Part shown: positions 1-64,000 of the stretch, piece after piece
Position numbering within the stretch: position 1 is the stretch's first letter
How the letters are laid out: every line of letters starts with the position of its first letter
From: a virus
IMG/VR virus record: IMGVR_UViG_3300023301_000006
Coordinates: 1 to 64,000 of that record
Direction: 5' to 3' (one strand)
Length of the DNA: 64,000 bases
Position numbers and translations under genes: made by a program
Notes under the pieces: generated by a model
Databases searched by the model: none
Told to the model about the DNA's origin: nothing
Seen by the model: only the letters and a program-made list of their open reading frames with translations

Positions 1-117
1 TGGTGTAATAGTTATGATTTATATACTAAATACACAAAACCACTAGAACCGTATTTAGAAAAATACCACAGGGAGATGATATTAAATGAAAGTACAATCA
101 ACAGTAAGACCTGATAA
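1..117 (+). CDS. C-terminal end of an upstream protein (partial)
   Basis: An open frame enters from the left edge and runs through a TGA at 112-114, read as Trp, to TAA at 115-117. Only 38 residues are visible, beginning W-C-N-S-Y-D, and they show no family signature. It overlaps the next start by 32 bases. Its position just before an XkdX-like gene suggests the end of a tail fibre or baseplate protein, which is inference from gene order only. Confidence 0.4.
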
Positions 118-325
118 AATTGAAATATTAGGCAATAAAGTATTAATAAGAAGTAATATTGTTGAAACAGAAAAAGTTGAAGAGAATGGCGATATTCAAA
201 TTATATTTGAGTATGACGAAGTAGTTTATGCAAAAGATGAATATATAAGAATGATAAGTATTAAGAATTCGGAAACAGAAGAAGTTGTAGACCAAATACT
301 ATTAAACGATTTAATGGGGGTGTAA
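86..325 (+). CDS. Small hypothetical protein of the tail module
   Basis: A 79-residue acidic, beta-rich protein (starts MKVQSTVRPDK, ends LLNDLMGV). GGGAG lies about 10 bases before the ATG. I do not recognise a family. It sits between the end of a probable tail protein and an XkdX-like gene, where Gram-positive siphophages and myophages commonly carry small accessory tail proteins. TAA stop; the next gene starts two bases later, so the two are probably translated together. Confidence 0.6.
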   Translation: MKVQSTVRPDKIEILGNKVLIRSNIVETEKVEENGDIQIIFEYDEVVYAKDEYIRMISIKNSETEEVVDQILLNDLMGV

Positions 326-326
326 C

Positions 327-449
327 ATGTTCGAATATCTTAAAAGATTATACGATGCTGACAGATTAGATGAGCAAGGATTGCAAAAGGCTTTAGATAG
401 AGGTTGGATAACGCAGGAAGAATTTAACAATATTACTAGTGTCCAATAA
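327..449 (+). CDS. XkdX-like short tail-module protein
   Basis: A 40-residue protein (MFEYLKRLYDADRLD...). It ends in the pattern that typifies XkdX-family proteins: a short helix followed by G-W-I-T-x-E-E-F-x-x-I-T. XkdX homologues lie directly downstream of tail fibre/baseplate genes in many Bacillota phages; their function is unknown. The GGGGGTG ribosome site is inside the end of the previous gene. The small size fits the family. The assignment rests on this motif and gene order. Confidence 0.55.
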   Translation: MFEYLKRLYDADRLDEQGLQKALDRGWITQEEFNNITSVQ

Positions 450-484
450 AGGGGATTCACAAAGTTTATCCACTCTTTCCTAGT

Positions 485-513
485 TTGACTTTCGCCTCAA
501 AATATGATATAAT
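485..513 (+). promoter_or_regulatory. Promoter for the lysis-side operon
   Basis: TTGACT, a 17-base spacer and TATAAT, with the extended -10 TG one base upstream. It lies 25 bases before the gene at 538 and probably drives the lysis genes. Confidence 0.75.
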
Positions 514-537
514 AGGTATAAGGATATGGAGGTAAAA

Positions 538-1209
538 ATGGAAAACACAGTACTCATAACAGTAATTGTGACTCCTGTCATAGCCTTTTTCCTAAAGGTT
601 CTTTATCAAGAATATTTATTCTTTAGGAATAAAAATGAGAGACCAACAACAGTGTTGAAAAAACATGAGTTGTTGAATTCTTATTTCGACAATCGGTTAA
701 ATTTTATAAATAACATATGAAATATTTCTGATAAGGGTAGACAGACTGTTGTAAGAATTGCGATGACAGCTTATTTGGAGATTTGGAGAGAACATTTATT
801 GGAGTTAGCAAAGGAGGTAGACGAGTCACACAAACGAGAAAAAGAATGTGCAGACCTATACCAAATAAACATGAAGGCTTTTAATACATCGATAGAAGAG
901 TACACTCATTTCTATCAGAATAATAATTTCTCAAAGGAGGAAAATGAAATATTTGAGATTTTTATGGATAAGTTTCAATCTTATCATCTAAGCAACATCA
1001 AATCAATAGAGGGGTTTGTATTTAGAATATGTATGAATAAGTTAATAACAAATTGTGTAGAAATACAGTATATGATATTCTCAAATTACTTAAGTGCATT
1101 TGATATTACTTTCATGGACATGAATGATACTGTCTCAAAGTTAAATGGAGAACTTACTGGGAAAATTATTAATGACATAAAAATAGGAGAATTAAAGGAG
1201 GTGTATTAA
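538..1209 (+). CDS. Membrane-anchored coiled-coil protein (lysis region)
   Basis: A 223-residue protein with an N-terminal membrane segment (about residues 4-22, ENTVLITVIVTPVIAFFLKV). A charged, largely helical domain follows. The frame runs through a TGA at 718-720 (N-N-I-W-N-I-S). I chose the ATG at 538 over the one at 526 because GGAGGT lies just upstream of 538 and the earlier ATG is part of that ribosome site. Its last codons (K-E-V-Y) overlap the start of the next gene (TAATG). The function is not recognised. Its position before holin- and lysin-type genes suggests a role in lysis or at the envelope. Confidence 0.6.
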
Positions 1210-1460
1210 TGAATAACTTTTGGACAAATGGATTTAGTATTGAAGAAACAAAATTTTCTACTCTAGTTCTTGTTTTATTCGTAGCATTCATTTATGTAAT
1301 ATATGCAGATGTTGCTAATGGGTATATTTACACTGATAAGATATTCGATGTTATCAAGTGGTTGATAGCAGGAATAGCAGGTATTAATGGATTACGTGTC
1401 TTGGGAGATTTGAGCGACAATACAAGCCATGACGAAAAAGAATATGATATTAGAGGATAA
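1209..1460 (+). CDS. Small two-segment membrane protein, holin-like
   Basis: An 83-residue protein with two hydrophobic stretches (about residues 17-35 and 48-66) and a charged tail. This is the general layout of small phage holins, which open the membrane for the lysin at the end of infection. It overlaps the upstream gene by one base and directly precedes the lysin gene. No family-specific motif was seen, so holin is a guess from size, topology and context. A second holin candidate lies at 5075. Confidence 0.4.
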   Translation: MNNFWTNGFSIEETKFSTLVLVLFVAFIYVIYADVANGYIYTDKIFDVIKWLIAGIAGINGLRVLGDLSDNTSHDEKEYDIRG

Positions 1461-1485
1461 AAAAAACATAATTATACTTGAATTT

Positions 1486-1527
1486 GCCCTTAAATTACAT
1501 TTGTAATATAAAATATAGTTTAAGGGT
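1486..1527 (+). promoter_or_regulatory. Stem-loop in the leader of the lysin gene
   Basis: GCCCTTAAA (1486-1494) pairs with TTTAAGGGT (1519-1527), and a second hairpin (ATTACA/TGTAAT) is nested inside. It is not followed by a T run, so it looks more like an mRNA structure in the 130-base leader than a terminator. Confidence 0.45.
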
Positions 1528-1593
1528 ATATTTATATCAAGAAAATAAAAGTAGTTTAGAACGAGATTTCATAAAAAGGGGTGATTGGGAAAA

Positions 1594-4236
1594 GTGAATA
1601 AAAATTTTGATGTATTCGAAAAGTTAAACATACATGAATGACATAGGGCAGGGTATACTGGAAAAGGTGTAAGAATAATGGAGTTAGAAGGTGCAAATCC
1701 ATTAAACCCTCAATTCGATAATATGTTGATAAATGACTTCGACGATGGTCTAGAAAAGGGAGACTTAAATAATTCCCACGGAAGCAAGGTTTTTGATGTT
1801 ATTCATCAAGTGTGTCCAGACTCAAAGTTGTTCGTAGGTAGCTCTTCTACTTCTGACATAATTAGTAAAACAGTACCCTACATTGATAAAAACGACATTC
1901 ATTTAGTCGGAGCTAGTCTAGGGGGATTTGATAGAGAAAAAGTTAATATAAAAATAAGGGAGCTCAAGGAAAAGGGTGTGGCTTTCTTTACTAGCGTTGG
2001 AAACACTGGAGATAGAGGAGCTGGTGAGTTTGCTAAAAGCGAAGAATGAATAAATACTGGTGCTGTTCATTTAAAGAAAGGTAAGCCTTACAGACCTTCT
2101 TACTCATCTATAGACGAAGTGTTAGACTTTACATGTTATTCCAATATTTACATTGAGTCAGATAAAAAAGATGGATACTGATTTAAACAACAAGGAACAA
2201 GTTTTTCCAATCCACTTCTAATGGCTATGGCAGGACTTATAAATCAGAAAGCATTAGAAGAAATTGGTAGAGTACTATGTCAGAGTGAAATTGAAGGTAT
2301 ATTCAAAGATAATGTTATGGACTTAGGAAAGGTCGGACGAGATGAATACTACGGACATGGATTGGTTATATTACCAAACCCAAAAGACTTAAAACTATCG
2401 AATTATGTAATGGGCAACAAGAAAGAAAAGACATCAAAGACAAATATGAAAGAACAGAGTAAAGTAGGAGGTACGGACATGAATTTTAAAAATAAGTATA
2501 ATATTAGATATGATTTATTAAGAGAAGGAAGTAAAAGAAGAAGTGGTAAAAGTGCTAGTAAAATAGGTTTTATAGTAGCCCATGATACAGGGAATAAAAA
2601 CTCTACAGCTGCTAATAATGTAGCTTTCTATAAAAGGAGAAATAAAGACGACTACGCTTCTGCACACACTTTCATAGACGATAAAGAAATAATAGAAATC
2701 ATACCAGCAACCAAAGGAAGAACTGAAAAGGCTTGGCATGTAAGATATAATACACCCACAGATAATTTAGCTTACGATAATGAGGCAAATGACTCAGCTA
2801 TTGGAGTAGAATTATGTTATGGTGACAATATTAATTTTCAGAAAGCCTATGATAGGTATATATGGTATATAACTTATCTTACTATACTATATGACTTAAA
2901 TCCTTATATAGACATAACGGGACACTTCTTATTAGACTCAACAAGAAAAACAGACCCAGTTAATGCTTTAAGGTTCGGTGGCAAAACTTGGAAGGAATTT
3001 CTATTGGATGTAATAAGCTTATACGAACAATATAAAGACACTTCAATCGAATTAAAAGATGAAGAGAAAATAGAAGTAAAAGTAAGTAATAACTACAAAC
3101 CAAATTTAAAAGTTGGAATGAGTTCTGAATATGTTACACTCTTAGAGAATGCTCTTATACAATTAGGGTACTTTACAGAAAAGCAATATTTAGACCAATA
3201 CTATGGAACTTACACTGAAAAAATCGTAAGGGAGTTCCAGACAGCAGAGGGAATTGAGATTGATGGTAGAGCAGGTCCTCAAACTTGAGCCACTATACAA
3301 AAAGCTATTGATAGAAAGAAAAAAGGCTCTTCTGTAGACTTCTTAAAAGAGAAGATGAACGGTGGCGAAGTAGTTATAATGGAGAAAATGTTAGACTTCG
3401 TTGGCTATAATTTAGGCAGTTATAAAGATGACTATTTTGGTTGGGTTACTACAAAGGCTTTAAAGAAATTCCAAGAAGATAACAACTTAGATGTAGATGG
3501 AATTTATGGCATAAATACTAAAAAGGCTTTAGAAGAAGCTTATATTAAAAAAAAAGAACAACCAGTAGTAGCTAGTGCCTATAGAAAAATTAGAATGTAT
3601 GATAGTGATATCCATATCTATAAAACGCAACCACAAGACAAAGTTAGAGTAGAAATAGGCAATCCAGGAGTGTTAGAGAAACTAAGTAATATATTTAATC
3701 CAGCAAAGGCAAAGATAAATGCAGGATTTTTCGGTGGCGGGAAAGAACACCTAGGAATGTTAATTAGAGAGGGACTTTATTATTATCCTCCTACTAGCAA
3801 CTTCATAGATTTTATCTATTACAAAAATGGTAAAACACAAATAAAGAACCTTGATGGATACGATGGTGCTTTATTAAGTAGTTTTCAGAATGAAGCACAT
3901 TGGGCGATTGGAACAAGCTGGTCCTTAATTCAAGAAGGAGAAGTCAATTTAGAAAACGCTGACAAAATATCTCATTCTGGTTGGAGAAATCCAAGAACAT
4001 TCTTCGGACAAAATAAAGATGGGACGTTTACGTTATGCGTAATAGACGGCAGGAAAATAGCAACTAAAGGAGTTACTGCAAAGCAAGAGGCTGAGATAGC
4101 TAAGCACTTGGGACTCTGGAACGCAGTCAACCTAGACGGTGGCGGTTCATCGGTAATGATAGTTGCTGGAAAGATAATGAATAACCCTTCTGATAAAGAT
4201 GAAAGGTTAATTGGTTCGGCAATAGTAGTAAAGTAG
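1594..4236 (+). CDS. Fused subtilase - amidase - PG-binding - phosphodiester glycosidase lysin
   Basis: One uninterrupted frame of 880 residues once TGA codons at 1639, 2047, 2179 and 3286 are read as Trp. Domains in order: a subtilisin-like protease (about 1-260; G-Y-T-G-K-G-V, N-S-H-G-S, G-T-S-F-S-N-P, with Glu where the catalytic Asp is expected); an amidase_2/PGRP-like domain (about 310-470; I-V-A-H-D-T-G, later G-H-F-L-L-D); two peptidoglycan-binding repeats, the first ending G-P-Q-T-W; and a C-terminal phosphodiester-glycosidase (NAGPA-like) domain with N-L-D-G-G-G-S-S. Start GTG after AAGGGGTGAT. An internal AGGAGG (2466-2471) before an in-frame ATG at 2479 could also give the lysin without the protease. 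Likely role: degrading surface protein and peptidoglycan at lysis. Confidence 0.8.
2466..2481 (+). promoter_or_regulatory. Internal ribosome site and start inside the fused lysin
   Basis: AGGAGG, 7 bases, ATG, in the same frame as the surrounding gene and located between the protease and amidase domains. It would yield a 585-residue amidase/PG-binding/glycosidase protein on its own. Confidence 0.55.
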
Positions 4237-4243
4237 GTGTAAA

Positions 4244-5053
4244 ATGAAAGATGTTTATGATTTAAGCAACGCTGGAATATGAGCTTCAAAAGGATACAAA
4301 GGTCAAGGGACACATGTTGTAGTTCTAGATGATGAAGGAGACGCAACCCCTTGAATGAATCAAGTCAAAACAATTGGTACAATCCCAGGAGTCTTTTCGC
4401 ACAACACAAAAGTAAGTTTAGTTGTAAAAAAAATGGCTCCACTATGTAGAGTAACTATGATTAATTTCATTGGTGAAAACAGCAATAGGATTCAGGCTTT
4501 AGAATGGTTAAAGAAAAACAAAGAAGACATTGACTTAATAAACATGAGCTTTTCATTGAGTCGTGCACAAGAAGGCTACCGACAGATTCTAAGATTGGGA
4601 ATTCCCATGATATGTTCTGCAGGCAATCAAAGTCTTGAGTACGTGAGGTATCCTGCTTCTGATTATCAAACCGTTGCAGTAGGAGCATTTGATAGGACTA
4701 CAGGAGAAATAAAAGATTACAGTAACATTGGTCGGAAACTAGATTGTGTTGGATTTACAGATATTAGCGTACAAAGGAATGTATCTGGGTTTATGTATTC
4801 AGTACGAGGCACTTCTGCCTCAGCTCCCTATGTGACAGGAATAATAGCTATATACATGAGTTTCCTTAAGTCTAAGGGTGTGTATAAAAAAATGAACTAC
4901 CGTGAAGTGAAACGATTCTTAAAAAACATCAGTGTCGATTTAGGCTCTACAGGAAAGGATGTTAGAACAGGGTCTGGTTTAATAAAGTTACCCAAAGAAA
5001 TTAAATTACACAATCCTTGTTGGACTTGATGGAATAAATTAAAAAGTTTATAA
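4244..5053 (+). CDS. Subtilisin-like serine protease
   Basis: A 269-residue S8 protease. The catalytic signatures are present: V-V-V-L-D-D-E-G (Asp), F-S-H-N-T-K-V (His, in a diverged G-H-G-T motif) and R-G-T-S-A-S-A-P (Ser). The oxyanion-region sequence C-S-A-G-N is also seen. Three TGA codons (4280, 4352, 5027) are read as Trp; the first gives A-G-I-W-A-S-K-G-Y-K-G-Q-G, the normal start of the subtilase core. No signal peptide is visible, so release probably depends on the holin. It follows the fused lysin by seven bases. The two protease domains are clearly diverged from each other, not a recent duplication. Confidence 0.8.
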
Positions 5054-5074
5054 ACTATAAAAAGGAGAGTAAAA

Positions 5075-5455
5075 ATGGATAGTACAATTTTTATATTATT
5101 AGGAGTTCTTGCAGTCTCTATAGGTTTGCCTTTTGCAGTAAGATGGGCTAGAGAAACGTACGGAGTTTCCGAACAAGACTTAAAAACCGCATCAGATATC
5201 TTAAATATTTCAATAATGATTTTAGAAGAATTGGATTTTGAAAAGGGAGATGATGTAATAGGGTTTGCCACACTGGTAAGAATTTCAATAGAGTTTGCAT
5301 CTGAATTTGAAGGAGAAGACGACAAAGAGCAAATGAAATTAATTGCTTATGACCATGCAATAACTCAATTGGAAAATCTAAAGATAGAAGTTACAGAGAG
5401 AAGAATGCAAATAATCAGAATGATGATAGATGCAACTTTAAGATTCTATGTATAA
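5075..5455 (+). CDS. Holin-like protein
   Basis: A 126-residue protein with one N-terminal membrane segment (about residues 5-22) followed by a helical, acidic cytoplasmic part. This topology resembles LL-H-type phage holins. It is the last gene of the lysis operon, has the ribosome site AAAGGAGAG, and ends directly before a strong terminator. The holin call rests on topology and position, not on a diagnostic motif. Confidence 0.5.
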   Translation: MDSTIFILLGVLAVSIGLPFAVRWARETYGVSEQDLKTASDILNISIMILEELDFEKGDDVIGFATLVRISIEFASEFEGEDDKEQMKLIAYDHAITQLENLKIEVTERRMQIIRMMIDATLRFYV

Positions 5456-5486
5456 AAAAAAGAGACCTCATTAAGAGGTCTTTTTT
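5453..5486. terminator. Bidirectional terminator between converging operons
   Basis: AGACCTC/GAGGTCT hairpin flanked by an A run on the left and a T run on the right, so it can stop transcription from both sides. The reverse-strand gene at 5471 ends inside it. Confidence 0.85.
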
Positions 5487-6061
5487 ATTGCCTTAATTCC
5501 TGCTTCTTCTTCCAATGCTATCACTAAATCAAGGAGGGTGTCAGAGCTTCCCCTATGGTATTTTATCTTAACAGAGGCACTTGACGTTAATAAATTAGTT
5601 TTTTTATCGTCGACGAGAATTCCTCCACTCATGTCTATAAGCTCCTTGGTGTTTTCAAATGGGTCCAATTGAAGTCCTATAATCTGACTAATGAAAGGTA
5701 AATTAGTTCTACACCATTTTGTTTTCTTAGAAATATTTCCTTGGGTTCCAATAGTACATATATACAAATCGAATTCTTCGCTTAATCTAGCTAAGTAACC
5801 TCTGTCTTCTTCTGACATTTCTATTCTTTCAAAAAAATCGTCACTTTTATAAAAGGTTTCAATAATGTCTGAGGCTGATTTCTTGTCATTCTCTTCGAAG
5901 ATTACTGGCAACTCTGTCGAGTAATCCCATGAGTTACTTCTAAAAAACATTCTTTGCACCTCTTTATCTAAGTGTCCATAATATTTTCTATACATATCAT
6001 AAATAATCTTATCTGAATTTATAATAACATTGTCGAAGTCTAAGAAAAGTTTTATTTTCAT
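5471..6061 (-). CDS. HAD-family 5'(3')-nucleotidase-like protein
   Basis: A 196-residue protein with the HAD motif I F-L-D-F-D-N-V near the N-terminus, a Thr-containing motif (Y-I-C-T-I-G-T) near residue 100 and the acidic motif I-L-V-D-D-K-K-T near residue 150. This resembles the deoxyribonucleotidase/NagD-like proteins found in many phages, which dephosphorylate nucleoside monophosphates. It overlaps the permease stop by one base and is the last gene of the reverse-strand nucleotide operon. The exact substrate cannot be read from the sequence. Confidence 0.65.
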   Translation of the reverse strand: MKIKLFLDFDNVIINSDKIIYDMYRKYYGHLDKEVQRMFFRSNSWDYSTELPVIFEENDKKSASDIIETFYKSDDFFERIEMSEEDRGYLARLSEEFDLYICTIGTQGNISKKTKWCRTNLPFISQIIGLQLDPFENTKELIDMSGGILVDDKKTNLLTSSASVKIKYHRGSSDTLLDLVIALEEEAGIKAIKKTS

Positions 6062-7188
6062 TAAATCGCCAATTTCTTAATCGCCATGTAACTAACTACA
6101 GAAGTGATAAATGACACTGTAATCGGTGATACAACTACTAAATTTCTACTAAGAATAAAAGCCAACAATGATAGTGCTGTTACTATTGCCTTTGTCTTAT
6201 TGAATTTAATATCCATTAAAGTTGTTGCTCCTAGATTAATGAATAAGAATAATAATAGGGCTCCGTATATTGGAAATGGAACTCTGGATAAAGAATTAGC
6301 TATAATTGGGACAAAAGCCATAACTATAAATATTAACGCTGTGTATATCTGAGCTGTTGGATGTAAATCCCTCTCTCCAATACTCTTTAAGAAACCATTA
6401 TTTTCAGAATAAGATACCGTTGGTACTCCGAAAAATGATGAGAATATATTTGCCGTTCCTATCCCAAAGAATACACAAGACCAACTCATATCTTCTCCTA
6501 ATTCAACTTCGTTTATCATTGCTGTCGCTGAAACATCTCCAAACACTTCTCCTATAACAGATATCGAAATTAAACTGATTGCAGTAAAAGCAGTGATTGA
6601 AACATGAGGAACTGTAAGGAATATAGAACCTGTGTCCATTGGAGCCACTCACATTCCCGCATAATATGTTCCTGCTCCCATTAATAGTAATGACAACGGC
6701 AATGCGTAATCTTTAACCTTTGGTATAAATGATAGTGTTAATAAAATACCTATTGTTATAAAACCAATTTGCGAGTTCGCCATACTCCAACCAATTGGAA
6801 TTAACAGTAAAGATATATATACAACTGATAATTTAAATATAAACTTGGGAACTCTGTTTAATAGGTTGGGGAATTTTTTAAGTATGGCTCCAACTCCTAG
6901 ATATATTAAACCTATTCCTAACACTCCAAACCCTACATATTCGTTCCCCAGTGTCTGAGATATCAATAACATACCACCAATGTATGAGGCTGATACACCC
7001 AATACACTAGATAGTTTATTTTTTGTAAAGATGTGAAAAATCAATGTTGACAATCCAACTGCCAAAAAGGCATTACTGGGAGTCACACCAACTGTTGCCG
7101 CAACGAATAAAATACTGGTTAAAGCTACTGCCATGTGCTCAAGCCCCATTGCAAAGTGCTTAATATGTCTCTTAAATATGCTTACCAT
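6061..7188 (-). CDS. NCS2-type nucleobase (uracil/xanthine) permease
   Basis: A 375-residue polytopic membrane protein with about a dozen hydrophobic segments, starting with the family-typical stretch H-F-A-M-G-L-E-H-M-A. The frame crosses a TGA at 6649-6651 (Y-Y-A-G-M-W-V-A-P); without the reassigned codon it would be two half-proteins. Family members import uracil, xanthine or related bases by proton symport. A GGAGGG ribosome site precedes the ATG. It sits between a deoxyribosyltransferase-like gene and a nucleotidase, consistent with base salvage for phage DNA synthesis. A transporter of this class is uncommon on a phage. Confidence 0.75.
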
Positions 7189-7720
7189 TCGTTTCCCTCC
7201 AATATTCTTCTAAAGATGCAAAGCTAGAGTAGAACTCACCATTGCCCAAAACTTTTAATCCTCCAATAACAAATTGATTATATCCTTTTGGAACTCCCAT
7301 TCCAACATAATCTCCAGCTGTCTCTCTTCTTATGTCTGAAAGTATTGCATCTACCCTTATCTTTTTGAAAGGATTATGTTTCTGAATGATTGCTAAGGCT
7401 TCTGCATCTAACTCTGGAGTCATTTTGTCTAATGCTTCCATGAACAAGTTGCCAGACAAAACCATTCCTAGCTCCATCATTAATCCAGGGTCTTCGTTGT
7501 CTATTGGAGCGGTTACAACATCAGAGGTTAATATCTTACTCATATCCTGAAGAAAGATATCTTCATTCGTAGGGACACTATCCTTTTTATTTATTTCATC
7601 ATTGGCTATCGGATTATAAACTTTGAATCCTAGTTTTTCTAAGCTCTCTCCTTCTAGAACCCTTTGTCTTACTTCTGCCTCCGTAAAGAGCTCACCACCT
7701 ATATAAAATCTTAAACTCAT
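7172..7720 (-). CDS. Nucleoside 2-deoxyribosyltransferase-like protein
   Basis: A 182-residue protein beginning M-S-L-R-F-Y-I-G-G-E-L-F-T. A later segment (D-V-V-T-A-P-I-D-N, then G-L-M-M-E-L-G-M) matches the Asp and Glu pattern of the N-deoxyribosyltransferase fold, in which a Glu attacks the sugar. Such enzymes exchange bases on deoxyribonucleosides or hydrolyse dNMPs. The ribosome site AGGAGGT sits just after the resolvase stop. The 3' end overlaps the permease start by 17 bases, suggesting coupled expression of base uptake and use. Confidence 0.65.
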   Translation of the reverse strand: MSLRFYIGGELFTEAEVRQRVLEGESLEKLGFKVYNPIANDEINKKDSVPTNEDIFLQDMSKILTSDVVTAPIDNEDPGLMMELGMVLSGNLFMEALDKMTPELDAEALAIIQKHNPFKKIRVDAILSDIRRETAGDYVGMGVPKGYNQFVIGGLKVLGNGEFYSSFASLEEYWRETNGKHI

Positions 7721-7731
7721 ATTACCTCCTA

Positions 7732-8268
7732 TTAAATACTACTATTCTCTATGTCAAATACTATGTCTGCTGAACTTGCGTCCTCCCCCCATTGATATTC
7801 ATTCAATTGTTCAATAGCATGTACTCCTATCAATATTGCGTCACTTTCATCATTCGTTACTTTTATATTAAATCTATCCAACACGTATTTTTTTGAAGCT
7901 CTCTTTTTTTCAGTTCTTCCTTTACCTTTAATGCTTGAAGAACTCCTCCATTGAGAAGCTGTAACAACTAAAAACTGTATGTTGTTTTCATATAGTCAAG
8001 TTACTAATACATATAGTAGTCCAGATAATTTCTTATGTGTCGCTGCATTCCTCATATAGTAAACATCTTCAACTACTACTGCATCAATATCGTATTCCTC
8101 AACTATTTCTATCATTCATTTTTTTATTCCGGCAATCTTCTCTACGTACTTATTTCCATCCACTTTCATTTTCCCGTAATCTAACATCGATGCTTTACCA
8201 TCTTTGTAATTAAATACGGCAAACCCACTTGTGGTTGCTTGGTCTAAGGCTAAAATGTTTAATTCAAT
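7732..8268 (-). CDS. RuvC-like Holliday-junction resolvase
   Basis: A 178-residue RNase H-fold protein. The first strand carries L-A-L-D-Q-A-T-T-S-G-F, the second acidic site V-V-V-E-D and the C-terminal pair E-S-D-A, the RuvC-type carboxylates that bind two Mg2+ ions. TGA at 8116 (K-K-W-M-I-E) and 7996 (V-T-W-L-Y) is read as Trp. No ATG, GTG or TTG lies in frame near the ribosome site. AAGGAG is followed after 8 bases by ATT, which I take as the start. The start overlaps the region of the thymidine kinase stop. Role: resolving branched DNA before packaging. Confidence 0.75.
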
Positions 8269-8270
8269 GA

Positions 8271-8858
8271 TTACATCTCCTTCAATTGTTTTTTTAAAAA
8301 GTGTTTAGGACAAAGTGGTATATACATTTCATCACCAACTAACACTTCTTCACCATCCGTGACTACTTTCCCATTGACAACTCGTGAGTTAAACTTTGCT
8401 CGTTTGCCACACCAACATAAACCTATTATCTCATCAAAGCTATCTCCAAGTTCGAATAGTCTTTTGCTCCCTTTAAAAAACTCTCCCTTAAAAGTTGTCT
8501 TTAGTGTATAGGTTAAAACTGGGATTCCTCTCAGGTGTGCTATCCTATATAACTGTTCTACTTGTTCGCCACTTAGAAATTGAGACTCATCTATAATTAT
8601 AACATCTGTTTCTATGTTCCTTTGAATCCTTTGGTCTAATAACACTAATATATTGTCATGTTTTGTTATAGGTTCGGCAGGTGTACTACTACCCTCCAAC
8701 CTAGACTGTATTTGGTTCGTTCCTTCTCCTCTGTCACTGATGTCTAATTTTAAAGTCCAAACACTCTTATTTCTTCTTTTGTATTGGTAAACAACTCTTA
8801 ATAAATCTAAAGTTTTACCAGCTCCCATTGTCCCATGCTTGACATATAATTTTGACAT
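8271..8858 (-). CDS. tdk: Thymidine kinase (type II)
   Basis: A 195-residue protein, normal for the family. The P-loop is G-T-M-G-A-G-K-T (residues 9-16). The Walker B/lid region reads I-I-I-D-E-S-Q-F, and a C-terminal zinc site is formed by C-W-C and C-P-K-H. It phosphorylates thymidine to dTMP with ATP. It lies in a nucleotide operon with dUTPase, RNR and dNMP kinase. Confidence 0.9.
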   Translation of the reverse strand: MSKLYVKHGTMGAGKTLDLLRVVYQYKRRNKSVWTLKLDISDRGEGTNQIQSRLEGSSTPAEPITKHDNILVLLDQRIQRNIETDVIIIDESQFLSGEQVEQLYRIAHLRGIPVLTYTLKTTFKGEFFKGSKRLFELGDSFDEIIGLCWCGKRAKFNSRVVNGKVVTDGEEVLVGDEMYIPLCPKHFLKKQLKEM

Positions 8859-9029
8859 TTAGTCCACTTTAAGTTTCTCTTTTAAATACGGACTTAAATC
8901 AATAGCTATCCATATTGGCAGATATATTAAAATTATTTGCCACCAAGTAGCATCTGGGTAGTACATGCCACTCATTCTTGTCCAAACGATTGGTAATGCC
9001 ATTATTAAAATGTAAAGTAATCTTCTCAC
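8859..9029 (-). CDS. Small membrane protein
   Basis: 56 residues, GTG start seven bases after AGGAGGT, with two hydrophobic segments rich in Trp (L-L-Y-I-L-I-M-A-L-P-I-V-W and W-W-Q-I-I-L-I-Y-L-P-I-W). No family recognised. It is packed between thymidine kinase and another membrane protein in the same operon. Confidence 0.55.
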   Translation of the reverse strand: MRRLLYILIMALPIVWTRMSGMYYPDATWWQIILIYLPIWIAIDLSPYLKEKLKVD

Positions 9030-9038
9030 TTTGACCTC

Positions 9039-9302
9039 CTATTTTTTATCCATTATATAAATACAAACCAATAAGAACAAAACCACTCCTATAAAATCAA
9101 AAGCCAAGTCTGGTAAAGAACTTGTCCACCTCGAACCTTTGACGGTTATATCATATATTTCTTTTCCTATTCCTATCATTAAAGTTAAATTAAAACCATA
9201 TCTAATTGCTCTTATTTTATCATATTTGAGCAAAAGAACTCCTGATTGATAAATGGTATTGGCAATAATAAAACTACAAACTAAGTGTAAAATAGAACCC
9301 AT
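9039..9302 (-). CDS. Small membrane protein (DUF2279/YfiM-like pattern)
   Basis: 87 residues with hydrophobic N- and C-terminal segments. The motif G-K-E-I-Y-D followed by S-L-P-D-L-A-F-D-F-I-G resembles the K-E-x-x-D ... D-L-x-x-D-x-x-G pattern of the YfiM/DUF2279 and VanZ-like small membrane proteins. The function of that group in phages is not established. The gene is tightly packed, one base after its upstream neighbour. Confidence 0.5.
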   Translation of the reverse strand: MGSILHLVCSFIIANTIYQSGVLLLKYDKIRAIRYGFNLTLMIGIGKEIYDITVKGSRWTSSLPDLAFDFIGVVLFLLVCIYIMDKK

Positions 9303-9303
9303 A

Positions 9304-9549
9304 TTACATCATGTTCTCCTTCGTTATACTTGCGATATTTTCTTGCATGTGACTTGAAACTTTAGCATATCCTTCGTCATTAACTTCTTCGGGAAATCCT
9401 CTAAATTCAACTCTAGCAGGGTACACTTCTAATATCTCCCCATCTTCAACATCAAAGACAATAGCCCATCCGAATAGATGTAAAGTAGTATTTATGAACC
9501 AAAGCAAACCACTATCTTGAAATTCTTTCCATTTTTTTCTTTTTATCAT
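9304..9549 (-). CDS. Conserved small phage protein
   Basis: 81 residues. The core G-L-L-W-F-I-N-T-T-L-H-L-F-G-W-A-I followed by Y-P-A-R-V-E-F-R-G-F is a recurring pattern in small phage proteins of unknown function. I start it at 9549 rather than 9561, because GGGAGG just before 9549 is the ribosome site and the earlier ATG lies within it. Confidence 0.6.
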   Translation of the reverse strand: MIKRKKWKEFQDSGLLWFINTTLHLFGWAIVFDVEDGEILEVYPARVEFRGFPEEVNDEGYAKVSSHMQENIASITKENMM

Positions 9550-9562
9550 AGAACCTCCCATT

Positions 9563-10030
9563 TTAATCTGTGCTTCCTATTCCTCCAGCTCTCTCCTCTG
9601 TTACTTCTTCTTCATCGTCAACTGTTTTATAAGTCATAAATATTCCTTGTGCAATAGCGTCTCCAGCACTTATTGTCAATGGAACGTTACTCTCATTCCT
9701 CATCTTTAACCATATGTGACCTTCATTCGGTGAACCAATATAGTCTGCATCAATTACGGCAGTCGTATTAGCAAGTCTAACATAGTATTTAAACCCCAAT
9801 GAACTTCTTGGCATAATGAGTAAAACCTCATCTTCTTCCATATCAACTTTTATTCCCGTAGGGAGTTTTATTTCGTCTCCGCTGTCTAGTATAAAATTAT
9901 AAGGGGAGAAAAAATCATACCCCGCTGACATCTTCGTTCCTCTTTTAGGAATTTTTATATCTTCTCTACCCATTTCCTTCATGTCTTTGTCCATTTGGAC
10001 TTGCGATATTCTATGAAACTTTCTACTCAT
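9563..10030 (-). CDS. dut: dUTPase
   Basis: A 155-residue trimeric-type dUTP pyrophosphatase with the family motifs in order: M-S-A-G-Y-D-F (I), P-R-S-S-L-G-F (II), T-T-A-V-I-D-A-D-Y-I-G (III), G-D-A-I-A-Q-G-I-F (IV) and R-A-G-G-I-G-S-T-D (V). It hydrolyses dUTP to dUMP, keeps uracil out of phage DNA and feeds dTMP synthesis. The start overlaps the preceding gene by 8 bases. Confidence 0.92.
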   Translation of the reverse strand: MSRKFHRISQVQMDKDMKEMGREDIKIPKRGTKMSAGYDFFSPYNFILDSGDEIKLPTGIKVDMEEDEVLLIMPRSSLGFKYYVRLANTTAVIDADYIGSPNEGHIWLKMRNESNVPLTISAGDAIAQGIFMTYKTVDDEEEVTEERAGGIGSTD

Positions 10031-10691
10031 CGTCTTCCTCCTCTAAATCCTTTTCTCCTAGTATTATTTCATTAACTTCACAATCTTTTGAGTTCACATA
10101 GTAGATTTTACCGCCTACACTCAATACATGTTCTTCTGTTAATTTTATAGCATTAATCAATTTGTCAACTGGAGGTGTATCTTCGTCCCAATTAAGCATT
10201 TTCATAACGGCTGTGCTATGGTATTGACCACTACCAATTACATAGTAATCATTTTCTATAGGAACCATAGAGTAATCTCCACTCATAAGGTACATTTTAT
10301 CTTTAAAAACTATTAATAATTCCCCATCAAAACGCTCCCCGTCTTTAGGACTATGCGTTGTAACAATTTCTATTACTTCCTTGAGTTCAAATTTTACCTG
10401 AGTGATAAATTCATAATCTCCTAAATTATTTTGAAATTCTTTATTAGCTCTCTCTAAAGCTCCTCTGACTTTCTCATTCCTTGTTTCTGACATTATCTTC
10501 GGCAAAAATTCATAATATTGTAATTCAGACAAGCCCAATTCTCCCACCATTCCAATAAGTAAATTCCCATCCATGGTTGGGTTAACCTTGCATATATCTA
10601 ATCTAGTATCTGTAAAAGAATTGCTAGCCATTGAATCACTAGCCATATGAATTACCCCTTCTTTATCTCTAATTGCTATTACTACACTCAT
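10023..10691 (-). CDS. Proteasome beta-like Ntn-hydrolase protein
   Basis: 222 residues. The start S-V-V-I-A-I-R-D followed by H-M-A-S-D-S-M and later L-L-I-G-M-V-G resembles the N-terminal half of proteasome beta/HslV-type Ntn hydrolases, where the residue after Met would be the nucleophile (here Ser). Related proteins of unknown substrate occur in several phages. The C-terminus is strongly acidic. The fold assignment is moderate; activity is not shown. It lies in the nucleotide operon, just upstream of dUTPase. Confidence 0.5.
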   Translation of the reverse strand: MSVVIAIRDKEGVIHMASDSMASNSFTDTRLDICKVNPTMDGNLLIGMVGELGLSELQYYEFLPKIMSETRNEKVRGALERANKEFQNNLGDYEFITQVKFELKEVIEIVTTHSPKDGERFDGELLIVFKDKMYLMSGDYSMVPIENDYYVIGSGQYHSTAVMKMLNWDEDTPPVDKLINAIKLTEEHVLSVGGKIYYVNSKDCEVNEIILGEKDLEEEDDE

Positions 10692-11024
10692 TTATACTTT
10701 CCTTTCATATTCAATTATTTCTACTGTGTAGGGTTCAACATAATAGAATTCTGGGTTTGTAGACTGTCCCTCTTGCATTTCCGTTAAAGGTTCATCATAT
10801 TCCACTGCAACAAAGTAGTCATTTATCTTAAATATAGATTTTACTCTTGCATGCCATCTATGTTTTTCAACTTGTACGTCAACTATATACTCGAACTCTT
10901 CTGTACTGGCAAAATCCAACCTATCTAAGGTACTAAAAACAATATCTTCGAAATATGAATCATAGTCAGTAGTCGAGCTTTGTAATTCCTTAAGCAATGT
11001 TCTTTCCTGCTCTGGTGTATACAT
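10692..11024 (-). CDS. Hypothetical protein, paralogue of the gene at 38825
   Basis: 110 residues. The C-terminal half (K-H-R-W-H-A-R-V-K-S-I-F ... Y-T-V-E-I-I-E-Y-E-R) aligns with the product at 38825-39145 (K-L-R-W-Q-I-V-M-E-S-I-F ... Y-E-V-E-K-I-E-R-E-V), so the element carries two divergent copies about 28 kb apart. A GGGGAGGATAAA ribosome site precedes the ATG. Function unknown. Confidence 0.6.
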   Translation of the reverse strand: MYTPEQERTLLKELQSSTTDYDSYFEDIVFSTLDRLDFASTEEFEYIVDVQVEKHRWHARVKSIFKINDYFVAVEYDEPLTEMQEGQSTNPEFYYVEPYTVEIIEYERKV

Positions 11025-11040
11025 TTTATCCTCCCCTTCA

Positions 11041-11075
11041 TAAAAAAAATAGAAGTAAAAATACTCCTATTTAAT
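11041..11075 (-). terminator. Terminator after the small ORF at 11071
   Basis: On the reverse strand AATAGGAGTA pairs with TACTTCTATT, followed by a T run. It sits between the short ORF and the gene at 10692, so it may attenuate rather than end the operon. Confidence 0.6.
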
Positions 11076-11151
11076 TTTTATACCAATAGTTATTAAATAA
11101 ATTCACAGATTTATCTCTTAACAAATATGCAATAATCATTTCTGAAAACAT
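11071..11151 (-). CDS. Possible 26-residue leader peptide
   Basis: MFSEMIIAYLL...NNYWYKN, TAA stop, preceded by an unusually strong AGGAGGAGG site. It lies between a consensus promoter and a hairpin with a T run, the layout of a leader peptide or a tiny membrane-associated protein. Coding status rests mainly on the ribosome site. Confidence 0.4.
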   Translation of the reverse strand: MFSEMIIAYLLRDKSVNLFNNYWYKN

Positions 11152-11201
11152 TTTCCCCTCCTCCTTTTTTTAAAGAGAAGTCTTTTTATCTTCTAAAATA
11201 T

Positions 11202-11230
11202 ATTGTATCACATATTACAATATCTGTCAA
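11202..11230 (-). promoter_or_regulatory. Promoter downstream of the RNR gene
   Basis: TTGACA, 17 bases, TACAAT with extended -10 TG. It begins right after the RNR stop and reads into the Ntn-hydrolase/dUTPase/thymidine kinase genes. Confidence 0.75.
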
Positions 11231-11232
11231 GT

Positions 11233-14200
11233 TTATCTTACAGGACAGTGACCACTTTCACATCCTGCTCCATCGTCTATCTCGAAGTCCGAACCATCTT
11301 CATAATCTGATAGTAACTCTTCGTCGAACTTTGGAAGTTCTTGAACCATATTCTTGTATTCGTCTTCAGTTATACTCTCGAAAGGAAGTAACTCATAAAA
11401 GCTATCATCTAATGATAAGAAAGATATTCCTACGAAACAATCCCAATTATCCCACAACCATTCCTCTACTAAGTCCCATTCATCTTTTCTAACATGGACA
11501 GTAATACTAGCATTATGGTCTACGAATTCTTCCATTAATAATTTGTACTCATCCAATTGTTCAATTGCACCTACGTCGTACTTAGTCCTACCCTTTGGAG
11601 CTTTAACAGGAAATTCAAATACTTTCGTAGAATGCTCTTCTCTAGTTTGTCCTACTTCTGGCTTCCATTCGAATCCGGAGTCTATCATAGACATCGCAAC
11701 AGGGTCTTTAGCTGATACTCTAACTCTTCTTATATAAAAAGGACTATGTGACCAATGAATACCCGAAGAAGCACTGTTAGGTAATATTGAAACTGTTCCT
11801 GCTGGTTGTGCTGTTGTTACTAATTCTGCTTTTGTTACATTATATTTCTTAGCTAATTCTTCATTCATGTTGTTTGCAACACTTCTCATGAATTTCAACA
11901 GCTTTTTCTTTTCATCTTGACTAATATTTCCTTTGTTTATAAAGTCTTGATATCCAGTCATTGAAACGCCAATTATTCTATCTTCTCTTGCAACATCATC
12001 CCACTCCAGTAAGTCCAACTCTTGTAGACTAATAATGAATGCTATATAAGTTGCCCATTCTACTGATTGCTCTAATTCATCATATAATATCCCTCCTGAT
12101 TCGTCTAAGAAAGATAACATGGATATAATGGTTAAATTACAATGTTGTTTCGATTTTAAAAGTATTTCCGCACCTTACCACACTTACTTTCATAAGCCAA
12201 CTTTAAGTTGTTGTAGTCTGGACTATACCATATTACATTTAAGTAATGAGATATTATAGTCTCTGAACATCCCCTATAAAATAAGGTTTTGATGCTGATT
12301 GTCCAATTCATACAATTTTTAACATTCGCGTTTATAGTTTCCTATTACGCTGTAGTTTGTATGACTCTAAGGAGTTTCCAGCAGTTTAATCTCTTTTAAA
12401 TCCACATGTTTGGTCTATGGATTAAGTCCTTCTGCGTCTGGTTTTCTTCTTTGAATCTCTTCTAGATTAGCTATTCCCACTTATATTAATCATAGACGCT
12501 ATTCATATGACCAGTCCTTAAAATGTAATAGGGACTGCTATATATTTCTATATAGGTTAGACTATATCATGACTCATTTGAGTCTCTTCCGCTTCGAATA
12601 CCAATAACTTGTATTCTACTCCTTTTCAGGATAGTCGTTGAACTTTAACAGTGTTGGAAGTTACATGTAACACTATTCTTAGCTGCTGATTGTCTTTGCC
12701 ATTACGCAGTAAGAGTTTCCAGCAATTCAAAAGATTTATAGAACCCAGTTTTTACTTTAGGCTCTCCAGAAACTTTCATAGTTTGAACATGCTCGTGTAA
12801 AGCCTCTCTTGCAGGTTTTTTCTTATACAGTACAGTGTTATTGCTCATTTGTCTATGTTTTATATCTGTGTCTATTTGCCATTTACCATTAACTTCTGTA
12901 TATAAGTTAGTCTTTGCATTTCTTGTTTCGTAATCGTCAGCAGACACTAAGGCAATTTCAGCTGCTCTCCTTACCATTTATATTCGAACATGTTCGTTAG
13001 GCATATCCCGTTCTCCTATGAACTGCTATATGTTGCCATATAGATTAGACTATATCTTCACTCTTATACATTTAAGCAAAAGAGGTTTCCTGTTTCCACT
13101 CACTTGAGTGTACGTCTTTCGACTAGTCGTTGCACCTTTTATAATTAATCTTCTTTTTATTTTTTTTACCAATCTTCCTTACAGAAGATTAATTATAACT
13201 TGGCTCAGAATTGTCTTAAGATACACTTAAGAGTTTCTCTGAATTTAAGAAATGTTTTTTTGTGTTGGAGGCATAAAATTTACCACCAACAACTATTGCT
13301 TCTGCTATTAAGCCATTAATATCTAACATATCAATAGGCTTTAGCTTAACTCTATGTCTGGTTATCTTACCACCGTTAGAATTTTTAATAATTCTGTCTA
13401 TTCCACTAAAAGACTCTTTTAAAGGTATATGACCACTTGCTGTGCCACCAAATGTCTTTAGGACCTCTCCCGCAGGACGAACATTATCATAGTTGAATAA
13501 GATAGTTTTTATTAAACCATCACTTGAACTAGCTTTGTAGTTGACTAAAAACTCTAAATAAATCTTTAATGATTCAGTCCAACCTCTTTTAGAATCTCCA
13601 ACTACAATCTCTAGTATAGAATTATTACTTAATGTCGTTGTTGTTAACTCTTGTCTAGCTAGTCTTGGAACAGGCTGATAGTCCTTGTGAATTATTTCTA
13701 TGTCTTGTCTTACTGGTTGTATCTTTTCAACGTCTTCTTTCAGTATTCTATATCCGACACCACTACCCAACATTAATAAGTACATTGCGTCAACTAGGTT
13801 AAATATATCGTCCATTGTGACATAACTACAATTAAAAGCACTTTGGAAATTTCTTTTAATGGATTCTGTCCCACCCGTATATCTGATTCTGCCAGAAGAA
13901 AATACTTTGAAATTGTACATCAAGTCAAATAATTCTTCTGCTTTCTCAGAGTCACCTTTGGGGTCTAACTCTATCATATAGTCCACAACTCTTGCGTTCA
14001 TTTCCAACCAAGTTTCTCGTCTATTTATGCCTTTAATAAATCTAGAGTATGTTCTATAGAAAGTAAATTTTGATAACTCTGAGTCAAATGGATTTGGGTC
14101 TCTAGCATAATCTCTTAAAAACTCTTTGTTCAAATATTTAAATTTCTTGTAAGGGTGCCACCTCTCCCTTATCTGTTTGTGCTTTTCTCTATATAATATA

Positions 14201-14457
14201 AAAGCTTTTACTACTTTGCCTTGGTCTGCGTGTACTAATTCAGACTCAACCATATCCTGTACTTGTTCTATTGTGAAACTTTTACCCATAAAATCTTCAT
14301 GATGTTTAGCTTCTTCTTCTATAGTTCTTCCTATATCCGAACACAGCTTCATATCAAGTTCTACGTCTTTGACATCTGAAAAGGCTGAGGCTATAGCATT
14401 AATAACCTTGTCTTTCTGAAATTCTTCTTCACTTCCATCTCTTTTAATAATAAACAT
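11233..14457 (-). CDS. nrdJ: Class II (B12-dependent) ribonucleoside-triphosphate reductase, interrupted by three introns
   Basis: Four exons: 14457-13282, 12974-12759, 12477-12417, 12173-11233. Spliced, they give exactly 798 codons in one frame. The N-terminus has an ATP-cone-like region (F-I-I-K-R-D-G-S-E-E-E). The core reads N-C-S-Y-V-T, G-S-G-V-G-Y-R, G-T-A-S-G-H-I, then across the splice junctions V-V-G-G/V-R-R-A-A-E-I-A, S-G-E-P/G-I-A-N-L-E-E and G-L-N-P/C-A-E-I. The C-terminal C-E-S-G-H-C pair is the thioredoxin-accessible tail. The pattern fits monomeric adenosylcobalamin-dependent reductases. It makes dNTPs for phage replication. Start ATG after AAAGGAG. Confidence 0.85.
12174..12416 (-). 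ncRNA. Group I intron 3 of the RNR gene (243 nt)
   Basis: The 5' exon end AATCCAT pairs with the internal guide GTGGATT, giving the U.G pair at the splice site; the last intron base is G. The P7 strands GACTATA and TATAGTC are present. Splicing joins G-L-N-P to C-A-E-I. No endonuclease ORF. Confidence 0.85.
12478..12758 (-). ncRNA. Group I intron 2 of the RNR gene (281 nt)
   Basis: Exon end AGAGCCT pairs with guide GGGTTCT (U.G at the splice site); the intron ends in G. The P7 element ATATAGTC is seen near 12560. Splicing restores S-G-E-P-G-I-A-N-L-E-E, the expected RNR sequence. No ORF inside. Confidence 0.85.
12975..13281 (-). ncRNA. Group I intron 1 of the RNR gene (307 nt)
   Basis: Exon end GTTGGTGGT pairs with guide GCCTCCAAC with one mismatch and the U.G pair at the splice site; the intron ends in G. 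P7 strand GATATAGTCT is present. Splicing joins V-V-G-G to V-R-R-A-A-E. No ORF inside. Confidence 0.85.
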
Positions 14458-14492
14458 ATATCACTCCTTTATTCTTTTACCGTGTAAACTCT

Positions 14493-14521
14493 ATTATACC
14501 ATAGATTTTTATTGTTGTCAA
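14493..14521 (-). promoter_or_regulatory. Promoter of the RNR gene
   Basis: TTGACA, 17 bases, TATAAT, with TGG before the -10 (extended -10), 36 bases upstream of the RNR start. Confidence 0.8.
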
Positions 14522-14523
14522 GT

Positions 14524-15048
14524 TTACGCGAAAAGACTTTCCATTACCATATCTATCTTTTGATATAATTCTTCTTTTGTTGTGTCATTAGATATGTCAA
14601 TCATTTCTTTGTTTTCCGCTCCTCTTTCTGATTCATGGTCAAATCTATTTATATCGCATGAACCATCTCTGTTTTTTACTCTTTGTTCTGCTAAGTCTAA
14701 TGAAGCAGAAATTCTAATAGGTAAAAAGTTATTTTTTAATCCCCAAAGATATTCATTCTCTTGTCTTAAGTCTGATATAACTAACTTATCTGTTCCTACT
14801 AATTTTTCTATATCTTTTATCTTTCTCTCCATTTCATTTATCCAAACATCTTGGTCTAAAGAACGAAATCCCTCTCCTATAGATTGTAACAATACCCTAT
14901 CTTTATCTTTCATATCGAAGTACTGATTAGCTATCGTATAAATAGCTCCAGCAAAAGAAACTTTGGTATATCCATACTTATTAACTAAATAGTCTGCTAC
15001 TGTATCTTTACCACATCCTGGGCTAGGTGAACTTAACATTATTTTCAT
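14524..15048 (-). CDS. Deoxynucleoside monophosphate kinase-like protein
   Basis: 174 residues with P-loop P-G-C-G-K-D-T near residue 10, the segment V-I-S-D-L-R-Q-E-N-E-Y near residue 95 (a pattern shared with T4 gp1-type dNMP kinases), and R-V-K-N-R-D-G in the lid region. It would phosphorylate dNMPs to dNDPs for the polymerase. It is translated from an upstream transcript and lies directly before the RNR promoter. Confidence 0.7.
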   Translation of the reverse strand: MKIMLSSPSPGCGKDTVADYLVNKYGYTKVSFAGAIYTIANQYFDMKDKDRVLLQSIGEGFRSLDQDVWINEMERKIKDIEKLVGTDKLVISDLRQENEYLWGLKNNFLPIRISASLDLAEQRVKNRDGSCDINRFDHESERGAENKEMIDISNDTTKEELYQKIDMVMESLFA

Positions 15049-15051
15049 ACT

Positions 15052-15537
15052 TTACTCTCCTATCCTTTTTAAATCATCAATCTGATAAGCCTCGTCATCT
15101 CCTTCTACATATACTAAGTTGCCAAGTCTAGCAAAAACTTTTAAAACCGTATTTGCCGAATACTTTTCCGTACTCTCTCTAAAAACAACAGAGTCTCCTA
15201 TATTTATTCTCATATGGCTCCCCCTCTCACTTTTCATCAACTCAATGAATGAGAAACTTCCGATGCTACTTCTTTCATAAGTTTTTACAAAAGATGCTAT
15301 AAAAGCTTTACTAACTTTCTTAATTTCTACCGCACTTGGCGGAACGTCTATTATAAATTCTTTGTTCGAAGAAAGTAGACTTAGTGCAAATGTTAAGTTC
15401 AATTCGTTGTCTCCAAAATCAAAGAAATCATCCACTTCCTTCTTTTCTTCTTCTGTTATTAATTCAGTGCAGAAAAAATTGACTTTCTTTCCACATAGAA
15501 TTTCTAATTCAAATGTTAATAAATTACTATAATTCAT
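15052..15537 (-). CDS. Hypothetical protein with possible C-terminal SH3-like segment
   Basis: 161 residues. I start it at 15537 (M-N-Y-S-N-L-L), where AGGAGG lies a few bases upstream and a consensus promoter lies just beyond; a longer frame upstream lacks a ribosome site. The last 50 residues (M-R-I-N-I-G-D-S-V-V-F-R ...) form a separate beta-rich unit preceded by a purine-rich GAGGGGGAG, so an internal start is possible. No family recognised. Confidence 0.5.
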   Translation of the reverse strand: MNYSNLLTFELEILCGKKVNFFCTELITEEEKKEVDDFFDFGDNELNLTFALSLLSSNKEFIIDVPPSAVEIKKVSKAFIASFVKTYERSSIGSFSFIELMKSERGSHMRINIGDSVVFRESTEKYSANTVLKVFARLGNLVYVEGDDEAYQIDDLKRIGE

Positions 15538-15573
15538 ATATTTCCTCCTATTTGTATTTTCTATCCTAATTAT

Positions 15574-15602
15574 ATTATACCATTTAAGTAAAAGAAAGTC
15601 AA
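15574..15602 (-). promoter_or_regulatory. Promoter before the gene at 15537
   Basis: TTGACT, 17 bases, TATAAT, extended -10. It lies just after the end of the polymerase gene. Confidence 0.75.
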
Positions 15603-15619
15603 GGTTTTTCTTACAAAAG

Positions 15620-18600
15620 TTAACTATGTTTCTCACTTCTCATTTCTAATTTTCCATCGTCTGTTATTTTTTCAATTAAGTAAACTAAACTTTGCTTTGT
15701 CCTGGAATAATCTTTCCCCCTAAAAGTGGTTTCGCTCGACCTATATCCAGTAATCATAATTTTGTTGCCCCTACTAAAAAAACTACTATCTATAATAGAG
15801 CTATTCTTTTTGACTTGTCTATCGTAGTACGCAAAATCAGAACCTTTAAACTTTACAGTAACGACTCCACTCCTAGTTAATATTTGAGTCATATGTTTAT
15901 TCTTATTTCTGCTAAGGCAAGTTCCAATTATCGTTGATAAGTGAAATACTGGGTACTTGTCTTTCCAATAAAACTTCACAGGTTTTATTTTTAAGTCTTT
16001 AAATTTATCCACGAATGGATAATATTCATAGTCTATATAGTCTAATTCATTGTCTGTGGCATAATAGGATATAGAATCCATTTCCCATTTACCTATTGTT
16101 CCTTCAGTATAGTGGGACGCTTCTTCCACTATTATGATTTTATTGTACTCTTTTAAAAGTTCTTTTTCATTCTCTTTAATAAATTTTCTTAACTTATCTG
16201 CATCTTTCTCATAAGTAGACTCGAAAACTGATGACTCTACTAAATATTTGTCTTTCTTGTAAACAACTTTTAACTCTGGGTGTTCTACATTTAAAAATTC
16301 AATCATCATTTCTTGTAATGGAAAATATTTTTTGTCATCTACCTTTATTTCTTCGTTTGAACGTAGTATTTTTCTTAAGTACCACATTATTGAGCTATTC
16401 TTAACTTTTGTATTACTAAAAAATTTAGCATCAAATAGTCCAGCCATATTCCTTAAAGACAAGGAAGTTTTTACCTTTGCTTTTCCAGCAATATAATCCA
16501 TTAATAATTCTCTTCTGTCTTTTTCTTCAATGTTCCTGAAGGCATTTGACTTAATCAAGGATATATTTTTCCTCTTTGACGGTTTTATTCTTTTATAAAA
16601 GTCTCCATAGCTAGTGTATGGTCTACTCTCTACTATTTCAGTAACAAGGTCATCACCAACGTAAGACATTCCTTTTAGTCCGAATAATATAACTCCTCCA
16701 TCAAAGTCTGGGGTAAATACATATCCAGATTTATTGATGTCTGGAGGTGCTATTGTTATTCCAACTTGCTCCATATTACTAATTGCCACAGCTACTTTAC
16801 CATAGTTAGAAGATGTGTTCTTATCTCCATCTTGGTCTATTGCACCACTTTCAACTGTTAAACAAGCTGAATTCCAAGCTAAGTCATTATACTCATATGT
16901 TAAGTTTAAAATTTGCAAAGCTATCATAGAATAAGGTAAGGTATGATTCCGACTAAAACTATCATGTTGTTCCCACATTTTTGTGGGCATGGACTAACTC
17001 TTTAAAGTTTAATATCTCTCTAATAAGGTATTAAACTTTATCCACTGTTTGGAGAATAGGAATTTCACCTAAACTCTACTTCCCTTGCGGGAATAGTCTC
17101 TACACTCGCTTTCGCTAGCACGGGATTGTCATATCCATAAATGGACTTAGATTTCCCCGTTAGCACTAAATTAATAGTACACCCTATATTTATAGGTTAA
17201 GTGGAATGGGCAATTTTATTTACCCAAGTTGAGGAACTACACAATGATGCCATACGTAATTTATTATTTCCTCTCTTGCTCCAGTTCTTTCCTTCGCTTT
17301 ATCGAAGTAATCTTCTTTTAACTTATCTATTAATTTAGCTTTCTTCTTTGCTATGGCTTTTCTAGCCTTATGTGCCTCTACAACAGTAAAGCCAGATATG
17401 GATTCGTCCATTAGGATTTCCATAATGTCTTCTTGTGTAGCCGCAATGCCGTAACTTTTATCTAAGTGTTTCTTCATTGTCATTATCTCATCTTCGTTTA
17501 AGCCTTGTAGGTGCATTTCTTCATACCAAAGACTTATATCCTTTCTAAACTTAATAAACTTATCTAATGGTTGAATACTTCCTCCACTAGATGATAATCT
17601 CATTAATGAGTTTGCTGTTGCCATCTCCACCAATGAATGAGGTGCTACTTCTCTTATGGCTTTAGAACCCACCATTGTATCAAATTGGAATAGAGAAACA
17701 ATTTCACCTTTCGCAGCTTTGTCCCACATTTCTAAGTTGTCATACTCAAGGACAGCAGGAGATAAATACTTATCATAAGTCTCCCTTAGTGTTTCTTGTC
17801 TTTCCATCGCACCGTTGGTGATTAAATGATTCATAGTTATTCTAATTTTATCTAGAATCTTTACAGTTAAGAAGTCAAATTTGACTCCTCCCATATACAT
17901 CTTTATCCTATGTTTCCACAGGGACGGACTATTTCATGTTCTATTTTAAAATAGAACTCTTGCACTTCGACTGGGACAATATCCAGTCTACGCCTCTCGG
18001 CTAGTCTCTACATCTTTCTCTTGCTTCAATAATAGTTTTTATAAAGTTCTGAGGTTTTAAAAGCCCTATAAAGTTGGGAATGCCCCTTTAAATTTAAGTC
18101 TCTTAGGACTAAAGTTACTGAGTCATATACCTCAACTAGATTCCAATTGATATCATATTTGTAAACTTTTTTAGAACTTGTTGCACCGACATCAACTTTA
18201 CCAATATTAGAACCAACAACTCCTTTTTTAGATTCACTTATTTTTTATTGTTATTTACACTATTATTAAAACTTAAGACTTGACACGAGATTGCCATATT
18301 GCCGAAGCAACTTAGGTTTCCTCGTTAGCTTAACCCCTTTAATAAGGATTAAACACCCTTTTTGTCGTAAGGTTCACAAAATTTACTATAACTCTCACAA
18401 GTTATAGGGACTATATAATTAATCCGAATCTGACATGTCAAACTGAGTTGTAGGAACATCACTCGGAGACATCATCAAAGCATTCCTTTTATAATAAGGT
18501 TCATTATATATATAGATACCAGAGGCATGTATGCTTCTCTTGTCTATAATTCCCTCGAATGCTAATATCGTCTCCTGTAATTTTTTATCTTCATATTCTT

Positions 18601-20233
18601 CCAACTTAGACAAAAACTCTTGTTGAACTCCTCTTTCCTTTTCTCTATTGCCGAATATAACGTCTGCCAATGGTCAGTTAGCACCCCTCTCTTCTGGAAC
18701 CAATCCAGTTAAATATAATGCTTCTGACTCCTCGATACCTAAACCACGACAAGCAGATGTTATACTACTCCTAGAGCCAATTGTTCCAAAGGTGGCTATG
18801 TTTAATACTCTATCTTCTCCAAACTCTACATTTAAAGCCTTAAGTATTTGACCTCTCTGTGACTTTTGTGAGTCCAAGTCAATGTCCATAATGTCTGGTC
18901 TGTCTTTGTGGAGAAACCTCCACCAAGGAATGTCCCATTTTAAAGGGTTTATTTGTATTATGTCTATCAAGTAATTTATTAATAATCCTGTTGCTGAACC
19001 CCTTGAAGGTCCTACAAGACTGTCTCCCTCTTCCCACATTATTTCAACTAATCTCTTTGTTGTCAATAAATAATTAGCCATATTCTTACCAATTCTCTCA
19101 CTCGTTCCTAGTATATGTTCTAATTCTACATCCACTCTTTGTAGTACTTCTTCTGTTGGTTCAATATCTTTTTTACTCTTTATTCCTCTTAACGTATGAT
19201 AAATTAGAGCCTTATCATATCTGTCCTGGCTATTTAAGTATCTAGTAATATATTTGTACCCCTTAAACATTTCTTTTGTCTTAGAGTCAAATTCATGGTC
19301 CTCAACTGGAACTTTGGTTATATCCACTGATTGAGCCAGACTAATATTCTGACATTGCTCTCCTATAATCAATGTATTTCTAAAGCATTCGTCTATTTCT
19401 TCTTCTGGAATGTGATTGTGCATTATTTCCTTTATTTCTTTTTCTGACATCATATAGGTAAAACCATAAAAGGCATCGACCTCTCTCTCTCCTTCTTGAG
19501 ATTGTAAAAAAGCTCTGTGAATACTTCTATCTTCTTTTGACAGATAATGGGAGTCAGTAGTTATTATACTCTTAATGTCTTTCGAATCCCCTATTGATTT
19601 TATCATTCTATTCACCATAGTTTGTTCTTCTGATGTTGATGGTTGTAATTCAAAAAAGAAGTTGTCTTTCTCAAAAGCATTGATACACCATTCGATAAAC
19701 TTCTTAATCCTATCTTGAGCTACTGATTTTTCTATCTCACCATTATACATCCCCATTAAAGTATTAGGCAGAAAACCACCTAAACAAGCTGTTGTAGCCA
19801 TTAAGTGACCTCTGTTTGTACTAATAATTTCTTCTATTTGGGAATAAGTTATTGGAACTCTTCTCATTCCTCTATCATAGTAAGAATTGGTCCAAGCTTG
19901 AGACGATATCTTTTTTAATTGCTCATAACCGATTTCATCTTTCGCTATTAATATAAAATGATAATACTGTTGATTGTTCCCTAGTGAATCTACTAAATAT
20001 ATTTCGTCTCCAAAAGCCACAGTAAAGTTTTCATCTATAACTCCTTCTTCTACTAATTTGGTTCTATATTTGTCTGCTTTCACATGTGAGCTTAATACCT
20101 CATGGTCTGTTATTGCTAAACCACTTAATCCTAGCTCTATTGCCCTATCTATTAAGTCTGTAACTTTATTTGTAGAGTCTGCTAGTCTTAAGTTAGAATA
20201 ATCTGTATGATTGTGTGAAGAAAAATAATTCAC
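15620..20233 (-). CDS. dnaE: DNA polymerase III alpha (DnaE-type), interrupted by two introns
   Basis: Exons 20233-18422, 17897-17254 and 16973-15620 give 1269 residues in one frame. The N-terminal PHP domain starts F-S-S-H-N-H-T-D-Y-S and has A-I-T-D-H. The palm carries G-P-S-R-G-S-A-T-G and D-I-M-D-I-D-L-D, the catalytic Asp residues of C-family polymerases. Finger-domain sequence T-Q-F-D-M-S-D-S-D joins Y-M-G-G-V-K-F-D-F-L across intron 1, and I-N-Y-V joins E-Q-H-D-S-F-S across intron 2. A TGA at 18674 is read as Trp (G-A-N-W-P-L). This is the phage replicase. No beta-clamp gene is seen in the window, so it may use the host clamp. Confidence 0.85.
16974..17253 (-). ncRNA. Group I intron 2 of the polymerase gene (280 nt)
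   Basis: Exon end AATTACGT pairs over all 8 bases with guide GTGTAGTT; the intron ends in G after a CCCACA...TGTGGG hairpin. The P4-P6 signature (AACGGGGAAA ... CAATCCCGTGC on the reverse strand) and a P7 strand TTAGTCC are present. No ORF. Confidence 0.85.
17898..18421 (-). ncRNA. Group I intron 1 of the polymerase gene (524 nt)
   Basis: Core elements AACGAGGAAA ... CAATCTCGTG and P7 strand AAATAGTCC are present. The guide pairing I can find is short (GGAT with GTCC), so the exact 5' boundary is less certain than for the other introns. The extra length is a homing-endonuclease remnant at 18008-18241. Confidence 0.75.
18008..18241 (-). pseudogene. Remnant of a homing endonuclease (NUMOD1-like segment)
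   Basis: An open stretch inside the polymerase intron reads K-K-V-Y-K-Y-D-I-N-W-N-L-V-E-V-Y-D-S-V and later Y-K-N-Y-Y-W-S-K-R, with TGA as Trp. This resembles the NUMOD1 DNA-binding module found at the end of HNH and GIY-YIG intron endonucleases. No nuclease domain and no good start codon are present, so I read it as a decayed homing endonuclease. Confidence 0.55.
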
Positions 20234-20272
20234 TTATACCTCCTTTTCTTTTTTTTCTTATCTTATATATAC

Positions 20273-20301
20273 ATTATACCATTATTTTATAATTTTTACA
20301 A
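20273..20301 (-). promoter_or_regulatory. Promoter of the polymerase gene
   Basis: TTGTAA, 17 bases, TATAAT with TGG extended -10. It lies over the 5' flank of the polymerase, just after the RecJ stop. Confidence 0.75.
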
Positions 20302-20313
20302 TATCTTTTTTTC

Positions 20314-22056
20314 TTAAAAAACGAAAGAACTACTTGCTTTTATCTCACACTCATCTACGATAATTTGAGGGACAACCTTACCATTTCACTCATTCGTGTT
20401 CGGCTTACCTATTAAACTAATTTCAAGGGAGTTACCATTTGGTATATTTGCAATTATTTCCTCTGCTCTAAACATTATATACTCAACACCATTAAAAATA
20501 ATCTTTATAATATTAGATTTCTTTCCGATTAGTTGTAGCTCTGATGCGTCTATTTTAATATTAGATACCATAATCTTAGGCTCTCTCAATCTAGTTCCCC
20601 AAAGGTGTTTCATATCATTTAATTTAAAGATGTACTCGCTACTTACTTCAGTGGAGTCCATTAAGAAGTCTATGCTAAATACTTTTTCAAAATCATAGTC
20701 TTTTAATAGGTTGTTACTTAGCTCTATTAATGGTTTTATATTTTCTGGTTTTATACAAGTTCCGAAAGCTGCTTGATGACCTTCTGCGTATTCTACTAAA
20801 CCAGTATTGTTTAAGTACTTCTTAAATTCATTTAGTTTTGTTCCAGAGGGGCATCTACCACTACCATAAAATAAACCGTCTTCTTCATTCTTTAAAAGTA
20901 TTAAAGTTGGTCTATTATACTTGTCTTGTATTTTATTGGCAACTAGTCCAGTCATAGACCGCTCAATTATATTAGTCGCATTTAAGATTATAACTTTATT
21001 TCCTAATTGGTCTTTCTCAACTAACTGTGTTAATTTTTTCATACCATTAGTTTCTGCCTTCTTTTGTCTTATCTTAATATTACCTGCCATTCTAGCCATT
21101 TCCTTTTCAATGAATACTAGTTGTCCTTTGTTGTTTCTACCAGAACCTATTACCTTACTACCGTCTAGTATAAATGCTTTAAACATCATAATCTTCTCTT
21201 GCATATTTCCAAGTCTAATGACAGCATTTATCAATGGAGCTATATAGAACATTATGTCTATTGGATAAACATTGTCACCCAAAGAGTAGCTCTTTTTCTT
21301 TATTAATGCCTTGATGAATAAGTTTCCTTCAATATCATCATTCATTAATTTTACGCCTCTTCTGACTATTACAATATTATCTCTCAACCTCATGTCCATA
21401 TTATCTGAGGCTATCCCTAATGCTGCTAAATCTACTAACTGTTCTGAGAAATTAATACTATTTACATCATCTAGTGCTTGACAAAATTTAAACGCAACTC
21501 CAGCTCCACTTAAGAATTTATTGTTGTAGTCTGGAGATAATTGGTTGTTAACCACCATTGCATATTCAGATTCTTTACTTGCTTCATGGTGGTCTAGTAC
21601 AATAATACTTGTACCAGCGTCTGAGAGTTCTTTATGCTTTTTATATTGACTACTACCCGCATCTGGAATTATTACTAAGTCATATTCTTTCATCTTTTCA
21701 AGCTCTTCTCCATCTGGTAGTCCTACTTCTTTGTTTTCGTGTATAAAAAAGTCCATATCAGTAAGATTATAAACCTTATATAAATACTTTCATATGATAG
21801 ATGCTGAGGTATAACCATCAACGTCACTATCTACTACTATCATTACTTTTTTGTCACCTTGGCTAAGTTGTTCATCTAAGAACACAGATGTCTCTTTAAG
21901 ATTCTTTAACCTATACTTATCTTCTTCGTAATCTACGCTTGTGTCTTCTCTACTTAAAAATATGTTAATATCATCTGGACTTACTCCTCTTTTTAAAAGT
22001 AAATCCTCTTGAATAGAACTAGAAAGTCCTACTAAATTGTCTAATGAAAATTGCAT
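20314..22056 (-). CDS. recJ: RecJ-like single-strand DNA exonuclease (DHH family)
   Basis: 580 residues through two TGA codons (21790 and 20386). DHH motifs: V-D-S-D-V-D-G-Y-T-S-A (I), I-I-P-D-A-G-S (II), L-D-H-H-E-A (III) and D-L-A-A-L-G-I-A-S-D-N (IV). The DHHA1-type region has G-S-G-R-C. The end reads N-E-W-N-G-K-V-V-P-Q-I-I-V, the OB-domain tail in which Trp comes from TGA; without reassignment the protein would lose this end and its first 88 residues. It is a Mn2+-dependent 5'-3' exonuclease in recombination and repair, placed between the primase and the polymerase. Confidence 0.82.
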
Positions 22057-22080
22057 TTAATCACCCTTCTTTTTTTTAAT

Positions 22081-22290
22081 TTAACATTGGAAAAATTCCA
22101 ATGGATATATTCAGTCAATACTTTCTTCTGGAATGTTGAATTCTAACCCTTGTGCTTCGTAAACATTTTGCCCAGTAAATAGGTAGTCTTCCGCAACACC
22201 TACTCACACAAAATGGAAGCTTTTACCATCCATTTCTACCATAGATTTAGATAGCCCTTTAGTGATTTTTGGTCTATAAATTCCCTTCAT
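22081..22290 (-). CDS. Small hypothetical protein between primase and RecJ
   Basis: 69 residues, beginning MKGIYRPKITKGLSK, hidden from standard-code annotation by two TGA codons (22204, 22111) that give F-V-W-V-G and I-D-W-I-Y-P. TAA stop. No family recognised. Short beta-rich proteins at this position in replication operons are often accessory factors; that is inference. Confidence 0.6.
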
Positions 22291-22301
22291 ATTATCAGCT
22301 C

Positions 22302-23411
22302 CTACATTCTAATTTTTTTATGATATATTTTTTCGAAGACTTCTTTGCCCTGGTCTATTGGAGATTGCTTTCTCCTTAATAATTCATGCTCATCAACCAT
22401 TATAAAGACAGTAAAGTAAGGCTTTAAAAACTCTGCTAGTTTAAGCATGTTCTCAAAACATTCAACTCCTTCATCTGAGTAAAAATCTGTGTAATCTTTG
22501 TCTAAAGCCAAAACAACTCTATCTACATCTAAATGTAATAGCAATTTCACTTGTTGACTACTTATCTTTTTTCCAGCCATGGCTAAAGTAAAGTTGTTAT
22601 TCGGATAAATCGTTTCTGCTTTTAGAACACTTTTTTCTGATTCAAAAATTACTACTTGTCTTAAATTACGTATTACTTTTTTATTCCTGTATATACCATA
22701 AAAGTTCATGGAGGTAGGATGTGAAAAAATCTTCTTTTGTATCGTCATAGGCATGTATTTATATCCATCATTGATTTCACTTTTTCTAAGTGCTCTACCT
22801 CTTATTCCTATCAGATTATTATTTATATCGTAGTGGGGAATAACTACCCTGTTATCTGTTATTGAATATTTTATATTAAACTTCTTCATTGAGTCTATAG
22901 ATATTCCCTCTTGGATTCATCCTTTATAGAAAGCATCTTTATAAAAATTTATTGTGTAACTGGGTATCTTTTTAATTACCTGTATCTCTTCTTTACCATC
23001 TTCCATTGCTCTTTTGTATTCATCTATAAAATCTCATGTAAACTGTGTGTCTCTTTCTCTCTCTGTTTCTGTTTCTATACCAAAACCTAAGTTTATAGTT
23101 GTATGGTTTACAACGTATTCTATAGATTCTTCTAAACTTATCTTGTATCCTCTATACCACATTGTATCCTGTACTAACCCATATATATCATACGCATCTT
23201 GACCTCCTGTATAACATTTAAAAATCCCAGTTTCGAGATAATAATATAATTTATAACTCATCTTATCGTCTGGGTGGTGGTGGCACACTGTTTGGAAGAC
23301 AAGGCTATCTTTCCTTCTTTGAGGATAACTACTACCTAAGGACATTAAAACATCAATGATGTCATCCTCAGTTAGCTTGTCTCTTATGTCTTCTTTCATT
23401 TCAAAGAACAT
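22302..23411 (-). CDS. dnaG: DnaG-like primase
   Basis: 369 residues with TGA at 23034 and 22917 read as Trp. The N-terminus has a zinc-site pattern (V-C-H-H-H ... F-K-C-Y-T-G-G), where ordinary DnaG has C-H-x-x-C ... C. The TOPRIM domain has V-I-F-E-S-E-K-S (the Glu) and V-L-A-L-D-K-D-Y (the Asp pair). It makes RNA primers for the phage replisome. It is shorter than host DnaG and has no helicase-interaction domain that I can recognise. The start lies 15 bases after the helicase stop, with GGGAGG between them. Confidence 0.8.
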
Positions 23412-23426
23412 TTAAGCACCTCCCAC

Positions 23427-26400
23427 TTAAAAGGTTTCGCTAGGGACATCCTCTGTACCCTGTTGTCTTTTTTTCTGTTCATTCTCAATAGTTATTACTG
23501 TTGACTTCATTGGTATTAATTCATATTTCGAATTAGTGACAAATAAATCAGTTATTCTACACGTTCCCAAATCTGCTATCGACCATAATTTTACGCCCTT
23601 GTACTTAGAACGTCTGTTCTTGTATACATGGAACACTATATTAGGTACTTCTAAGAAATTCTCATCTAAGATATGGGATATAGCTTTAATATCTTTTTCT
23701 GTTGGTTCTAAAGCAATTATTCCAACATCAATTTTCGTTTATACCGTCACTTTCGTGATATTTAATACGGACTAGACTATATCTGCACCTCCCTAGATGG
23801 GAGGGACTGGCTCTTCGTAATAAGGAATTACACCTTAAAACTACTCCCTTTATTGGCTGGGATAGTCGTTACACCTTTAACTAAACTTGGCACGGGATTG
23901 TCATAGGATTTCTCCCTTAGAGTTTCCCCGTTAGCACTAAATTAATAGCACACCTTACATTTGTAAGTTCACCAGTACCTAACTACGCCATTGCTGACAT
24001 AGACGACTCTAGTTTACTTTTTATTCGCATAGATTTATAATATTTTCTATGCTACTTACTTCTATTTTTTTTCAATTTCAACACACCTTTCTAAGATGCG
24101 AATAAAAAGTTATTCAAATCTGCCATTGATTTTGCCGTGTTACTCTTGTGTTTCCACAAGCACTGACTATCTCTTACTCTCCTACCAAGGAGAGAATTTC
24201 TGTTTCGGTTCTCAGTAGTTTAATTACTTAAAACTACGTTACTTATCAATAGTAACCCTACTTTCCATCTAACTGGAAATAGTCGATACAGCGACTTACT
24301 TAATACATTATTAAGTAATATGCCACGAGATTACCATAGCTCTCACCTTAGGCTTCCTCGTTAGCTTTAATTTGTTAAATTAAAACCCCACTTGATATGC
24401 GGATAAGAAATTTAGTGGCGTAAAAACACCACGTAATAAATTTTGTGTAGCTTGGTCTACTTTATCCCAGTCACCATTAACTTGCGTAGCAGTATATATA
24501 AAGACTCCTAACTCATTGGCTATCTTCTTTAATCTACTTACAAACATCAACAGAACATTATCTTCTCTTAGTCTGACTCCTCTACTGGCAGAAGCAATTT
24601 CGGCAAGTATCTTTAAAGTAGTGTGAACATAATCGAAAAATACATAATGTACATCATGCTTTAATTTATGTCTCGTTACCATATTGTCTACTTGTTGAAT
24701 ATTATGATTAGACAAGTGTTCTATCCAAATTGGAGCTCCCTTTATGATGTGTGCAGCTTCTATTACCCTTTCCTTTTCTCCTTCGTCATATTCTCCATCT
24801 AATATATGTGCCTCATTTACATTTGAGACAAAGGCAAGGAATAATGTTTGTATCTCTTGTATTTCTAGCTCTGTAGTAATAAATAGTGATGGCATACTTA
24901 TACCATTAGATACTCAATCATTTTTCTTTGAGTCCCAAACTTTATCTACTGCTAGGTTTATAGCATCTCCCGCACTGAATCTAGTATTGTGAGTTACAAT
25001 ATAATCATTCATTAGGAACAAGTGTTCATCGTTGTCAACTGTAAAACAAGTCATCTCTGTAGAGAAACCCATTTTTTCTATATTTACTATTGGATTATAA
25101 TCTTTATGCTCTTTTCTTTTTAACGTTAAAACATACTTATTCGCAATATTTAATTTTCTAGAAAACCTAAATACTTTTAGCTTATCTTCGTGTGGCATTT
25201 GTATATTAATTTTATAACAAACTCCTGTAGAGTATTTATCTCTTATGTCCTCTATGATTGTTGGTATATAACCAAGACTTCTAGCTAAACTCACAACGTC
25301 ATCTTTAAGTTTTACACTAATAGTGTGATAAGCAACTCTTCCTTTTTTATCTATTGAGCCATCTGTATCAAGAAGCCCCTGTAGTAGGCACATTCTTTGG
25401 TCTATAGACCCCAATAAATAGTCGTCAGGAATAAATTTATCTTCACTTTTGGCATTCCATAAGTCTTTGTAACCTATTGATTCTTCAACAGAAATTCTGT
25501 TGTTAGTGTTTTTTTCTTTCCTAAAGAACCAAGAATAGTTTTCACTTTTTTCTTTCTCATAGTGCCACCCCTCTAATTTGGACATTGTAGATATTATTTC
25601 TTCATCGGCAGCAGAGAACGTTAAATCTCTTCTTCCACTTACATACCTGAAACTTCCATCTCCCAATAGTGCTCCAAAAGTGTAGGGTTTAAGTCCATAT
25701 TCTTTTTCATTATACTCAACTGCACCATTTATCGGAACTTTAAAAGTATACCCACTTGTTCCTTTAAATCCACCAAGAGATTTAGCTTCTTCGAGTATCT
25801 GCTTAGTAGTTTTTGTCTTATGGGCACATCTTCTATCTGTAAAATATTCCCATAAGTGTTCGTCACATGTTTCGGCAACTCTACCATCAGCGAAAGTAAC
25901 TTTGTTTATTTCTTTTTCACTCTCTTGCGGATGGACGCCCACTACTTTTGTTGGCTTTCCATTTCTTCCAAAAATGTAAGAACCAATTTTTACCTCATCA
26001 ACCCTTTTAAATCCTTCTGGAGTTGGTATCTTAGTATAGTTTGGGATAGCCTTCCCCACACCAGTAGGAGCACTTCTCATATAGAGTTTTTTAAGTCTTG
26101 CACCTCTTACGATACCGTTTATATAACTGCCATTTAAAGGTAGTCCAATTGCAGGTTTTTCTAATAAGTCATCTATTAAACCAACAATATTTTGACCAGC
26201 TCTTTGTCCATAACTATCTGCACTCATTTCAAAGCTTTGTCTAACCTCTACTATCTTCATGTCTACTAGATTAATTATTTCATTTATAGACATCTTGTCT
26301 AAACCATTTTGCATTTTTTCTTTCTTGTCTGAATTAAGTTCGTCTGGGTCATATATAAATCTTATGTCTACCCCAGACTTCAAATAAGCCCTCAATAAAG

Positions 26401-26755
26401 AGAACTTTTTTACACGATTATAGTAATACACAAAATTGTCTCCATCAGCACTATTCTTTGCAAATTCAAGAGCTTCTAGTCCTCTATTACTCCGAAATAT
26501 TTCATACTGCTCTGGATACTTATTTAAATAACTGTCTATCGCAATAGAGTCCAACCTATCCACTCCAGAATTAACTAAATTATTTATCGCAGAGAAAACA
26601 ATTCTATGATGTCTTGCTACAAAATCTGACACCTCTAATTTAAATCTATCATGTTTTAATAATGTTGTTGGGTTGTTCAAAAGAGCACCAAATAACATTA
26701 ATACTGCTTTGTTGTCGTACAATTCTTCTATATTTATATCTTTAAAACTACTCAA
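23427..26755 (-). CDS. dnaB: DnaB-like replicative helicase with an intein and two introns
   Basis: Exons 26755-24428, 24136-24119 and 23735-23427 make 884 codons. Residues 236-590 are an intein in the P-loop, so the mature helicase is 529 residues. The N-terminal DnaB domain is followed by S-A-P-T-G-V-G-K/T-R-F-S-A-G (P-loop after intein removal), then the RecA-fold core. Junctions read L-L-R-G/A-K-S-M-A-D/K-I-D-V-G-I, the usual DnaB motif-4 region. The end has V-Y-K-N-R-R. A TGA at 24914 gives N-D-W-V-S-N. It unwinds the fork and pairs with the primase encoded just downstream. Confidence 0.85.
23736..24118 (-). ncRNA. Group I intron 2 of the helicase gene (383 nt)
   Basis: Contains AACGGGGAAA ... 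CAATCCCGTGCC and P7 strand GATATAGTCT; the last base is G. A long hairpin (CTTTTTATTCGCAT with ATGCGAATAAAAAG) lies near the 5' end. The P1 pairing is short (AGAT with a distant GTCT), so the 5' boundary rests mainly on the protein junction D/K-I-D-V-G. Confidence 0.75.
24119..24136 (-). other. 18-nt microexon of the helicase gene
   Basis: Six codons, Ala-Lys-Ser-Met-Ala-Asp, lying between two group I introns. They complete the helicase motif R-G-A-K-S-M-A-D-K-I-D-V-G. Both flanking introns have their own core elements. Confidence 0.8.
24137..24427 (-). ncRNA. Group I intron 1 of the helicase gene (291 nt)
   Basis: Exon end GTGGT pairs with guide GCCAC 8 bases into the intron, with U.G at the splice site; the intron ends in G. 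AACGAGGAAG ... CTCGTGGC core and P7 strand AGATAGTCA are present. No ORF. Confidence 0.8.
24986..26050 (-). mobile_element. Intein with LAGLIDADG endonuclease in the helicase P-loop
   Basis: 355 residues inserted between Lys and Thr of the P-loop. The N-terminal block is A-I-P-N-Y-T-K-I-P-T-P-E-G-F, with Ala instead of Cys or Ser at position 1. The C-terminal block ends I-V-T-H-N, followed by Thr as +1 residue. Two LAGLIDADG-type helices are seen (F-G-A-L-L-G-D-G-S and L-Q-G-L-L-D-T-D-G-S), so it may still home. Ala-1 inteins are known to splice by attack of the +1 residue. Confidence 0.85.
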
Positions 26756-26765
26756 AGTTCACCTC

Positions 26766-27260
26766 CTATAATTCTTTCATATCTATCTTTCTTTTCTCGA
26801 AAACACTTTTTTTATCTGGTCTCGCTATAACTACCTTATGTTCTTCCTTATTCACTTTTTGGTTACCAGACTCCTTGCTCTCTTTAACCTTCCTATAGTA
26901 AATAGAAGCGTCCTCATAAACGTAGGGTACTATTCCTATTCCGCCATGAGCTTTCTTAGTAGAATTCCCTTCTAGTATAAACCAGTACTCTAGGGTTTTT
27001 CATATGCCAAAGTAAGTGTAACCTTTTTTTTGATAGTCTTTTATCTGTTTAAGTATTCTAGGACTTGGATATTTTATATCAAATATTTTTTTTATTATTT
27101 CCACCATATTTTCATGGTTTACCACAGAATTCGCTTCATCAACTTCTGCTTGTTCTTCTACACATTCTTTGTGATAATATCTTCTTCCCTTCTTCACAAA
27201 ATCCACTTCTTCTTTATAGAAGCGTTCCTCACAAACTGGACATTTTACTTTATTTGCCAT
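26766..27260 (-). CDS. Zinc-binding protein of the replication operon
   Basis: 164 residues with a TGA at 27000 (F-G-I-W-K-T). The N-terminus has C-P-V-C and, 22 residues later, Y-H-K-E-C, a likely zinc site. The middle is helical and the end is Lys-rich. No family I can name. Position between the Sak4-like ATPase and the helicase suggests a role in replication, for example as loader or mediator, but this is only inferred from context. Confidence 0.55.
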
Positions 27261-27279
27261 TTAACCACCTCTTCATTAA

Positions 27280-27310
27280 TAAAAAAAATAGGAGTATTAT
27301 ACTCCTATTC
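27280..27310 (-). terminator. Terminator or attenuator between the Sak4-like gene and the zinc-protein gene
   Basis: AATAGGAGTA/TACTCCTATT hairpin followed by eight T on the reverse strand. Confidence 0.7.
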
Positions 27311-27317
27311 AATTTTA

Positions 27318-28349
27318 CTACTTCAATTCGTTCTCTATTCTATTATTTATTAGGAATAAAATGTCTACTTGAGATTTACTCATCTCAGAAACCTTTCTTC
27401 CTTTTCCTAGTTCTTCTTCTACTAGGGTTATTATTTTGTCTGACAACTCTCTTTTGCCCTGAGTAACTTCATCAGGGTCTTCTAAATTACCTAGTAATGC
27501 AATTCCCTCTTCCATAAACGCTCCAGTTAAATCATCAAATCTATTTTTTTCTTCCTGGAAAGTTCCGTGGTCTTCTGCAGTTTCTTCTCTTAAGTTCTTT
27601 ACTTCTTCAGAAACTTTAATGCCTTTTTCTTCCGCCTCAGACAAGACTGCATCTTTAACTGCCTCGGCTAATCCATCATGAGAAAACTCTACGAAAGGTT
27701 TGATATTTTTAAATCTACTTCCAGCTTCAAATCTCTCTGTTCCTCTTAAGAATAATTTTCTGCTTTCAACCCCCTCTGAATTTGTCACCATTCTAGCATA
27801 AGCGTAAATATCAACAGCTCTTGTTACAACCTTGTGAGCTCTCTTGTCTAATGTTGTTGTGATTTTATTGTACTCATGACCACTTTCATCAGTGAAGACT
27901 TTATCTTTATCATGAGAGATGATTACTAGACCATATCCCATTTTTGGAATTTCTCTAATGAATCTATCAAATTCTTCTTCATACATTCCATAACCTTGTC
28001 CGTATCCAATATCTCCTATTTTACCAACTTGTTCTCTGTTACAGATATAATCTTTTACGTACTCTACAGCTATGTCAGCAGTGTCGACTATGACAGTCTC
28101 ATACTGGTCCTTGACTTCATCTTTCGACAACTGTCTTAATACTTCTTTAGCTTCAGTTCATTTATTAATTGATACAGCCTTTACTCCGAATAAAGCACTG
28201 TACCCTTTTTCAAAAGCTAATAGTAGAGGTTTTGGAAATTGACTTGCATTGTATGTTTTGCCAACTTTTTTCTCACCATAAATCATTACTGAATACCCCT
28301 TTAGATTGGTACTAGGGATATGTTCTTCCACATTCATTAAATCTAACAT
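27318..28349 (-). CDS. Sak4-like RecA-fold ATPase (AAA_24 type)
   Basis: 343 residues through a TGA at 28158, which gives S-I-N-K-W-T-E-A, the Trp found at this place in the family. P-loop G-E-K-K-V-G-K-T near residue 30, Walker B-like E-T-V-I-V-D-T-A-D and V-I-I-S-H-D as a later motif. Phage proteins of this type bind ssDNA and help single-strand annealing or recombination together with a cognate ssDNA-binding protein, which would fit the next gene upstream. Confidence 0.75.
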
Positions 28350-28396
28350 CTAATCACTCCTTTTATTTTTTCTAATAACTTACGACTGCATTCTGA

Positions 28397-29284
28397 CTAA
28401 AAGTTTGATGGGTCAAAACTACCGCCAGAACCACTAGTCTCTTTAGCTTTAGGTTTAGCAGGCTTAGATGTTTTGCTTTTTGACTTTAAATTGATATTTC
28501 TCATCTTAAGTGCTTCTTTAACTTCTTCAATGGCATATTCTTTACCATCTGAGTAAGGAGTTGTTCCTCTAGTGACAAGCAATCTTTTCTTCGATACTGT
28601 TCTTTCTTGAACAATGTCTTCTCCAAAAGCCATCTCTTCTGTCTTGGTGATAGTAACTTCTTTATTTTTCATTTGACCGAATAATTTAACAGTGTCTCCT
28701 TTTTTATATTGAGACTCAACGTAACTCACTCCTTGTGGACTTTCTACTGCAAATTCTAACTCCACAACGCTTCCTGCGTACCCAATAAAATAACCTTTTA
28801 TAATCTTAGCTCCTGTTTCCATTTGTGTTTCCTCATCCATTTCATCAAATATAGAGTCAATTAATACTTCAACTTCGAATGTTCCAGTAGGTTCGAATTC
28901 TCCTTTTATTCTATTTGGGAATACACCTCTTACATTGTAGTTCTCAAGTATACTTCCATCATCTGTCATAAAACTATTTGGAGATAACTCTGCACTAGTA
29001 AATTCTACATTATCTCCTTTTTGCCCTTCTCCTGCGTCTGCTGAAGACTTATAAGTTTCCATGATAGATTTGAAACTCTTGAATAATTTACTTTCCCCAC
29101 CAGCTTTTTTAAACTTTCCTGCATACATGTTTACTTTGACAATATTATCATCACTTGTTTTGATTGACAAGTCTCCTGCGATATAGGGGAAACCATCTCT
29201 CTTACTAATATTTTGCTCGAGAGTATTCTCCATTAATTCTCCCTTAATAACTACTGAACTGTAACCCTGTCTTAAATCTGACAT
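28397..29284 (-). CDS. Probable single-stranded-DNA-binding protein
   Basis: 295 residues, mainly beta-rich (OB-fold-like spacing), with a Lys/Ser/Pro-rich linker near the end and a short tail ending F-D-P-S-N-F that resembles the acidic/aromatic tail of SSB proteins. No direct motif proves DNA binding. The call rests on the tail, size and its place before a Sak4-like ATPase. It is the first gene behind a consensus promoter. Confidence 0.5.
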   Translation of the reverse strand: MSDLRQGYSSVVIKGELMENTLEQNISKRDGFPYIAGDLSIKTSDDNIVKVNMYAGKFKKAGGESKLFKSFKSIMETYKSSADAGEGQKGDNVEFTSAELSPNSFMTDDGSILENYNVRGVFPNRIKGEFEPTGTFEVEVLIDSIFDEMDEETQMETGAKIIKGYFIGYAGSVVELEFAVESPQGVSYVESQYKKGDTVKLFGQMKNKEVTITKTEEMAFGEDIVQERTVSKKRLLVTRGTTPYSDGKEYAIEEVKEALKMRNINLKSKSKTSKPAKPKAKETSGSGGSFDPSNF

Positions 29285-29332
29285 TACATCACTCCTTTAT
29301 TTTTTTTTATACTTTCATTTTCTACATCTATA

Positions 29333-29361
29333 ATTATATCATATAAATTTAATTTTGTCAA
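29333..29361 (-). promoter_or_regulatory. Promoter of the SSB/Sak4/helicase operon
   Basis: TTGACA, 17 bases, TATAAT, extended -10 TGA. Confidence 0.8.
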
Positions 29362-29371
29362 ATATTATTTT

Positions 29372-30439
29372 CTAAAAACATTCGTAACATATATCGTCTT
29401 CAGTCATATAACTCTTTCAATTATATTCCCCACAAGACTTGCACTTAATCATAGTGTCACAGTCGCTACACATAATCATATCTTCACTATCAATATGTTT
29501 TTCGCCACATATTGGACAAGGGATTTTCATAATCCCAATATCTACAGATAATTCCATACTTCCCTTCTTATGATATATAGCACTCATATCTTTTTCTTCA
29601 GAGGAGGATAATAATATATCATTGTAATCAAAAGTCATACCGACATCATTTATTGATTGTCTTATGATTCCCATCTTTTTCACTAACATCCATTTATTCT
29701 GTAAATTTTTATATTTAGATAACAGCTCCTCAAGATTTTCTCTAACAGCAGTGCTTAAAATATCTGATTCATAAGGATAGTTCTTAGAAAACAATGCTTG
29801 AGACCTTTCTATATTAATATGTACTAATTGCCTCCATTGTTTGTCGTCTATCTCAACCCCATTGATGACCGTTGTATTTGTCTTTAAATAAGCCACAAAA
29901 GTACTACTATCTAATAGATAAGCATAAGTCCCACCCCTGTATATACCATCGGTGAGATTTAGACAACTACTCCAATTTTTATTATTTAAACTTATTGTGA
30001 GCATATCTAAAATATCTACACTAAAAACAAGTTGTCCAACTATCTTCGACTTCTGTATAATCATTGAATAGTCAGTTTGTAAATCGTACGGATTATAATT
30101 TACAGCTTTTTTGAGTATTTTGGATACTTTCATTCCTTTATTAAATTTTTCCTCACTATACTCTATTTTGCTAGTAATTCTATTATTCAAAAATTCATCT
30201 TTGGTTATTAGCTCCAATAGTACATTTATGCCCTCATACTTCTTAGAAAAAACATTAAGAATCTTTCTATACTCTCTGTCACTTACTGTAGTTTCAATAT
30301 CTATTTCTATTTTCTTTTGACCCCCAAACATATTGATTATTTCCTTTTTATTTTCATTGTGTAAGGAAATAAGAGGATTGGGGTCAATTATCTCGACCCC
30401 GTAACCATTCTTATAAAAGTCTTTTATGTCTTTTAACAT
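29372..30439 (-). CDS. Member 1 of a three-copy zinc-ribbon family
   Basis: 355 residues. A TGA at 29417 is read as Trp and extends the C-terminal cysteine array (C-P-I-C, C-S-D-C, C-K-S-C, C-Y-E-C). The central block has N-N-K-N-W-S-S-C-L-N-L, then Y-L-L-D-S-S-T-F-V-A-Y and K-Q-W-R-Q-L-V-H-I. The same block (W-x-S-C ... K-W-R-x-L) occurs in the products at 31398 and 45140. The function is unknown. The cysteine clusters suggest treble-clef or rubredoxin-like zinc sites. Confidence 0.65.
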
Positions 30440-30452
30440 GTATCACCTCCGT

Positions 30453-31379
30453 TTAAGACGGAACCTCTAATAGTCCATGACATCCGTCACATAAATCCAT
30501 ACCATATACACTCTTCGAAAAAGTGTCTTTATGAAATTTCCCACACGCGTAACAGACTATATCAAATCCACCTTCTTCACTTTCTTGTTGATACATTCCT
30601 TGATAAAAATCAATAGTTTTATTTTTTCTCTTGTAGTAAACATATGTTTTTTCAATAAAAACTGGTTTCTCTTTAGGCAATGTATTTATCATCTTGGAAA
30701 CTTTTTCGATAGTAGCAATCATTTCTTTAATGTCTACGTATTCATATTCTCTATGTTCATTGTAGTATCCTATTGACAAGTTTACGCCACATATGTCCCA
30801 GATAGGCATTAGTGTATCAATATCTGTAAAGCTCCCACTAGTCTTTTTAAATCCGTACCCTTCTACTAAGGAATGAAAATCTGGGCTATCGCAACAATAA
30901 AACACTGCGTCTTCACTTCCTCGTCTATCCAGTTGAATTAAGTATTTTATATCAACTGGAACAATTTCTTCTTTTGAAGCCTTGCGAGCTCCAACTCCAC
31001 CAATTTCTTCATCTTCAGTAAACAGTATATGTGGGCGGTGTCCCGCTAAAAGTAGAGCTAGAATACCGAATATACCACATCTATCGTCTCCACCCAATCC
31101 ATCTGGCGAAGTTATTAACTCTTGTTCCTTGTCGAATATAAAAGTTGTTGGTGGAGTTTTGAATACTGTATCCATATGTGCAAGTAACATCACATCTTCT
31201 TCACCCACAACCTTAATATATCCGTCTTTGCTTCTAATCATGTCTTTGCTGTAGAACAGTGGTAAAATATCTTTAACCAGTGTGTTCTTTAATTCTTTTT
31301 GAGTAAGACCCAAAATTAGTTTAAAGGTTTCCACATCTCTAAGAGTCTCACCTATGGCTATGTTTTTTTGTTTTATCAT
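30453..31379 (-). CDS. M20/M42-like metallopeptidase with zinc-ribbon tail
   Basis: 308 residues. Metal-ligand motifs in order: L-L-A-H-M-D-T-V, G-G-D-D-R-C-G, F-T-E-D-E-E-I-G-G, I-Q-L-D-R-R-G and Y-Y-N-E-H-R-E. These follow the His/Asp/Glu/Asp/His pattern of co-catalytic zinc aminopeptidases. A C-terminal C-Y-A-C ... C-D-G-C zinc ribbon is not typical of the peptidase family but resembles the tail of the two flanking genes, suggesting a shared phage-specific module. Substrate unknown. Confidence 0.7.
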   Translation of the reverse strand: MIKQKNIAIGETLRDVETFKLILGLTQKELKNTLVKDILPLFYSKDMIRSKDGYIKVVGEEDVMLLAHMDTVFKTPPTTFIFDKEQELITSPDGLGGDDRCGIFGILALLLAGHRPHILFTEDEEIGGVGARKASKEEIVPVDIKYLIQLDRRGSEDAVFYCCDSPDFHSLVEGYGFKKTSGSFTDIDTLMPIWDICGVNLSIGYYNEHREYEYVDIKEMIATIEKVSKMINTLPKEKPVFIEKTYVYYKRKNKTIDFYQGMYQQESEEGGFDIVCYACGKFHKDTFSKSVYGMDLCDGCHGLLEVPS

Positions 31380-31397
31380 TATATTCTCTCCTCCTAG

Positions 31398-32558
31398 TTA
31401 ATAACTACAATCATTACAGGTATACCCGTAGTGACTATCTTCTCTTCCAAGTGAATAACCACAATCAATACAATAAGCTTCTGACCCAACTAGAAAATGT
31501 GGAATGTTTTTAAAACTCTCATGTGTTGTTTGAACTCCATGATGATTACTTCTTAAATCATAATAATGAGGAGCATTCTCATTTTCTTCAATATTCTCTG
31601 TTGGAATTACTTTTTTGTAAGATAGATTCTCACCTGCGAAATCATTTATCTTAGACATTAAAAGTCTTCTACTAATACTTTCTGCGTCAGATATATCATT
31701 GGGATATTGTCTAGATTGAGCTATTGTTAATGAATCATCAGAACAATTACTTTTCTGAATGTACATTAACTGTCTCCATTTTTTATCTAAGCAAGGGAAG
31801 TTATCGTTATACTTACCAATGAATGCTACTACTGTTGACCCATCTAAGATATAAGATAGACTCCCTGCACCGTACTCTCCTTGTAATCTCAAACAACTTT
31901 GCCAAGAATAGCTATTTTCACTCAATGTTAAAATATCTAAAGGTGAAATAGATATATAAAGGTCTTCTTTCATTCTATTGTTTTGAATAGAGTTTGAAAA
32001 AGTTGTTGTTACTATATTATCTCCACCAAACATATTAGCATATAGCTTTGAAACTTTTATACCACCATATTTACTAGCAACATTCTTAGACATATCAGAT
32101 GAATCTAATTTAATTTGTTCACTACAAGCAAAATTCAAATTAATAATATCATTTATTAACGCTTCTTTCTTTGTTGTATTTGATTCACTTTGTAGTTCGC
32201 TTTTCTTATCAGACTTCGCTACTTCAAATGCTCTCATTAAGTTATTAAATACTTTATGTTCTTCTACATCAATATCAACTTCTTGAGTAATTCGAACACT
32301 TCCTAAAAGCTTATATAAGTAGTACTTTGAAATAAAATAATCTCCTAACATTTTTTGAACCACACTAAATGTTTTTGAGCTTTCTGAGAAATACTCATAA
32401 AAGTCAATAAAAGACTCAGTTAAATAATCTAAATCACAATATTCACGAACTACTTCCTCATTTAATTCTGAACCGTTAAGTATTGCTTTATCTAGTTTGC
32501 TAAAAGAGTCTTCTAAAACATCATTGAAACTTTTTTCTTTATCGTTTATTGTTTTCAT
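31398..32558 (-). CDS. Member 2 of the three-copy zinc-ribbon family
   Basis: 386 residues. Shared block: L-S-E-N-S-Y-S-W-Q-S-C-L-R, Y-I-L-D-G-S-T-V-V-A-F-I and K-K-W-R-Q-L-M-Y-I. C-terminal Y-C-I-D-C-G-Y and Y-T-C-N-D-C-S-Y form a zinc ribbon. The N-terminal 130 residues are helical and differ from the other copies. Function unknown. It begins a short operon with the peptidase and member 1. Confidence 0.65.
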   Translation of the reverse strand: MKTINDKEKSFNDVLEDSFSKLDKAILNGSELNEEVVREYCDLDYLTESFIDFYEYFSESSKTFSVVQKMLGDYFISKYYLYKLLGSVRITQEVDIDVEEHKVFNNLMRAFEVAKSDKKSELQSESNTTKKEALINDIINLNFACSEQIKLDSSDMSKNVASKYGGIKVSKLYANMFGGDNIVTTTFSNSIQNNRMKEDLYISISPLDILTLSENSYSWQSCLRLQGEYGAGSLSYILDGSTVVAFIGKYNDNFPCLDKKWRQLMYIQKSNCSDDSLTIAQSRQYPNDISDAESISRRLLMSKINDFAGENLSYKKVIPTENIEENENAPHYYDLRSNHHGVQTTHESFKNIPHFLVGSEAYCIDCGYSLGREDSHYGYTCNDCSY

Positions 32559-32573
32559 ATTCTTCTCCTCCTA

Positions 32574-32657
32574 TTATTTTTTATAAACTCCAGTATTCAA
32601 TAATTCTGAAAATAGACTACCAACAAAGTATAAAATTCCCATTAATATAACACTCAT
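32574..32657 (-). CDS. Small membrane protein
   Basis: 27 residues (M-S-V-I-L-M-G-I-L-Y-F-V-G-S-L-F ...), one hydrophobic helix, AGAGGTG ribosome site. It is the first gene behind the promoter at 32696. Too short for a family assignment. Confidence 0.5.
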   Translation of the reverse strand: MSVILMGILYFVGSLFSELLNTGVYKK

Positions 32658-32695
32658 TTACACCTCTTTCTTTTTTTTTATTATCTTATATTAAT

Positions 32696-32724
32696 ATTAT
32701 ATCAGAAAATAAACAGTTTTACAA
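32696..32724 (-). promoter_or_regulatory. Promoter of the zinc-ribbon/peptidase operon
   Basis: TTGTAA, 17 bases, TATAAT, extended -10 TGA, followed by the common ATTAATATAAG leader. Confidence 0.75.
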
Positions 32725-32733
32725 GAACTATTT

Positions 32734-33348
32734 TTACAATTCTAAAAGATGAACTGGCTTATTCATTTCATCTACTAGCTTTTGCCATTTATGTTGGTTG
32801 CCTCTTATAATGTGAACGTAGATATGATAGTCGTTGTGTGTTTTCATCCATACATTTGCACCACCTATCCCCCTATTGTAAGACAATAGAGTCATATTCA
32901 TCAAACTGTCCCCAGTATACCCTTGATTTCTATAATATTCTCTATTATTGTAAAGTATTGCTAAACCACCTGAAATGTTATCATAAATATCGTATGGGTC
33001 AACTTCACAACCTAGTATTTCTTCTGCGTTTGGGACTCCCCACCTACTGTTTAGTTGGAAAAGTCCTATATCTACACTTGTTGGATTAGTACTTACCACC
33101 TCATTGTTGAATTTCCCTCCTGTTTCTAACTCTATTAGAGATAAAACTAAAGAAAGCTCCAAGTCTAATTCAATTGCTAAATCTCTCAGAAACAATTCTA
33201 CCTTGGGTTTTAAAACAGTTGTAGAAAAATAGAAAAAATCTTTATTTTTCTCTTGACTAAATGTATTAGTTATATTATAATGTTTAATAGAACTACTATT
33301 ACTATAATTAATACTTATATTCTGTATATCAACGTCTTGTATCAGCAT
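32734..33348 (-). CDS. SLT-type lytic transglycosylase
   Basis: 204 residues. Catalytic Glu in L-S-L-I-E-L-E-T-G-G, then D-I-G-L-F-Q-L-N and L-L-S-Y-N-R-G, the three signatures of the soluble lytic transglycosylase/lysozyme-like fold. No signal peptide is visible. It sits apart from the lysis operon, behind its own promoter next to early genes, so a role in DNA entry or as a free muralytic protein is as plausible as lysis. Confidence 0.75.
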   Translation of the reverse strand: MLIQDVDIQNISINYSNSSSIKHYNITNTFSQEKNKDFFYFSTTVLKPKVELFLRDLAIELDLELSLVLSLIELETGGKFNNEVVSTNPTSVDIGLFQLNSRWGVPNAEEILGCEVDPYDIYDNISGGLAILYNNREYYRNQGYTGDSLMNMTLLSYNRGIGGANVWMKTHNDYHIYVHIIRGNQHKWQKLVDEMNKPVHLLEL

Positions 33349-33380
33349 ATATTTTTCCTCCTTTTTTTATCTCTAATAAT

Positions 33381-33409
33381 ATTATATCAAATTATGGGGA
33401 AAATATCAA
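33381..33409 (-). promoter_or_regulatory. Promoter of the transglycosylase gene
   Basis: TTGATA, 17 bases, TATAAT, extended -10. Diverges from the promoter at 33486. Confidence 0.7.
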
Positions 33410-33485
33410 GAAAAATTTTTAGTATTTTCATCGAGAATCTATAAGGTCGGAAGGGAATTGTAAATACTACTTTACGAAATTGTTC

Positions 33486-33514
33486 TTGATATTTCTTTCA
33501 TATTTTGATATAAT
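33486..33514 (+). promoter_or_regulatory. Promoter of the gene at 33555
   Basis: TTGATA, 17 bases, TATAAT, extended -10 TGA. Confidence 0.75.
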
Positions 33515-33554
33515 ATATATATAAGATAAAAGAAAAAAAATAAGGAGGAATAGT

Positions 33555-33995
33555 ATGTCCTTGAGTAAAAGTCTCTTATATAAAGACATAACTAATCAAG
33601 TAAGGGGTAACTTTAAAGTATTGAAACTAAAAGGGATAGAACACGGAGAGTATTATATTCCAATCCACAAAGGAGCGGTAAAAACAGGAATGAAAATTCC
33701 TCGTGAGAACTTAAAAAGAGCAAGTCTTATTTATCAAGTAGGAGATGTAGTTAGAATAAAAACTAAAGAGCAGTTTGCAAGGGATTTCAAAATAAACTAC
33801 TCAGAACAAGAAAGAGAATTTTATGTTAGAACCTCAAATACATTTTCAGTTAGTATGAATGTTTACTGTGGTAGAGAATTTGTCATTGTTGGATACACGC
33901 GTGAGAGGGGGTATATGCTAAAAGACATCCCTTTCTTTAGTTTTGACTCAGATATGTTTGTAGCAAATAGGTGTTTTCTGTATAAAGAAATATAA
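33555..33995 (+). CDS. Family A small protein (copy near the tRNA side)
   Basis: 146 residues. Shares with the array at 52691-58237 the core V-G-D-V-V-R-I-K-T-K-E-Q-F, a M-N-x-x-C-G-R-E-F segment, F-D-S-D-M and the ending F-L-Y-K-E-I. The SH3-like spacing suggests a small beta-barrel; function unknown. It is alone here, 19 kb from its relatives and on the opposite strand. Confidence 0.65.
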   Translation: MSLSKSLLYKDITNQVRGNFKVLKLKGIEHGEYYIPIHKGAVKTGMKIPRENLKRASLIYQVGDVVRIKTKEQFARDFKINYSEQEREFYVRTSNTFSVSMNVYCGREFVIVGYTRERGYMLKDIPFFSFDSDMFVANRCFLYKEI

Positions 33996-34003
33996 AATTG
34001 TTC

Positions 34004-34032
34004 TTGATAATTTATTAATATTGTTATATAAT
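34004..34032 (+). promoter_or_regulatory. Promoter
   Basis: TTGATA, 17 bases, TATAAT, followed by the shared ATAAGTATAGA leader. Confidence 0.7.
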
Positions 34033-34100
34033 ATAAGTATAGAAAGAAAAAAATAAAAAAAGAAAGGAGTAACTATACTTAAAATAACTAGAAAAACTTA

Positions 34101-34129
34101 TTGACATCTTGTTTATATTGTTATATAAT
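34101..34129 (+). promoter_or_regulatory. Promoter of the genes at 34210-35014
   Basis: TTGACA, 17 bases, TATAAT, same leader. It follows the previous promoter by about 100 bases, with a ribosome-site-like AAAGGAG but no convincing gene between them. Confidence 0.75.
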
Positions 34130-34209
34130 ATAAGTATAGTAAAAAAAAAGAATTATTTTAAGTAACTAGTAGTGTTGACGAGAACATCATAAAAATAGTA
34201 GGAGGATTT

Positions 34210-34443
34210 ATGAAAAAAACTGAAAAAGAATTAACTATTGAAAGAGCAAAAACTTATATTGTCTTTTCTCAATTCAAAGCAGGCTTTCTTATGATGAAGG
34301 GATTTAAACTCCATGATATGGAAAAGAATAAGGATTTCCCCAATAAGAATGTATTTTTCTTTTCTAATATAGACGTATTGCATGAAGCCTTAAAGGATTT
34401 AGACAATAGGAATAAAGAAATTAATGAATTGATAGGAGGATAG
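34210..34443 (+). CDS. Small hypothetical protein (DUF5659-like pattern)
   Basis: 77 residues. The pattern A-G-F-L-M-M-K-G-F-K-L followed by N-V-F-F-F-S-N-I-D-V-L-H-E-A-L resembles the K-G-F ... V-F-x-F ... L layout of DUF5659 phage proteins. TAGGAGG before the ATG. First gene of a three-gene early-type operon. Confidence 0.5.
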   Translation: MKKTEKELTIERAKTYIVFSQFKAGFLMMKGFKLHDMEKNKDFPNKNVFFFSNIDVLHEALKDLDNRNKEINELIGG

Positions 34444-34446
34444 ATT

Positions 34447-34740
34447 ATGAAATTAAGTCAGAATGAAAAAGAAATACTAAAAAAGAAGTTGAATGAAATA
34501 TTTAAAACGGCAGAAAGAGAAATGTCTGCGTCTAAAGAGTTAATAACTAATTTAGATGAGGGACTTAGACCGTATGAAGCGAATAACATTATAATTTTAT
34601 TTGATAGAGTAGACGTTAAAGGAACTCAAGAAATATTACAAGTTGGTTCTATCTTGTCTAAATTAAGAACTTATGTTATTAATTCAGAAAAAGGAGGTAG
34701 TGATGAAAAAAATAGTGGAACTGATTCAAGAGAAGACTAA
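34447..34740 (+). CDS. Hypothetical helical protein
   Basis: 97 residues, Lys/Glu-rich and predicted helical, ending in a polar Ser/Asp tail. Ribosome site GGAGG overlaps the end of the previous gene. Its 3' end overlaps the next start by 38 bases. No family recognised. Confidence 0.5.
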   Translation: MKLSQNEKEILKKKLNEIFKTAEREMSASKELITNLDEGLRPYEANNIIILFDRVDVKGTQEILQVGSILSKLRTYVINSEKGGSDEKNSGTDSRED

Positions 34741-35014
34741 GAAAGAACTTTCCCTTGAAATGCGTAGTGTACTTTCAAAATACTTTAAGGGAATGACTGG
34801 TACGGAAGAAGAAAAGATGGTTTTAGTTAGTAATACATTAGAGGTATTGAATTCAGCAGAGTTACAATTATTAGATATTTTAGATTATCCAATGTATTCA
34901 GTAAAGTCTAAGAATCTTTTAATGCGTGGAGCCTATGAACATTTAAGAGTTCCAAATACATTAGTTCTAGAAGAAGAATTATTTAAAGACTTAGTAGCAA
35001 TTTATACTTATTAA
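34703..35014 (+). CDS. Hypothetical helical protein
   Basis: 103 residues from the ATG at 34703, chosen because AAAGGAGG lies just before it. Helical, with a core L-D-I-L-D-Y-P-M-Y. It overlaps the upstream gene in another frame. No family recognised. Confidence 0.5.
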   Translation: MKKIVELIQEKTKKELSLEMRSVLSKYFKGMTGTEEEKMVLVSNTLEVLNSAELQLLDILDYPMYSVKSKNLLMRGAYEHLRVPNTLVLEEELFKDLVAIYTY

Positions 35015-35025
35015 GAAAAAAGTTA

Positions 35026-35054
35026 TTGACTAATTGTGTTTATTTTGATATAAT
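35026..35054 (+). promoter_or_regulatory. Promoter of the gene at 35089
   Basis: TTGACT, 17 bases, TATAAT, extended -10. Confidence 0.75.
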
Positions 35055-35088
35055 ATATATAGAAGGAAAAAAAAGAAAGGAGTAAACT

Positions 35089-35343
35089 ATTAAATATTTA
35101 AATCATCTACTTGGAAAGAATGTAAGTATTGTTCACGATGATAAAGCGGACCTATTCAAACATAACCTGTATGGTGTGGTAAGAACCATTGGAGGAAACG
35201 ATAAGAATTTGGTATTGCAACTTACCAGCGGAAAAGTTATAAACTTTTCTGAAAGTGGAGAAATAGTTAAAGTTGAATACTCCAATGCAATGATTAGAGT
35301 TACTTATGCTAATGGAGTAAAAAAATTCTTGGATTTCTTTTAA
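35089..35343 (+). CDS. Small beta-rich protein with an ATT start
   Basis: 84 residues: a K-Y-L-N-H-L-L-G-K-N-V start, then V-R-T-I-G-G-N-D-K-N-L-V-L-Q-L and V-E-Y-S-N-A-M-I-R-V-T-Y. AAAGGAG is followed after six bases by ATT; there is no ATG, GTG or TTG near it in frame. The coding pattern is clear, so I take ATT as the start. TAA stop. No family recognised. Confidence 0.6.
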   Translation: MKYLNHLLGKNVSIVHDDKADLFKHNLYGVVRTIGGNDKNLVLQLTSGKVINFSESGEIVKVEYSNAMIRVTYANGVKKFLDFF

Positions 35344-35350
35344 AATGTTA

Positions 35351-35621
35351 TTGACAAATTACTATAATTTTGATATAATACAAGTATAGTAAAAAAATAA
35401 AACATATTAAATAATAATACGAAAAAAAGTTATTGACGAATTACTTATAATATGATATAATATAAGTATAGTAAAAAAATAAAACATATTAAATAACAAT
35501 ATGAAAAAAAAGTTATTGACAAATTACTTATAATATGATATAATATAAGTATAGTAAAAAAATAATATGAAGAAAAAAATGAGAAGAAGTTGTTGACAAA
35601 TTGAGTAAAATATTATATAAT
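35351..35621 (+). promoter_or_regulatory. Four tandem promoters
   Basis: TTGACA/TTGACG/TTGACA/TTGACA at 35351, 35433, 35516 and 35593, each with exactly 17 bases to TATAAT and an extended -10. The first three share long flanking sequence (ATAAGTATAGTAAAAAAATA and ACATATTAAATAA), so they are recent duplications. All read toward the gene at 35670. Confidence 0.8.
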
Positions 35622-35669
35622 ATTTATATAGTATAAAAAAAATAATATTAAAAAAGGAGTTGGACATTT

Positions 35670-36062
35670 ATGAAAATCACTATCAAAGATGTGTACGCAA
35701 GAATCGAACAGAACTTAGGTATTGACTTAACAGAACAGGGTGAATTAGCAATGAAGCAGTTAGAAGATGAAGCTAATCCATTCTCAGACGCAGACTTCAT
35801 CAAAAAAGGTGATATCGTTATCACTAAAGGTGGAGAAGGTAAGTCATTCATTGTTGTATTAGTTGATGAGAGATTAATCTTAGCTACTTTAGACCCTAAC
35901 TCAGGTAAAAAGCATGACTTGAAAGAAATTAACACTTATAATGCTCATCAAGATAAGAACAAAGTCTTCTTATCTGAACTAAGAAACAAGTTAACTTCAT
36001 TCTCTGATTGTGTTGTTATTGACAAGTGCAGAGTAGATAGTATTGTTGTTAATGTAAAGTAA
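35670..36062 (+). CDS. Hypothetical protein behind four promoters
   Basis: 130 residues (M-K-I-T-I-K-D-V-Y-A-R-I-E-Q ...), mixed alpha/beta, ending R-V-D-S-I-V-V-N-V-K. Its codon use is visibly less A-rich than its neighbours (GTTGTATTAGTTGAT-type runs), consistent with high expression. Ribosome site AAAAGGAG. Four stacked promoters upstream and a strong hairpin just after the stop suggest an abundant early protein. No family recognised. Confidence 0.6.
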   Translation: MKITIKDVYARIEQNLGIDLTEQGELAMKQLEDEANPFSDADFIKKGDIVITKGGEGKSFIVVLVDERLILATLDPNSGKKHDLKEINTYNAHQDKNKVFLSELRNKLTSFSDCVVIDKCRVDSIVVNVK

Positions 36063-36079
36063 TCTAAGTAAGTAAGGTT

Positions 36080-36110
36080 CTCTACCCACTCTTTAATTAG
36101 GGTGGGAGAG
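36080..36110 (+). terminator. Strong hairpin after the gene at 35670
   Basis: CTCT(A)CCCACTCT pairs with AGGGTGGGAGAG with one bulged A. There is no T run after it, so it could be a weak terminator or an mRNA-protecting 3' structure. Confidence 0.5.
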
Positions 36111-36119
36111 GTATCAACC

Positions 36120-36148
36120 TTGACAAAAGCACAAGAGTGTGATATAAT
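36120..36148 (+). promoter_or_regulatory. Promoter of the large structured RNA
   Basis: TTGACA, 17 bases, TATAAT, TG one base upstream. The expected start falls at the first bases of the closing stem of the RNA. Confidence 0.85.
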
Positions 36149-36156
36149 ACAAACAT

Positions 36157-36738
36157 GGTCTTTTAAAATTTAGTAATAACCACAACTAACCCAGTGAATA
36201 AAAAGTTTAACTAGCTTTTCTGGGACATATAGAAGATAGAGAGGTACGTTCTAAGGATATTTTGAATGTATAATCTTTTGCAGATAAGTAATTAAAAGCG
36301 AAAAGGAAGAAACTTCCAATTATAATATGTGTTGCAAATCTATTATTGTACTCAAAAGTACAAACCTAGTCGTTGTAATAATCCGTCTTCTAACCGAAGA
36401 TAACCTAAAATCTAGAGCCTATGGACGGCTTGTAGGGACTTAGGAATCCAACGAATACAATCAGTCTTGAACAGAGGAAACTCTGGTATAAGATTAGAAT
36501 TTGGTGCAAGTAGCCCTATGACTAAACAAAATTGGAATAACTTAAAATATAAAGTTATCAAGATGAATAGCGGGTGAAAGTTGCAAGTACACAATCTTGC
36601 TTAGGATTTTATTGGGGTAGAAAGTATGGGGGTAGCTCCTCTGTGCTCATCCTACTCTGCCTAGTGACTGAATATGATATGGTAATAGACTTGTAGAGTG
36701 AAGATTCAGTTGTGATTATTACTAAGTTTTAAAAGACT
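36157..36738 (+). ncRNA. Large structured RNA, ROOL-like
   Basis: About 580 nt without a usable reading frame, transcribed from a consensus promoter. Its two ends form a 20-bp stem (36158-36177 with 36718-36737) whose only deviation is one G.U pair. Inside are further hairpins and a GAGGAAACTC segment. Size, a long closing stem, a phage genome and a position directly before a tRNA array all match ROOL RNAs, described from Bacillota and phages and reported to assemble into large multimers. GOLLD is the alternative but is usually longer. The assignment is by architecture, not by alignment. Confidence 0.6.
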
Positions 36739-36745
36739 TGTTAAT

Positions 36746-36811
36746 GGGGGTGTAAAGAGGTCGACAGGTGCTTTAGTATACTGGACATGAGTTTAATTCT
36801 CATCACCTCCA
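36746..36811 (+). tRNA. tRNA-like element, anticodon unclear
   Basis: Acceptor GGGGGTG/CACCTCC, a good T arm (ATGAG TTTAATT CTCAT), discriminator A and encoded CCA. The D and anticodon arms are shortened, and I cannot place a standard 7-base anticodon loop. It follows the large RNA by 8 bases. It may be a degenerate tRNA. Confidence 0.4.
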
Positions 36812-36821
36812 CCATAAACTT

Positions 36822-36893
36822 GGGAATATAGTCAAGCGGTTAAGACACTACACTTTCACTGTAGTATCGCAAGTTCGATTCTTGCTATTCTCA
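36822..36893 (+). tRNA. tRNA-Glu (UUC)
   Basis: Cloverleaf with acceptor GGGAATA/TATTCTC, anticodon loop CTTTCAC and encoded CCA (36894-36896). Confidence 0.9.
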
Positions 36894-36949
36894 CCATATA
36901 CCTTTTCCCCTTTGTTGTGTGGGAAATTAAATATAGCACAACTACATTA

Positions 36950-37022
36950 TTGCCCTTTCGTCTAATGGTTAGGACGCCAGACTTTCACTCTGGAAACTTG
37001 AGTTCGACTCTCAAAAGGGTAA
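36950..37022 (+). tRNA. tRNA-Glu (UUC), second copy
   Basis: Acceptor TGCCCTT/AAGGGTA, anticodon loop CTTTCAC, encoded CCA. It differs from the first Glu tRNA in most stems, so it is not a recent duplicate. Confidence 0.85.
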
Positions 37023-37030
37023 CCAAATAA

Positions 37031-37113
37031 GGAGTAGTATGCAAATGGTTAAGCAAACGGGTTGCTAACTCGTGGCGGTTAAACGCTTGTAGGTTCAAGT
37101 CCTATCTACTCTT
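37031..37113 (+). tRNA. tRNA-Ser (GCU)
   Basis: Acceptor GGAGTAG/CTACTCT, loop TTGCTAA, long variable arm, encoded CCA. Confidence 0.85.
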
Positions 37114-37120
37114 CCAATAT

Positions 37121-37195
37121 GTAAATATAGCTCAGTTTGGTTAGAGCATCTGGTTGCCAATCAGAATGTCGTGGGTTCAATTCCCACTATTTACT
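37121..37195 (+). tRNA. tRNA-Gly (GCC)
   Basis: Acceptor GTAAATA/TATTTAC, loop TTGCCAA, encoded CCA. Confidence 0.88.
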
Positions 37196-37204
37196 CCAAA
37201 ATAA

Positions 37205-37278
37205 TGCAGAGTGGAACGTTGGTTTTTCCATCGAGGCTCATATCCTTGATTACATGGGTTCGATTCCCATCTCTGCAT
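37205..37278 (+). tRNA. tRNA with CAU anticodon (Met)
   Basis: Acceptor TGCAGAG/CTCTGCA, anticodon stem CGAGG/CCTTG with loop CTCATAT, encoded CCA. Confidence 0.75.
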
Positions 37279-37284
37279 CCATAA

Positions 37285-37373
37285 GGAAGGTTACTCAAAT
37301 GGTTATACGAGCGTAGCTTTGAAAGCTAATGTGTCTGAAATACGGCTTGGGGGTTCGAATCCCTCACCTTCTT
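37285..37373 (+). tRNA. tRNA-Ser (UGA)
   Basis: Acceptor GGAAGGT/ACCTTCT, loop TTTGAAA, long variable arm, encoded CCA. Confidence 0.88.
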
Positions 37374-37382
37374 CCAAAATGT

Positions 37383-37454
37383 GTATGTATAGCTAAAAGG
37401 CTTAGCATTCGGCTGTTAACCGAAAGTATATTGGTTCGAATCCAATTACATACG
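37383..37454 (+). tRNA. tRNA-Asn (GUU)
   Basis: Acceptor GTATGTA/TACATAC, loop CTGTTAA, encoded CCA. Confidence 0.9.
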
Positions 37455-37457
37455 CCA

Positions 37458-37728
37458 TAAGTCCCACTATGAGGGCATAAAGGCTTTGATGGAAACCCCA
37501 TCTGAAAGAGCGTATGGAAGCTCTAGTGTCTAAATCACATTAGTTTATAGATACGACATTTAAAAACAAATTTTTAAGAAATTGAATTGTGATAGCCTAT
37601 TAAGACTAAGGGCTTAAAATACAGAGTCTCACCATTGGCGGCAACCGAAAGTCGTGGGCTTAATTGCCCTTTCAAGTTATTAGGAACCCATTGGGGCTAA
37701 AGGTTTAAAATAGATAGTCCTATTATAA
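37458..37728 (+). other. Unresolved structured segment inside the tRNA array
   Basis: 271 bases with no ORF. Two D-arm-like repeats are visible (GACTaaGG...AGTC near 37603 and GGCTaaaGG...AGTC near 37695). There is also an anticodon-arm-like GGCGGCAACCG and a GGGCTTAATTGCCC hairpin. It could hold degenerate tRNAs or another structured RNA. I could not fold a complete tRNA. Confidence 0.35.
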
Positions 37729-37799
37729 CTAGGTGTGGGATAATGGTTGTCCGCTAGCTTTGGGAGCTAGTGACGGGGGTTCGATTCCTCCCACTTAGA
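37729..37799 (+). tRNA. tRNA-Pro (UGG)
   Basis: Acceptor CTAGGTG/CACTTAG, anticodon stem CTAGC/GCTAG with loop TTTGGGA. Unlike the others it has no encoded CCA. Confidence 0.82.
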
Positions 37800-37866
37800 A
37801 GTGGATATAAGTATATTGTATCTAGTTCTAAGTGCACAATAGTTTTGAGTAAATAAAAAAATGTTG

Positions 37867-37895
37867 TTGCAAGATTATTCATTTAATGATATAAT
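37867..37895 (+). promoter_or_regulatory. Promoter inside the tRNA array
   Basis: TTGCAA, 17 bases, TATAAT, extended -10, then the shared ATAAGTATAGAAAG leader. It starts a second tRNA transcript. Confidence 0.75.
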
Positions 37896-37924
37896 ATAAG
37901 TATAGAAAGAAATAAAAAAAATAA

Positions 37925-37998
37925 GGTCGTCTAATCCAACTGGCAGAGATAATAGGTTTAAGCCCTATCAAGTGTGGGTTCAACTCCCACGGCGACTA
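37925..37998 (+). tRNA. tRNA-Leu (UAA)
   Basis: Acceptor GGTCGTC/GGCGACT, anticodon loop TTTAAGC, encoded CCA. It lacks the long variable arm normal for bacterial tRNA-Leu, so the amino acid is assigned from the anticodon only. Confidence 0.7.
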
Positions 37999-38008
37999 CC
38001 AATAATAA

Positions 38009-38079
38009 TGTGATATAGTCAAGTGGTAAGACAATAGACTTTGAATCTATCAGCCTTGGTTCGAATCCAAGTATCACAA
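38009..38079 (+). tRNA. tRNA-Gln (UUG)
   Basis: Acceptor TGTGATA/TATCACA, loop CTTTGAA, encoded CCA. Confidence 0.9.
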
Positions 38080-38082
38080 CCA

Positions 38083-38251
38083 GAATGAAGGAGTAGAGGT
38101 CGCACCTCGAGGTAGGATGAAAGCTATCCGTAAAGGGAAAGCGGATAAATATCTCTGATTGATAGTTAGAGAAAAGTTTTTTGTAGTCTTAATAATACCA
38201 CCAACGCATTGGCTCTAAACGTTGAAAAAAATATAGAGAGCCATTAAGTAT
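38083..38251 (+). other. Unresolved structured segment between tRNA-Gln and tRNA-His
   Basis: 169 bases with no ORF. It contains several short hairpins (GGTCGCACC region, GGATgaaagcTATCC, and GGCTCT...AGAGCC near 38210-38242). It may be a decayed tRNA cluster or a separate small RNA; no family recognised. Confidence 0.3.
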
Positions 38252-38323
38252 GGTGGTTATAGCTCAATGGTAGAGCACATGGTTGTGGTCCGTGCTACTT
38301 GGGTTCGATTCCCAATAATTACC
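38252..38323 (+). tRNA. tRNA-His (GUG)
   Basis: Has the extra G at position -1 facing C73, acceptor GTGGTTA/TAATTAC, loop TTGTGGT, encoded CCA. Confidence 0.9.
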
Positions 38324-38330
38324 CCAATAA

Positions 38331-38404
38331 GCTCCAATAGCTCAATCTGGTAGAGCAACTGCCTTGTAAGCAGTAGGTTGTAGGTTCAATTCCTATTTGG
38401 AGCT
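38331..38404 (+). tRNA. tRNA-Thr (UGU)
   Basis: Acceptor GCTCCAA/TTGGAGC, loop CTTGTAA, encoded CCA. Confidence 0.92.
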
Positions 38405-38443
38405 CCAAAATCTTTTCCATACCAAAGGAAAAGTGTTTAATAT

Positions 38444-38525
38444 GGTATAGCTGAGCACTGGTGAGCTCCGCAGACTGTAAATTTGTCGTCGAAAGGCTTT
38501 GTTGGTTCAACTCCAACCTATACCA
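38444..38525 (+). tRNA. tRNA-Tyr (GUA)
   Basis: Acceptor GGTATAG/CTATACC, loop CTGTAAA, long variable arm, encoded CCA. Confidence 0.9.
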
Positions 38526-38533
38526 CCAAATAT

Positions 38534-38606
38534 GTTCCAGTAACTCAGTTGGGAGAGTGTCTGCCTTACAAGCAGAAGGTCGTAGGTTCGAGTCCTACTT
38601 GGAACA
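38534..38606 (+). tRNA. tRNA-Val (UAC)
   Basis: Acceptor GTTCCAG/TTGGAAC, loop CTTACAA, encoded CCA. Confidence 0.92.
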
Positions 38607-38615
38607 CCAAAATAT

Positions 38616-38687
38616 GCGGATATCGTATAATGCTTATTACCTCTGGCTTCCAACCAGATGACGAGAGTTGAATTCTCTCTATCCGCT
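38616..38687 (+). tRNA. tRNA-Gly (UCC)
   Basis: Acceptor GCGGATA/TATCCGC, loop CTTCCAA, encoded CCA. Confidence 0.9.
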
Positions 38688-38713
38688 CCAAATTACTAAT
38701 AGGAGGCAAAGAA

Positions 38714-38806
38714 ATGTGAATATGTGAAAAATGTTCAAAAACTTATAATTATCGTCCAAAAGATGATATTTGTGAGAAATGTACTGCAGATTGTTATTTT
38801 CAATAA
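38714..38806 (+). CDS. Tiny zinc-finger-like protein
   Basis: 30 residues, M-W-I-C-E-K-C ... I-C-E-K-C-T-A-D-C, with four or five Cys in two C-x-x-C pairs. The second codon is TGA (Trp), so standard-code gene finders would not see it. AGGAGG lies 8 bases before the ATG. It sits within the tRNA array, so it is probably co-transcribed with tRNAs. Confidence 0.6.
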
Positions 38807-38824
38807 AAAGGAGGAGGTACTACA

Positions 38825-39145
38825 ATGATGACTGAAGAAGAATTATTTGAAGACTTTGACACTTGAGAAGATAGGTTCTTAGAAGCTTACGAAAATGGTG
38901 TGAAATTTGATGAAAGTCTTATGGGAAATTTAGCTTGGGAAGCAGAAGTACAAAATGAACATGACAAGCTTCGTTGGCAAATAGTAATGGAATCTATATT
39001 CCAAGTCAAGAACAGATACTTTTGTATTGACTGGCAAAAAGGTTTAACAGAGAGCCAAATAGATTCATTCTCAGAACAACCATATGAAGTTGAGAAGATA
39101 GAAAGAGAAGTTACTAAGATGGTTGTTACTTGGGTAAAGAAATAA
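38825..39145 (+). CDS. Hypothetical protein, paralogue of the gene at 10692
   Basis: 106 residues with TGA at 38864 (F-D-T-W-E-D). The second half aligns with the 110-residue product at 10692-11024 (S-I-F ... Y-x-V-E-x-I-E-x-E). Ribosome site GGAGGAGG. It is embedded in the tRNA array between tRNA-Gly and a CAU tRNA. Function unknown. Confidence 0.65.
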
Positions 39146-39153
39146 CCATATTA

Positions 39154-39227
39154 GGACCTGTAACTCAGTTGATTAGAGTATTCGACTCATAATCGAACGG
39201 TCATTGGTTTAAATCCAATCAGGTCCA
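39154..39227 (+). tRNA. tRNA with CAU anticodon (probably Ile2)
   Basis: Acceptor GGACCTG/CAGGTCC, loop CTCATAA, encoded CCA. The GGACC start resembles lysidine-modified tRNA-Ile2 of Bacillota, which would read AUA, a very frequent codon here. Elongator Met is the alternative. Confidence 0.75.
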
Positions 39228-39235
39228 CCAAATAT

Positions 39236-39315
39236 GGGTGTGTAATCTTAAACTGAGCTGAGCTTAGGTGAGTCTCCAACACTCATGATAAAACGTTTGA
39301 TTCGTTACATGCCTG
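39236..39315 (+). tRNA. tRNA-Trp (CCA), atypical D arm
   Basis: Acceptor GGGTGTG/CATGCCT, anticodon stem TGAGT/ACTCA with loop CTCCAAC, G73 and encoded CCA. The D arm is longer than usual (17-base loop if ATCT pairs AGGT), and the T stem has a mismatch. Confidence 0.65.
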
Positions 39316-39323
39316 CCAATTAT

Positions 39324-39418
39324 GAGAGTGTATAGCAGTGAAGTACTGTGGCGGTCTTCAAAACCGTACGGCTGAGGTCCAAACTTGGTTTATGAGGGAG
39401 CGTTACCTTCCATTCTCG
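39324..39418 (+). tRNA. tRNA with UCA anticodon: candidate UGA decoder
   Basis: Acceptor GAGAGTG/CATTCTC (7 bp with one G.U), D stem GCAGT/ACTGT, anticodon stem GCGGT/ACCGT with loop CTTCAAA (anticodon UCA), G73 and encoded CCA. About 21 bases are extra between the anticodon arm and the acceptor: either a long variable arm or a duplicated T-arm-like hairpin (CTGAG GTCCAAA CTTGG). G73 is a tryptophanyl-tRNA synthetase determinant, and TGA encodes Trp in this element. The length is also tRNA-Sec-like, but no selenocysteine context is seen. Confidence 0.7.
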
Positions 39419-39424
39419 CCAACA

Positions 39425-39590
39425 ATAAATGTTTGCGGAGCATACCAAAACCGTTTTAATAGTGTGGGAAGTCCAGAGAGTGGACGCTTAAGACAATAAT
39501 GTGAGTTAAATAAAGGTGGGTAATCGTCTTTCCTTGTGAAGATTGAACCACTTTAACTCGATGCTAGGTTAAAATCCTAGCCCCACTACA
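39425..39590 (+). other. tRNA-like structured segment at the end of the array
   Basis: A perfect T-arm-like hairpin (GCTAGG TTAAAAT CCTAGC) is followed by CCCACT. A partial acceptor partner AGTGTGG and a D-arm-like GTCC AGAGAGT GGAC lie 100 bases upstream. A long hairpin (GAGTTAAA...TTTAACTC) lies between them. It could be a tRNA with an insertion or another small RNA. Confidence 0.35.
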
Positions 39591-39699
39591 TATACATATA
39601 AACATACACTCTTAATAAATTAAATCTAAATGAATTTGGAAACAGCTCTCTATTAGGAGAAGAGTTGTACAACATAAAAATTTACCAAGGAGGAAGATT

Positions 39700-40215
39700 A
39701 TGACAAATTTAAAGAGGAATACAAGTGCTTTACTGGTAGTATTGGGTTTATTAATGCTAGGTTTACTAACTGGGTGTGGTGTAAACCAAATTGAGCCAAA
39801 AGAAACTGAAGTCGAAGTAGAGGAACCTACGGTCGAAGTAGAAGAAACTGAGGTTGCATTAGAAGACAGAGGTGTTGCCGCAAGTGATATATACACTCCA
39901 GAAGTGTTAGCCGCTTTTAGAAAGACTTGTGATACTTTTGAGAATAAACCAGAGAATGTAAGAGCAATGCAAAAGAAAATTGCCATCGAAGATTGGACTG
40001 AAAACGGTGTAACTGATTGGGATATGGTTGATTATATAATTGAAAAACAGATGGAAAACTACCATTGGTTCTTAAGTGAAGTAAATAGAACTGACTTTGA
40101 CGGAACAGTTAATGAAGAAATAATAATAATGTCACTTGCTACATGGTCATATGATTTTGAAATGATTAAATATGACTATGAAAAACAAGTAACAGCTTAT
40201 TTAAAAGTGAATTAG
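39700..40215 (+). CDS. Lipoprotein
   Basis: 171 residues. N-terminal signal T-N-L-K-R-N-T ... then lipobox L-L-T-G-C-G at about residues 22-27. A Glu/Val-rich low-complexity stretch and a helical acidic domain follow. It would be lipid-anchored outside the membrane. Phage lipoproteins at such positions often act in superinfection exclusion; that role is only a suggestion. Ribosome site AAGGAGG. Confidence 0.7.
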   Translation: MTNLKRNTSALLVVLGLLMLGLLTGCGVNQIEPKETEVEVEEPTVEVEETEVALEDRGVAASDIYTPEVLAAFRKTCDTFENKPENVRAMQKKIAIEDWTENGVTDWDMVDYIIEKQMENYHWFLSEVNRTDFDGTVNEEIIIMSLATWSYDFEMIKYDYEKQVTAYLKVN

Positions 40216-40224
40216 GAGGAGATT

Positions 40225-40767
40225 ATGTCAAAGGGAAAAATGAGAGAATGTAAATCATGTGGAAAAGAAATTTCAGCAAAAGGTAAAGTTACTTGTCCAG
40301 AATGTGGAGCAGTAAATAAAAAGGCAATATATAAGAGAGCTTGGTTTATTATATTAGCTGTTTTAATAATCATGGGGGTATTAGGCTCTGGTGTGGAAGA
40401 TGAGGCACAGTTGGCTGATGCAACTCCAAATAGTCAAAATGAAGAAGAGATTGAAGTAACTGAAGTTAATATAGGAGAACTTTATGATGAATTAGAAGAC
40501 AATGCTTTAAAGGCTTCTAATACTTATAAGGGGAAATATATCCAAACAACTGGTAAATTAAGTAGTATTGATAGTTCTGGCGGTTATTTTACTTTAGAGC
40601 CTCTAGGTGGAGATTACATGTTTCAATCATTGCAGTGTCATATTAAAGAGAAGCACTTAGAACAAGTAATGGAATTTAACTCAGGACAAGAAGTAACTAT
40701 AAAGGGTAAAGTTACTATGGTTGGAGAGTTTTTAGGCTACAGTGTAGATGTCGAAGTTATTGAATAA
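40225..40767 (+). CDS. Membrane protein with zinc ribbon and OB-fold-like domain
   Basis: 180 residues: zinc ribbon C-K-S-C-G ... C-P-E-C-G (about 9-28), one membrane segment (about 38-55), an acidic linker, then a domain with Y-K-G-K-Y-I-Q-T-T-G-K-L and G-Q-E-V-T-I-K-G-K-V-T that matches the tRNA_anti-like OB fold found in host membrane proteins. Ribosome site GGAGGAG. It forms an operon with the lipoprotein upstream, so both may act at the envelope. Confidence 0.6.
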   Translation: MSKGKMRECKSCGKEISAKGKVTCPECGAVNKKAIYKRAWFIILAVLIIMGVLGSGVEDEAQLADATPNSQNEEEIEVTEVNIGELYDELEDNALKASNTYKGKYIQTTGKLSSIDSSGGYFTLEPLGGDYMFQSLQCHIKEKHLEQVMEFNSGQEVTIKGKVTMVGEFLGYSVDVEVIE

Positions 40768-40780
40768 TTAGGAGGAGATT

Positions 40781-41182
40781 ATGTCAACTAATGCCAATGT
40801 TAAGTTTTACAACGATGGTCAGTTCGTTGCAAATATGTATAAGCACTGGGACGGTTATCCAGAAGGTATTCTTCCTGTATTGTTGAGAAATATCGCATTA
40901 AAAGAAGAAACACAGGGGATTTCTGAAAATGCAACTATAAAAACACACTACAATGGATTTGGTTGTCTAGTTGCTCAAATTATAAAGGGATTCAAAAAAG
41001 GCATAGGTGATGTTTACTTAGAGCCAGAGGGAGATTCATCAGAATTCAATTACATTATTGATTACAATAAGGGTGAACTTAATTTTAGGGCTTATCATTA
41101 TGATGAATTAATTTTTGATGGTGGTCTTGATACATTAATAGACAATTCAAGAGACCCCATGTACTGGCGTGAATTACGGTAA
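40781..41182 (+). CDS. Hypothetical protein
   Basis: 133 residues, mixed alpha/beta (S-T-N-A-N-V-K-F-Y-N-D-G-Q-F-V at the start; Y-H-Y-D-E-L-I-F-D-G-G near the end). Ribosome site GGAGGAG. The early K-F-Y-N-D-G ... W-D-G-Y-P pattern resembles small phage proteins of unknown function. Last gene before the terminator at 41222. Confidence 0.55.
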   Translation: MSTNANVKFYNDGQFVANMYKHWDGYPEGILPVLLRNIALKEETQGISENATIKTHYNGFGCLVAQIIKGFKKGIGDVYLEPEGDSSEFNYIIDYNKGELNFRAYHYDELIFDGGLDTLIDNSRDPMYWRELR

Positions 41183-41221
41183 TTAATCCAATGGAATAGG
41201 ACATATAAATACAATTATCTT

Positions 41222-41256
41222 AAGAGCCTATTCTTAAAAAATAGGTTCTTTTTTTT
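41222..41256 (+). terminator. Terminator
   Basis: AGAGCCTATT/AATAGGTTCT hairpin followed by eight T. Confidence 0.85.
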
Positions 41257-41258
41257 AT

Positions 41259-41287
41259 TTGACAAGTCATAGGTTTTGTGTTATAAT
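41259..41287 (+). promoter_or_regulatory. Promoter of the gene at 41363
   Basis: TTGACA, 17 bases, TATAAT, right after the terminator. Confidence 0.75.
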
Positions 41288-41362
41288 ATATGTATAGTAA
41301 GATAATTGAAAAGAGCAATTGGTCTTTCTATATAAGAATATCTTTAGAAAGGAGGTATGGAC

Positions 41363-41596
41363 ATGAAAGAAGACGTTTTAAAGAAAGTAGATAAGTTATC
41401 AGAACTGGTAAGAGAAATAGAAAGTCTCTATGTCGAAGTAGAGTCTATGTTCGATGAGCAATACGCAGAAGATTTTATCGAAGACGAAATAGAAAAGCAA
41501 CAAGATGTCCTTTCCTCTTTATATGACTTGAAGTCTATGTATGGCGACGCTTATAAACAGTATTGCATAATTTCAGAAGAGTATGAAGAAGAATAG
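41363..41596 (+). CDS. Small coiled-coil protein
   Basis: 77 residues, acidic with heptad-like Leu/Val spacing, a likely coiled coil. I start at 41363, which is 8 bases after AAAGGAGG; the ATG at 41357 is too close to that site. Single-gene unit between a promoter and a terminator. Function unknown. Confidence 0.6.
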   Translation: MKEDVLKKVDKLSELVREIESLYVEVESMFDEQYAEDFIEDEIEKQQDVLSSLYDLKSMYGDAYKQYCIISEEYEEE

Positions 41597-41602
41597 ATTG
41601 AG

Positions 41603-41630
41603 TAAGCCTCTAGTGTGGAGGCTTTTTTTA
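41603..41630 (+). terminator. Terminator
   Basis: AAGCCTC/GAGGCTT hairpin followed by a T run. Confidence 0.85.
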
Positions 41631-41685
41631 TGAGAAAAATGTAGGTCGGAACGATTTTGTAATCTTTAATTTACATAGAATGTTA

Positions 41686-41714
41686 TTGTAATTTTGTTCA
41701 TTTTTTGATATAAT
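41686..41714 (+). promoter_or_regulatory. Promoter of the genes at 41759-42467
   Basis: TTGTAA, 17 bases, TATAAT, extended -10. Confidence 0.75.
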
Positions 41715-41758
41715 ATAATTAGAAGATAAAAAAGAAAAATAAAAAGAGAGAAGGTGTT

Positions 41759-42091
41759 ATGATGATTTTGCGAAGTTTTTTATTCGAGAGAGACATAACA
41801 ATTATTAGACCAGAGAGTAAGAAACAAGCCGAAGAACTAATGTTGGAGCTAAGCAGGAATGGTATTCGTTGGAATGGCGGTCGTTCGTTATTAGATGAAA
41901 TGCACCTCCATACACGAAATAGGGAGTTCGCGTATTTACTCCAAAAATCTAGTGAAGGAGTATACTCTCTTACTCGTGGGTATTATTGGGGTTACCTTGA
42001 AGATATGAAAAAATATAAAAGATATCCTAGTGGTTCTATATACTCTTATACCAACGTTGTGGTAGGTAGCTTCATTTATAGTGTTATATAG
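41759..42091 (+). CDS. Family B small protein
   Basis: 110 residues. Shares the family B core A-E-E-L-M-L-E-L-S-R-N-G-I-R-W-N-G-G with the array at 50729-58846 (L-S-x-E-L-x-x-x-G-Y-x-W-x-S-G). It ends F-I-Y-S-V-I. Function unknown. One of two forward-strand copies that lie far from the main array. Confidence 0.6.
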   Translation: MMILRSFLFERDITIIRPESKKQAEELMLELSRNGIRWNGGRSLLDEMHLHTRNREFAYLLQKSSEGVYSLTRGYYWGYLEDMKKYKRYPSGSIYSYTNVVVGSFIYSVI

Positions 42092-42104
42092 AAGGGAGGT
42101 AGTA

Positions 42105-42467
42105 ATGCAAAAATTAAAAAAATTTAAACTTGACAAAAACGAAAGCTTTGTTGTTCACGTTATTGATGAAGAACAAGGGGAAGTCTTATTACGCATTTTA
42201 GACTCCATGGGATTTAAGTGGAGTGGAGGATTCTCCTTATTAGAAGAGACACATTATAAAGATAAGTCAAGTATCGCTTACGAGATACAGGAAGGAGAAG
42301 GCAATTTTGTGGTCTACTATTCTTCATTAGGGTTTTATGAAAGATACTACGAAGTTAATTGTAAAAAGTACACACATGCTCTTGAAAATCCAGTAAGATT
42401 AGAAGCATACAAAATTTATTCATTCGAAGATGCGATTTCAAGAGACAGTATATATCAAATTATATAA
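42105..42467 (+). CDS. Family B small protein
   Basis: 120 residues from the ATG at 42105, which follows GGGAGGT. Core L-R-I-L-D-S-M-G-F-K-W-S-G-G-F; ends S-I-Y-Q-I-I. Second gene of the pair with 41759. Confidence 0.6.
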   Translation: MQKLKKFKLDKNESFVVHVIDEEQGEVLLRILDSMGFKWSGGFSLLEETHYKDKSSIAYEIQEGEGNFVVYYSSLGFYERYYEVNCKKYTHALENPVRLEAYKIYSFEDAISRDSIYQII

Positions 42468-42476
42468 AAATAGTTA

Positions 42477-42505
42477 TTGTAATTTCGCTTATTTTTTGAT
42501 ATAAT
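42477..42505 (+). promoter_or_regulatory. Promoter of the gene at 42543
   Basis: TTGTAA, 17 bases, TATAAT, then the shared ATAAGTATAAG leader. Confidence 0.75.
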
Positions 42506-42542
42506 ATAAGTATAAGATAAAAAAAATAAAAGGAGTGAAAAA

Positions 42543-42797
42543 ATGTTTGGTATTCATTGTGAGGTAGCAAAAGGAAAATATGACTTCCCTATAAAAATAT
42601 TATACATATTTGATGAGAAGTTTGAAGGAGAAAAAAACTGGGACAATTTCTATAGAATTTTAAACACTAGATTTGGTATTAGAAAAGTAAAAACTCTCGA
42701 GACATTTATTTTTGAAGATTACAATAAAGTTTCATTTAAATATGGTGGATACATAAATCTATCTTCTCACTTAGAAAGTTTTGATATTGAAAAATAA
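42543..42797 (+). CDS. Hypothetical protein
   Basis: 84 residues, mixed alpha/beta, with aromatic-rich segments (I-K-I-L-Y-I-F-D-E-K-F and N-W-D-N-F-Y). Ribosome site AAGGAG. Single-gene unit between two promoters. No family recognised. Confidence 0.55.
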   Translation: MFGIHCEVAKGKYDFPIKILYIFDEKFEGEKNWDNFYRILNTRFGIRKVKTLETFIFEDYNKVSFKYGGYINLSSHLESFDIEK

Positions 42798-42809
42798 TAA
42801 AAATTGTTA

Positions 42810-42838
42810 TTGAAATTTTGTCCATAATGTTATATAAT
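42810..42838 (+). promoter_or_regulatory. Promoter of the operon 42881-45014
   Basis: TTGAAA, 17 bases, TATAAT. Confidence 0.7.
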
Positions 42839-42880
42839 ATATATAGAAGATAAAAAAAAGAAAAACTAAGGAGGAAGATT

Positions 42881-43423
42881 GTGAAAACAAAAAAATTCTT
42901 ATCTGAAGAAAGTTTAAATAAGATGGCAAAATATATTACTGAGTTAGGTGAAGGTATTAGAGAAGAATCAATTGCAGATATCTTTAAATCAGATTTTGAA
43001 AAAAAGAAGTTCCTAGATTTTAAATTAGAAGAGGTGAAGAAAAACAAGAAGTATCTTCCAATAATGAATTTCACTGACTGTTTACCTTATGAAAAAAAAC
43101 AGGGAGTCTTAGACATTTTTGAAAAAGAATATGGGATGTCAGGGTATACTCACGAGATTTTAATAATTACAGAAATGTTCTTATTATTGGGAATAGATAT
43201 TAAATTAGAAGACGTGGGGAAAATTGCAACTGCACAGAAGTACGCGAAAGAAGCAGTCGTATATTACCTACTTATAAATTTTGATGTAACTACAAGTATG
43301 GAAATGTTAATCTTTCACCAGAGAGTGTCTTCTTCTATTATAAAAGGGACAAGCAAAGTAAAATTATACAAGTCTAAAGTTATTAAAAATAATATAGTGG
43401 ATAGTATGAAAGGGGTAAATTAA
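42881..43423 (+). CDS. Hypothetical helical protein
   Basis: 180 residues, GTG start after AGGAGG. Largely helical, Lys/Glu-rich, with a hydrophobic stretch I-L-I-I-T-E-M-F-L-L-L-G-I. The last base overlaps the next ATG (TAATG). No family recognised; first gene of a five-gene operon. Confidence 0.55.
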   Translation: MKTKKFLSEESLNKMAKYITELGEGIREESIADIFKSDFEKKKFLDFKLEEVKKNKKYLPIMNFTDCLPYEKKQGVLDIFEKEYGMSGYTHEILIITEMFLLLGIDIKLEDVGKIATAQKYAKEAVVYYLLINFDVTTSMEMLIFHQRVSSSIIKGTSKVKLYKSKVIKNNIVDSMKGVN

Positions 43424-44070
43424 TGGAAATGCAAAGAAAACCTTATGAAAAAAAATCATTTTATTTACTTTATGGCAGTTTCGTAGGTAACTTCATATTT
43501 AAGAATCTATTGTCTGGTTTAAAGTTGGAGGGGAAACCTTATGGCTCAGGAATAGAAATACTTAACATAGGAAACAGAATACTTTCTGGAGGATTAGTAG
43601 GTTTAGATGTTTTTGACGAAGAAGAAGTTCTTAGACCATTTTTTAATTCAGTGCATGCTTTGTTCCTTTATGAAACACATTTATTTTACACTGGTCATTC
43701 TTTCTTAGAAATATATTTCCCAAGTGAAGAGCAAGTTATTGAACTAGACTTAATTATAAAGTCAAAAGGGGATTACAAAGGGTATTTAGACCAAGAAGAG
43801 ATAGAGTATCGTCTAATGAGTAATCTAGACGAGTATAATTTTGATAACTTCACGTTCGAAAAAGAGAATTATATCGATACTATAGTAGACTATCTTCCAG
43901 ACGGAGGATTCATTCCTAATTTGAAGTTAATTAAAAGAGAAATAGACTACTTCTTTAATGAAAGTAAATCCTTTCTTGAGGGGTGGAGTGGAGACTTTTT
44001 CGATGGAATAGGACAAATTTATAGTAGCGAAAAAATTGAATTTACTATTATGGGTGAATTACTAGAATAG
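43423..44070 (+). CDS. Hypothetical protein
   Basis: 215 residues, mixed alpha/beta, with N-terminal Y-L-L-Y-G-S-F-V-G-N-F-I-F. No motif I can assign. Translationally coupled to the previous gene. Confidence 0.5.
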   Translation: MEMQRKPYEKKSFYLLYGSFVGNFIFKNLLSGLKLEGKPYGSGIEILNIGNRILSGGLVGLDVFDEEEVLRPFFNSVHALFLYETHLFYTGHSFLEIYFPSEEQVIELDLIIKSKGDYKGYLDQEEIEYRLMSNLDEYNFDNFTFEKENYIDTIVDYLPDGGFIPNLKLIKREIDYFFNESKSFLEGWSGDFFDGIGQIYSSEKIEFTIMGELLE

Positions 44071-44093
44071 AAGAGTGATAGGGGGATTTAAAA

Positions 44094-44387
44094 ATGATTA
44101 CTAAAAAAAGTGATAAGATAGACTACGACAAAATAATCAATGAAGATGTTAAAGAAAAATTATCAGAGAAAGCACAGGCTGTATTGAAAGCAGTTATAAC
44201 GTTAAAAAACAACGGCGAAGAGAATATAACTAATCAAATGGTTAGTGAACAATTAGATTTAACTCCAAGACAAGTAGTGGGAGTTATGAATGGGATCGTA
44301 AAGAAAGGGTTGCTAGTTCGAGACAAGGCAGAGATGATGGTAAAAAAAGAAGTTACTATTTTTAAAATGCCTAAATTGGGGGAATAA
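44094..44387 (+). CDS. Winged-helix DNA-binding protein
   Basis: 97 residues. Helix-turn-helix pattern A-V-L-K-A-V-I-T-L ... T-N-Q-M-V-S-E-Q-L-D-L-T-P-R-Q-V-V-G-V-M followed by a wing G-L-L-V-R-D-K-A, as in MarR/Rrf2-like winged helices. A likely transcription regulator of this early operon or of plasmid maintenance. Confidence 0.65.
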   Translation: MITKKSDKIDYDKIINEDVKEKLSEKAQAVLKAVITLKNNGEENITNQMVSEQLDLTPRQVVGVMNGIVKKGLLVRDKAEMMVKKEVTIFKMPKLGE

Positions 44388-44388
44388 T

Positions 44389-44658
44389 ATGGAGAATAAG
44401 ATAAGAGCTCTAATGAAAGAAAAGGAAATGGAATTAGAGAGTGAATTAAATACTTTTTCCCACGCAGTCTATGAGGTAGATGGAAGTATTTATGTTAACG
44501 CGACAAGTGAGATTTTTAATGGCATAACTTATAAAATAGACAATCCAAGTATGAATTTATGTCCAAGTGAAGACAAGGACTTGGAGTGGTATATTGACAA
44601 AATTGTTGATTACTACAACTTCATTTTAAGTTATTTAGAATTAACACAATACCAATAG
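44389..44658 (+). CDS. Hypothetical acidic protein
   Basis: 89 residues, acidic, containing Y-E-V-D-G-S-I-Y-V-N and W-Y-I-D-K-I-V-D-Y-Y-N-F. GGGGG before the ATG. Starts one base after the winged-helix gene. No family recognised. Confidence 0.5.
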   Translation: MENKIRALMKEKEMELESELNTFSHAVYEVDGSIYVNATSEIFNGITYKIDNPSMNLCPSEDKDLEWYIDKIVDYYNFILSYLELTQYQ

Positions 44659-44669
44659 GAGGTAGTAGT

Positions 44670-45014
44670 ATGATAAATTTAGTAACAGGAATGACATACT
44701 TAAATAGAGATAAAGTATTAAAGGTGGAGTTAACCCTCGACCAAGACAAAGAAATACTATCTAGTGGTGACTTGGGTAAAAATCTTTTTGGCAAACACGT
44801 ATTCTACAAAGAAAAGCCTGAAGATAGTAAAGTTGCTAAAGGTCAAGGCATATTGACGGCTGACCCATTTATTGACTATCCAGAAGAATCAGTTTTAACT
44901 TATGTAGGGTTGGATAAAAAAAATAATGGCGAAAAGAATTTCGATTTAATGTGTAAGGTTCTAAATTCTAATGGTTTACTAAATCAGAGGAGACTGTTAA
45001 AGTTAAGAAAATAG
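44670..45014 (+). CDS. Hypothetical protein
   Basis: 114 residues. Contains L-G-K-N-L-F-G-K-H-V-F-Y-K-E-K-P; ribosome site AGGAGG. Last gene before the terminator at 45021. No family recognised. Confidence 0.5.
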   Translation: MINLVTGMTYLNRDKVLKVELTLDQDKEILSSGDLGKNLFGKHVFYKEKPEDSKVAKGQGILTADPFIDYPEESVLTYVGLDKKNNGEKNFDLMCKVLNSNGLLNQRRLLKLRK

Positions 45015-45020
45015 AGTTGT

Positions 45021-45052
45021 AATACTACCTTCGAAGGGTAGTATTTTTTTAC
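45021..45052 (+). terminator. Terminator of the forward-strand operon
   Basis: AATACTACC/GGGTAGTATT hairpin and a T run. Confidence 0.85.
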
Positions 45053-45099
45053 GTTAAAATGGGTGCTGTCCCTCGGAAACGAATTGTAAATTTTAATAT

Positions 45100-45136
45100 A
45101 CAAAAAAAATAAGACCCAAGTTTCTAGGTCTTAGAG
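45100..45136 (-). terminator. Terminator of the reverse-strand operon
   Basis: On the reverse strand AAGACC/GGGTCTT hairpin followed by a T run, just past the stop at 45140. Confidence 0.8.
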
Positions 45137-45139
45137 GAA

Positions 45140-46453
45140 TCAGTTTTGTTTATGTGTTTTCTCTTCTACACAATACTCGCAGACATTATCTACCATCTCT
45201 TCTGAAAGGACAAATTCAGCACATTCTTCACAGCAAGAGTATTCTCTTGAGCACCTATTACAAACCCAAGTATCGTATCCAGTGAAGTGTGCACTATCTA
45301 CATGCTCTGTAACACCACAATCTTCACAATATATGAAATTCTCATTGAAACAAATTTCACATACGTTGCCCTCTTCTGTCGCATATATGTTTTCACTGTG
45401 ATGGAAGTCTCCACAATAAGCACACTCTTCTCCTTCCCTATAACAATTACACAAATCAACACTACCGCAACTTGGACAAGAGTAATCTTCAATTTGTCTT
45501 AAACCTGCGATGTATTCGTTGTCTGCCCTAAACTTTACATTAAGGACAGTAGAATCAACATAAGCATGGGTAAAATAATAATTATCAAGTGTCTGTTTAG
45601 TTGTTATCTCCCCATCTGCTAGCTCTTGAATCTTTTCTTTGATTTTTTCATTAAAGAATTTATTCTCAAAAGGGTAATTCTTTTTTAAGTCTACTGAAAC
45701 TACAGGGTCGTTGTCATTAAATGACTGAGTGGAAGTGACAAAAATTAAAGAACGCCATTTCTTATTATCAACTGCTCCAAGATAAGGCTTTGATGATTTA
45801 GTGTAGGCTACTGCTATCGAAGGACTGTTTAGATACTCTATTAATCCTAATTTATAACTGTGTTCTGAGTCTGTAGACATACAACTTCTCCAATTATTTG
45901 TATTACTACTCATGGATATGATATCTTCCAATTTTGTACTAATGTATATTGTCTCTTTCCCTTGTAAGTTTTGTATGAGCATAGAATACTCTTTCAAAAA
46001 AAACGTTGCAACTTCATCGTTTAAATAGGTTTTAAAAATCTTACTAATCACCTTTGTAATTTTCATACCTTTTTGGAATTTTAAATCCCTATACTCTTTT
46101 TTTTCTTCAAGTCTATTATTCTTTATATACTTGAAAATACCCACTGATGAATTAATTCCAGAATCTTTAACAAACTGGTACATGTGCTCTACGACTAGAT
46201 AAGATAGTTTAATCTTATTACTAAAATTCAACACCTTGGAGAAAGTACTTAATAGCTTATCAGAGGTATCTTCCCTACTTTCAGAGTGTTCTACCTCGAA
46301 TGAAATCTTTTCTTTTCCGCCCAACAGGAACTTACGTATTGTCTTCTTCTTTTCGTCCCATTCCTCGTACATTTCTTCAATAAAAAGTCTTGCAAAGTCA
46401 ACGTTCTCATAAATCTTACCTAATTGTACTGACATGAAATCAATTTTATCCAT
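45140..46453 (-). CDS. Member 3 of the three-copy zinc-ribbon family
   Basis: 437 residues, the longest copy. Shared block N-T-N-N-W-R-S-C-M-S, then P-S-I-A-V-A-Y-T and N-K-K-W-R-S-L-I-F-V. The C-terminus has about ten C-x-x-C-like pairs (C-P-S-C, C-A-Y-C, C-E-I-C, C-E-D-C, C-N-R-C, C-E-E-C, C-E-Y-C), a large zinc-finger array. Function unknown. A GGGAGG ribosome site precedes the ATG. Located 13 kb from the other two copies. Confidence 0.65.
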   Translation of the reverse strand: MDKIDFMSVQLGKIYENVDFARLFIEEMYEEWDEKKKTIRKFLLGGKEKISFEVEHSESREDTSDKLLSTFSKVLNFSNKIKLSYLVVEHMYQFVKDSGINSSVGIFKYIKNNRLEEKKEYRDLKFQKGMKITKVISKIFKTYLNDEVATFFLKEYSMLIQNLQGKETIYISTKLEDIISMSSNTNNWRSCMSTDSEHSYKLGLIEYLNSPSIAVAYTKSSKPYLGAVDNKKWRSLIFVTSTQSFNDNDPVVSVDLKKNYPFENKFFNEKIKEKIQELADGEITTKQTLDNYYFTHAYVDSTVLNVKFRADNEYIAGLRQIEDYSCPSCGSVDLCNCYREGEECAYCGDFHHSENIYATEEGNVCEICFNENFIYCEDCGVTEHVDSAHFTGYDTWVCNRCSREYSCCEECAEFVLSEEMVDNVCEYCVEEKTHKQN

Positions 46454-46467
46454 AGTATTTCCTCCCT

Positions 46468-46962
46468 TTATATTAAGAACTCTTTATCGTATCTGTTTAC
46501 TAAATTAGCATTATAAAAATCATAATCTCCAGTTACTTCTTCAGCGATATCTTCAATAGCTCCAACAAAACTCTCTGCATCAACAACACTTTCAAATTCC
46601 TTTTCTATTAAAACTAGTGACCTATCTTGAAAAACGTCTACTTCATATTCTTCAGAACAATATACAACAACAAGTCTACTTTTAGACAGGGAGTTCACTT
46701 CTTTTCCACCGAAAAGCTCCATCTTTTCATCAAAGTCCTTCATTGTTGTTCTGAAGGTTAGTTCATTCCTTACAAGTCCAAACCCTTCTTTATATACAAC
46801 TAAAGGCTCTTTTTGTTTAAGTCGAATTCTAATTTCATGTTCTCCCATGGATAAATATTTTTGGTATATATGGATTATCTTAATTATTTCACACTCTCTT
46901 AAGAATTCTTCAACGTCACCTTTAAACCACCATTTTCTTTCTATTTCCATCTTCTGTTTCAT
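46468..46962 (-). CDS. CYTH-domain protein
   Basis: 164 residues. E-I-E-R-K-W-W-F at the N-terminus is the E-x-E-x-K signature of CYTH enzymes. Later I-R-I-R-L-K, E-L-T-F-R and L-I-E-K-E-F supply the basic and acidic tunnel residues. CYTH proteins hydrolyse triphosphate substrates (tri-polyphosphate, nucleotides, thiamine triphosphate) or cyclise ATP. The natural substrate of phage versions is not established. Overlaps the phosphoesterase gene by one base. Confidence 0.75.
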   Translation of the reverse strand: MKQKMEIERKWWFKGDVEEFLRECEIIKIIHIYQKYLSMGEHEIRIRLKQKEPLVVYKEGFGLVRNELTFRTTMKDFDEKMELFGGKEVNSLSKSRLVVVYCSEEYEVDVFQDRSLVLIEKEFESVVDAESFVGAIEDIAEEVTGDYDFYNANLVNRYDKEFLI

Positions 46963-47468
46963 TATTCTACGCCTCCTTTAGCTTCAAAAAAAATCTCAAT
47001 TTCATGCATTGGGACTGGTTTGTAGTTGCTTAGTTCAACTCCTACGTTACAGTGGAATTTATCGTCCATTTTGCCGTTGTGTAGATGCCCATGGATATTA
47101 GCATAGGGCATATGCTCATTCATAAAAACTGGTTCATGTGAAAGAATATAAACTCCTTTGTAAATAATTGGAAATTCAGACACTTGCCAAAACCCACATT
47201 TTCCCCACCAGCTTGCAGTTCTATGTTTATCATGGTTCCCCATAATAAGAACGATGTGTCCGTTCAGTTGTGAAAAGATTTCTTTAATTCTATCTTGACC
47301 AGCAAAGGCGAAATCTCCCATGTGAAATACCTTGTCTCCTTTACTAACAATATTATTCCATGCTTTAATCATTTCTTTGTCCATTTGCTTTGTATTTTCA
47401 AATGGTCTGCCAGTGTATTTAATAACGTTCTGATGACCAAAATGATGGTCTGATGTAAAGTATACCAT
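46962..47468 (-). CDS. Calcineurin-like metallophosphoesterase
   Basis: 168 residues. T-S-D-H-H-F-G-H, H-M-G-D-F, M-G-N-H-D-K, L-S-H-E-P and N-I-H-G-H-L-H are the metal-binding motifs of the family, all present. Likely acts on a phosphodiester or nucleotide; substrate unknown. Behind its own promoter at 47515 and coupled to the CYTH gene. Confidence 0.8.
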   Translation of the reverse strand: MVYFTSDHHFGHQNVIKYTGRPFENTKQMDKEMIKAWNNIVSKGDKVFHMGDFAFAGQDRIKEIFSQLNGHIVLIMGNHDKHRTASWWGKCGFWQVSEFPIIYKGVYILSHEPVFMNEHMPYANIHGHLHNGKMDDKFHCNVGVELSNYKPVPMHEIEIFFEAKGGVE

Positions 47469-47514
47469 ATTGTTACCTCCTTAATATTTTTTTCTTTTTT
47501 TATCTTCTAATTAT

Positions 47515-47543
47515 ATTATATCATTAAACAAAAAAAATAGCAA
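47515..47543 (-). promoter_or_regulatory. Promoter of the phosphoesterase/CYTH genes
   Basis: TTGCTA, 17 bases, TATAAT, extended -10. It overlaps the terminator of the upstream kinase gene. Confidence 0.65.
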
Positions 47544-47572
47544 TAACAAATTTTATTTTGTTACTGCTTGAG
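47528..47572 (-). terminator. Terminator after the guanylate-kinase-like gene
   Basis: AGCAGTAACAAAA...TTTGTTATTGCT hairpin and eight T on the reverse strand. Confidence 0.7.
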
Positions 47573-47575
47573 TAT

Positions 47576-48058
47576 TTAGTTTTTAAGCACTGTAAAATTA
47601 TCCAAGTCCAGTCCTTTGAATCTTCCTATGTCTAATACAAACCTTCTAATTCCTTTTTTAAACCCATCTCTTTTAATAAGCCTAATTACCCTTGTGTACC
47701 ATTTAGAGTCAATAAATATAGGAATAACATTTTTTGCCCCAACAACTTTGGCAAACTGTTCAGGACCATCAACACCAGTAACTAAAATATTCACACAGTG
47801 TTCATGTAAATGCTCAACACTCGTGCCATATGTATTACCATAGATACTCATTTGTTGGAGTATGTTTAAGTTTTTAACTTCATCTTTAGTTATAAAATGA
47901 TAATCGACCCCGTCTACTTCATTAGGTCTTTGCGGTCTGGTAGTAAAACTAACCAACTTCCTCCACTGCAAAGAGGATTTTAAAAACTTACTCTCAAAAA
48001 AAGTTTTTCCTGAGCCGCTAGGTCCTACTATTACTATTACTACTGCATGTAATTTCAC
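47576..48058 (-). CDS. Guanylate-kinase-like protein
   Basis: 160 residues. P-loop G-P-S-G-S-G-K-T and S-F-T-T-R-P-Q-R-P-N-E-V-D-G-V-D-Y-H-F are clear guanylate kinase signatures. Shorter than host Gmk and without the usual C-terminal lid sequence, so the substrate could be another nucleotide. Last gene of the NAD-salvage operon. Confidence 0.75.
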   Translation of the reverse strand: MKLHAVVIVIVGPSGSGKTFFESKFLKSSLQWRKLVSFTTRPQRPNEVDGVDYHFITKDEVKNLNILQQMSIYGNTYGTSVEHLHEHCVNILVTGVDGPEQFAKVVGAKNVIPIFIDSKWYTRVIRLIKRDGFKKGIRRFVLDIGRFKGLDLDNFTVLKN

Positions 48059-48068
48059 ACTTACCTCC

Positions 48069-48671
48069 TTAATCCAACATCTTATAATCTGCTTTTGGGT
48101 TCTTAAATATTTCTAAATATCTTTCTCTAATTTCTTTATAATTCTCTATTATTACTTCAGGACAGAATTGCTCTATGCAATCAAAATCGTCATTCTCAAA
48201 GGCTTTTCTTATCTTCGTGGCACTAAGTGCATTAAATACTTTTTGTCGCTCTACGTAGATTATAGAAACTCGTTTTTGTATAAAATGACTATGTTTGAAC
48301 CAAAGTTTGATAAAATTTAAGTCATCAGAGTAATAAATACTAAAGTGCTTTTGGCGAATTCTTGCTACAATATTGTAATATAAATATTCTCCCCACTTAT
48401 CTAATTCCATCATTCCATTTTCTTTCCCCCAGTCAGGTAATTCCATAACTTTAATTTTCGACACGTCTTCTTCTGAAAAATTCTTAGATATGTGTCTGTA
48501 CAGATATGTTACTCTTTCTGAATGGGAGAATGGGTTTCTTAGAGTTTCTTGTTTGTTGCTTGAGCCTAATACAATAAGCACCATGTCGTTTTCCTTACAG
48601 GCTTTCTCAATCATCCATAAATGTGCATTGTGCATTGGTTGCATTCTTGCTAAAAATACTCCTACTTTCAT
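48069..48671 (-). CDS. NMN adenylyltransferase (NadM-like)
   Basis: 200 residues. V-F-L-A-R-M-Q-P-M-H-N-A-H-L is the H-x-G-H-like nucleotidyltransferase motif (here H-N-A-H). S-A-T-K-I-R-K-A-F near residue 155 is the I-S-x-T-x-x-R-like motif. It would join NMN and ATP to make NAD. Follows nadR and a small membrane protein in the same operon. Confidence 0.75.
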   Translation of the reverse strand: MKVGVFLARMQPMHNAHLWMIEKACKENDMVLIVLGSSNKQETLRNPFSHSERVTYLYRHISKNFSEEDVSKIKVMELPDWGKENGMMELDKWGEYLYYNIVARIRQKHFSIYYSDDLNFIKLWFKHSHFIQKRVSIIYVERQKVFNALSATKIRKAFENDDFDCIEQFCPEVIIENYKEIRERYLEIFKNPKADYKMLD

Positions 48672-48672
48672 A

Positions 48673-48990
48673 TTAAAAGTCCTCCTTTTTTACGTGATAC
48701 TTAGCATAATTTTGAATTGCACTCTTATATATTTCTTTACCTCTCACTAAGAGGAAAACGGCAATTAAGAATAGAATTATTATTCCTACCAACATAAAGT
48801 TAAACAGGAAGTATAGAAGCGTGAACAACAACGTAAAAAACAATATCGATTCCATAGTTCCAAGTATAATAGTAGATAAGACATCAACTTGTCCGTGGTA
48901 TGCCGTAGGGAAAAAATAGTATCTCATGAAAACTGGTAAAGAGAATAGAGCTATTGAAAGCAACATACAAATTTGTATAGACATACCCAT
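48673..48990 (-). CDS. Small membrane protein of the NAD operon
   Basis: 105 residues with three hydrophobic stretches (about 3-22, 38-58, 60-82). No motif I can name. Overlaps the nadR stop by one base (TAATG), so it is translationally coupled to it. Confidence 0.55.
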   Translation of the reverse strand: MGMSIQICMLLSIALFSLPVFMRYYFFPTAYHGQVDVLSTIILGTMESILFFTLLFTLLYFLFNFMLVGIIILFLIAVFLLVRGKEIYKSAIQNYAKYHVKKEDF

Positions 48991-50015
48991 TAAACAACAC
49001 CTCCTGAATTGATTAAATCATTGACCAACTTAAAAGATTTATTAAATCTGTTTAGATAGTCTCCATTGATTATCTTATACTCTATCCCAAGTTCATCAAA
49101 CATTCCTTTTAATACTTCATTGTTGTCTTCCCTAACCTTTTCCTCACCTTGGTCACGTAGTCCGTCTGCAACCCATTTTACATCAGGTTCAAGAAACAAG
49201 TATAAATCATACTCTTGATTTTTTGCCATCTCATTATATAGTTTTTTCTCATTATTGAAGTATATATCAAAATAGTATTGTGTTACAACTACCTCACTAT
49301 CAATGAACAATACTTTGTTTGAGTCTTTTACCTTATCTATCTCATGTACTTTCTGTTTAAAGGCAATCTCATCGAACATATCCTTTGTAAGGAAGTTGGA
49401 ATATTCTTCGCAAATATCTCTCCCATACTCTGCAACGTAATTGGTATTGAATACTCTTGCTAAGTTTTTAACAAGAGTGGATTTACCACAACTCTCTGTT
49501 CCAATGACTGCAATTCTTTTAACAAATTCCGCACGAACGTAATTAGGCATCTTGTCCCAATTCCCATAGACATCTTGTCTAATTTCTGTCGCACTTACGT
49601 TTACTACATTTCTTTCATTGTCGATTACGATATGTTTCGCATTTGGGTATAATCTATCAAAGGTTTCAGAATATCCAATCTCTGAGCTAAAGACAAAATC
49701 TATTTTTTCCCCTATCTCTTTTTTAATTTTCTCTGCTCCTTCTTCCCATGAATAATCTTCAACCCCATAATCATCTTCAATTTCTATTATGAACACGTTG
49801 TCTATCTCTGAAGCAAGTTTCCCCAACCAAGAGAGTCTTGTGGAAGGGTCTACATAAGGAAAGTTGTCCTTGATACTTAGTTTCTTCTCTCTCTTTTCTG
49901 AATGTGTCATTACAACATATAGTTTATCTACTAAATTTGACGCATAAGTTATTGCAAACACATGCCCTGAATGTAATGGATAAAATTTACCACCAATAAA
50001 ACCTACTGTTTTCAT
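48990..50015 (-). CDS. nadR: NadR-like bifunctional NMN adenylyltransferase / ribosylnicotinamide kinase
   Basis: 341 residues. The N-terminal half starts F-I-G-G-K-F-Y-P-L-H-S-G-H (nucleotidyltransferase) with N-V-S-A-T-E-I-R. The C-terminal half has P-loop G-T-E-S-C-G-K-S-T and the Walker B-like L-F-I-D-S-E. The DNA-binding domain of enterobacterial NadR is absent. It would phosphorylate nicotinamide riboside to NMN and adenylate it. With pnuC and the NadM-like gene it makes a salvage route from imported nicotinamide riboside to NAD. Confidence 0.82.
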   Translation of the reverse strand: MKTVGFIGGKFYPLHSGHVFAITYASNLVDKLYVVMTHSEKREKKLSIKDNFPYVDPSTRLSWLGKLASEIDNVFIIEIEDDYGVEDYSWEEGAEKIKKEIGEKIDFVFSSEIGYSETFDRLYPNAKHIVIDNERNVVNVSATEIRQDVYGNWDKMPNYVRAEFVKRIAVIGTESCGKSTLVKNLARVFNTNYVAEYGRDICEEYSNFLTKDMFDEIAFKQKVHEIDKVKDSNKVLFIDSEVVVTQYYFDIYFNNEKKLYNEMAKNQEYDLYLFLEPDVKWVADGLRDQGEEKVREDNNEVLKGMFDELGIEYKIINGDYLNRFNKSFKLVNDLINSGGVV

Positions 50016-50027
50016 ACTATTAACCTC

Positions 50028-50714
50028 CTATAATATCTTAAGAACTCTACGGAACATTCCATGAAATCTACCAATGTCTCTATCAAGATGATAGTGTCCG
50101 TAATACCATTGATAATCATGCTTGTGCTCTCTTAGTCTATTTCGAATAACGTTCATTTGAACTTCTGTGGGGTCGTCATAGTTGTTTTCCACAAGCTTTT
50201 CAGCAATTGAGTAAGGAGGTGCGTGTGTAATAACAAAGTCAATGTTCTTCTGACACTCCTCAATTGCTTTTATTGCTCTAATAGCTTCTTCATAAGTTGG
50301 TTCTTCTTCTTTCCACCAAGAAACAAACTCTGTTCTAAAGGCTTTGTCATGACTTCTTGCTCCGCCGAATGTCAAGAAAGTTTTTCCTTGAATATCATAC
50401 ACTTGACCTCTTTTTAAATGAAATACAGAATCATTAATTTTCCCAACCTTACCACCATACTTGTCAATAACAGGATATTGGTGAAGTAAATTAAAATTCT
50501 CATGGTTGCCGTCAACGAATAGAGTTGTAAAACTCTTTTCACTCAACCAATCCAACCAATACCTCATCTCGCTATTGTCTTTCCAAATTATACCAAAATC
50601 GCCACAGATAATAACAACATCTTCTTTAGTCATTTTCCGTTGGTCTGGAAAGTTATCTATACTTAGTCTTCTAATGTCAATGTTACCATGGGTGTCCCCA
50701 GTAATATAAATCAT
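50028..50714 (-). CDS. Metallophosphoesterase
   Basis: 228 residues. G-D-T-H-G, C-G-D-F-G, D-G-N-H-E and I-T-H-A-P, plus Y-Y-G-H-Y-H near the end, are the calcineurin-like metal motifs. Substrate unknown. It lies between family B and nadR. Confidence 0.8.
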   Translation of the reverse strand: MIYITGDTHGNIDIRRLSIDNFPDQRKMTKEDVVIICGDFGIIWKDNSEMRYWLDWLSEKSFTTLFVDGNHENFNLLHQYPVIDKYGGKVGKINDSVFHLKRGQVYDIQGKTFLTFGGARSHDKAFRTEFVSWWKEEEPTYEEAIRAIKAIEECQKNIDFVITHAPPYSIAEKLVENNYDDPTEVQMNVIRNRLREHKHDYQWYYGHYHLDRDIGRFHGMFRRVLKIL

Positions 50715-50728
50715 CGTTTCACTCTCCT

Positions 50729-51046
50729 TTAAATTTCTTTGTACAAATACTCTATATTCTTTAAATCAGCAATCTCATAAATTTCTTCATTAGAACGAAC
50801 TTCTTTCATTTCGAGATAAGTGTTTACACTTCCATAGTTTACCATTTTAGTGTTGTATCTATTAGTATAAATTCTATAACATAAATCTCTAGTATACATA
50901 TTCCAACGGTTGTTTATTAAAGGCTCCTGGCAAAATGAAATGTACCCTAATCTATCAAGTTCTTTGCACAGTTCTCTTTCGTCTTCGCCATTTCGGACTC
51001 TTACTATCGTTGTTTGTCCATTTAGGATTTCCTCATTTATTATCAC
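50729..51046 (-). CDS. Family B small protein
   Basis: 105 residues with E-L-C-K-E-L-D-R-L-G-Y (family B core with the following W-S-G diverged) and a Y-L-Y-K-E-I ending. First gene after the promoter at 51087. Confidence 0.55.
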   Translation of the reverse strand: MIINEEILNGQTTIVRVRNGEDERELCKELDRLGYISFCQEPLINNRWNMYTRDLCYRIYTNRYNTKMVNYGSVNTYLEMKEVRSNEEIYEIADLKNIEYLYKEI

Positions 51047-51086
51047 ACCTAACTCCTCCTTTTTTTTCTTTTTCTCTTATATTAAT

Positions 51087-51115
51087 ATTATATCACTTTT
51101 TAGATATTTCTGCAA
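51087..51115 (-). promoter_or_regulatory. Promoter of the family B/phosphoesterase/nadR operon
   Basis: TTGCAG, 17 bases, TATAAT, extended -10. Confidence 0.7.
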
Positions 51116-51141
51116 TAAAAAAATGCAGTTTTTACGCTGTA

Positions 51142-51810
51142 CTATGCTTGTTGATTCATTTTGTTCCAATTATATAAACCATACACTGAATTTACTAAAT
51201 AAGCAATCCACATAACCAACACAGAAATATCAGTTCCACCATTACTCAACGCATAAATCCAAAGGCATATGGAAGCCACATTAACGCCTATCCATAACAC
51301 CCATTGTTCTACATAACGCATCACCATTAAAATCATTGCTATAATAGATAGAATAGTTGATATTGAATCAAAGTAAGGCATATTACCACCAAGAGAAGCC
51401 AACCATTGCCCATAAAATAAAATGGCTACAATTGCAATTACGAACCAAGTAAAACGTTGTTTTTGAGTCATAATTTTAGTTTTAACTTCTTTGACTTTTG
51501 AATTCATATATTTTCGCCACAATAGAATACCAACAAATTGCATTGGTAAGAAAAATATTAGGTTTAACATCACTTCTCCGTAAAATTTCCATGAATAAGC
51601 CACCCAAGCATATGCTAATACGTTAACAATACCAACGTAGTAATTAGATATTTTACCTTTGGCTGCTAAAACTACACACCATATACCAGTTAAAGATGCA
51701 GTTACTCCAATCAGACCATCTCCCCAATAAAGGGATAATGATAATATTAATAGGGTAGATACCCCCAACCATATTTTTTCAAACGTCTTCCAATCATTAA
51801 AGTAATTCAT
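51142..51810 (-). CDS. pnuC: PnuC nicotinamide riboside transporter
   Basis: 222 residues, seven hydrophobic segments. Family features: G-K-I-S-N-Y-Y-V-G-I-V-N-V near segment 3, F-Y-G-E-V-M-L-N-L, and the C-terminal S-V-Y-G-L-Y-N-W. It would bring nicotinamide riboside into the cell by facilitated diffusion, with phosphorylation by NadR trapping it. It is the last gene of the upstream transcript; nadR follows 1.1 kb further on, behind a new promoter. Confidence 0.85.
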   Translation of the reverse strand: MNYFNDWKTFEKIWLGVSTLLILSLSLYWGDGLIGVTASLTGIWCVVLAAKGKISNYYVGIVNVLAYAWVAYSWKFYGEVMLNLIFFLPMQFVGILLWRKYMNSKVKEVKTKIMTQKQRFTWFVIAIVAILFYGQWLASLGGNMPYFDSISTILSIIAMILMVMRYVEQWVLWIGVNVASICLWIYALSNGGTDISVLVMWIAYLVNSVYGLYNWNKMNQQA

Positions 51811-51818
51811 AATTCCTC

Positions 51819-52118
51819 CTATACTTCTTTATATAATGGACAGTCATCTTTTATTTCTTCATATTTGTATAAGAATACGCGAGAATTGTTGTTTGCCTCC
51901 TTTATTGAAGATTTGTAGATTGATTTTGATGGAGGCTTGGGTATTTCATATATTATACCTTTTTCTTTCTCATCAAAGTACTTCAAATCAATTAAAGTTG
52001 AACCACTCTTCCATCTATAACCATTCTTGTGTAGTTCTTTAGACAACTCATTTATTTGGTCTTTATTTGTGAGTATGACTCTAAGACCTTGGCTCAATAG
52101 TTCTTGCCTTATTTTCAT
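51819..52118 (-). CDS. Family B small protein
   Basis: 99 residues: L-S-K-E-L-H-K-N-G-Y-R-W-K-S-G, ends P-L-Y-K-E-V. GGGGAGG ribosome site lies in the 3' end of the upstream gene. Confidence 0.65.
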   Translation of the reverse strand: MKIRQELLSQGLRVILTNKDQINELSKELHKNGYRWKSGSTLIDLKYFDEKEKGIIYEIPKPPSKSIYKSSIKEANNNSRVFLYKYEEIKDDCPLYKEV

Positions 52119-52119
52119 T

Positions 52120-52398
52120 TTATACCTCCCCGTATATTGGTTTTAATAGTGAAATGGCATCTATTTCAATTATCTTATAATTTTGACGATAGTGACTAAT
52201 AAAGCTATCTGCTTCTCAGGAAGAACTGGTCTCCCAAATATATCCTTCCCCCATCAAAAATAATGTACTATGCTCAATAGTGCGAAGTGACTTTACCAAT
52301 GGACCATCGAAACTCCAGCGGAGTTTTTTGTCAATTGCATATGACTCAAACAACTTAAGTATTTCTTTAGTTCTTATTGATACCACATAGTAATTCAC
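52120..52398 (-). CDS. Family C small protein, with one TGA codon
   Basis: 92 residues. GTG start at 52398, six bases after AAGGAGG; TGA at 52216 read as Trp (S-S-S-W-E-A-D). Aligns end to end with the products at 56388 and 56674 (I-R-x-K ... I-I-E-I-D-A-I-S-L-L-K-P-I-Y-G-E-V). Under the standard code it would be called truncated. Confidence 0.65.
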
Positions 52399-52399
52399 T

Positions 52400-52687
52400 T
52401 TATACCTCCTTATATAAAAAGATTGCTTCCCATATGTCCTCAAAGTTTAGTGTGATATCATCTTTTATGTCCAAATTTTCAATTTTATCATATGACACAC
52501 GAAGTTTATCTAAACGGACTTTATAATATAAAGGATACATATATTCAGGAGGAAGCCACTCTGGCAAAAAATCCCCATCTTGCCAACGGTAACCTAACTT
52601 ATTCAATGCTTTACTTACATCAATTACATCTGGTTGATTTTCTAATATAACGCAAAATTCATCTGGTAATCCTTTTCTCAATATCAT
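52400..52687 (-). CDS. Family B small protein
   Basis: 95 residues: V-S-K-A-L-N-K-L-G-Y-R-W-Q-D-G, W-L-P-P-E-Y; closest to the copy at 55101. Ends F-L-Y-K-E-V, coded by TATAAGGAGGTATAA, which is also the ribosome site of the next gene. Confidence 0.65.
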   Translation of the reverse strand: MILRKGLPDEFCVILENQPDVIDVSKALNKLGYRWQDGDFLPEWLPPEYMYPLYYKVRLDKLRVSYDKIENLDIKDDITLNFEDIWEAIFLYKEV

Positions 52688-52690
52688 ATT

Positions 52691-53104
52691 TTACACCTCC
52701 TGGTATAGATGGAATGGTCTAACTAACATATCAGAATGAAAAGAATAGCCAGTCTCTCCGTCTAGGTTGTATAAGTCATTTTGCTTTCTTGTTATTTCAA
52801 AAGTTTTTCCGCAGAACTTATTCATCTCTGCCGAAAAACCGTATCGAACGTCACTTATCTCAAATTCCCCCTGTAGATGATGGGTAGGGTTAATTAGAAA
52901 GTGTTTTTCAAACTCCTTTTTGGTTTTTACCCTTACTATGTCCCCAACTCTATAGACAGGAGAATATAGTTCTAAACTATCTGGTTTGAACGTAAAATCG
53001 AGTCTCTTTCTCTTGAGAAATGGTCGATTGTCGTTAACCTGAAAAGCCATTCCTTTGTGGGTTCCATCTTTCGTTGTATGTAACACATCCATTGCAATTC
53101 CCAT
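52691..53104 (-). CDS. Family A small protein
   Basis: 137 residues: V-G-D-I-V-R-V-K-T-K-K-E-F, M-N-K-F-C-G-K-T-F, F-H-S-D-M-L, ends H-L-Y-Q-E-V. First gene behind the promoter at 53153. Confidence 0.65.
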   Translation of the reverse strand: MGIAMDVLHTTKDGTHKGMAFQVNDNRPFLKRKRLDFTFKPDSLELYSPVYRVGDIVRVKTKKEFEKHFLINPTHHLQGEFEISDVRYGFSAEMNKFCGKTFEITRKQNDLYNLDGETGYSFHSDMLVRPFHLYQEV

Positions 53105-53152
53105 AAATTCACCCCTTTAAAATTTTATTTTTTATTTCTTTCTTATACTTAT

Positions 53153-53181
53153 ATTATATCACTTTTTAAGAAAACTTACAA
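53153..53181 (-). promoter_or_regulatory. Promoter
   Basis: TTGTAA, 17 bases, TATAAT, then the shared ATAAGTATAAGAAAG leader. Confidence 0.75.
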
Positions 53182-53182
53182 C

Positions 53183-53213
53183 AAAAAAAAGTAGAAAAAT
53201 AAATTCTACTCTG
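53183..53213 (-). terminator. Terminator inside the paralogue array
   Basis: AGTAGAATTTATTTTTCTACT hairpin-type sequence followed by eight T on the reverse strand. Nearly the same element occurs at 59092. Confidence 0.7.
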
Positions 53214-53222
53214 GATTTCATA

Positions 53223-53306
53223 CTAATTAAACATTATAACTAACATGATTATGATAAACGCTCCCCCAACTAAAGTCAATAAGAATGTGATTAGTAAATC
53301 TCCCAT
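53223..53306 (-). CDS. Tiny membrane protein
   Basis: 27 residues, one hydrophobic helix (L-L-I-T-F-L-L-T-L-V-G-G-A-F), AGGAGGAG ribosome site. Paired with the next small membrane protein. Confidence 0.5.
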   Translation of the reverse strand: MGDLLITFLLTLVGGAFIIIMLVIMFN

Positions 53307-53315
53307 AATCTCCTC

Positions 53316-53513
53316 CTAGCCTATTAAAATTGTACCAATGACGAAACTAAAACAAATTACAACAAAGGTTAAGTACCATACAAAAGGTTCGTCTTTTCGT
53401 TCATTTATGCCAAATGCGACCAATTCTGCAACAAGAAATACTATTGTTACTGTAATTACAATTACTAGTATGCCAGTAAGGAGCCTTGTAAAAAGACCAA
53501 TCATTGCTTCCAT
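53316..53513 (-). CDS. Small membrane protein
   Basis: 65 residues with two membrane helices (about 8-33 and 43-63). AGGAGG ribosome site in the 3' end of the family B gene upstream. Function unknown. Confidence 0.55.
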   Translation of the reverse strand: MEAMIGLFTRLLTGILVIVITVTIVFLVAELVAFGINERKDEPFVWYLTFVVICFSFVIGTILIG

Positions 53514-53515
53514 AA

Positions 53516-53815
53516 TTAAACCTCCTCATATAAAAAATTTTTATCTAAGATTTCTTCAAAACTAAAAATGTCATAACCCTTCCTAAGATAAACACAAACA
53601 GAAGCTTGATACACTTCTTTTTCTCCACCAAATGGCTTAACACGGTAAGCACGATTTCCCCCCGTTAAACCGAAGTAATTTAATTCCCTTAAGTCTTGTC
53701 CCATAGCCCAACTGTAGCCAATGCGATTTAACTCCATTGAAAGCTCATCAATTTGTTTCATCGTTCTTACTTTTACTACAAATCCTGTATCTAGTAACTT
53801 TCTCTTTATTTTCAA
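53516..53815 (-). CDS. Family B small protein
   Basis: 99 residues: L-S-M-E-L-N-R-I-G-Y-S-W-A-M-G, L-N-Y-F-G-L; ends F-L-Y-E-E-V, coded by the downstream ribosome site GAGGAGG. Confidence 0.65.
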   Translation of the reverse strand: MKIKRKLLDTGFVVKVRTMKQIDELSMELNRIGYSWAMGQDLRELNYFGLTGGNRAYRVKPFGGEKEVYQASVCVYLRKGYDIFSFEEILDKNFLYEEV

Positions 53816-53818
53816 TGT

Positions 53819-54268
53819 TTACACCTCCTTGAAGATGATTGGGATTTTAGTCAACATGTCTGCATCGAAAAGGTGGTAGGCGGTTTCATCATTAGCGTAG
53901 TCTTTACACTCATCTAGAATGTACACACCTTCTTCTTCAATACTTTTTATCTTAAAGATTTTACCACTAAGCTTATTCATATTTGTAGAAAAATAACACC
54001 TAGTTGTTACAAAAAAGCCATCAGAGAATGGGGATTTTTCAACTCTAAAATATCTACTAAATTCTTCTTTGGTCTTAACCCCAACTATTTCTCCAATTCT
54101 AAACTTAGGACTATAAGGTGTTAAATTACTCTCTTTAATAATTATTGAGGTGTCTATCTCACCTAAGTAGCACGGAAAAAAAAGACCCTCACTCAAAGAA
54201 CACAATTGAAAACCACCTTTAATACTGTTGTCTTTAGTACTGTATAGTCGTGTCGTTATTATTTTCAT
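53819..54268 (-). CDS. Family A small protein
   Basis: 149 residues: I-G-E-I-V-G-V-K-T-K-E-E-F, M-N-K-L-S-G-K-I-F, F-D-A-D-M-L, ends I-I-F-K-E-V, coded by AAGGAGGTG. Confidence 0.65.
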   Translation of the reverse strand: MKIITTRLYSTKDNSIKGGFQLCSLSEGLFFPCYLGEIDTSIIIKESNLTPYSPKFRIGEIVGVKTKEEFSRYFRVEKSPFSDGFFVTTRCYFSTNMNKLSGKIFKIKSIEEEGVYILDECKDYANDETAYHLFDADMLTKIPIIFKEV

Positions 54269-54270
54269 TT

Positions 54271-54699
54271 CTACACCTCCTTGTATATAATATTGTGTAA
54301 CTTGACAAGCATGTCTGAATCAAAATAAAACCCCATTCCATTTACTAATCTAAAAGTACCATCACTGGTTTTATGACTTATCTCATATTCTTTTCCACAA
54401 AATTCATTCATGTCTTGTTGAAAATTAGAACAAGTAATTACCCTAAATCCCCATGGTTGGTCATTTAAGATTGTAAAGTCTTTTTCAAATTCTCTTTTAG
54501 TCTTAACTCTAACCGTTTCTCCAATTCTAAATCTAGGAGCAGTCAACTTAATGACAGATGAATCATCAATGTGAATATTAAAGTAGGAACCTTTTTGGAA
54601 AATCTCATATCTATTACCATTTCTTATTGACTTGATAAAGAAATTTCCTTTTATAGTTCCATCAGTTGTTTTATATAGAGTTTCTTTTTTAAAGTCCAT
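54271..54699 (-). CDS. Family A small protein
   Basis: 142 residues: I-G-E-T-V-R-V-K-T-K-R-E-F, M-N-E-F-C-G-K-E-Y, F-D-S-D-M-L, ends I-I-Y-K-E-V, again coded by the next ribosome site. Confidence 0.65.
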   Translation of the reverse strand: MDFKKETLYKTTDGTIKGNFFIKSIRNGNRYEIFQKGSYFNIHIDDSSVIKLTAPRFRIGETVRVKTKREFEKDFTILNDQPWGFRVITCSNFQQDMNEFCGKEYEISHKTSDGTFRLVNGMGFYFDSDMLVKLHNIIYKEV

Positions 54700-55098
54700 T
54701 TATACCTCCTCGTAAATACTTAATACATTAACCAACATATCAGCGTGAAAGTAAAACCCTCCATTTTCCTCTGATAAATAAGTGTCAGAAGTGTCATCTT
54801 CTTTTCTAACCCTAAAAATCTTTCCACTATATTTGCTCATCGCCTCAAAAAACATAATAGATGCACCATGTACGGAAAATAAATTGTCATACTTACTTTC
54901 TTTAATTAAAAAATGTTTACTGAATTGCTCTTTAGTTTTTATTGCAACTAACGTCCCACTCCTAAAATTAGGAGAATACTTTCTTACTCCCTCTTTCTTT
55001 GGATTAAAATTAAGAAACTCACCTTTTAAAAAAGCTTCACCCCCTTGAAGTTTAAAAACTTCTCCTTCTTTAGTGATATACAGTACATATTCCTCCAT
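54700..55098 (-). CDS. Family A small protein
   Basis: 132 residues: S-G-T-L-V-A-I-K-T-K-E-Q-F, M-S-K-Y-S-G-K-I-F, F-H-A-D-M-L, ends S-I-Y-E-E-V. Its stop directly abuts the next ATG. Confidence 0.65.
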   Translation of the reverse strand: MEEYVLYITKEGEVFKLQGGEAFLKGEFLNFNPKKEGVRKYSPNFRSGTLVAIKTKEQFSKHFLIKESKYDNLFSVHGASIMFFEAMSKYSGKIFRVRKEDDTSDTYLSEENGGFYFHADMLVNVLSIYEEV

Positions 55099-55100
55099 CT

Positions 55101-55391
55101 TTAAACCTCCTTATAGATTACATTTTCTTCCCAAATGTCTTTAAACTTATAAGACCCCTTCCAAGAAGGTGTGTAATCAGATAGTTCGCTATATGTTATC
55201 CTGGCAAGGTCTATATGAATTTCATAATAAACAGGGAAAAAGGATTCTGGTGGAAACCAGTCTAGAGGGGCGTCACCCTCTTGCCACTTATATCCAATCG
55301 TATCTAATTCCTTAGAGATTTGAATGGCTTCTGATTTATCCATTACTTTAACAATAAATCCTCTTTCCAATAATATTTTCTTTATAAACAT
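55101..55391 (-). CDS. Family B small protein
   Basis: 96 residues: I-S-K-E-L-D-T-I-G-Y-K-W-Q-E-G, W-F-P-P-E-S; ends V-I-Y-K-E-V. Sister of the copy at 52400. Confidence 0.65.
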   Translation of the reverse strand: MFIKKILLERGFIVKVMDKSEAIQISKELDTIGYKWQEGDAPLDWFPPESFFPVYYEIHIDLARITYSELSDYTPSWKGSYKFKDIWEENVIYKEV

Positions 55392-55403
55392 GTTCTACCT
55401 CCT

Positions 55404-55829
55404 TTAGATTTCTGAATATATTTCATTGTTTTCTGCGAACATTTCTCTAGAGAACACATACGAGCCAACACCTTTTAAATCATATGAATTTATTGAAGGG
55501 TTAGCGTGGATTATAGTATACGTTTTACCACAGAATTTATTCATGACTTCTGAGAACAAACGTGGAACTCTAGCTCTAAAGTTAGATTGGCTCCCTACAA
55601 CAAGATTACTATGATTTTTTTTAAACTCTTGAAACGTTTTTATTCTAATCCTACTTCCTTTTCTGAATTGGTTTATCCTATATACATCAAAAGTTTCTCT
55701 CAGTTGACTCTCTGAGTAGACTTTGCCTTCCACAGTTCCTCCCCCTACTACTCTTCTGTGTTTCTCAATGATAGATATTACTCCAGTTTTCTTATGTATC
55801 AATTGACTCCCTCTTTCTATTAAATCCAT
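55404..55829 (-). CDS. Family A small protein
   Basis: 141 residues: G-S-R-I-R-I-K-T-F-Q-E-F, M-N-K-F-C-G-K-T-Y, F-S-R-E-M-F, ends E-I-Y-S-E-I. Closely related to its neighbour at 55858, so a tandem duplication. Confidence 0.65.
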   Translation of the reverse strand: MDLIERGSQLIHKKTGVISIIEKHRRVVGGGTVEGKVYSESQLRETFDVYRINQFRKGSRIRIKTFQEFKKNHSNLVVGSQSNFRARVPRLFSEVMNKFCGKTYTIIHANPSINSYDLKGVGSYVFSREMFAENNEIYSEI

Positions 55830-55857
55830 CTATTCTCACTTCCTCTCCAAATATTCT

Positions 55858-56292
55858 TTAGATTTCTGAATATATTTCATCGTTCTCTGCAAACATTTCT
55901 CTAGAAAACCCATACGAATTAATACCGTCCAACTCATATAAATTCCATTCAGGTGTGGAGTGAACTATAGTATACGTTTTGCCACAGAATCTATTCATTT
56001 CTACTGAAAATGAACGGGGAACCTTAACTCTGAAGGGAGGTTGGTTTCCTAGAACAAGACCCTTATGACTCCTTTTAAACTCTTGAAATGTTTTTATTCT
56101 AACTCTGTCCCCCTCCTTAAATTGATGTATTCTATATCCCTCAAAAGTTTCTTTTAGTTGACTCTCTGATAGGTAGTTACCCCCCACTAAATAAGCTATA
56201 GTTCCATTGTCTCTTCTTACGTTTCCTTCATTAACAAATACTTCTTTGGTTTTTATAGATACTAATTGGCATCCTCTGTTCGTAAGACTCAT
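55858..56292 (-). CDS. Family A small protein
   Basis: 144 residues: G-D-R-V-R-I-K-T-F-Q-E-F, M-N-R-F-C-G-K-T-Y, F-S-R-E-M-F, ends E-I-Y-S-E-I. First gene behind the promoter at 56338. Confidence 0.65.
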   Translation of the reverse strand: MSLTNRGCQLVSIKTKEVFVNEGNVRRDNGTIAYLVGGNYLSESQLKETFEGYRIHQFKEGDRVRIKTFQEFKRSHKGLVLGNQPPFRVKVPRSFSVEMNRFCGKTYTIVHSTPEWNLYELDGINSYGFSREMFAENDEIYSEI

Positions 56293-56337
56293 TTATTTCC
56301 ACTCCTTTATATTTTTTATTTCTTTTCTTATACTTAT

Positions 56338-56366
56338 ATTATATCAGAAAATGAATAAAATTACAA
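56338..56366 (-). promoter_or_regulatory. Promoter
   Basis: TTGTAA, 17 bases, TATAAT, shared ATAAGTATAAG leader. Confidence 0.75.
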
Positions 56367-56369
56367 GAA

Positions 56370-56394
56370 AAAAATGTAGCTTTCAAGCTACACC
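56370..56394 (-). terminator. Terminator overlapping the end of the gene at 56388
   Basis: TGTAGCTTGAAAGCTACA hairpin and seven T. The stop codon TAG of the gene is inside the stem. Confidence 0.8.
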
Positions 56395-56669
56395 TCTTTG
56401 TAAATTGGTGAGAGTAAATCAATTGCGTTAATTATTTGAAAATTACTTGGATTCTTTTCTTGTTGAATGTATCCATCATTAACTGCTACATCAATCGTCC
56501 AGAAGTCTTGCTCACCCATCAAGATAATCTCAGTTCTTCTTCCCATAAGTATTTTGAAATCAGAGTCTATATTATCATTATTATAAAAAAGATTATTAGT
56601 CTGTGCGTAGTGATATACTATTTCTATATCAGTTTTATTTCTTATTCGGATTATTGTGTAGTCCTTCAT
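56388..56669 (-). CDS. Family C small protein
   Basis: 93 residues: Y-T-I-I-R-I-R-N-K-T-D-I-E, F-W-T-I-D-V-A, I-I-N-A-I-D-L-L-S-P-I-Y-K-E-V. Very similar to the next copy upstream (56674), so a recent tandem duplication. Confidence 0.65.
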   Translation of the reverse strand: MKDYTIIRIRNKTDIEIVYHYAQTNNLFYNNDNIDSDFKILMGRRTEIILMGEQDFWTIDVAVNDGYIQQEKNPSNFQIINAIDLLSPIYKEV

Positions 56670-56673
56670 ATTA

Positions 56674-56955
56674 TTACACCTCTTTATAAAATCCTAAGGG
56701 CAAGTCAATTGCGTCAATTACTTGAAAATTGTCAAGATTCATTTTTTGTTGGCGATATCCATCTCTCAGTGCTATATCAACCGTCCAGAAGTCTGTCCCA
56801 TCTATCAAGATAATTTCAGTTTCTCTTCTCATAAGTATTTTGAAATCAGAGTCTATTTTATTCTTATTATAAAGAAGATTATTTGCAAGTGCATAGGAGT
56901 ATATTAACATTATGTCAATTTCACTTTTTACTCGGATTATCGTATATTTTTTCAC
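56674..56955 (-). CDS. Family C small protein
   Basis: 93 residues, GTG start after AAGGAGG. F-W-T-V-D-I-A, V-I-D-A-I-D-L-P-L-G-F-Y-K-E-V. Duplicate of 56388. Confidence 0.65.
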   Translation of the reverse strand: MKKYTIIRVKSEIDIMLIYSYALANNLLYNKNKIDSDFKILMRRETEIILIDGTDFWTVDIALRDGYRQQKMNLDNFQVIDAIDLPLGFYKEV

Positions 56956-56959
56956 GTTA

Positions 56960-57217
56960 CTATACCTCCTTGAATATCACTTCAAACATGGTTTCTCTTA
57001 TGTCTATTGTTTCATAAGTGAAACCCATAGATTGTAGAGCTTTTAATTCCTTGTTGTAATCTACGCCAAAACTAACCCGATTCCATACACTTATACACCC
57101 CACTTGTGCCCTTGAGGGTATATCAGAAGAATAATTGTGAATTCCTGCTGACCTTAAGTACTCTGGGAAATGTCTACGATTAAATCCAATTCTAAAATCT
57201 ATTACTTTATAATCCAT
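56960..57217 (-). CDS. Small hypothetical protein with the common tail
   Basis: 85 residues, unrelated core (V-I-D-F-R-I-G-F-N-R-R-H-F), yet ends V-I-F-K-E-V coded by AAGGAGGT. Part of the array. Confidence 0.55.
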   Translation of the reverse strand: MDYKVIDFRIGFNRRHFPEYLRSAGIHNYSSDIPSRAQVGCISVWNRVSFGVDYNKELKALQSMGFTYETIDIRETMFEVIFKEV

Positions 57218-57218
57218 A

Positions 57219-57494
57219 CTACACCTCCTTGTAAATGTAAATAAAATCTTTTATATATTTAATGCCTAACTCTTTCACTTCATTTCCTCTTTTTTTCTCA
57301 TATCCAAGAGAATCATCATAGTTCTCCACAAGCCAGATAGAGTTATTTTCTATTATTACTCCTTGACAAGGGTAATTAATTAGTGCGTTTTCGTTTCCTG
57401 CGTGTTCTCAGACGTAATCCTTTACTTTTGAAAAAATATAGAACATGTGTTTCTCAGAAAGATTAGTTAATCTAATTAAATCTATGGAACTCAT
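57219..57494 (-). CDS. Small hypothetical protein with TGA codon and common tail
   Basis: 91 residues, starts S-S-I-D-L-I-R-L-T-N-L, TGA at 57408 read as Trp (D-Y-V-W-E-H-A), ends I-Y-I-Y-K-E-V then TAG. Missed under the standard code. Stop and next ATG are one base apart. Confidence 0.6.
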
Positions 57495-57496
57495 AA

Positions 57497-57787
57497 TTAC
57501 ACCTCCTGATATAATGGAAAAGTGTCTAGAACTTCTATAAAATCATAAACTCGATTACCCTGTCTTTTATAATAAGAAACGGGACATTTTGTTACTAATT
57601 TAGAACTACGTATGTGGTAGGCAATATCCCTTTCTGCTCCTTCAAAGTAGTTAAGTTTTTCTAAGTCTCGTCCACTTTCCCATTGACAACCATCGTCACT
57701 TAACATTTTTGAAAGCATTCTGGTTTCATCGAGAGTTCGTAATCTTACTACAAATCCATTTTCTAATAAATCTCTTCTTATTTTCAA
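57497..57787 (-). CDS. Family B small protein
   Basis: 96 residues: L-S-K-M-L-S-D-D-G-C-Q-W-E-S-G, L-N-Y-F-E-G; ends P-L-Y-Q-E-V. Confidence 0.65.
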   Translation of the reverse strand: MKIRRDLLENGFVVRLRTLDETRMLSKMLSDDGCQWESGRDLEKLNYFEGAERDIAYHIRSSKLVTKCPVSYYKRQGNRVYDFIEVLDTFPLYQEV

Positions 57788-57790
57788 AAA

Positions 57791-58237
57791 TTACACCTCC
57801 TTGTACGTTTTATCAACGGGTCCAATTAACATATCTGCGTCAAAGCTATAAGGACTTCCTTCAAGACGATAAGTCCCATCAAAAGTAACAGTAGACACTT
57901 TAAATTTTTTGCCACAATGGTCATTCATACTGGGTAAAAAACCCTTTTTTGTATCAACTAAGAATCCACTGAATTCATCTTCTGGGAATCCCTCAACGAC
58001 TGTAAAATTCCTTTTAAACTGCGATTTAGTTTTTACCCACACTATATCTCCGACAGAGAATCGAGGAGAGTCGAGAATTAGCTCCTCTTCTTTAAGAATA
58101 ACATCAAAATCCGTAACTCCTTTATAGATAGGGTGATATACGGGGTTGTGATTACAAGATGAAGCAGGTCTAGTGGTAAATCCACCTTTGATTCTATTCC
58201 CCTTTGTCTTGTAAAGTACACATTGACATTCTATCAT
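57791..58237 (-). CDS. Family A small protein
   Basis: 148 residues from the ATG at 58237, which follows GAGGAGGTG; the longer frame lacks a ribosome site. V-G-D-I-V-W-V-K-T-K-S-Q-F, M-N-D-H-C-G-K-K-F, F-D-A-D-M-L, ends K-T-Y-K-E-V. Confidence 0.65.
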   Translation of the reverse strand: MIECQCVLYKTKGNRIKGGFTTRPASSCNHNPVYHPIYKGVTDFDVILKEEELILDSPRFSVGDIVWVKTKSQFKRNFTVVEGFPEDEFSGFLVDTKKGFLPSMNDHCGKKFKVSTVTFDGTYRLEGSPYSFDADMLIGPVDKTYKEV

Positions 58238-58239
58238 AT

Positions 58240-58542
58240 CTACACCTCCTCGTATAAGAATTTGCATACGTAAATTTCTTTATAATTATAAACAACAAGT
58301 CCTTGTTCTTCATATGTCACAGCACTATTGTATGACACAAACCCACCTTTCCAGCCAGGTTCCATACTATACGCCAAGGTACCTAGGGACATTCCGAAGA
58401 AGTTATGTTGTATTAAATTTCTACCTGACCACCACCTATAATCAAGAGAATCAAGTACTATTGAGAGTTCTCTAACTTCTTCCAACGTTTCTAACTTAAC
58501 TACAAATCCTTCGTCGAGTAACTTCTGTCTTATTTCCTTCAT
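58240..58542 (-). CDS. Family B small protein
   Basis: 100 residues from the ATG at 58542 after AAGGAGGT. L-S-I-V-L-D-S-L-D-Y-R-W-W-S-G; ends F-L-Y-E-E-V. Tandem sister of 58547. Confidence 0.65.
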   Translation of the reverse strand: MKEIRQKLLDEGFVVKLETLEEVRELSIVLDSLDYRWWSGRNLIQHNFFGMSLGTLAYSMEPGWKGGFVSYNSAVTYEEQGLVVYNYKEIYVCKFLYEEV

Positions 58543-58546
58543 AGTA

Positions 58547-58846
58547 TTATACCTCCTTGTACAAAAAACTTTCCTCAAGAATTTCTTCATATTCGCAAAA
58601 AATCTTCCCCGTTTTTCTACAAGACTCAGAGTTAGTAAATCCTACGTAATGGCTTCCAGAATAAGGCTCTATTACGTATACTAAATCTCCTCTTTCTCTT
58701 GGACTAGGAGTAAAGGTCACTAGACTTTCATTTGACCACCATTTGTAGTTAAGAAGGTCAAGTAATATTGAAAGTTCTTTGATTTCTTTCAACGTTTTTA
58801 GCTTAACTCTAAATCCTTCTTCGAGTAATTCCTGTTTTATTCTCAT
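58547..58846 (-). CDS. Family B small protein
   Basis: 99 residues: L-S-I-L-L-D-L-L-N-Y-K-W-W-S-N; ends F-L-Y-K-E-V coded by AAGGAGGTA. Overlaps the previous stop by one base. Confidence 0.65.
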   Translation of the reverse strand: MRIKQELLEEGFRVKLKTLKEIKELSILLDLLNYKWWSNESLVTFTPSPRERGDLVYVIEPYSGSHYVGFTNSESCRKTGKIFCEYEEILEESFLYKEV

Positions 58847-59019
58847 TACATACCAGCTTCTTTCATTAGCTCCTTTTCGTAGGCGTCAGAAGCTTCAATA
58901 GATTCAATGTTCCCTTCTAGTGCATCTCTGTACTCTCTTTCGTTAATTGCGTCCATTCCTTCGTGCTCCATAGCTTCTACTAGTTGGCATTGGTCTTCAT
59001 ATCTGTTAATGATTGTCAT
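58846..59019 (-). CDS. Small acidic protein
   Basis: 57 residues (M-T-I-I-N-R-Y-E-D-Q-C-Q-L-V-E-A), helical and acidic; AGGAGTGAGATA ribosome site. First gene behind the promoter at 59063. Function unknown. Confidence 0.55.
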   Translation of the reverse strand: MTIINRYEDQCQLVEAMEHEGMDAINEREYRDALEGNIESIEASDAYEKELMKEAGM

Positions 59020-59062
59020 ATTATCTCACTCCTTTTTATTTTTTATTTCTTTCTATACTTAT

Positions 59063-59091
59063 ATTATATCAAAATACGAACAAAATTACAA
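59063..59091 (-). promoter_or_regulatory. Promoter
   Basis: TTGTAA, 17 bases, TATAAT, shared ATAAGTATAGAAAG leader. Confidence 0.75.
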
Positions 59092-59126
59092 CAAAAAAAA
59101 GTAGAAAATTAATTCTACTCTATTCG
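59092..59126 (-). terminator. Terminator
   Basis: AGTAGAATTAATTTTCTAC hairpin followed by eight T; near copy of the one at 53183. Confidence 0.7.
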
Positions 59127-59345
59127 TTCTAAAAGTATCTTACTAGACTTTCTAAGAACATCATTTGATTCTTTACTGTCTGGTTTAAAACCAAGATTAT
59201 GTTCAATGTAGTCTTGAGCTTCCTCAATATATTTCGCCATAGTCATCATCTTTCTTGTTGGATTCCCAGTTCTTAAAACATCAAAATCTTCTTCTGACAT
59301 GAATGAATCTATACTACTTATGAACTTATTTAAATTTTTACTCAT
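59115..59345 (-). CDS. Small hypothetical helical protein
   Basis: 76 residues, helical, ends R-K-S-S-K-I-L-L-E-R-I-E inside the terminator stem. AGGAGGTG ribosome site overlaps the stop of the tiny membrane protein upstream. Confidence 0.55.
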   Translation of the reverse strand: MSKNLNKFISSIDSFMSEEDFDVLRTGNPTRKMMTMAKYIEEAQDYIEHNLGFKPDSKESNDVLRKSSKILLERIE

Positions 59346-59357
59346 ACTAACACCTCC

Positions 59358-59438
59358 TTACATAAGTAAATACCCTAAGACGAACACAAATCCCATAATA
59401 AAACACATGAATAACAATACAATAATTAGTTTATTCAT
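59358..59438 (-). CDS. Tiny membrane protein
   Basis: 26 residues, one hydrophobic helix (L-I-I-V-L-L-F-M-C-F-I-M-G-F-V-F-V), AGGAGG ribosome site. Function unknown. Confidence 0.5.
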   Translation of the reverse strand: MNKLIIVLLFMCFIMGFVFVLGYLLM

Positions 59439-59450
59439 ATTATTTACCTC

Positions 59451-59753
59451 CTAGTTTAAAGTTCTTCTTAAAATTTCCCAGTACTCTAATGTGATAACTT
59501 TTTCCACAAACTCATAATCCACTTTACCTAGTGCAAAGCCAGCTATCATTCCATCTAAATATGTGTCTAAGTTTAAATGGTTGGTATCTGCATAATCAAC
59601 TATTGAATTTGTTTCTGTGTTTACTATCGCAAAGGTTTGCCCATCACTATTGTATATGTCATCAAATCTTATGTCCCCAAAATTCATGTCCATACTGGTA
59701 AAATATGACATCACTTGCGGGTCCACGATGTAATATTTCTCAATTATTAACAT
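59451..59753 (-). CDS. Small hypothetical protein
   Basis: 100 residues, mixed alpha/beta (I-V-D-P-Q-V-M-S-Y-F-T ... V-E-K-V-I-T-L-E-Y-W). Resembles short phage proteins of the DUF type; no assignment. Confidence 0.5.
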   Translation of the reverse strand: MLIIEKYYIVDPQVMSYFTSMDMNFGDIRFDDIYNSDGQTFAIVNTETNSIVDYADTNHLNLDTYLDGMIAGFALGKVDYEFVEKVITLEYWEILRRTLN

Positions 59754-59754
59754 A

Positions 59755-60150
59755 TTACTCGCCTCCTTCTGGGTCTTCTATTTTATAAGTAGTGACTGGG
59801 GTGATTTTAAGTGATTGAATAAAAACACATGAGGTTTCAGCAAATCCACGAATACTATCTTCTTCTTCTTCTTCGACTTTGCTAAAGTCAAACATCTCAC
59901 ACTCTGAAAACTCAAAGTAAGGTGTATTGACGATTGCCCCAAGAACATCATTCTTGTCTGTTAAACACACTGGAACGCAACGTACTTCACTGTGTTTGCC
60001 ATCTAAATCACTCATCATCCATTCATCTCTTAATATATCAAACAATTCTTCAGCCTTATCTCTGCGGCACAATATTCCTTCAAATTTTATTGCTCCTGAG
60101 TACCACCCTTTTCCACGAAACCCCACATAAGCTAAATTCTCTAATTTCAT
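59755..60150 (-). CDS. Small hypothetical protein
   Basis: 131 residues with an acidic low-complexity stretch (V-E-E-E-E-E-D-S) and an acidic, Gly-containing tail (E-D-P-E-G-G-E) coded by the next ribosome site. No family recognised. Confidence 0.5.
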   Translation of the reverse strand: MKLENLAYVGFRGKGWYSGAIKFEGILCRRDKAEELFDILRDEWMMSDLDGKHSEVRCVPVCLTDKNDVLGAIVNTPYFEFSECEMFDFSKVEEEEEDSIRGFAETSCVFIQSLKITPVTTYKIEDPEGGE

Positions 60151-60152
60151 AA

Positions 60153-60296
60153 TTACAATACCCCCTTAGGCTTATAGTCCTTACAATTACTCACATCTGG
60201 GATTCTAAGAGATAAATCTAAATCCCAATGACCTTCAAAACACGCCATACCATCTTTCTTCATATTCTTGCAACCGTTACATTTTAATTGCTTCAT
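60153..60296 (-). CDS. Small zinc-binding protein
   Basis: 47 residues: L-K-C-N-G-C-K-N-M, later A-C-F and N-C-K-D-Y, four Cys positioned for one zinc site. Start overlaps the upstream stop (TAATG). Confidence 0.55.
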   Translation of the reverse strand: MKQLKCNGCKNMKKDGMACFEGHWDLDLSLRIPDVSNCKDYKPKGVL

Positions 60297-60739
60297 TATG
60301 CCTCCTCGTAATACGCGTAGTCTAATAATTCAAAGTTTTTTAACGTCTTTACTACTTCAGAAGTTTCAAGACCAAGACTGTGAAATGTAATAACTAGTCC
60401 ATGGTACAGAACCTTATAGTCACAAATTACGAACTTACCGTCATACTTAGCATATACTTTCGCCCCTGACCTAATGTTTTCCATAGCAGTCTTAAAATCA
60501 ATTTCTTCATACTTCTTATTCTCTAGTAACTCTAATTGATTTTCTTTTGCGTACAATACATTATAAATTAATCCACCTCTCTTTGAATGAATGATAATTC
60601 TAGGGTATACTTCTACAAAATCTGCTTCACGAGAGTCAATATCCAACATATCACAATAATCTGCCCACACTTCCCATGGAAAATCACTCTTGAGAATAGT
60701 AAATACTCCATTTCTCTTACTTTTACGAATATTATCCAT
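60296..60739 (-). CDS. Hypothetical protein of the array region
   Basis: 147 residues. Contains F-K-T-A-M-E-N-I-R-S-G-A-K-V-Y-A-K-Y-D-G-K-F, similar in layout to the product at 61063 (F-K-E-A-F-L-K-I). Ends Y-A-Y-Y-E-E-A, coded over GAGGAGG, the same ribosome-site tail trick as the array. Confidence 0.55.
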   Translation of the reverse strand: MDNIRKSKRNGVFTILKSDFPWEVWADYCDMLDIDSREADFVEVYPRIIIHSKRGGLIYNVLYAKENQLELLENKKYEEIDFKTAMENIRSGAKVYAKYDGKFVICDYKVLYHGLVITFHSLGLETSEVVKTLKNFELLDYAYYEEA

Positions 60740-60763
60740 TTGACACCTACTTCCTTTTTATAA

Positions 60764-61042
60764 TTATAATTTACTATCTCTAAATGCAAGTTCAGGGGAG
60801 AAGAATTCTTCATATCTCTTTTTCCCCATCAATTGAGATACTCTCACTGGTTTAGTGTTAGACTTCAAAGAGTCAAATTTTACCGCAAACCCACCCAATT
60901 CTATTCTATCTGGGGCGTTATAGCAACTTCCCTCTTTCTCAGGTTCTTCCATAGAAACCATTGCACAGTTGTGAGTTTTCCATACCCATTCGTATCTGTC
61001 TTTTAGCAATTTTAGTAACAGATATTCATTTTTAGTTAGCAT
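60764..61042 (-). CDS. Small hypothetical protein
   Basis: 92 residues; N-terminal M-L-T-K-N-E-Y-L-L-L-K-L-L-K-D-R-Y-E-W and a Gly-rich middle. Ribosome site AGGAGG. No family recognised. Confidence 0.5.
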   Translation of the reverse strand: MLTKNEYLLLKLLKDRYEWVWKTHNCAMVSMEEPEKEGSCYNAPDRIELGGFAVKFDSLKSNTKPVRVSQLMGKKRYEEFFSPELAFRDSKL

Positions 61043-61062
61043 ATTAATCCTCCTTTTTTCCG

Positions 61063-61740
61063 TTATATTACCTCCTTGTAAAACGTATGGTCGGATAAAT
61101 CACAAAAATTATAAATTTTATCACTCCCCAAGCACTTCACAGGTGCATATCTATCGTATTTACACATATAAACCCTAACTAACTCAACCCCCACACCATC
61201 TTCTTTTATAAATACATTGCTTTCTTTAGATAAATACTCACTTTCTGAAATTTTTAAAAAGGCTTCTTTAAAACTTATTTGTTTATACTCTTTGGCTTTT
61301 TTAAATGCTATGTTGCCTTTTAGCAACCCGATTAACACACTTAGTTCATTGACCTCTTTTAGAGGTATTGACTCAGTACCAAAGCTAATACTGGAATATA
61401 TTCTATCATCACCTACCCACCAGTCGTAATCTGAGTATTTGTGGTCTAACAACTTTATTCTTCCGCCACACTCTATTCCATTGTCTAATCTGAATTGCTC
61501 AACATAGTTTTTTCTCATTACCTCCTCAATTATTTCTGTCCAAGTATCAACAGCCCCTACAATTGTGCCATCAGGATATGATATTTCAAAGTAGAGCATG
61601 CCAGACGAAAACGGCATAGAGTGTTTTACTTTAGATATAGTGCCTATTTTTCCCTCAAACTCTCGCATTTCCTTGTTGAATAATTCCTTTTCTTCGTCTA
61701 ATACGATTTTTACTTTTCTACCTACTAATACTTCTTTCAT
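61063..61740 (-). CDS. Hypothetical protein ending in the common tail
   Basis: 225 residues from the ATG at 61740; the ATG at 61749 lies within the ribosome site. The N-terminal part (L-V-G-R-K-V-K-I-V ... G-K-I-G-T-I-S) looks like a KOW/SH3-type barrel. The C-terminus ends F-Y-K-E-V-I, coded by AAGGAGGTA. Confidence 0.55.
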   Translation of the reverse strand: MKEVLVGRKVKIVLDEEKELFNKEMREFEGKIGTISKVKHSMPFSSGMLYFEISYPDGTIVGAVDTWTEIIEEVMRKNYVEQFRLDNGIECGGRIKLLDHKYSDYDWWVGDDRIYSSISFGTESIPLKEVNELSVLIGLLKGNIAFKKAKEYKQISFKEAFLKISESEYLSKESNVFIKEDGVGVELVRVYMCKYDRYAPVKCLGSDKIYNFCDLSDHTFYKEVI

Positions 61741-61759
61741 AGTATTCATCTCCTATTCA

Positions 61760-61908
61760 TTAAACAAGTATTCTGTAGTTACAATGACCACAGAAGATTA
61801 CTTCATTATAGTCCCATAGTGATGTGTCATCATATTGTATTAAGCTACCACAGTGTCTACAGGTCACCGTTTTTATTAAGCGTATGTGGTTAAAACCTTT
61901 ACTGTCAT
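61760..61908 (-). pseudogene. Zinc-ribbon ORF with a disturbed start
   Basis: AAAAGGAGG and an ATG at 61908 open a frame that stops after ten codons. The shifted frame then reads V-T-C-R-H-C-G-S-L and F-C-G-H-C-N-Y-R-I-L-V to TAA at 61760, a clear zinc ribbon without its own ribosome site. Either a one-base indel or a frameshifted gene. Confidence 0.45.
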
Positions 61909-61930
61909 GATATTTCCTCCTTTTGTAAGA

Positions 61931-62167
61931 TTAACAATCCTTATATATTATATTTAATTTTGTTCTTACATAATAGTTATAGTGAAATAATTGAAACATT
62001 TGGATTCCATAGGTAGTAGAATCGTTTATTTCAAAAAGAAGGTATTCGTCAAACGTCTCGCTATACTTTACCACATATTTTTCCTCACGGTACTCAACAA
62101 AAGTTTCCAACCCATGGTTTAACCTTTCAAACATTTCTCTTGACGGTATTTTATGGTATTCAGTCAT
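61931..62167 (-). CDS. Small hypothetical protein
   Basis: 78 residues (M-T-E-Y-H-K-I-P-S-R-E-M-F-E-R-L-N), ends N-I-I-Y-K-D-C. Pattern P-S-R-E-M-F and V-E-Y-R-E-E-K-Y-V-V-K-Y resembles the C-terminal part of the 60296 product. AGGAGG ribosome site; first gene behind the promoter at 62201. Confidence 0.5.
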   Translation of the reverse strand: MTEYHKIPSREMFERLNHGLETFVEYREEKYVVKYSETFDEYLLFEINDSTTYGIQMFQLFHYNYYVRTKLNIIYKDC

Positions 62168-62200
62168 TTTGTTTTCCTCCTTTTTTTATCTTCTATATAT

Positions 62201-62229
62201 ATTATATCACCAAATGAAGGATTTTTCAA
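62201..62229 (-). promoter_or_regulatory. Promoter at the head of the reverse-strand array
   Basis: TTGAAA, 17 bases, TATAAT, extended -10. Confidence 0.7.
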
Positions 62230-62410
62230 GGACAATCTGTAGATTTCCATCGTGGGTGGGGGACTACTACCAGCGTGTAAGGTGGGGGAGTTACGAATAG
62301 TCAATGAATGTGTGTGGTGAATTATGGAAAATAAGGTGAAAATGAGGGTGGTTTATCGACACCACTCCACTGTGGAATAAACATTAATTACCAAATTTTT
62401 ACTGCCTCCC
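62230..62410. other. Non-coding, relatively G-rich part of the origin region
   Basis: No ORF. Contains GTGGGTGGGGG and GGTGGGGGAG runs and a CCACTCCACTGTGG inverted repeat near 62362. Its position beside iterons suggests regulatory or origin function; nothing specific recognised. Confidence 0.4.
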
Positions 62411-62460
62411 TCTATTTATATCTATTTATATCTATTTAAAGACTATTTAAAGACTATTTC
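62411..62460. repeat. AT-rich direct repeats, probable unwinding element
   Basis: Three TCTATTTA(TA) units followed by two AAAGACTATTT units, all A/T-rich. Such repeats beside iterons are typical DNA-unwinding elements. Confidence 0.65.
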
Positions 62461-62520
62461 AGAGAAAACGCCACTCCCCATAAACCCTTCTATAGCCTCA
62501 TCTATTGGGGTTTCAATAAT

Positions 62521-62625
62521 TAGTTAAACGGAAAATATAACTAGTTAAACGGAAAATATAACTAGTTAAACGGAAAATATAACTAGTTAAACGGAAAATA
62601 TAACTAGTTAAACGGAAAATATAAC
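62521..62625. repeat. Five 21-bp iterons
   Basis: Five perfect head-to-tail copies of a 21-base unit (TAGTTAAACG then GAAAATATAA then C) beginning at 62521, 62542, 62563, 62584 and 62605, with a degenerate sixth (TTATTCGGAAAAC). A 21-base period is two helical turns, as in Rep-binding iterons. Confidence 0.92.
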
Positions 62626-62642
62626 TTATTCGGAAAACGCAC

Positions 62643-62671
62643 TTGACAAATTCCGTATGTTGTGATACAAT
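62643..62671 (+). promoter_or_regulatory. rep: Promoter of the rep gene
   Basis: TTGACA, 17 bases, TACAAT, extended -10 TGA, right beside the iterons, so Rep bound there could repress its own gene. Confidence 0.85.
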
Positions 62672-62690
62672 ATAAATAGGAGATGATAAT

Positions 62691-63410
62691 ATGAACAACT
62701 TAGATGTAGTCAAGCACGGTAGCTTGATAGACGCAACGTCAGAGAAACCCTTTTCACAATTTGAACAACAGTTTATAGCAGAGGCACTGTCAAAGATTTC
62801 TATGGAGGACAATGAACTGAAGGATACGGAGATAGACGTAGATGAACTTTACGAAGAGTGTTTTGGAGGTGTTCCGTCAGGGGTCACTAAGAAAAAGGCT
62901 TATGGAGCCCTAGAGGGATTGACAGAGAAAAAGATAACGATACATGTAAATGGACTAAAAAGGAAAGAGAGAGCATCATTCTCGTGGCTCAGCTTGTTCG
63001 TATATGACAAAGTTACAGGCAAGGCTACAGCCCATATTAACAAAGATGCAGCAATATATTTGTTGAATCTTGACGATAATTTCACAAAGATAAAAAGGGA
63101 GATATACATGCTAATGAGTAATACTTATGGTACAAGACTCTTAGAACTCATGAGTAAGGTATATGGTGCTGTGAATGAGAGACTCTTTACAATAGAAGAA
63201 TTGAGAAAACTGCTTCATGTGGGGGACAGGTATCCGAGTAACTACGACCTTAAGAGATATGTAATAGAGCCAGCCATCGAAGGAGTGAATGAACTAGCAG
63301 ACTTTGTATTAAGTTATGAACAGATTAAAACAAAAAGGAGAATATCACACTTCAAATTTACAAAGCACAAGAAGAAAGATTTAGATGAGCACAAGCCTAT
63401 AGAGTTTTAA
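62691..63410 (+). CDS. rep: Rep_3-like plasmid replication initiator
   Basis: 239 residues. Two winged-helix-type halves: N-terminal S-Q-F-E-Q-Q-F-I-A-E-A-L-S-K-I and A-Y-G-A-L-E-G-L-T-E-K-K; central S-F-S-W-L-S-L-F and A-T-A-H-I-N-K; then N-T-Y-G-T-R-L-L-E-L-M-S-K, F-T-I-E-E-L-R-K-L-L and Y-D-L-K-R-Y-V-I-E-P-A, the typical Rep_3 second domain. Five iterons and an AT-rich tract lie directly upstream. It would start theta replication and control copy number. AGGAGATG ribosome site. Strong evidence that the element can exist as a plasmid. Confidence 0.85.
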   Translation: MNNLDVVKHGSLIDATSEKPFSQFEQQFIAEALSKISMEDNELKDTEIDVDELYEECFGGVPSGVTKKKAYGALEGLTEKKITIHVNGLKRKERASFSWLSLFVYDKVTGKATAHINKDAAIYLLNLDDNFTKIKREIYMLMSNTYGTRLLELMSKVYGAVNERLFTIEELRKLLHVGDRYPSNYDLKRYVIEPAIEGVNELADFVLSYEQIKTKRRISHFKFTKHKKKDLDEHKPIEF

Positions 63411-63495
63411 CAGCTCCATTTGTGTGTATCCACAACGCACCGTAGAAAGGAGGTCCACACCACTTTACACAGCTTAGTAACTACTGCTTTTGTTG

Positions 63496-63521
63496 ACACC
63501 CTACCTTAACAATAAGGGTGT
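63496..63521 (+). terminator. Hairpin after rep
   Basis: ACACCCT/AGGGTGT hairpin followed by ATTTA; a weak terminator. The stretch 63411-63610 has no ORF. It contains GTATCCACA (one base off a DnaA box) and an orphan AAAGGAGG. Confidence 0.5.
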
Positions 63522-63610
63522 ATTTAGCATACAAAGAATACAGTAAAGGTGAATCAAATCCTTACAAGCTCAATGATTTCCTTACAATGCCTCGGAATAG
63601 TTTTGTAAAT

Positions 63611-63638
63611 AAAAAATAACCTCCGTTAAGAGGTTACA
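63611..63638 (-). terminator. Terminator of the gene at 63634
   Basis: On the reverse strand AACCTC/GAGGTT hairpin followed by ATTTTTT. Confidence 0.8.
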
Positions 63639-63873
63639 TAATTCCTAATACTTTAAATACAAAAGATACAACAGCCCCTATAAATAAAATGGGGATTGTG
63701 AACGCCAGAAAGGATATTATATTATCCATCAGTTTGTCAAATACATTCGACCAATTAGTGTTTATAATGAATGCTTCATACATTTCTTCAAAGGCAAAGA
63801 CTATCAACATAGCCAGAGAGCCAATTACAAAAAGTGAAAGAAGAGAATTTAATATGGACTCTATAGCAGCCAT
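63634..63873 (-). CDS. Small membrane protein
   Basis: 79 residues with two long hydrophobic segments (about 8-32 and 49-75). Starts inside the end of the upstream gene. Function unknown. Confidence 0.6.
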   Translation of the reverse strand: MAAIESILNSLLSLFVIGSLAMLIVFAFEEMYEAFIINTNWSNVFDKLMDNIISFLAFTIPILFIGAVVSFVFKVLGIM

Positions 63874-64000
63874 AACATATCAAACCCAAACAAGTGTAAG
63901 ATGAATCCCACTATAAAGCCAATGGACGCAAGACACAACGTAACAATAATTGTACTAAAGAGAGCAAGTATAGTAGCATATAGGAACGTTCCTACCCATT
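63861..64000 (-). CDS. Membrane protein, cut by the window edge (partial)
   Basis: 46 visible residues (V-G-T-F-L-Y-A-T-I-L-A-L-F ... F-I-V-G-F-I-L-H-L-F-G), at least one membrane segment, TAG stop. Overlaps the next start by 13 bases. The N-terminus lies beyond the window. Confidence 0.6.
   Translation of the reverse strand, partial: WVGTFLYATILALFSTIIVTLCLASIGFIVGFILHLFGFDMLWLL

What the first reader, a model, noticed from the sequence alone, without database searches (positions are those of the whole stretch)
1..64000. UGA is read as tryptophan throughout the element
In at least 18 genes the frame runs through TGA (27 codons). Examples are the PG-binding domain (G-P-Q-T-W, 3286), RecJ (N-E-W-N-G, 20386), the Sak4-like ATPase (N-K-W-T, 28158), the subtilase start (A-G-I-W-A-S-K-G-Y-K-G-Q-G, 4280), primase, RuvC, DnaE and the permease. 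At these places the families have Trp. No gene I traced ends in TGA. Early, late and replication genes are all affected, so the whole programme depends on UGA decoding.
Basis: partly seen in the sequence, partly recalled or inferred. Interest (0 to 1): 0.85.

Follow-up and report, generated by a model that had tools for sequence, protein, structure and literature searches.

The report
Phage reads UGA as tryptophan
This phage genome fragment reads the usual stop signal UGA as the amino acid tryptophan, heavily in its cell-lysis and DNA-copying genes but rarely elsewhere, probably with a tRNA that it carries itself; this is a solid new example of a known kind of phage genetic-code switch.

Summary
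In detail: about 27 in-frame TGA codons in 18 genes of the 72.4-kb virus record (26 in 17 genes within the window). The reading as Trp is supported. In a pooled column test W scores 25.0 nats against 2.3 for the next residue. At three TGA sites a 92-98% identical phage has TGG, never another residue. dN/dS is as low after the TGA as before it. In a paralogue family, TGA sits on a Trp column.

"Throughout" and "the whole programme" are not supported. TGA supplies 19 of 55 Trp codons in the lysis and replication cassettes, but 3 of 80 in a 17-kb block of small and NAD genes (heterogeneity p about 1e-4). TGG outnumbers TGA 191 to 27, although AT bias predicts about 70% TGA. No virion genes were found.

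Default ARAGORN and Rfam cut-offs find no UCA tRNA, but a 98-nt Sec-like tRNA(UCA) candidate lies in the tRNA array (39324-39421; about 0.03 expected by chance). A distant relative from a Bacilli MAG with RF2 shows the textbook pattern: 73% TGA in tail genes, 0 of 42 in the DNA/RNA-enzyme block. A new member of the known code-4 phages.

The parts
526..1209 (+). gene with TGA 718 (aa 65)
   Evidence: PHROG phrog_18926 matches 4-214, across the TGA
1585..4236 (+). lysis-type multidomain protein (subtilase, Amidase_2, two PG_binding_1, phosphodiester glycosidase) with TGA 1639, 2047, 2179, 3286
   Evidence: Pfam across the TGAs; subtilase motif 'w..AGYTGKGV' at 1639, 'GPQTw' at 3286
4244..5053 (+). 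second subtilase with TGA 4280, 4352, 5027
   Evidence: Pfam S8; 'Iw..KGYKGQG' parallels TGA 1639 of the neighbouring subtilase
6061..7188 (-). xanthine/uracil permease with TGA 6649
   Evidence: PF00860; UraA alignment runs across the TGA
7732..8187 (-). RuvC-like resolvase with TGA 8116, 7996
   Evidence: PF02075; 8116 column W in 7 of 13 after 80% dereplication
18419..20233 (-). DnaE N-terminal exon with TGA 18674 (aa 520)
   Evidence: W in 102 of 137 homologues; TGA kept in a 96% identical phage
20314..22056 (-). RecJ with TGA 21790, 20386
   Evidence: 20386: W 71 and Y 70 of 149; close relative has TGG there
22081..22290 (-). small ORF with TGA 22204, 22111
   Evidence: close relative has TGG at 22204 and TGA at 22111
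22302..23411 (-). primase with TGA 23034, 22917
   Evidence: 22917: W in 130 of 147; TGG in the close relative
24380..26755 (-). DnaB helicase with intein, TGA 24914
   Evidence: W in 126 of 135; Pfam DnaB + LAGLIDADG
26766..27260 (-). conserved small gene with TGA 27000
   Evidence: phrog_4680 over 1-164, across the TGA; column mixed, not W
27318..28349 (-). Sak4-like ATPase with TGA 28158
   Evidence: W in 120 of 121
29372..30439 (-). Zn-ribbon protein with TGA 29417
   Evidence: C-terminal Cys pair follows the TGA and aligns with paralogue 45131-46453
38825..39145 (+). small gene inside the tRNA array with TGA 38864 (aa 14)
   Evidence: strong Shine-Dalgarno upstream of the ATG, so the TGA is likely read
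45131..46453 (-). gene with TGA 45140, 3 codons before the end (ambiguous: sense or stop)
52120..52443 (-). small paralogue-family gene with TGA 52216
   Evidence: the part after the TGA aligns with the family's C-terminus
57219..57494 (-). small paralogue-family gene with TGA 57408
   Evidence: the TGA sits on the column that is Trp in paralogues with 'YRW/YKW/YSW'
39324..39421 (+). candidate UGA-decoding tRNA, anticodon UCA, 98 nt, Sec-like, encoded CCA, G73
   Evidence: ARAGORN relaxed only; Rfam tRNA-Sec 24 bits, below the 47-bit cut-off; only hit of a strict UCA scan in 72 kb, 0.033 expected; 5 of 3000 shuffles give UCA, none with CCA
36822..39230 (+). tRNA array (15 tRNAs by ARAGORN plus Gly-UCC 38616), none Trp by default settings

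Best explanation
The window is part of a phage with an SPbeta-like replication module that reads UGA as tryptophan. Step 1 (shown by sequence evidence): ribosomes read through UGA in at least 16 genes and Trp is the residue inserted. Step 2 (shown): use of UGA is concentrated in the lysis and replication cassettes and is rare in the 45-62 kb block and in the RNR/DnaE-C block. Step 3 (inferred, about 0.6): decoding is done by a tRNA that the phage supplies during infection, most likely the UCA tRNA at 39324-39421, while the host itself uses UGA as stop; genes needed before that tRNA accumulates are therefore kept almost free of UGA. Step 4 (inferred, about 0.5): in infection UGA thus delays or limits translation of lysis and some replication proteins, as proposed for other recoded phages.
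For: Trp: pooled 10 columns W +25.0 nats, next Y +2.3; TGG control 25 columns W +75.1; eight other codons recover their standard meaning. W at 28158 120/121, 24914 126/135, 22917 130/147, 18674 102/137. Of 7 TGA sites shared with the 92-98% identical contig, 4 are TGA and 3 are TGG, none anything else; dN/dS after the TGA 0.03-0.16, before it 0.03-0.08. Paralogue Trp at 57408. Uneven use: Fisher p = 1.2e-4, Monte Carlo p = 1e-4. UCA tRNA candidate. Walled host: amidase and PG-binding domains, unlike Mollicutes. Distant relative L178: 60/82 TGA in tail genes, 0/42 in the topoisomerase/ligase/RNA-ligase block, in a Bacilli MAG with RF2 and its usual frameshift site. Literature: crAss-like phages with TGA-to-Trp mostly in late genes (PMC7886860).
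Against: The tRNA candidate is structurally odd: D loop without GG, either a non-canonical T loop or a 22-nt insert, z-score only -0.65, below Rfam's cut-off. G1-C72 and the long arm look more like Ser/Sec than Trp tRNA. No phage TrpRS or RF1 was found. The host is unknown. Four of the ten tested columns (7996, 21790, 23034, 27000) do not clearly favour W. TGA-free blocks could reflect module exchange rather than timing. No expression data.
Confidence: 0.7

Rival explanations
1. The host itself uses UGA = Trp genome-wide (code 4, as in Mycoplasmatales) and the phage simply follows it.
For: No clear TGA terminator among 109 genes. No phage TrpRS or RF1 found. The UCA tRNA candidate is weak.
Against: TGG 191 to TGA 27, whereas the fragment's A/G third-position preference is 68-79% A; strong unevenness between blocks. 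Peptidoglycan-degrading enzymes imply a walled host, while the known genome-wide UGA = Trp bacteria in the Codetta screen are Mycoplasmatales/Entomoplasmatales and tiny insect symbionts (PMC8629427). The recoded relative sits in a MAG with RF2.
Confidence: 0.2
2. A standard-code phage in which TGG has mutated to TGA in a few genes (decaying genome or faulty assembly); Trp at the columns is then only the ancestral residue.
For: TGG to TGA is one transition, and pseudogenes are a known cause of false UGA = Trp calls (PMC8629427).
Against: Same TGAs in independent contigs; reading frames intact past the TGA with dN/dS 0.03-0.16; up to four TGA in one long open gene; downstream codon usage coding-like.
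Confidence: 0.03
3. UGA is read only by leaky near-cognate tRNA-Trp(CCA) of the host, giving low yields of full-length protein as a dosage control.
For: UGA use is low and uneven; UGA readthrough by Trp is known in Bacillus (own knowledge); no canonical tRNA(UCA) found.
Against: Replication genes carry one or two TGA and the lysis gene four, so losses would multiply; a UCA tRNA candidate exists.
Confidence: 0.07

Closest known systems
TGA-recoded (code 4) phages, e.g. crAss-like Zeta group (Yutin et al. 2021, PMC7886860)
   Same: TGA at Trp positions; a UCA tRNA (candidate here); uneven use along the genome; introns and inteins in the same genome; TGA also in a DNA polymerase gene
   Different: Replication module of SPbeta type, not crAss-like; low TGA share; heavy use in the replication cassette as well as lysis; virion genes not in the record
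SPbeta-like phages (Bacillus BUCT083, Enterococcus H1, Mammaliicoccus phi127)
   Same: Similar gene order Sak4 - small gene - DnaB - primase - RecJ - DnaE
   Different: They show TGG, Tyr or other residues at the TGA sites and no TGA recoding; DnaE about 42% identical
Phage contig L178 (CANPWX010000001.1, rabbit-gut Bacilli MAG)
   Same: Related replication module, TGA read as sense in RecJ and other genes
   Different: TGA mainly in tail genes (60 of 82 Trp codons); its DnaE, helicase and primase have none
Mycoplasma/Spiroplasma code 4
   Same: UGA = Trp
   Different: There genome-wide in the host and in wall-less cells; here partial and in a phage with peptidoglycan-degrading enzymes

Membership tests
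TGA-to-Trp recoded phage | In-frame TGA in conserved genes at positions where homologues have Trp | tested here: met
TGA-to-Trp recoded phage | TGA not used as terminator | tested here: inconclusive
   no clear TGA stop, but 45140 and 71515 ambiguous
TGA-to-Trp recoded phage | Suppressor tRNA with anticodon UCA | tested here: inconclusive
   one structurally odd candidate, 39324-39421, below Rfam cut-off
TGA-to-Trp recoded phage | Recoding concentrated in late (structural and lysis) genes | tested here: inconclusive
   lysis 8/24 TGA, but replication 11/31 as well; no virion genes found in the record
TGA-to-Trp recoded phage | Host uses standard code | not testable with these tools
   host of the window unknown; only for relative L178 a MAG with RF2
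TGA-to-Trp recoded phage | Phage TrpRS or RF1 (optional; present in some) | tested here: not met
   PF00579 and PF00472 absent from the 72-kb fragment
Phage of a code-4 (Mollicute) host | UGA preferred over UGG in line with AT bias | tested here: not met
   27 TGA to 191 TGG; other NNA/NNG pairs 68-79% A
Phage of a code-4 (Mollicute) host | No peptidoglycan-degrading lysis genes | tested here: not met
   Amidase_2 and PG_binding_1
SPbeta-like replication module | Order Sak4, small gene, DnaB, primase, RecJ, DnaE | tested here: met
Selenocysteine tRNA | Rfam RF01852 at its gathering score | tested here: not met
   24 bits against 47

The most novel reading that the evidence does not exclude
The phage decodes UGA as Trp with a five-armed, 98-nt, selenocysteine-tRNA-like tRNA(UCA), a suppressor architecture that ordinary tRNA finders miss; such divergent tRNAs could explain recoded phages in which no suppressor tRNA is found.
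Probability: 0.25. Interest if true: 0.65.

Novelty: new member of a known kind. Interest (0 to 1): 0.42.

Why it matters
It adds a phage with an SPbeta-like replication module to the UGA = Trp phages, with early-stage use (12% of Trp codons). Among 159 loci of at least 9 kb carrying the same DnaE or RecJ (some loci share a contig), 17 look TAG-recoded and two are TGA-recoded (L014, L178), so the lineage seems to change codes repeatedly. The odd UCA tRNA offers a testable answer to why some recoded phages seem to lack a suppressor tRNA.

Tried and rejected
Coding-density gain alone (0.65 to 0.74 with TGA as sense): rejected as proof, because SPbeta loci without real recoding gain as much (L107, L110, L128). 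UGA = Gly, Ser or Cys: not favoured by the columns. Finding a recoded prophage in bacterial genomes with the window's DnaE alone: no hit. Exact search for the UCA tRNA core in viral contigs: none. Relatives of the lysis gene and of a gene beside the tRNA array in viral contigs: none. The subtilase alignments shown from the PDB cover only the region after TGA 4280 and 4352, so they do not test those sites. A low-scoring UCA tRNA in L178 at 57331 overlaps a coding gene and was dismissed. My first scan for UCA anticodon loops had wrong spacing and found nothing; corrected.
Full report
What was checked. The window is bases 1-64000 of a 72,423-nt IMG/VR virus record without end repeats, most likely a fragment. 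Gene calling with TGA as sense gives 109 genes. Of 33 in-frame TGA, 6 are artefacts of over-long starts or doubtful ends; 27 in 18 genes remain, 26 of them in 17 genes of the window.

Are the TGAs really read? Where a coding-like ORF meets TGA, the continuation has the codon usage of coding DNA in 15 of 19 cases. The exceptions are 6350 (a shadow frame) and 45140, 63902 and 71515, where only 2-3 codons remain. A contig from another sample (IMGVR 3300001097_000063, about 99-100% identical) keeps the TGAs it covers. A second contig (3300012147_000823; L004/L014), 92-98% identical, aligns at seven TGA sites: four are TGA, three are TGG. dN/dS is 0.03-0.16 after the TGA and 0.03-0.08 before it. 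So the part after the TGA is under purifying selection as protein.

Which residue? With TGA as X, homologues from up to 150 loci give W in 120/121 (Sak4, 28158), 126/135 (DnaB, 24914), 130/147 (primase, 22917), 102/137 (DnaE, 18674), and 71 W with 70 Y of 149 (RecJ, 20386). Pooled over 10 columns after removing sequences more than 80% alike, W scores 25.0 nats and the next residue, Y, 2.3. The same test on TGG, TGT, TAT, GGA, CAA, AAA, GAA, TTA and AGA returns the standard residue each time. Four columns are variable and do not clearly favour W. Inside the fragment, a family of small paralogues at 51-59 kb has Trp in 'Y[RKS]W' where the gene at 57219-57494 has TGA. The two subtilases both have TGA just before 'GYTGKG/GYKGQG', where subtilases often have Trp (own knowledge).

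Distribution. TGA / all Trp codons by block: lysis 1-5.5 kb 8/24; 5.5-13 kb 3/32; 13-18 kb 0/14; replication 18-30.5 kb 11/31; 30.4-36 kb 0/6; 36-45 kb 1/17; 45-62 kb 3/80; 62-72 kb 1/14. Left against right, Fisher p = 1.2e-4; over all blocks, Monte Carlo p = 1e-4. The blocks were drawn by me after seeing the gene map, so these p-values are somewhat optimistic. If UGA and UGG were free to drift, AT bias (68-79% A in other A/G pairs) predicts about 70% TGA; the observed share is 12%. The 45-62 kb block holds NAD/NMN genes, phosphoesterases and many small unknown genes; that it is expressed early is an inference. No capsid, portal or terminase was found among the proteins tested; the terminase matches of the DnaB gene fall largely on its intein.

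Who reads UGA? ARAGORN at default settings finds no Trp or UCA tRNA among 15. With relaxed settings a 98-nt tRNA(UCA) appears at 39324-39421, at the end of the tRNA array: 7-bp acceptor, G73, encoded CCA, 5-bp anticodon stem, loop CUUCAAA. Rfam's best match is tRNA-Sec, 24 bits, below the 47-bit cut-off. It is the only hit of a UCA scan asking for paired acceptor, paired anticodon stem and CCA in the record (0.033 expected); 5 of 3000 shuffles of the local region give a UCA tRNA-like structure and none ends in CCA. The scan was adjusted so that it admits this candidate's spacing, so its expectation is a guide, not a test. The fold is not more stable than shuffles (z = -0.65) and its D and T loops are abnormal. 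I treat it as a candidate. TrpRS and RF1 are absent from the fragment.

A distant relative. Contig L178 (CANPWX010000001.1, 73 kb, rabbit-gut Bacilli MAG), DnaE about 40% identical, has 60 TGA to 22 TGG in a block with tail-fibre and other late genes and 0 to 42 in a block with topoisomerase, DNA ligase and RNA ligase; its DnaE, helicase and primase have none. Its MAG has prfB with the usual frameshift site at UGA, so UGA is stop in that bacterium, if the phage contig is binned correctly.

Known context. TGA-to-Trp phages with or without a detectable suppressor tRNA, mostly with late-gene use, are described for crAss-like phages (PMC7886860). Code-4 phages that encode suppressor tRNA, RF1 or TrpRS are summarised in PMC10746230. 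Genome-wide UGA = Trp in bacteria is limited in the Codetta screen to Mycoplasmatales/Entomoplasmatales and insect symbionts (PMC8629427); a later paper adds a Patescibacteriota family and an endosymbiont (PMC13092985). The finding is therefore a new, well-supported member of a known kind.

Noticed in passing
36166-36726 (+): ROOL RNA, 293 bits, directly upstream of the tRNA array.
   Followed up: no
36746-36814 (+): 69-nt RNA with the 5' and 3' ends of a tmRNA (44.8 bits, just below cut-off), G3-U70 pair and CCA, but without a tag-coding part; perhaps a tmRNA decoy. Relative L178 has a full-length tmRNA match (L198:9873-10291, 56.4 bits).
   Followed up: partly
39236-39318 (+): tRNA-Trp(CCA)-like sequence with a long D region, missed by ARAGORN, directly before the UCA candidate.
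   Followed up: partly
12538-12809 and 13026-13291 (-): Two group I introns in or beside the anaerobic ribonucleotide reductase gene.
   Followed up: no
15620-20233 (-): DnaE is split into three exons (18419-20233, 17220-17900, 15620-16990).
   Followed up: partly
24380-26755 (-): DnaB helicase with a LAGLIDADG intein that resembles sequences inside large terminases in PHROGs.
   Followed up: no
7732-8270 (-): RuvC reading frame is open upstream of its first ATG ('NILALDQATTSGFAVFNYKDGK'); probably a non-standard start codon.
   Followed up: no
L048, L050, L062, L065, L066, L087, L114, L132, L145, L146, L151, L158, L162, L172, L177, L185, L190: Related replication modules that look TAG-recoded (code 15) by coding density.
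   Followed up: partly
L178 / L195-L198: Another TGA-recoded phage contig, with 73% TGA among the Trp codons of its tail-gene block.
   Followed up: yes

What the first reader, a model, noticed from the sequence alone, without database searches (positions are those of the whole stretch)
24119..24136. 18-nt microexon between two group I introns
The conserved helicase motif R-G-A-K-S-M-A-D-K-I-D-V-G is split so that six codons stand alone between two self-splicing introns with separate core elements. Such a short exon leaves little room for the P1 and P10 pairings of both introns and demands an ordered splicing pathway.
Basis: partly seen in the sequence, partly recalled or inferred. Interest (0 to 1): 0.72.

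Follow-up and report, generated by a model that had tools for sequence, protein, structure and literature searches.

The report
Six-codon exon between two self-splicing introns
In an uncultured phage, the gene for the DNA-replication helicase is cut twice by self-removing RNA introns only 18 letters apart, leaving a six-amino-acid exon; relatives that carry one of the introns, or neither, show that this came from two separate intron invasions, an extreme case of a known arrangement.

Summary
Both introns match Rfam group I full length (32.6 and 32.3 bits, below the gathering score). A near-identical phage (L006/L002) lacks intron 1 and reads the 18 nt straight out of exon 1. A Halanaerobiales MAG contig (L083) also has only intron 2. 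Two rumen phages (L076, L077) have an intron only at site 1. About 60 homologues have neither. A second metagenome contig (L001) has both introns at 99.9% identity. So two independently used insertion sites 18 nt apart are both filled. Exon inclusion is most likely; skipping would be in-frame but would delete residues invariant in 63 of 63 homologues. Precedents exist (Twort orf142, 23 nt, with skipping; mitochondrial mini-exons). Splicing itself was not observed.

The parts
24428..24895 (-). Exon 1 (3' part), DnaB-like helicase C-terminal domain, ends ...TTACGTGGT (LLRG)
   Evidence: PF03796 E 1.8e-9; 100% to L001, 57% to intron-less L003
24136..24427 (-). Intron 1 (292 nt), group I, no ORF; begins GUUUUUACGCCAC, ends AACACG
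   Evidence: RF00028 32.6 bits; absent in L006 and L083; boundaries
24415..24421 (-). Intron 1 guide ACGCCAC: 7-bp P1 with exon GUGGU + intron GU, U.G pair at the splice site
   Evidence: fold -10.4 kcal/mol; a 7-bp match alone is not significant, 11% of shuffles
24118..24135 (-). 18-nt microexon GCAAAATCAATGGCAGAT = AKSMAD
23736..24117 (-). Intron 2 (382 nt), group I, homing endonuclease ORF deleted; ends GGUAUAAACG
   Evidence: RF00028 32.3 bits; 74.8% to L083 intron, 99.7% to L006 intron; 13 pairs with both-side changes
24096..24110 (-). 5' arm of 15-bp perfect inverted repeat ACTTTTTATTCGCAT; closes the loop that held the endonuclease gene
   Evidence: self-match I2 8-22/88-102
24016..24030 (-). 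3' arm of that inverted repeat
23999..24009 (-). Predicted intron 2 guide GAGUC-GU-CUAU pairing microexon AUGG-CA-GAU|UU (P1)
   Evidence: same register gives 7 bp in L083
24044..24050 (-). Deletion scar: single ATAGAAA where L006 has two copies flanking most of its endonuclease coding region
23427..23735 (-). Exon 3, AAAATTGATGTTGG... (KIDVG... to the stop)
   Evidence: 100% protein identity to L006 exon 3

Best explanation
The helicase pre-mRNA carries two separate group I introns inserted 18 nt apart in the conserved RG-(A/S)K..AD-K motif. Each cuts itself out by two guanosine-driven transesterifications. Intron 1 recognises exon 1 (GUGGU) through a local guide sequence (P1) and probably aligns GCAAAA of the microexon by P10. 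Intron 2 recognises the microexon's 3' end (GAU, extended by AUGG) with a guide that lies beyond a long stem which once held a LAGLIDADG gene. The contacts sit side by side, so either order works and the normal product includes the microexon (LLRGAKSMADKIDVG). The arrangement most likely arose by sequential invasion: intron 2 first (seen alone in L006 and L083), then intron 1, which arrived with a short converted stretch of exon 1. Shown: sequence anatomy, empty-site alleles and recurrence of both sites. Inferred: base-pairing, splicing and its order, and the order of invasion.
For: RF00028 hits on both flanks. Single open frame after joining. Natural empty site for intron 1 in L006 (CTTAGGGGA|GCAAAATCAATGGCAGAT) and in L083. 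Two-intron gene assembled in another metagenome, L001, 99.93% over 1,501 nt. Intron at exactly site 1 (RG|AK) in L076/L077, with a GIY-YIG ORF. Intron one codon further on in staphylococcal phage PG-2021_68, with intron-less sister DH5. LAGLIDADG ORF in intron 2 of L006 and L083. Paired changes in helices of both introns (13 and 24 pairs). Seven synonymous differences in the last 13 nt of exon 1, against 33 in 468 overall, p 5.8e-6. Motif residues invariant in 63/63.
Against: No RNA data. Both Rfam scores are below the curated cut-off, and the relatives' introns were not found by Rfam at E 0.001. P10 of intron 2 was not found. P1 of intron 2 is weak (5 bp, or 5 + 4 around an internal loop). 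The covariation rests on only three sequences per intron.
Confidence: 0.85

Rival explanations
1. Exon skipping dominates: exon 1 is joined straight to exon 3, giving a helicase without AKSMAD, as reported for Twort orf142 and SIOphi.
For: Skipping stays in frame (LLRG-KIDVG). Skipping around short exons is documented for group I introns. The intron 2 guide can also pair with the end of exon 1 (7 positions, mostly G.U).
Against: It would delete K158 and D162, invariant in 63/63 homologues. The two introns are dissimilar (57 nt at 74% is the best match), unlike Twort introns 2 and 3. The intron 2 5' region folds better with the microexon (-25.7 against -21.9 kcal/mol). The intron 1 guide pairs poorly with the microexon (-3.7 against -10.4).
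Confidence: 0.08
2. One composite intron or twintron of about 692 nt replaces both, and the six residues are absent from the protein.
For: Only the closeness of the two cores.
Against: Each core matches RF00028 in full. Intron 2 occurs alone in L006 and L083, and an intron occurs alone at site 1 in L076/L077. The six codons are intact and conserved.
Confidence: 0.02
3. The introns are decayed and no longer splice, so this phage's helicase is a pseudogene or is supplied otherwise.
For: Both introns lack an endonuclease ORF and score below the Rfam cut-off.
Against: Exons keep an open frame with almost only synonymous changes against L002/L006. Cores keep conserved elements with compensatory changes. 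An intact two-intron copy was assembled from a second sample.
Confidence: 0.05

Closest known systems
Staphylococcus phage Twort orf142, introns 2 and 3
   Same: Two group I introns in a phage protein gene flank a very short exon (23 nt), as cited in PMC10136302.
   Different: Different gene (tail tube, not helicase). Its two introns are highly similar and skipping was seen; here the introns are dissimilar and the exon is 18 nt.
Bastillevirinae phiNIT1 ribonucleotide reductase gene and SIOphi terminase (PMC11878797)
   Same: A small exon between two introns confirmed by cDNA; exon skipping in SIOphi.
   Different: Exon length not given in the text read; other genes; Bacillus phages.
Coxiella burnetii 23S rRNA introns
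   Same: Two group I introns of different subgroups flank a 34-nt exon (PMC10136302).
   Different: rRNA gene, host chromosome, longer exon.
Mitochondrial mini-exons (PMC10352661)
   Same: Exons shorter than about four codons between introns occur regularly.
   Different: Organelle genes; groups I and II mixed; often protein-assisted (the last from general knowledge).

Membership tests
Group I introns (RF00028) | Conserved core over the full model | tested here: met
   Both match positions 1-253 at E about 4e-6; bits 32.6/32.3 are below the 50-bit gathering score
Group I introns (RF00028) | Upstream exon ends in U, intron ends in G | tested here: met
   GGU|G...ACG|GCA and GAU|U...ACG|AAA
Group I introns (RF00028) | P1 between exon and guide with U.G at the splice site | tested here: met
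   Intron 1: 7 bp; intron 2: 5 bp plus a 4-bp extension, 7 bp in L083
Group I introns (RF00028) | P10 with the 3' exon | tested here: inconclusive
   Intron 1: G-C plus four A-U with one mismatch, read by eye; intron 2: none found
Group I introns (RF00028) | Self-splicing with exogenous G | not testable with these tools
   Needs in vitro transcripts
Mobile intron with homing endonuclease | Endonuclease ORF present | tested here: not met
   Absent in both window introns; LAGLIDADG ORF in the intron 2 alleles L006 and L083, GIY-YIG at site 1 in L076
Twort-type exon-skipping intron pair | Highly similar tandem introns | tested here: not met
   Best match between introns is 57 nt at 74%
Twort-type exon-skipping intron pair | Skipped product observed | not testable with these tools
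   No RNA data

The most novel reading that the evidence does not exclude
The 18-nt exon is divided almost completely between the P10 of one ribozyme and the P1 of the next, and a regulated in-frame skip of AKSMAD makes a second, altered helicase that controls phage replication.
Probability: 0.06. Interest if true: 0.65.

Novelty: new member of a known kind. Interest (0 to 1): 0.4.

Why it matters
It gives a natural allelic series at one locus (no intron, site 1 only, site 2 only, both) with which to ask how two ribozymes share a very short exon, and why skipping happens in some tandem pairs and not in others. It also shows one helicase motif acting as a repeated landing site for different introns. 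At 18 nt it is shorter than the phage examples with stated lengths in the papers read (23 nt in Twort), though not shorter than mitochondrial mini-exons.

Tried and rejected
Rfam scan of the relatives found nothing at E 0.001, so it could not confirm their introns. The pattern search for intron 1's P1 gave one extra contig, L116, a chance match in unrelated coding sequence. Loci L110-L114, brought in by the endonuclease, have it in other genes. The local hairpin for intron 2's P1 (AGAU/AUCU) was dropped because L083 lacks it, in favour of the register beyond the long stem. The 1999 Twort paper is not held, so the 23-nt figure is taken from PMC10136302.

Full report
What is there. The window is 64 kb of a 72.4-kb uncultured virus record. 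The gene is a DnaB-like replicative helicase on the minus strand (PF03796), whose relatives in known phages are SPbeta-type and enterococcal phage helicases. Joining 24895-24428, 24135-24118 and 23735-23427 restores one frame through NLLRG-AKSMAD-KIDVG. With the corrected boundaries the exon upstream of each intron ends in U and each intron ends in G.

The two introns. Intron 1 is 292 nt and intron 2 is 382 nt. Each matches the full RF00028 model at E about 4e-6, but at 32-33 bits against a gathering score of 50. The two are not copies of each other: their best mutual match is 57 nt at 74%. Intron 2 is 75% identical to an intron in L083, and its 3' end resembles sequences in staphylococcal phages, several of them in terminase genes. 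Thirteen predicted pairs of intron 2 and 24 of intron 1 (aligned with the rumen site-1 introns) keep pairing through changes on both sides; with three sequences each this is suggestive only.

Independent evidence for each boundary. L002 and L006 are two contigs of one metagenome that overlap by 123 identical bases. They carry the same helicase without intron 1...CTACTTAGGGGA|GCAAAATCAATGGCAGAT, then intron 2. L083, a contig binned with a Halanaerobiales genome, has 82% identity to the helicase, no intron 1, and intron 2 at the same site. L076 and L077, large phages with about 39% identity, have an intron at exactly RG|AK and none at D|K. Staphylococcus phage PG-2021_68 has an intron one codon further on (RGG|SATAD), where its sister DH5 has none. 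Sixty-three homologous loci read straight through the motif. L001, from another metagenome, has both introns at 99.93% identity over 1,501 nt, so the arrangement is unlikely to be a one-off assembly error.

History. In L006 and L083 intron 2 holds a LAGLIDADG-type endonuclease gene of 273 and 266 aa. The window copy has lost it by a deletion of about 720 bp between two ATAGAAA repeats, leaving one copy. The gene sat in a loop closed by a 15-bp perfect stem. The last 13 nt of exon 1 next to intron 1 differ from the intron-less allele at 7 positions, all synonymous, against 33 differences in 468 nt overall (p 5.8e-6). This is what co-conversion during homing, or adaptation to the guide, would leave. 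The closest relative of intron 1 found is an intron in the recJ-like gene of L006, a site that is empty in the window, so intron 1 may have come from another gene rather than from the lineage in L076 and L077.

How it works. Intron 1's guide ACGCCAC pairs with exon GUGGU and the first two intron bases (7 bp, -10.4 kcal/mol, U.G at the splice site); a match of that length alone arises in 11% of shuffles. Its likely P10 pairs GCAAAA of the microexon with UUUUAC (one C-A mismatch; read by eye). Intron 2's guide GAGUC pairs with GAU|UU, and after a 2x2 internal loop CUAU can pair with AUGG; the same register gives 7 bp in L083. So microexon nt 1-6 and 10-18 are used by different introns without overlap. 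Nothing in this requires one intron to leave first. Intron 2 does not need intron 1, since it exists without it.

Skipping. Skipping would keep the frame, so it cannot be excluded from sequence. Against it as the main route: K158 and D162 are invariant in 63 of 63 homologues, the introns are dissimilar, and the 5' part of intron 2 folds better with the microexon than with exon 1 (-25.7 against -21.9 kcal/mol).

Known cases. A 23-nt exon between two group I introns of Twort orf142 and a 34-nt exon in Coxiella 23S rRNA are cited in PMC10136302. A small exon in phiNIT1 and skipping in SIOphi are in PMC11878797. Exons under about four codons are regular in mitochondrial genes (PMC10352661). Searches of the held papers returned no report of this helicase case. 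The finding is therefore a new, unusually tight member of a known kind.

Noticed in passing
24914-26755 (-): The same helicase carries an intein in its P-loop (GVGK|AIPNYTKI...VTHN|TR, first residue Ala), so the gene would need one protein splice and two RNA splices.
   Followed up: partly
helicase, primase, recJ-like and dnaE frames, e.g. 22302-23411, 20314-22056: TGA appears to be read as Trp in many genes, yet ARAGORN lists no tRNA with anticodon UCA in the window.
   Followed up: no
12257-13291, 17058-18325 (-): Further group I introns in the nrdE-like and dnaE-like genes, one with remains of an ORF.
   Followed up: partly
36166-36726 (+) and 36822-39230 (+): ROOL RNA (293 bits) directly upstream of a tRNA array.
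   Followed up: no
L006 4240-5160: Intron related to intron 1 inside the recJ-like gene; the window's recJ (about 20775) is empty at that site.
   Followed up: partly
L077 3080-3800: The GIY-YIG ORF has in-frame TAG codons, suggesting a reassigned code in that phage.
   Followed up: no

What the first reader, a model, noticed from the sequence alone, without database searches (positions are those of the whole stretch)
36157..36738. ROOL-like giant RNA between an early gene and the tRNA array
About 580 nt without a gene, under its own consensus promoter, closed by a 20-bp helix of its two ends and followed 8 bases later by tRNAs. Size, context and closing helix match ROOL RNAs. It would be an instance in a UGA-recoded element.
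Basis: partly seen in the sequence, partly recalled or inferred. Interest (0 to 1): 0.72.

Follow-up and report, generated by a model that had tools for sequence, protein, structure and literature searches.

The report
Phage ROOL RNA beside message-less tmRNA
A bacterial virus that reads the stop codon UGA as tryptophan carries a divergent but genuine copy of ROOL, a large RNA known to build hollow RNA-only cages, and right behind it sits a tiny tmRNA reduced to its tRNA-like part, of a kind reported to jam the host's ribosome-rescue system.

Summary
The finding is right. Rfam's ROOL model (RF03087) matches window 36166-36726 over its full length, 293 bits against a cut-off of 99 (E 2.7e-66). 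The RNA starts at a perfect TTGACA-N17-TATAAT promoter and is closed by a 23-bp helix plus 7 further pairs. ROOLs fetched from other viral contigs and Erysipelotrichaceae/Bacilli MAGs are at most 50% identical to it; in a 14-sequence alignment 48 of 61 consensus pairs show compensatory changes. It is a new, divergent member of a known kind. UGA recoding is supported but not special: other ROOL phages here use the standard, UGA-recoded or UAG-recoded code.

One correction adds something. The gene 8 nt after ROOL is not a tRNA but a 69-nt tmRNA reduced to its tRNA-like domain (TLD), without tag message, keeping the alanine identity pair G3:U70. Such genes recur in viral contigs (32 distinct sequences by one strict pattern). 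A second, diverged ROOL phage (L075) has the same ROOL-then-TLD order. A TLD-only tmRNA is known from phage DS6A, and a similar molecule inhibits tmRNA. I propose one transcript, cut by RNase P, yielding ROOL cages, a trans-translation decoy and tRNAs. What the cage does remains unknown.

The parts
36120..36148 (+). Perfect sigma-70-type promoter TTGACA-N17-TATAAT with extended TG
   Evidence: 12 of 12 consensus bases; 8 such sites in the window vs 0.04 expected
36157..36738 (+). ROOL RNA
   Evidence: RF03087 at 36166-36726, 293.2 bits, cut-off 99.1, E 2.7e-66, model 1-574; fold z -6.4; covariation among 14 ROOLs
36157..36187 (+). 5' strand of closing helix P1
   Evidence: 23 + 7 pairs with 36708-36738; an own-sequence closing helix in all 15 correctly oriented ROOLs
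36708..36738 (+). 3' strand of closing helix P1
36517..36562 (+). Variable linker (approximate limits), the stretch that is disordered inside the cage in solved ROOLs
   Evidence: unpaired A-rich model stretch in the Rfam alignment and poorly conserved in alignment A2; disorder from PMC12286853
36746..36814 (+). Message-less tmRNA: tRNA-like domain only, G3:U70, encoded CCA
   Evidence: RF00023 44.8 bits, E 8.2e-16, model ends 1 and 374 both matched, middle deleted; acceptor 7 of 7 pairs; pattern expected 0.00 times by chance
36822..38687 (+). tRNA array (Glu, Glu, Ser, Gly, Met, Ser, Asn, Pro, Leu, Gln, His, Thr, Tyr, Val and one more tRNA found by Rfam only)
39154..39230 (+). tRNA-Met (CAT), end of array
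39324..39421 (+). Candidate tRNA with anticodon TCA (possible UGA decoder), tentative
   Evidence: RF01852 24 bits, below the 47-bit cut-off; CTTCAAA anticodon loop shared with the TCA tRNAs of L061 and L072

Best explanation
The region is a ROOL RNA gene of a Firmicutes-type phage with SPbeta-like replication genes. It is transcribed from its own consensus promoter together with the message-less tmRNA and the tRNAs behind it (inferred: promoter present, no terminator-like site before the tmRNA). RNase P cutting the 5' end of the tmRNA would release ROOL's 3' end just past the closing helix (inferred). ROOL folds into the family's ornate structure (supported by the covariance model and covariation) and, by homology, self-assembles into an octameric RNA cage (shown for other members, not here). 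The released 69-nt tmRNA keeps the alanine identity pair but has no message, so it most likely acts as a decoy that ties up SmpB and dampens host trans-translation (reported for a similar molecule, inferred here). What the cage contains or does is unknown; since ROOL sits in tRNA/tmRNA regions, handling of translation RNAs or ribosomal parts is my preferred guess (about 35%).
For: RF03087 293 bits, full length; P1 helix and fold z -6.4; 48 of 61 consensus pairs with compensatory change; P1 in all 15 correctly oriented relatives; perfect promoter at the helix start; only terminator-like sites on the + strand at 37171 and 38412, the first lying inside a tRNA; tRNA-array context in most ROOL loci; TLD-only tmRNA with 7 of 7 acceptor pairs and G3:U70; the same order in L075; no SmpB gene in the record; inhibition of tmRNA by a DS6A-like TLD (PMC4131195; PMC11915505).
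Against: No expression data. ROOL cages were solved for other members no closer than about 50% presumed identity, and the kissing contacts were not verified in this copy. Only 4 of 18 ROOL records hold a TLD-only tmRNA and 1 of 17 further TLD-only records holds a ROOL, so the two need not act together. The window TLD has an unusual T-loop (TTTAATT) and a weak P2 stem.
Confidence: 0.93

Rival explanations
1. It is a different, unclassified large phage RNA that only resembles ROOL in size, context and closing helix.
For: At most 50% identical to any other ROOL fetched.
Against: 293 bits over the full model with conserved internal motifs (GTAGCCC, GGGTGAAAGTT, CAATC).
Confidence: 0.02
2. ROOL and the tmRNA domain stay joined: the natural product is a ~660-nt ROOL with a tRNA-like domain on its 3' end, displayed on the cage surface.
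For: Only 8 nt separate them; fusing RNAs, including a suppressor tRNA precursor, to the 3' end of other ROOLs does not disturb the octamer (Ling et al. as reviewed in PMC12515178).
Against: An intact acceptor stem should be an RNase P substrate (established knowledge); in L075 the gap is 52 nt and in L069, L064 and L034 1.4-9.4 kb or the reverse order.
Confidence: 0.12
3. The tmRNA domain is a decayed remnant of a full phage tmRNA and does nothing.
For: Score just under the cut-off, weak P2 stem, unusual T-loop; full tmRNAs occur in other ROOL phages.
Against: Acceptor 7 of 7, G3:U70 and CCA intact; 21 distinct relatives all keep G3:U70 and P2 sums to 117 pairs vs 33 +/- 4 in shuffles, so the class is under selection.
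Confidence: 0.15
4. The adjacency of ROOL and TLD-only tmRNA is chance: both simply collect in phage tRNA arrays.
For: Both are array genes; 1 of 17 further TLD-only records has ROOL.
Against: Immediate adjacency in two phages whose ROOLs are 44% identical; 7 of 18 ROOL records hold some tmRNA form.
Confidence: 0.6

Closest known systems
ROOL RNA (Rfam RF03087; cryo-EM octamer, Kretsch et al. 2025, PMC12286853)
   Same: Full-length match to the covariance model, P1 closing helix, variable linker, phage tRNA-array context.
   Different: At most 50% identical to the ROOLs fetched here; encoded in a UGA-recoded phage; followed at once by a TLD-only tmRNA; multimers not shown.
TLD-only tmRNA of mycobacteriophage DS6A (PMC4131195, PMC11915505)
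   Same: tRNA-like domain of tmRNA without tag message, phage-encoded.
   Different: Other host group; here in a tRNA array directly behind ROOL; inhibition not tested for this copy. The DS6A sequence itself was not compared.
GOLLD RNA
   Same: Large phage RNA near tRNAs that forms a cage (PMC12286853).
   Different: No GOLLD match at E up to 1 in 36000-39400.
UGA-recoded phages (table 4, e.g. crAss-like; PMC11210395)
   Same: In-frame TGA in long genes, tRNA-rich genome.
   Different: SPbeta-like replication genes; TGA used sparingly (29 TGA, 172 TGG in the ORFs listed).

Membership tests
ROOL (RF03087) | Match to the Rfam covariance model above its curated cut-off | tested here: met
   293.2 vs 99.1 bits, model 1-574
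ROOL (RF03087) | P1 helix closing the RNA, conserved by covariation | tested here: met
ROOL (RF03087) | Conserved internal stems with compensatory changes | tested here: met
   48 of 61 pairs
ROOL (RF03087) | Phage or prophage location, often near tRNAs | tested here: met
ROOL (RF03087) | Octameric RNA-only cage with kissing-loop bridges | not testable with these tools
   needs mass photometry or cryo-EM; bridge loops were not located with confidence in this copy
ROOL (RF03087) | Abundant non-coding transcript | not testable with these tools
   no RNA-seq; promoter only
tmRNA, TLD-only form | tmRNA tRNA-like domain (TCGACAGG, GGAC-T-arm) with message part absent | tested here: met
   RF00023 E 8.2e-16 in 69 nt; 44.8 bits is below the full-length cut-off of 47; relatives at 55-76 bits
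tmRNA, TLD-only form | Alanine identity G3:U70 and CCA end | tested here: met
tmRNA, TLD-only form | Binds SmpB and inhibits trans-translation | not testable with these tools
   reported for a similar molecule
Genetic code 4 (UGA = Trp) | In-frame UGA at positions of conserved tryptophan | tested here: inconclusive
   W at pol 520 and primase 165; Y at RecJ 557; Y or I at RecJ 89; N at primase 126: fits Trp, few sites

The most novel reading that the evidence does not exclude
Phages pair ROOL cages with message-less tmRNA decoys: one transcript yields a cage and a trans-translation blocker acting on the same targets (ribosomes, SmpB or charged tRNAs), which would give ROOL its first functional context.
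Probability: 0.12. Interest if true: 0.85.

Novelty: new member of a known kind. Interest (0 to 1): 0.42.

Why it matters
It confirms a divergent ROOL in a UGA-recoded phage and shows that ROOL phages span three genetic codes. It also places ROOL directly before a message-less tmRNA in two diverged phages. ROOL's function is an open question; a neighbour whose likely action (blocking ribosome rescue) can be assayed gives a concrete experimental handle. The recurrence of TLD-only tmRNAs in viral contigs seems little noted: the papers read name one phage case, DS6A.

Tried and rejected
1. ROOL pattern AACCCAGTGAA..CTGGGAC: its eight new hits held no ROOL; replaced by a 3' motif.
2. A pseudoknot in the message-less tmRNA looked attractive by eye but did not exceed shuffles clearly (102 vs 95 +/- 4); rejected.
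3. A covariance model of the small tmRNA (R1) lost the acceptor stem through misalignment; RF00023 was used instead.
4. Other spacers of the tRNA array (37460-37728, 38083-38252, 39233-39600) fold only weakly better than shuffles (z -1.7 to -2.1), and the blastn search of the fetched loci (output cut short) showed no relative in another phage.
5. ROOL as a consequence of recoding: rejected; ROOL occurs in standard-, UGA- and UAG-recoded phages.
6. In one search the rows L102 and L103, and the row L103, were read on the wrong strand; they are not counted.
7. No match to the ROOL/tmRNA stretch in PLSDB plasmids; only tRNA matches in INPHARED.

Full report
Observation. Window 36157-36738 is a 582-nt stretch without a plausible gene. 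A perfect TTGACA-N17-TATAAT promoter lies at 36120-36148, so transcription should begin at about the first base of the closing helix. The two ends form 23 contiguous base pairs, a mismatch and 7 more pairs; the whole stretch folds at -159.9 kcal/mol against -122.5 +/- 5.9 for shuffles, z -6.4.

Identity. cmscan against Rfam 15 gives ROOL RF03087 at 36166-36726, 293.2 bits against a cut-off of 99.1, E 2.7e-66, over the whole model. No GOLLD match appears at E up to 1 in 36000-39400. With a conserved 3' ROOL motif I fetched further ROOLs from IMG/VR and confirmed them with the Rfam model, and from Erysipelotrichaceae and Bacilli MAGs. The window copy is at most 50% identical to any of them; contig 3300001097_000063 carries the same phage. 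In an alignment of 14 ROOLs, 48 of 61 consensus pairs have changes on both sides, and all 15 correctly oriented ROOLs have a closing helix of their own sequence.

The phage and its code. The record is an IMG/VR virus record of 72,423 bp. Its DNA polymerase, RecJ-like exonuclease and primase are closest to SPbeta-group and other Firmicutes phages. In-frame TGA occurs in many long ORFs. ORFs listed with code 4 can only end in TAA or TAG, so the telling point is that homology continues through TGA. The alignable TGA codons meet W (polymerase 520), W and N (primase 165, 126), Y (RecJ 557) and Y or I (RecJ 89) in SPbeta and Geobacillus phage relatives, which fits tryptophan but rests on few sites. 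Recoding is not special to this ROOL: L061, L065 and L072 gain much coding length when TGA is read through; the RecJ gene of the L061 record holds 2 TGA and that of the L063 record 8 TAG, while others hold none. Several ROOL loci carry candidate suppressor tRNAs with anticodon TCA (L061, L067, L072) or CTA (L063, L075).

The neighbour. The gene 8 nt after the ROOL helix is not a tRNA. The 69 nt at 36746-36814 match the first and last parts of the tmRNA model with the message part missing (E 8.2e-16; 44.8 bits, cut-off 47). The acceptor stem is complete, position 3:70 is G:U, and CCA is encoded. A strict pattern for such short tmRNAs found 49 viral stretches with 32 distinct sequences; two or three of these (L044, L052) fit poorly and L052 is a 372-nt match. 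Most of those tested score above the tmRNA cut-off at about 80 nt, often in tRNA arrays. In 21 short tmRNAs compared, G3:U70 is invariant and the P2 stem sums to 117 pairs against 33 +/- 4 in shuffles. Such a form is known: mycobacteriophage DS6A has a TLD-only tmRNA, and a similar molecule strongly inhibits tmRNA, perhaps by titrating SmpB (Mao et al. 2009, as cited in PMC4131195, and PMC11915505; the original is not held).

Is the pairing with ROOL real? Of 18 ROOL-bearing viral records found through the ROOL motif, 4 hold a TLD-only tmRNA (this phage, L064, L069, L075) and 3 a longer one (L063, L072, L073). L034 adds a fifth record with ROOL and TLD-only tmRNA, found from the tmRNA side. 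Immediate adjacency occurs twice, in this phage and in L075, whose ROOL is 44% identical to this one and where a stretch resembling a terminator follows the tmRNA. But only 1 of 17 further TLD-only records examined has a ROOL, and both genes favour tRNA arrays. The association is suggestive, not proven.

Mechanism. Shown here: ROOL membership and fold, the promoter, the gene order, the intact tRNA-like domain. Inferred: one transcript over ROOL, tmRNA and tRNAs; RNase P cutting at 36746 sets ROOL's 3' end; ROOL builds a cage as its relatives do (PMC12286853); the message-less tmRNA blocks host trans-translation. The record holds no SmpB gene, in keeping with a decoy that uses the host's SmpB. 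What the cage does is not settled by anything found here; no function is known for ROOL. The confidence given for the best explanation refers to ROOL membership; I put the decoy step at about 0.5 and a joint role of cage and decoy at about 0.12.

Verdict. The RNA is a new, divergent member of a known family. The added value is its neighbour and the recurrence of message-less tmRNAs in phages.

Noticed in passing
window 36746-36814; also L004, L005, L007, L013, L019, L021, L034-L037, L041, L042, L046, L069, L075 and others: A recurrent class of ~70-85-nt message-less tmRNAs in viral contigs, mostly in tRNA arrays, with invariant G3:U70 and a conserved P2 stem.
   Followed up: partly
window 35026-35621: Tandem, repeated consensus promoters (three perfect at 35351, 35516, 35593, near-perfect at 35026 and 35433) in diverged ~80-bp repeats upstream of the gene before ROOL; 8 perfect promoters in the window vs 0.04 expected.
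   Followed up: partly
window 39324-39421: Candidate tRNA with anticodon TCA (CTTCAAA loop, odd T-arm), missed by ARAGORN and below the tRNA-Sec cut-off; possible UGA decoder.
   Followed up: partly
window 12538-12809 and 13026-13291 (-): Two group I introns interrupting an anaerobic ribonucleotide reductase gene.
   Followed up: no
window 15620-20233 (-): DNA polymerase in three pieces (604, 226 and 456 aa) separated by about 520 and 230 bp; introns, inteins or split genes, with no Rfam intron match there.
   Followed up: no
window 37460-37728 and 38083-38252: Two unannotated 170-270-nt spacers inside the tRNA array, weakly structured (z -1.7 and -2.1), no Rfam match.
   Followed up: partly
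window 47576-51810 (-) and 62691-63410 (+): NMN transporter, cytidylyltransferase-like/AAA protein, guanylate-kinase-like and metallophosphatase genes; and a Rep_3 plasmid-type initiator, so the phage may replicate like a plasmid at some stage.
   Followed up: no
L021 1621-1716: Pistol ribozyme 2.3 kb from a message-less tmRNA in viral contig 2716884398_000001.
   Followed up: no

What the first reader, a model, noticed from the sequence alone, without database searches (positions are those of the whole stretch)
39236..39418. Adjacent CCA and UCA tRNAs: a built-in UGA decoder of unusual shape
The last two tRNAs of the array are a tRNA-Trp(CCA) and a tRNA with anticodon UCA and G73. The UCA tRNA carries about 21 extra bases between the anticodon arm and the acceptor, and the CCA tRNA has an enlarged D arm. 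Known UGA suppressors of recoded phages are mostly ordinary tRNA-Trp(UCA). A long-variable-arm form raises the question of which synthetase charges it.
Basis: partly seen in the sequence, partly recalled or inferred. Interest (0 to 1): 0.8.

Follow-up and report, generated by a model that had tools for sequence, protein, structure and literature searches.

The report
Phage tryptophan tRNA with two anticodons
This virus reads the stop codon UGA as tryptophan, and its likely adaptor is a strange transfer RNA with two anticodon arms, one matching UGA and one matching the normal tryptophan codon; many unrelated phages carry such a gene, labelled as a selenocysteine tRNA by the tRNA finder used here.

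Summary
In detail: 39236-39318 encodes a tRNA-Trp(CCA) with an enlarged D arm and 39324-39421 a UCA tRNA with about 21 extra bases, both with encoded CCA ends. UGA means Trp in this phage: three UGA codons are TGG in a 93%-identical relative and none is anything else, and UGAs in DnaE and the helicase align to Trp in other phages. The 21 extra bases are not an ordinary variable arm. They form a second anticodon-like hairpin, CTGAG-GUCCAAA-CTTGG, with anticodon CCA. A scan that did not ask for this found it in 38 of 39 seven-bp-acceptor class II UCA tRNAs of other phages (11 of 12 clusters) and in 0 of 13 genuine tRNA-Sec. In all, 57 distinct sequences (27 clusters) show U-CCA nearly always in the loop, a covarying stem, G73, and mostly A1-U72. 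ARAGORN calls them tRNA-Sec. None of 50 records carries trpS. A prophage in Bacteroides neonati, whose genome has RF2, uses UGA=Trp in terminase and capsid genes. I read it as a TrpRS-charged UGA decoder; why the CCA arm is kept is inferred, not shown. The window copy is the most divergent member (no D-loop GG, no T-loop UUC). I found no description of a two-anticodon tRNA in the open papers searched.

The parts
39324..39421 (+). two-anticodon tRNA (UCA + CCA), proposed UGA-reading tRNA-Trp; includes encoded CCA (39419-39421) and G73 (39418)
   Evidence: five-helix fold; family model best hit in window 47.3 bits; relaxed ARAGORN tRNA-SeC(tca)
39324..39330 (+). acceptor stem 5' strand GAGAGTG
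   Evidence: pairs 7/7 with 39411-39417 CATTCTC
39331..39350 (+). D-arm region, no GG in the loop
   Evidence: sequence; 56 of 57 distinct family sequences have GG, this one does not
39351..39367 (+). anticodon arm 1 GCGGT-CTTCAAA-ACCGT, anticodon UCA at 39358-39360
   Evidence: same loop and U31-A39 as tRNA-Trp; phage tRNA-Trp genes match this arm by BLAST
39372..39388 (+). anticodon-like arm 2 CTGAG-GTCCAAA-CTTGG, CCA at 39379-39381
   Evidence: conserved U-CCA loop with covarying stem in 26 of 27 clusters
39394..39410 (+). T-position arm GAGGG-AGCGTTA-CCTTC with non-canonical loop
   Evidence: fold; same loop in L011 only
39411..39418 (+). acceptor 3' strand CATTCTC and discriminator G73
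   Evidence: sequence; G73 in 57/57 distinct family sequences
39236..39318 (+). tRNA-Trp(CCA) with enlarged D arm, anticodon at 39276-39278, encoded CCA
   Evidence: sequence; T arm, acceptor and CCA end resemble an unannotated tRNA-Trp of Vibrio phage D260
18674..18676 (-). in-frame UGA codon 520 of DnaE
   Evidence: aligned to Trp in SPBc2, GR1 and VRE9_4
24914..24916 (-). in-frame UGA codon 614 of the replicative helicase
   Evidence: aligned to Trp in SPBc2 YorI
20386..20388 (-). in-frame UGA codon 557 of RecJ-like exonuclease
   Evidence: TGG in relative L008
22204..22206 (-). in-frame UGA codon 29 of ORF 22081-22290
   Evidence: TGG in relative L008
22917..22919 (-). in-frame UGA codon 165 of ORF 22302-23411
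   Evidence: TGG in relative L008

Best explanation
The UCA gene is a divergent member of a so far unnamed family of phage tryptophan tRNAs that carry two anticodon arms. Arm 1 (UCA) lies at the normal spacing from the D arm and reads UGA as Trp on the ribosome. Arm 2 (CCA) lies at the normal anticodon-to-T-arm spacing, in the place of the variable region. The molecule looks like the 5' half of a tRNA-Trp(UCA) joined to the 3' half of a tRNA-Trp(CCA), each half keeping its own anticodon arm. Shown here: UGA=Trp in this phage and in relatives that carry the gene; the second arm, its U-CCA loop, its covarying stem and its Trp-type acceptor features; no phage-coded TrpRS in any of 50 records. Inferred: arm 1 is the arm used on the ribosome, the host's TrpRS charges the tRNA, and arm 2 is kept because it presents the CCA identity triplet to TrpRS (or guards against mischarging), so that charging and decoding use different arms.
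For: UGA=Trp in the window: 3 TGA to TGG and none to anything else, 8 kept, against relatives; DnaE and helicase UGAs align to Trp in four comparisons. Across family loci 79 of 151 informative UGA sites align to Trp, next Tyr 18 and Phe 10; tRNA-Sec loci 3 of 19. Scan without any condition on the extra arm: UCCA there in 38/39 (11/12 clusters) of 7-bp class II UCA tRNAs, 0/13 of 8-bp tRNA-Sec. U33-C34-C35-A36 of arm 2 the same in 56 distinct sequences while positions 32, 38 and the stem vary (part of the set was selected for TCCAA, the 11 unbiased cluster representatives agree); all five arm-2 pairs show changes on both sides, 84.9% of cells paired, 0/500 shuffles reach the whole-structure covariation score. 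Each half of a family member, anticodon arm included, separately matches ordinary tRNA-Trp in isolated phages, never the whole. G73 57/57, A1-U72 44/57, the bacterial Trp discriminator and a minor Trp element (PMC12135181, PMC9976931). No trpS in 50 records. Bacteroides neonati prophage: RF2-bearing host, terminase and capsid UGAs are TGG in closest relatives, and this is the only tRNA in the locus. At least 12 loci also carry a separate tRNA-Trp(CCA), so arm 2 is not needed just to read UGG.
Against: No expression, charging or decoding data. The E. coli TrpRS structure paper says C34 is recognised mainly by size and that the enzyme need not tell C34 from U34 (PMC12135181), so a UCA tRNA might be charged without arm 2. 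The window copy lacks the D-loop GG and the T-loop UUC that other members have, so it may be impaired. Single-sequence folding supports arm 2 (mean pairing above 0.5) in only 40 of 56 and is weak for the window (0.47). The wider scan required TCCAA, so its counts are biased; the counts are not.
Confidence: 0.62

Rival explanations
1. The window copy is a decayed or failed family member; UGA is read by the neighbouring tRNA-Trp(CCA) with its altered D arm (as in the Hirsh-type UGA suppressor, known to me from memory, where a D-arm change lets a CCA tRNA read UGA) or by a host tRNA.
For: The window copy lacks canonical elbow bases; UGA is a minor Trp codon here (about 36 UGA against 165 UGG in called genes); the CCA tRNA has an enlarged D arm.
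Against: Acceptor 7/7 pairs, both loops, G73 and encoded CCA are intact; the odd 3' part is shared almost letter for letter with an unrelated phage (L011), so it is not random decay in one genome. In most other family loci the two-anticodon tRNA is the only tRNA found in the held stretch, and family phages use UGA=Trp.
Confidence: 0.2
2. A true dual decoder: the same molecule reads UGA with arm 1 and UGG with arm 2, depending on which arm stacks on the D arm.
For: Arm 2 keeps anticodon-to-T-arm spacing of 3-5 nt, mode 4, and the intact triplet CCA with U33.
Against: Arm 2 often has G32 and mismatched closing pairs, unlike decoding anticodon loops, while arm 1 keeps U31-A39; several phages carry a separate tRNA-Trp(CCA); a UCA anticodon can in principle wobble to UGG.
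Confidence: 0.1
3. It is a tRNA-Sec or a class II serine tRNA that inserts Sec or Ser at UGA.
For: UCA anticodon, long variable region and G73 are shared with tRNA-Sec and tRNA-Ser; ARAGORN calls such genes SeC.
Against: 7-bp acceptor, 24 bits against the tRNA-Sec cut-off of 47; UGA sites are Trp sites; true tRNA-Sec found in the same scan lack the UCCA arm.
Confidence: 0.03
4. Arm 2 is a passive leftover of a fusion between tandem tRNA-Trp genes and has no role.
For: Halves match separate tRNA-Trp genes; in L011 a 3' half-like element follows the complete gene; one member, L053, lacks the CCA arm.
Against: U-CCA is kept across 26 clusters whose stems have changed at every pair.
Confidence: 0.08
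5. Arm 2 is a decoy for host enzymes that cut or sense the tRNA-Trp anticodon loop.
For: Arm 2 mimics the tRNA-Trp(CCA) loop; phage tRNAs are known to counter tRNA-cutting defences (general knowledge; no test here).
Against: The arm occurs on UCA tRNAs in UGA-recoded phages; a decoy would not need that pairing. Whether other phage tRNAs carry such an arm was not searched.
Confidence: 0.04

Closest known systems
Opal suppressor tRNA-Trp(UCA) of code 4 phages
   Same: UCA anticodon, Trp at UGA, phage encoded
   Different: one anticodon arm, class I shape; some such phages also encode TrpRS (as reported in PMC10746230), none found in the 50 records here
Bacterial tRNA-Sec (RF01852)
   Same: UCA, extra arm, G73
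   Different: 8-bp acceptor; extra arm has no UCCA in 13 of 13 unbiased cases; needs SelA/SelB and SECIS; UGA here is a general Trp codon
tRNA-Trp(CCA)
   Same: arm 2, T arm and acceptor of family members match its 3' half; acceptor, D arm and arm 1 match its 5' half
   Different: a single anticodon arm
Allo-tRNAs and selC* tRNA-Cys (reviewed in PMC7609411)
   Same: non-canonical cloverleaf tRNAs, some reading UGA
   Different: unusual acceptor/T stem lengths (for example 8/4, 9/3), not a second anticodon arm; Ser or Cys identity

Membership tests
two-anticodon phage tRNA-Trp (family described here) | second 7-nt loop N-UCCA-NN on a stem between arm 1 and T arm | tested here: met
   CTGAG-GUCCAAA-CTTGG at 39372-39388
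two-anticodon phage tRNA-Trp (family described here) | 7-bp acceptor and G73 | tested here: met
   7/7 pairs, G at 39418
two-anticodon phage tRNA-Trp (family described here) | A1-U72 (18 of 27 clusters; common, not defining) | tested here: not met
   G1-C72 in the window; G-C in 2 and G-U in 7 of 27 clusters
two-anticodon phage tRNA-Trp (family described here) | arm 2 to T arm spacing 3-5 nt | tested here: met
   5 nt, TTTAT
two-anticodon phage tRNA-Trp (family described here) | D-loop GG and T-loop UUC (typical; the T loop was part of the search pattern) | tested here: not met
   D loop without GG; T-position loop AGCGTTA
two-anticodon phage tRNA-Trp (family described here) | phage uses UGA as Trp | tested here: met
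tRNA-Sec | 8-bp acceptor stem | tested here: not met
   7 bp; 24 of 47 bits needed
tRNA-Sec | UGA inserts Sec with SECIS, SelA, SelB | tested here: not met
   UGA sites are Trp sites; SelA/SelB themselves not searched
ordinary class I tRNA-Trp(UCA) suppressor | variable loop of 4-5 nt | tested here: not met
   26 nt with a hairpin
ordinary class I tRNA-Trp(UCA) suppressor | charged with Trp by TrpRS | not testable with these tools
   needs an aminoacylation assay
tRNA-Ser (class II) | serine at its codon | tested here: not met
   UGA aligns to Trp, not Ser

The most novel reading that the evidence does not exclude
A natural two-headed tRNA in which one anticodon arm (CCA) is read by the synthetase and the other (UCA) by the ribosome, so phages can reassign UGA using an unmodified host TrpRS.
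Probability: 0.42. Interest if true: 0.95.

Novelty: new variant of a known kind. Interest (0 to 1): 0.85.

Why it matters
If confirmed, tRNAs with two anticodon arms exist in nature and recur in UGA-recoded phages, hidden under the label tRNA-Sec given by ARAGORN. It would show how a virus changes the code without its own synthetase, give a direct way to separate synthetase recognition from decoding, and offer a natural scaffold for engineered codon reassignment. It also flags tRNA-Sec calls in phage genomes as possible markers of UGA=Trp recoding.

Tried and rejected
Sec and Ser identity: rejected by UGA=Trp and the 7-bp acceptor. Normal tRNA-Trp(UCA) elsewhere in the record: none seen; the only tRNA predicted in the last 8.9 kb is Asn(GTT), and the odd RNA at 36746-36811 shows no UCA anticodon loop. 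Pairing of arm-2 CCA with the D-loop GG: rejected on inspection, since the base before GG varies between members. Wider occurrence of the window/L011 3' element: none by pattern in IMG/VR or 84,980 species genomes, nor in other loci. Close relatives of the window covering the tRNA array: none (L005 stops at 36752). Full-length family members in 50,697 phage records: none by BLAST with two queries. Paper searches for two-anticodon tRNAs: nothing relevant; the main code 4 phage paper is not held. A first frame-blind test of UGA meaning was confounded by shadow frames and replaced. A Pfam call on whole-locus translations failed for stop codons and was dropped.

Full report
What is there. The window is 64 kb of a 72,423-b virus record, 33% GC. 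After a ROOL RNA (36166-36726) comes an array of about 20 tRNAs. Its last two members are the ones reported: a tRNA-Trp(CCA) at 39236-39318 with 26 nt between acceptor and anticodon arm, and a UCA RNA at 39324-39421, both with encoded CCA ends and 5-nt spacers. Default tRNA finders miss both; relaxed ARAGORN calls the second tRNA-SeC. Its minimum-energy fold is a clean five-helix cloverleaf.

UGA is tryptophan here. The called genes end in TAA or TAG and about 25 UGAs lie inside them, a few close to the 3' end. In codon alignments with 93%-identical relatives, 8 UGAs are kept, 3 are TGG and none is anything else. UGA 520 of DnaE aligns to Trp in SPBc2, GR1 and VRE9_4, and UGA 614 of the helicase to Trp in SPBc2.

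What the extra bases are. A second phage, L011, holds a class II UCA tRNA with the same arm 1 and, right after it, a near copy of the window's 3' part. A scan of IMG/VR for class II UCA tRNAs with a tRNA-Trp-like anticodon arm, without any condition on the extra arm, gave 69 loci. Those that parse fall into two sets. Thirteen have the 8-bp acceptor of tRNA-Sec, and none has UCCA in the extra arm. Thirty-nine have a 7-bp acceptor, and 38 of these (11 of 12 clusters at 80% identity) carry UCCA there, normally in a 7-nt loop closed by a stem. A wider scan, which did require TCCAA, raised the family to 70 genes, 57 distinct, 27 clusters.

The second arm is under selection as an anticodon-like arm. 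U33, C34, C35 and A36 of arm 2 are the same in 56 distinct sequences, while positions 32, 38 and 31-39 vary; the 11 cluster representatives from the unbiased scan agree. Arm 1 keeps U31-A39 in nearly all, a pair typical of tRNA-Trp, although part of the search fixed it. All five stem pairs of arm 2 show changes on both sides, and the whole structure exceeds every shuffle and every slid control. Arm 2 lies 3-5 nt (mode 4) before the T arm, like an anticodon arm in a class I tRNA. BLAST of one member hits ordinary phage tRNA-Trp separately with its 5' half (up to position 52) and its 3' half (from 49), anticodon arm included in the 3' matches and in the longer 5' matches, and never as a whole. 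So the gene reads as 5' half of tRNA-Trp(UCA) plus 3' half of tRNA-Trp(CCA).

Who carries it and what UGA means there. In family loci 79 of 151 informative UGA sites align to Trp, followed by Tyr and Phe; in tRNA-Sec loci 3 of 19 do. In many loci it is the only tRNA; at least 12 also carry a tRNA-Trp(CCA). None of 50 records, several above 100 kb, encodes TrpRS, although many records are fragments and literature reports TrpRS in some code 4 phages (PMC10746230). Only four of 84,980 species genomes hold a member by the stricter pattern. One is a prophage of Bacteroides neonati, which has RF2: its terminase and capsid UGAs are TGG in the closest relatives, and head and packaging genes are among those with UGA.

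Mechanism. The steps shown are UGA=Trp, the presence of arm 2 and its conservation. Charging by host TrpRS is inferred from the coding meaning, G73, the frequent A1-U72 and the absence of trpS. The role of arm 2 is the least certain step. I favour presentation of CCA to TrpRS, since bacterial TrpRS reads the anticodon triplet (PMC12135181). Against this, the same paper argues that C34 is checked mainly by size, so U34 may be tolerated; arm 2 might then serve fidelity, dual reading or something else.

The window copy. It is the top hit in the window of a family model built without it (47.3 bits), but it is the most divergent member: G1-C72, no D-loop GG, and T-position loop AGCGTTA instead of UUCRANN. 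The same loop and stem occur in L011's extra 3' element, so this part is shared between unrelated phages rather than privately decayed. Whether it works is open.

Known or new. I found no description of a two-anticodon tRNA in the open-access library, but subscription papers and preprints were not searchable. I class it as a new variant of a known kind, the suppressor tRNA, with an architecture I could not match to any known tRNA.

Noticed in passing
L011:6010-6067 (minus strand): A 3' half-like element (anticodon-like arm with CCA, arm with loop AGCGTTA, acceptor strand, CCA) directly after a complete two-anticodon tRNA, with no 5' half; nearly identical to the 3' part of the window gene in an unrelated phage.
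   Followed up: partly
36166-36726: ROOL RNA directly upstream of the tRNA array; in L124 a ROOL RNA (275-798) follows directly after its two-anticodon tRNA (169-263).
   Followed up: no
37457-37729, 38083-38253, 39440-39600: Spacers in the tRNA array that fold well and match no Rfam family; 39440-39600 ends in a T-arm and acceptor-like sequence.
   Followed up: partly
36746-36811: Weak tRNA match (26.5 bits) at the start of the array with a poorly paired anticodon arm.
   Followed up: partly
12538-12809 and 13026-13291 (minus strand): Two group I introns in the ribonucleotide reductase gene region.
   Followed up: no
24380-26755 (minus strand): Replicative helicase appears to contain an intein-like insertion in its middle, judged by eye from the sequence and the split BLAST match.
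   Followed up: no
L053:2905-3002: Only member of the unbiased 7-bp class II UCA set whose extra arm lacks UCCA.
   Followed up: no
L027, L054, L059, L064, L067: Loci with a family tRNA but no UGA inside the called genes of the held stretch; UGA may be avoided or confined elsewhere.
   Followed up: no
17058-17198, 23823-23969, 33994-34166, 35342-35655, 67921-68149: Dispersed repeats, 72-84% alike, scattered through the phage genome.
   Followed up: no
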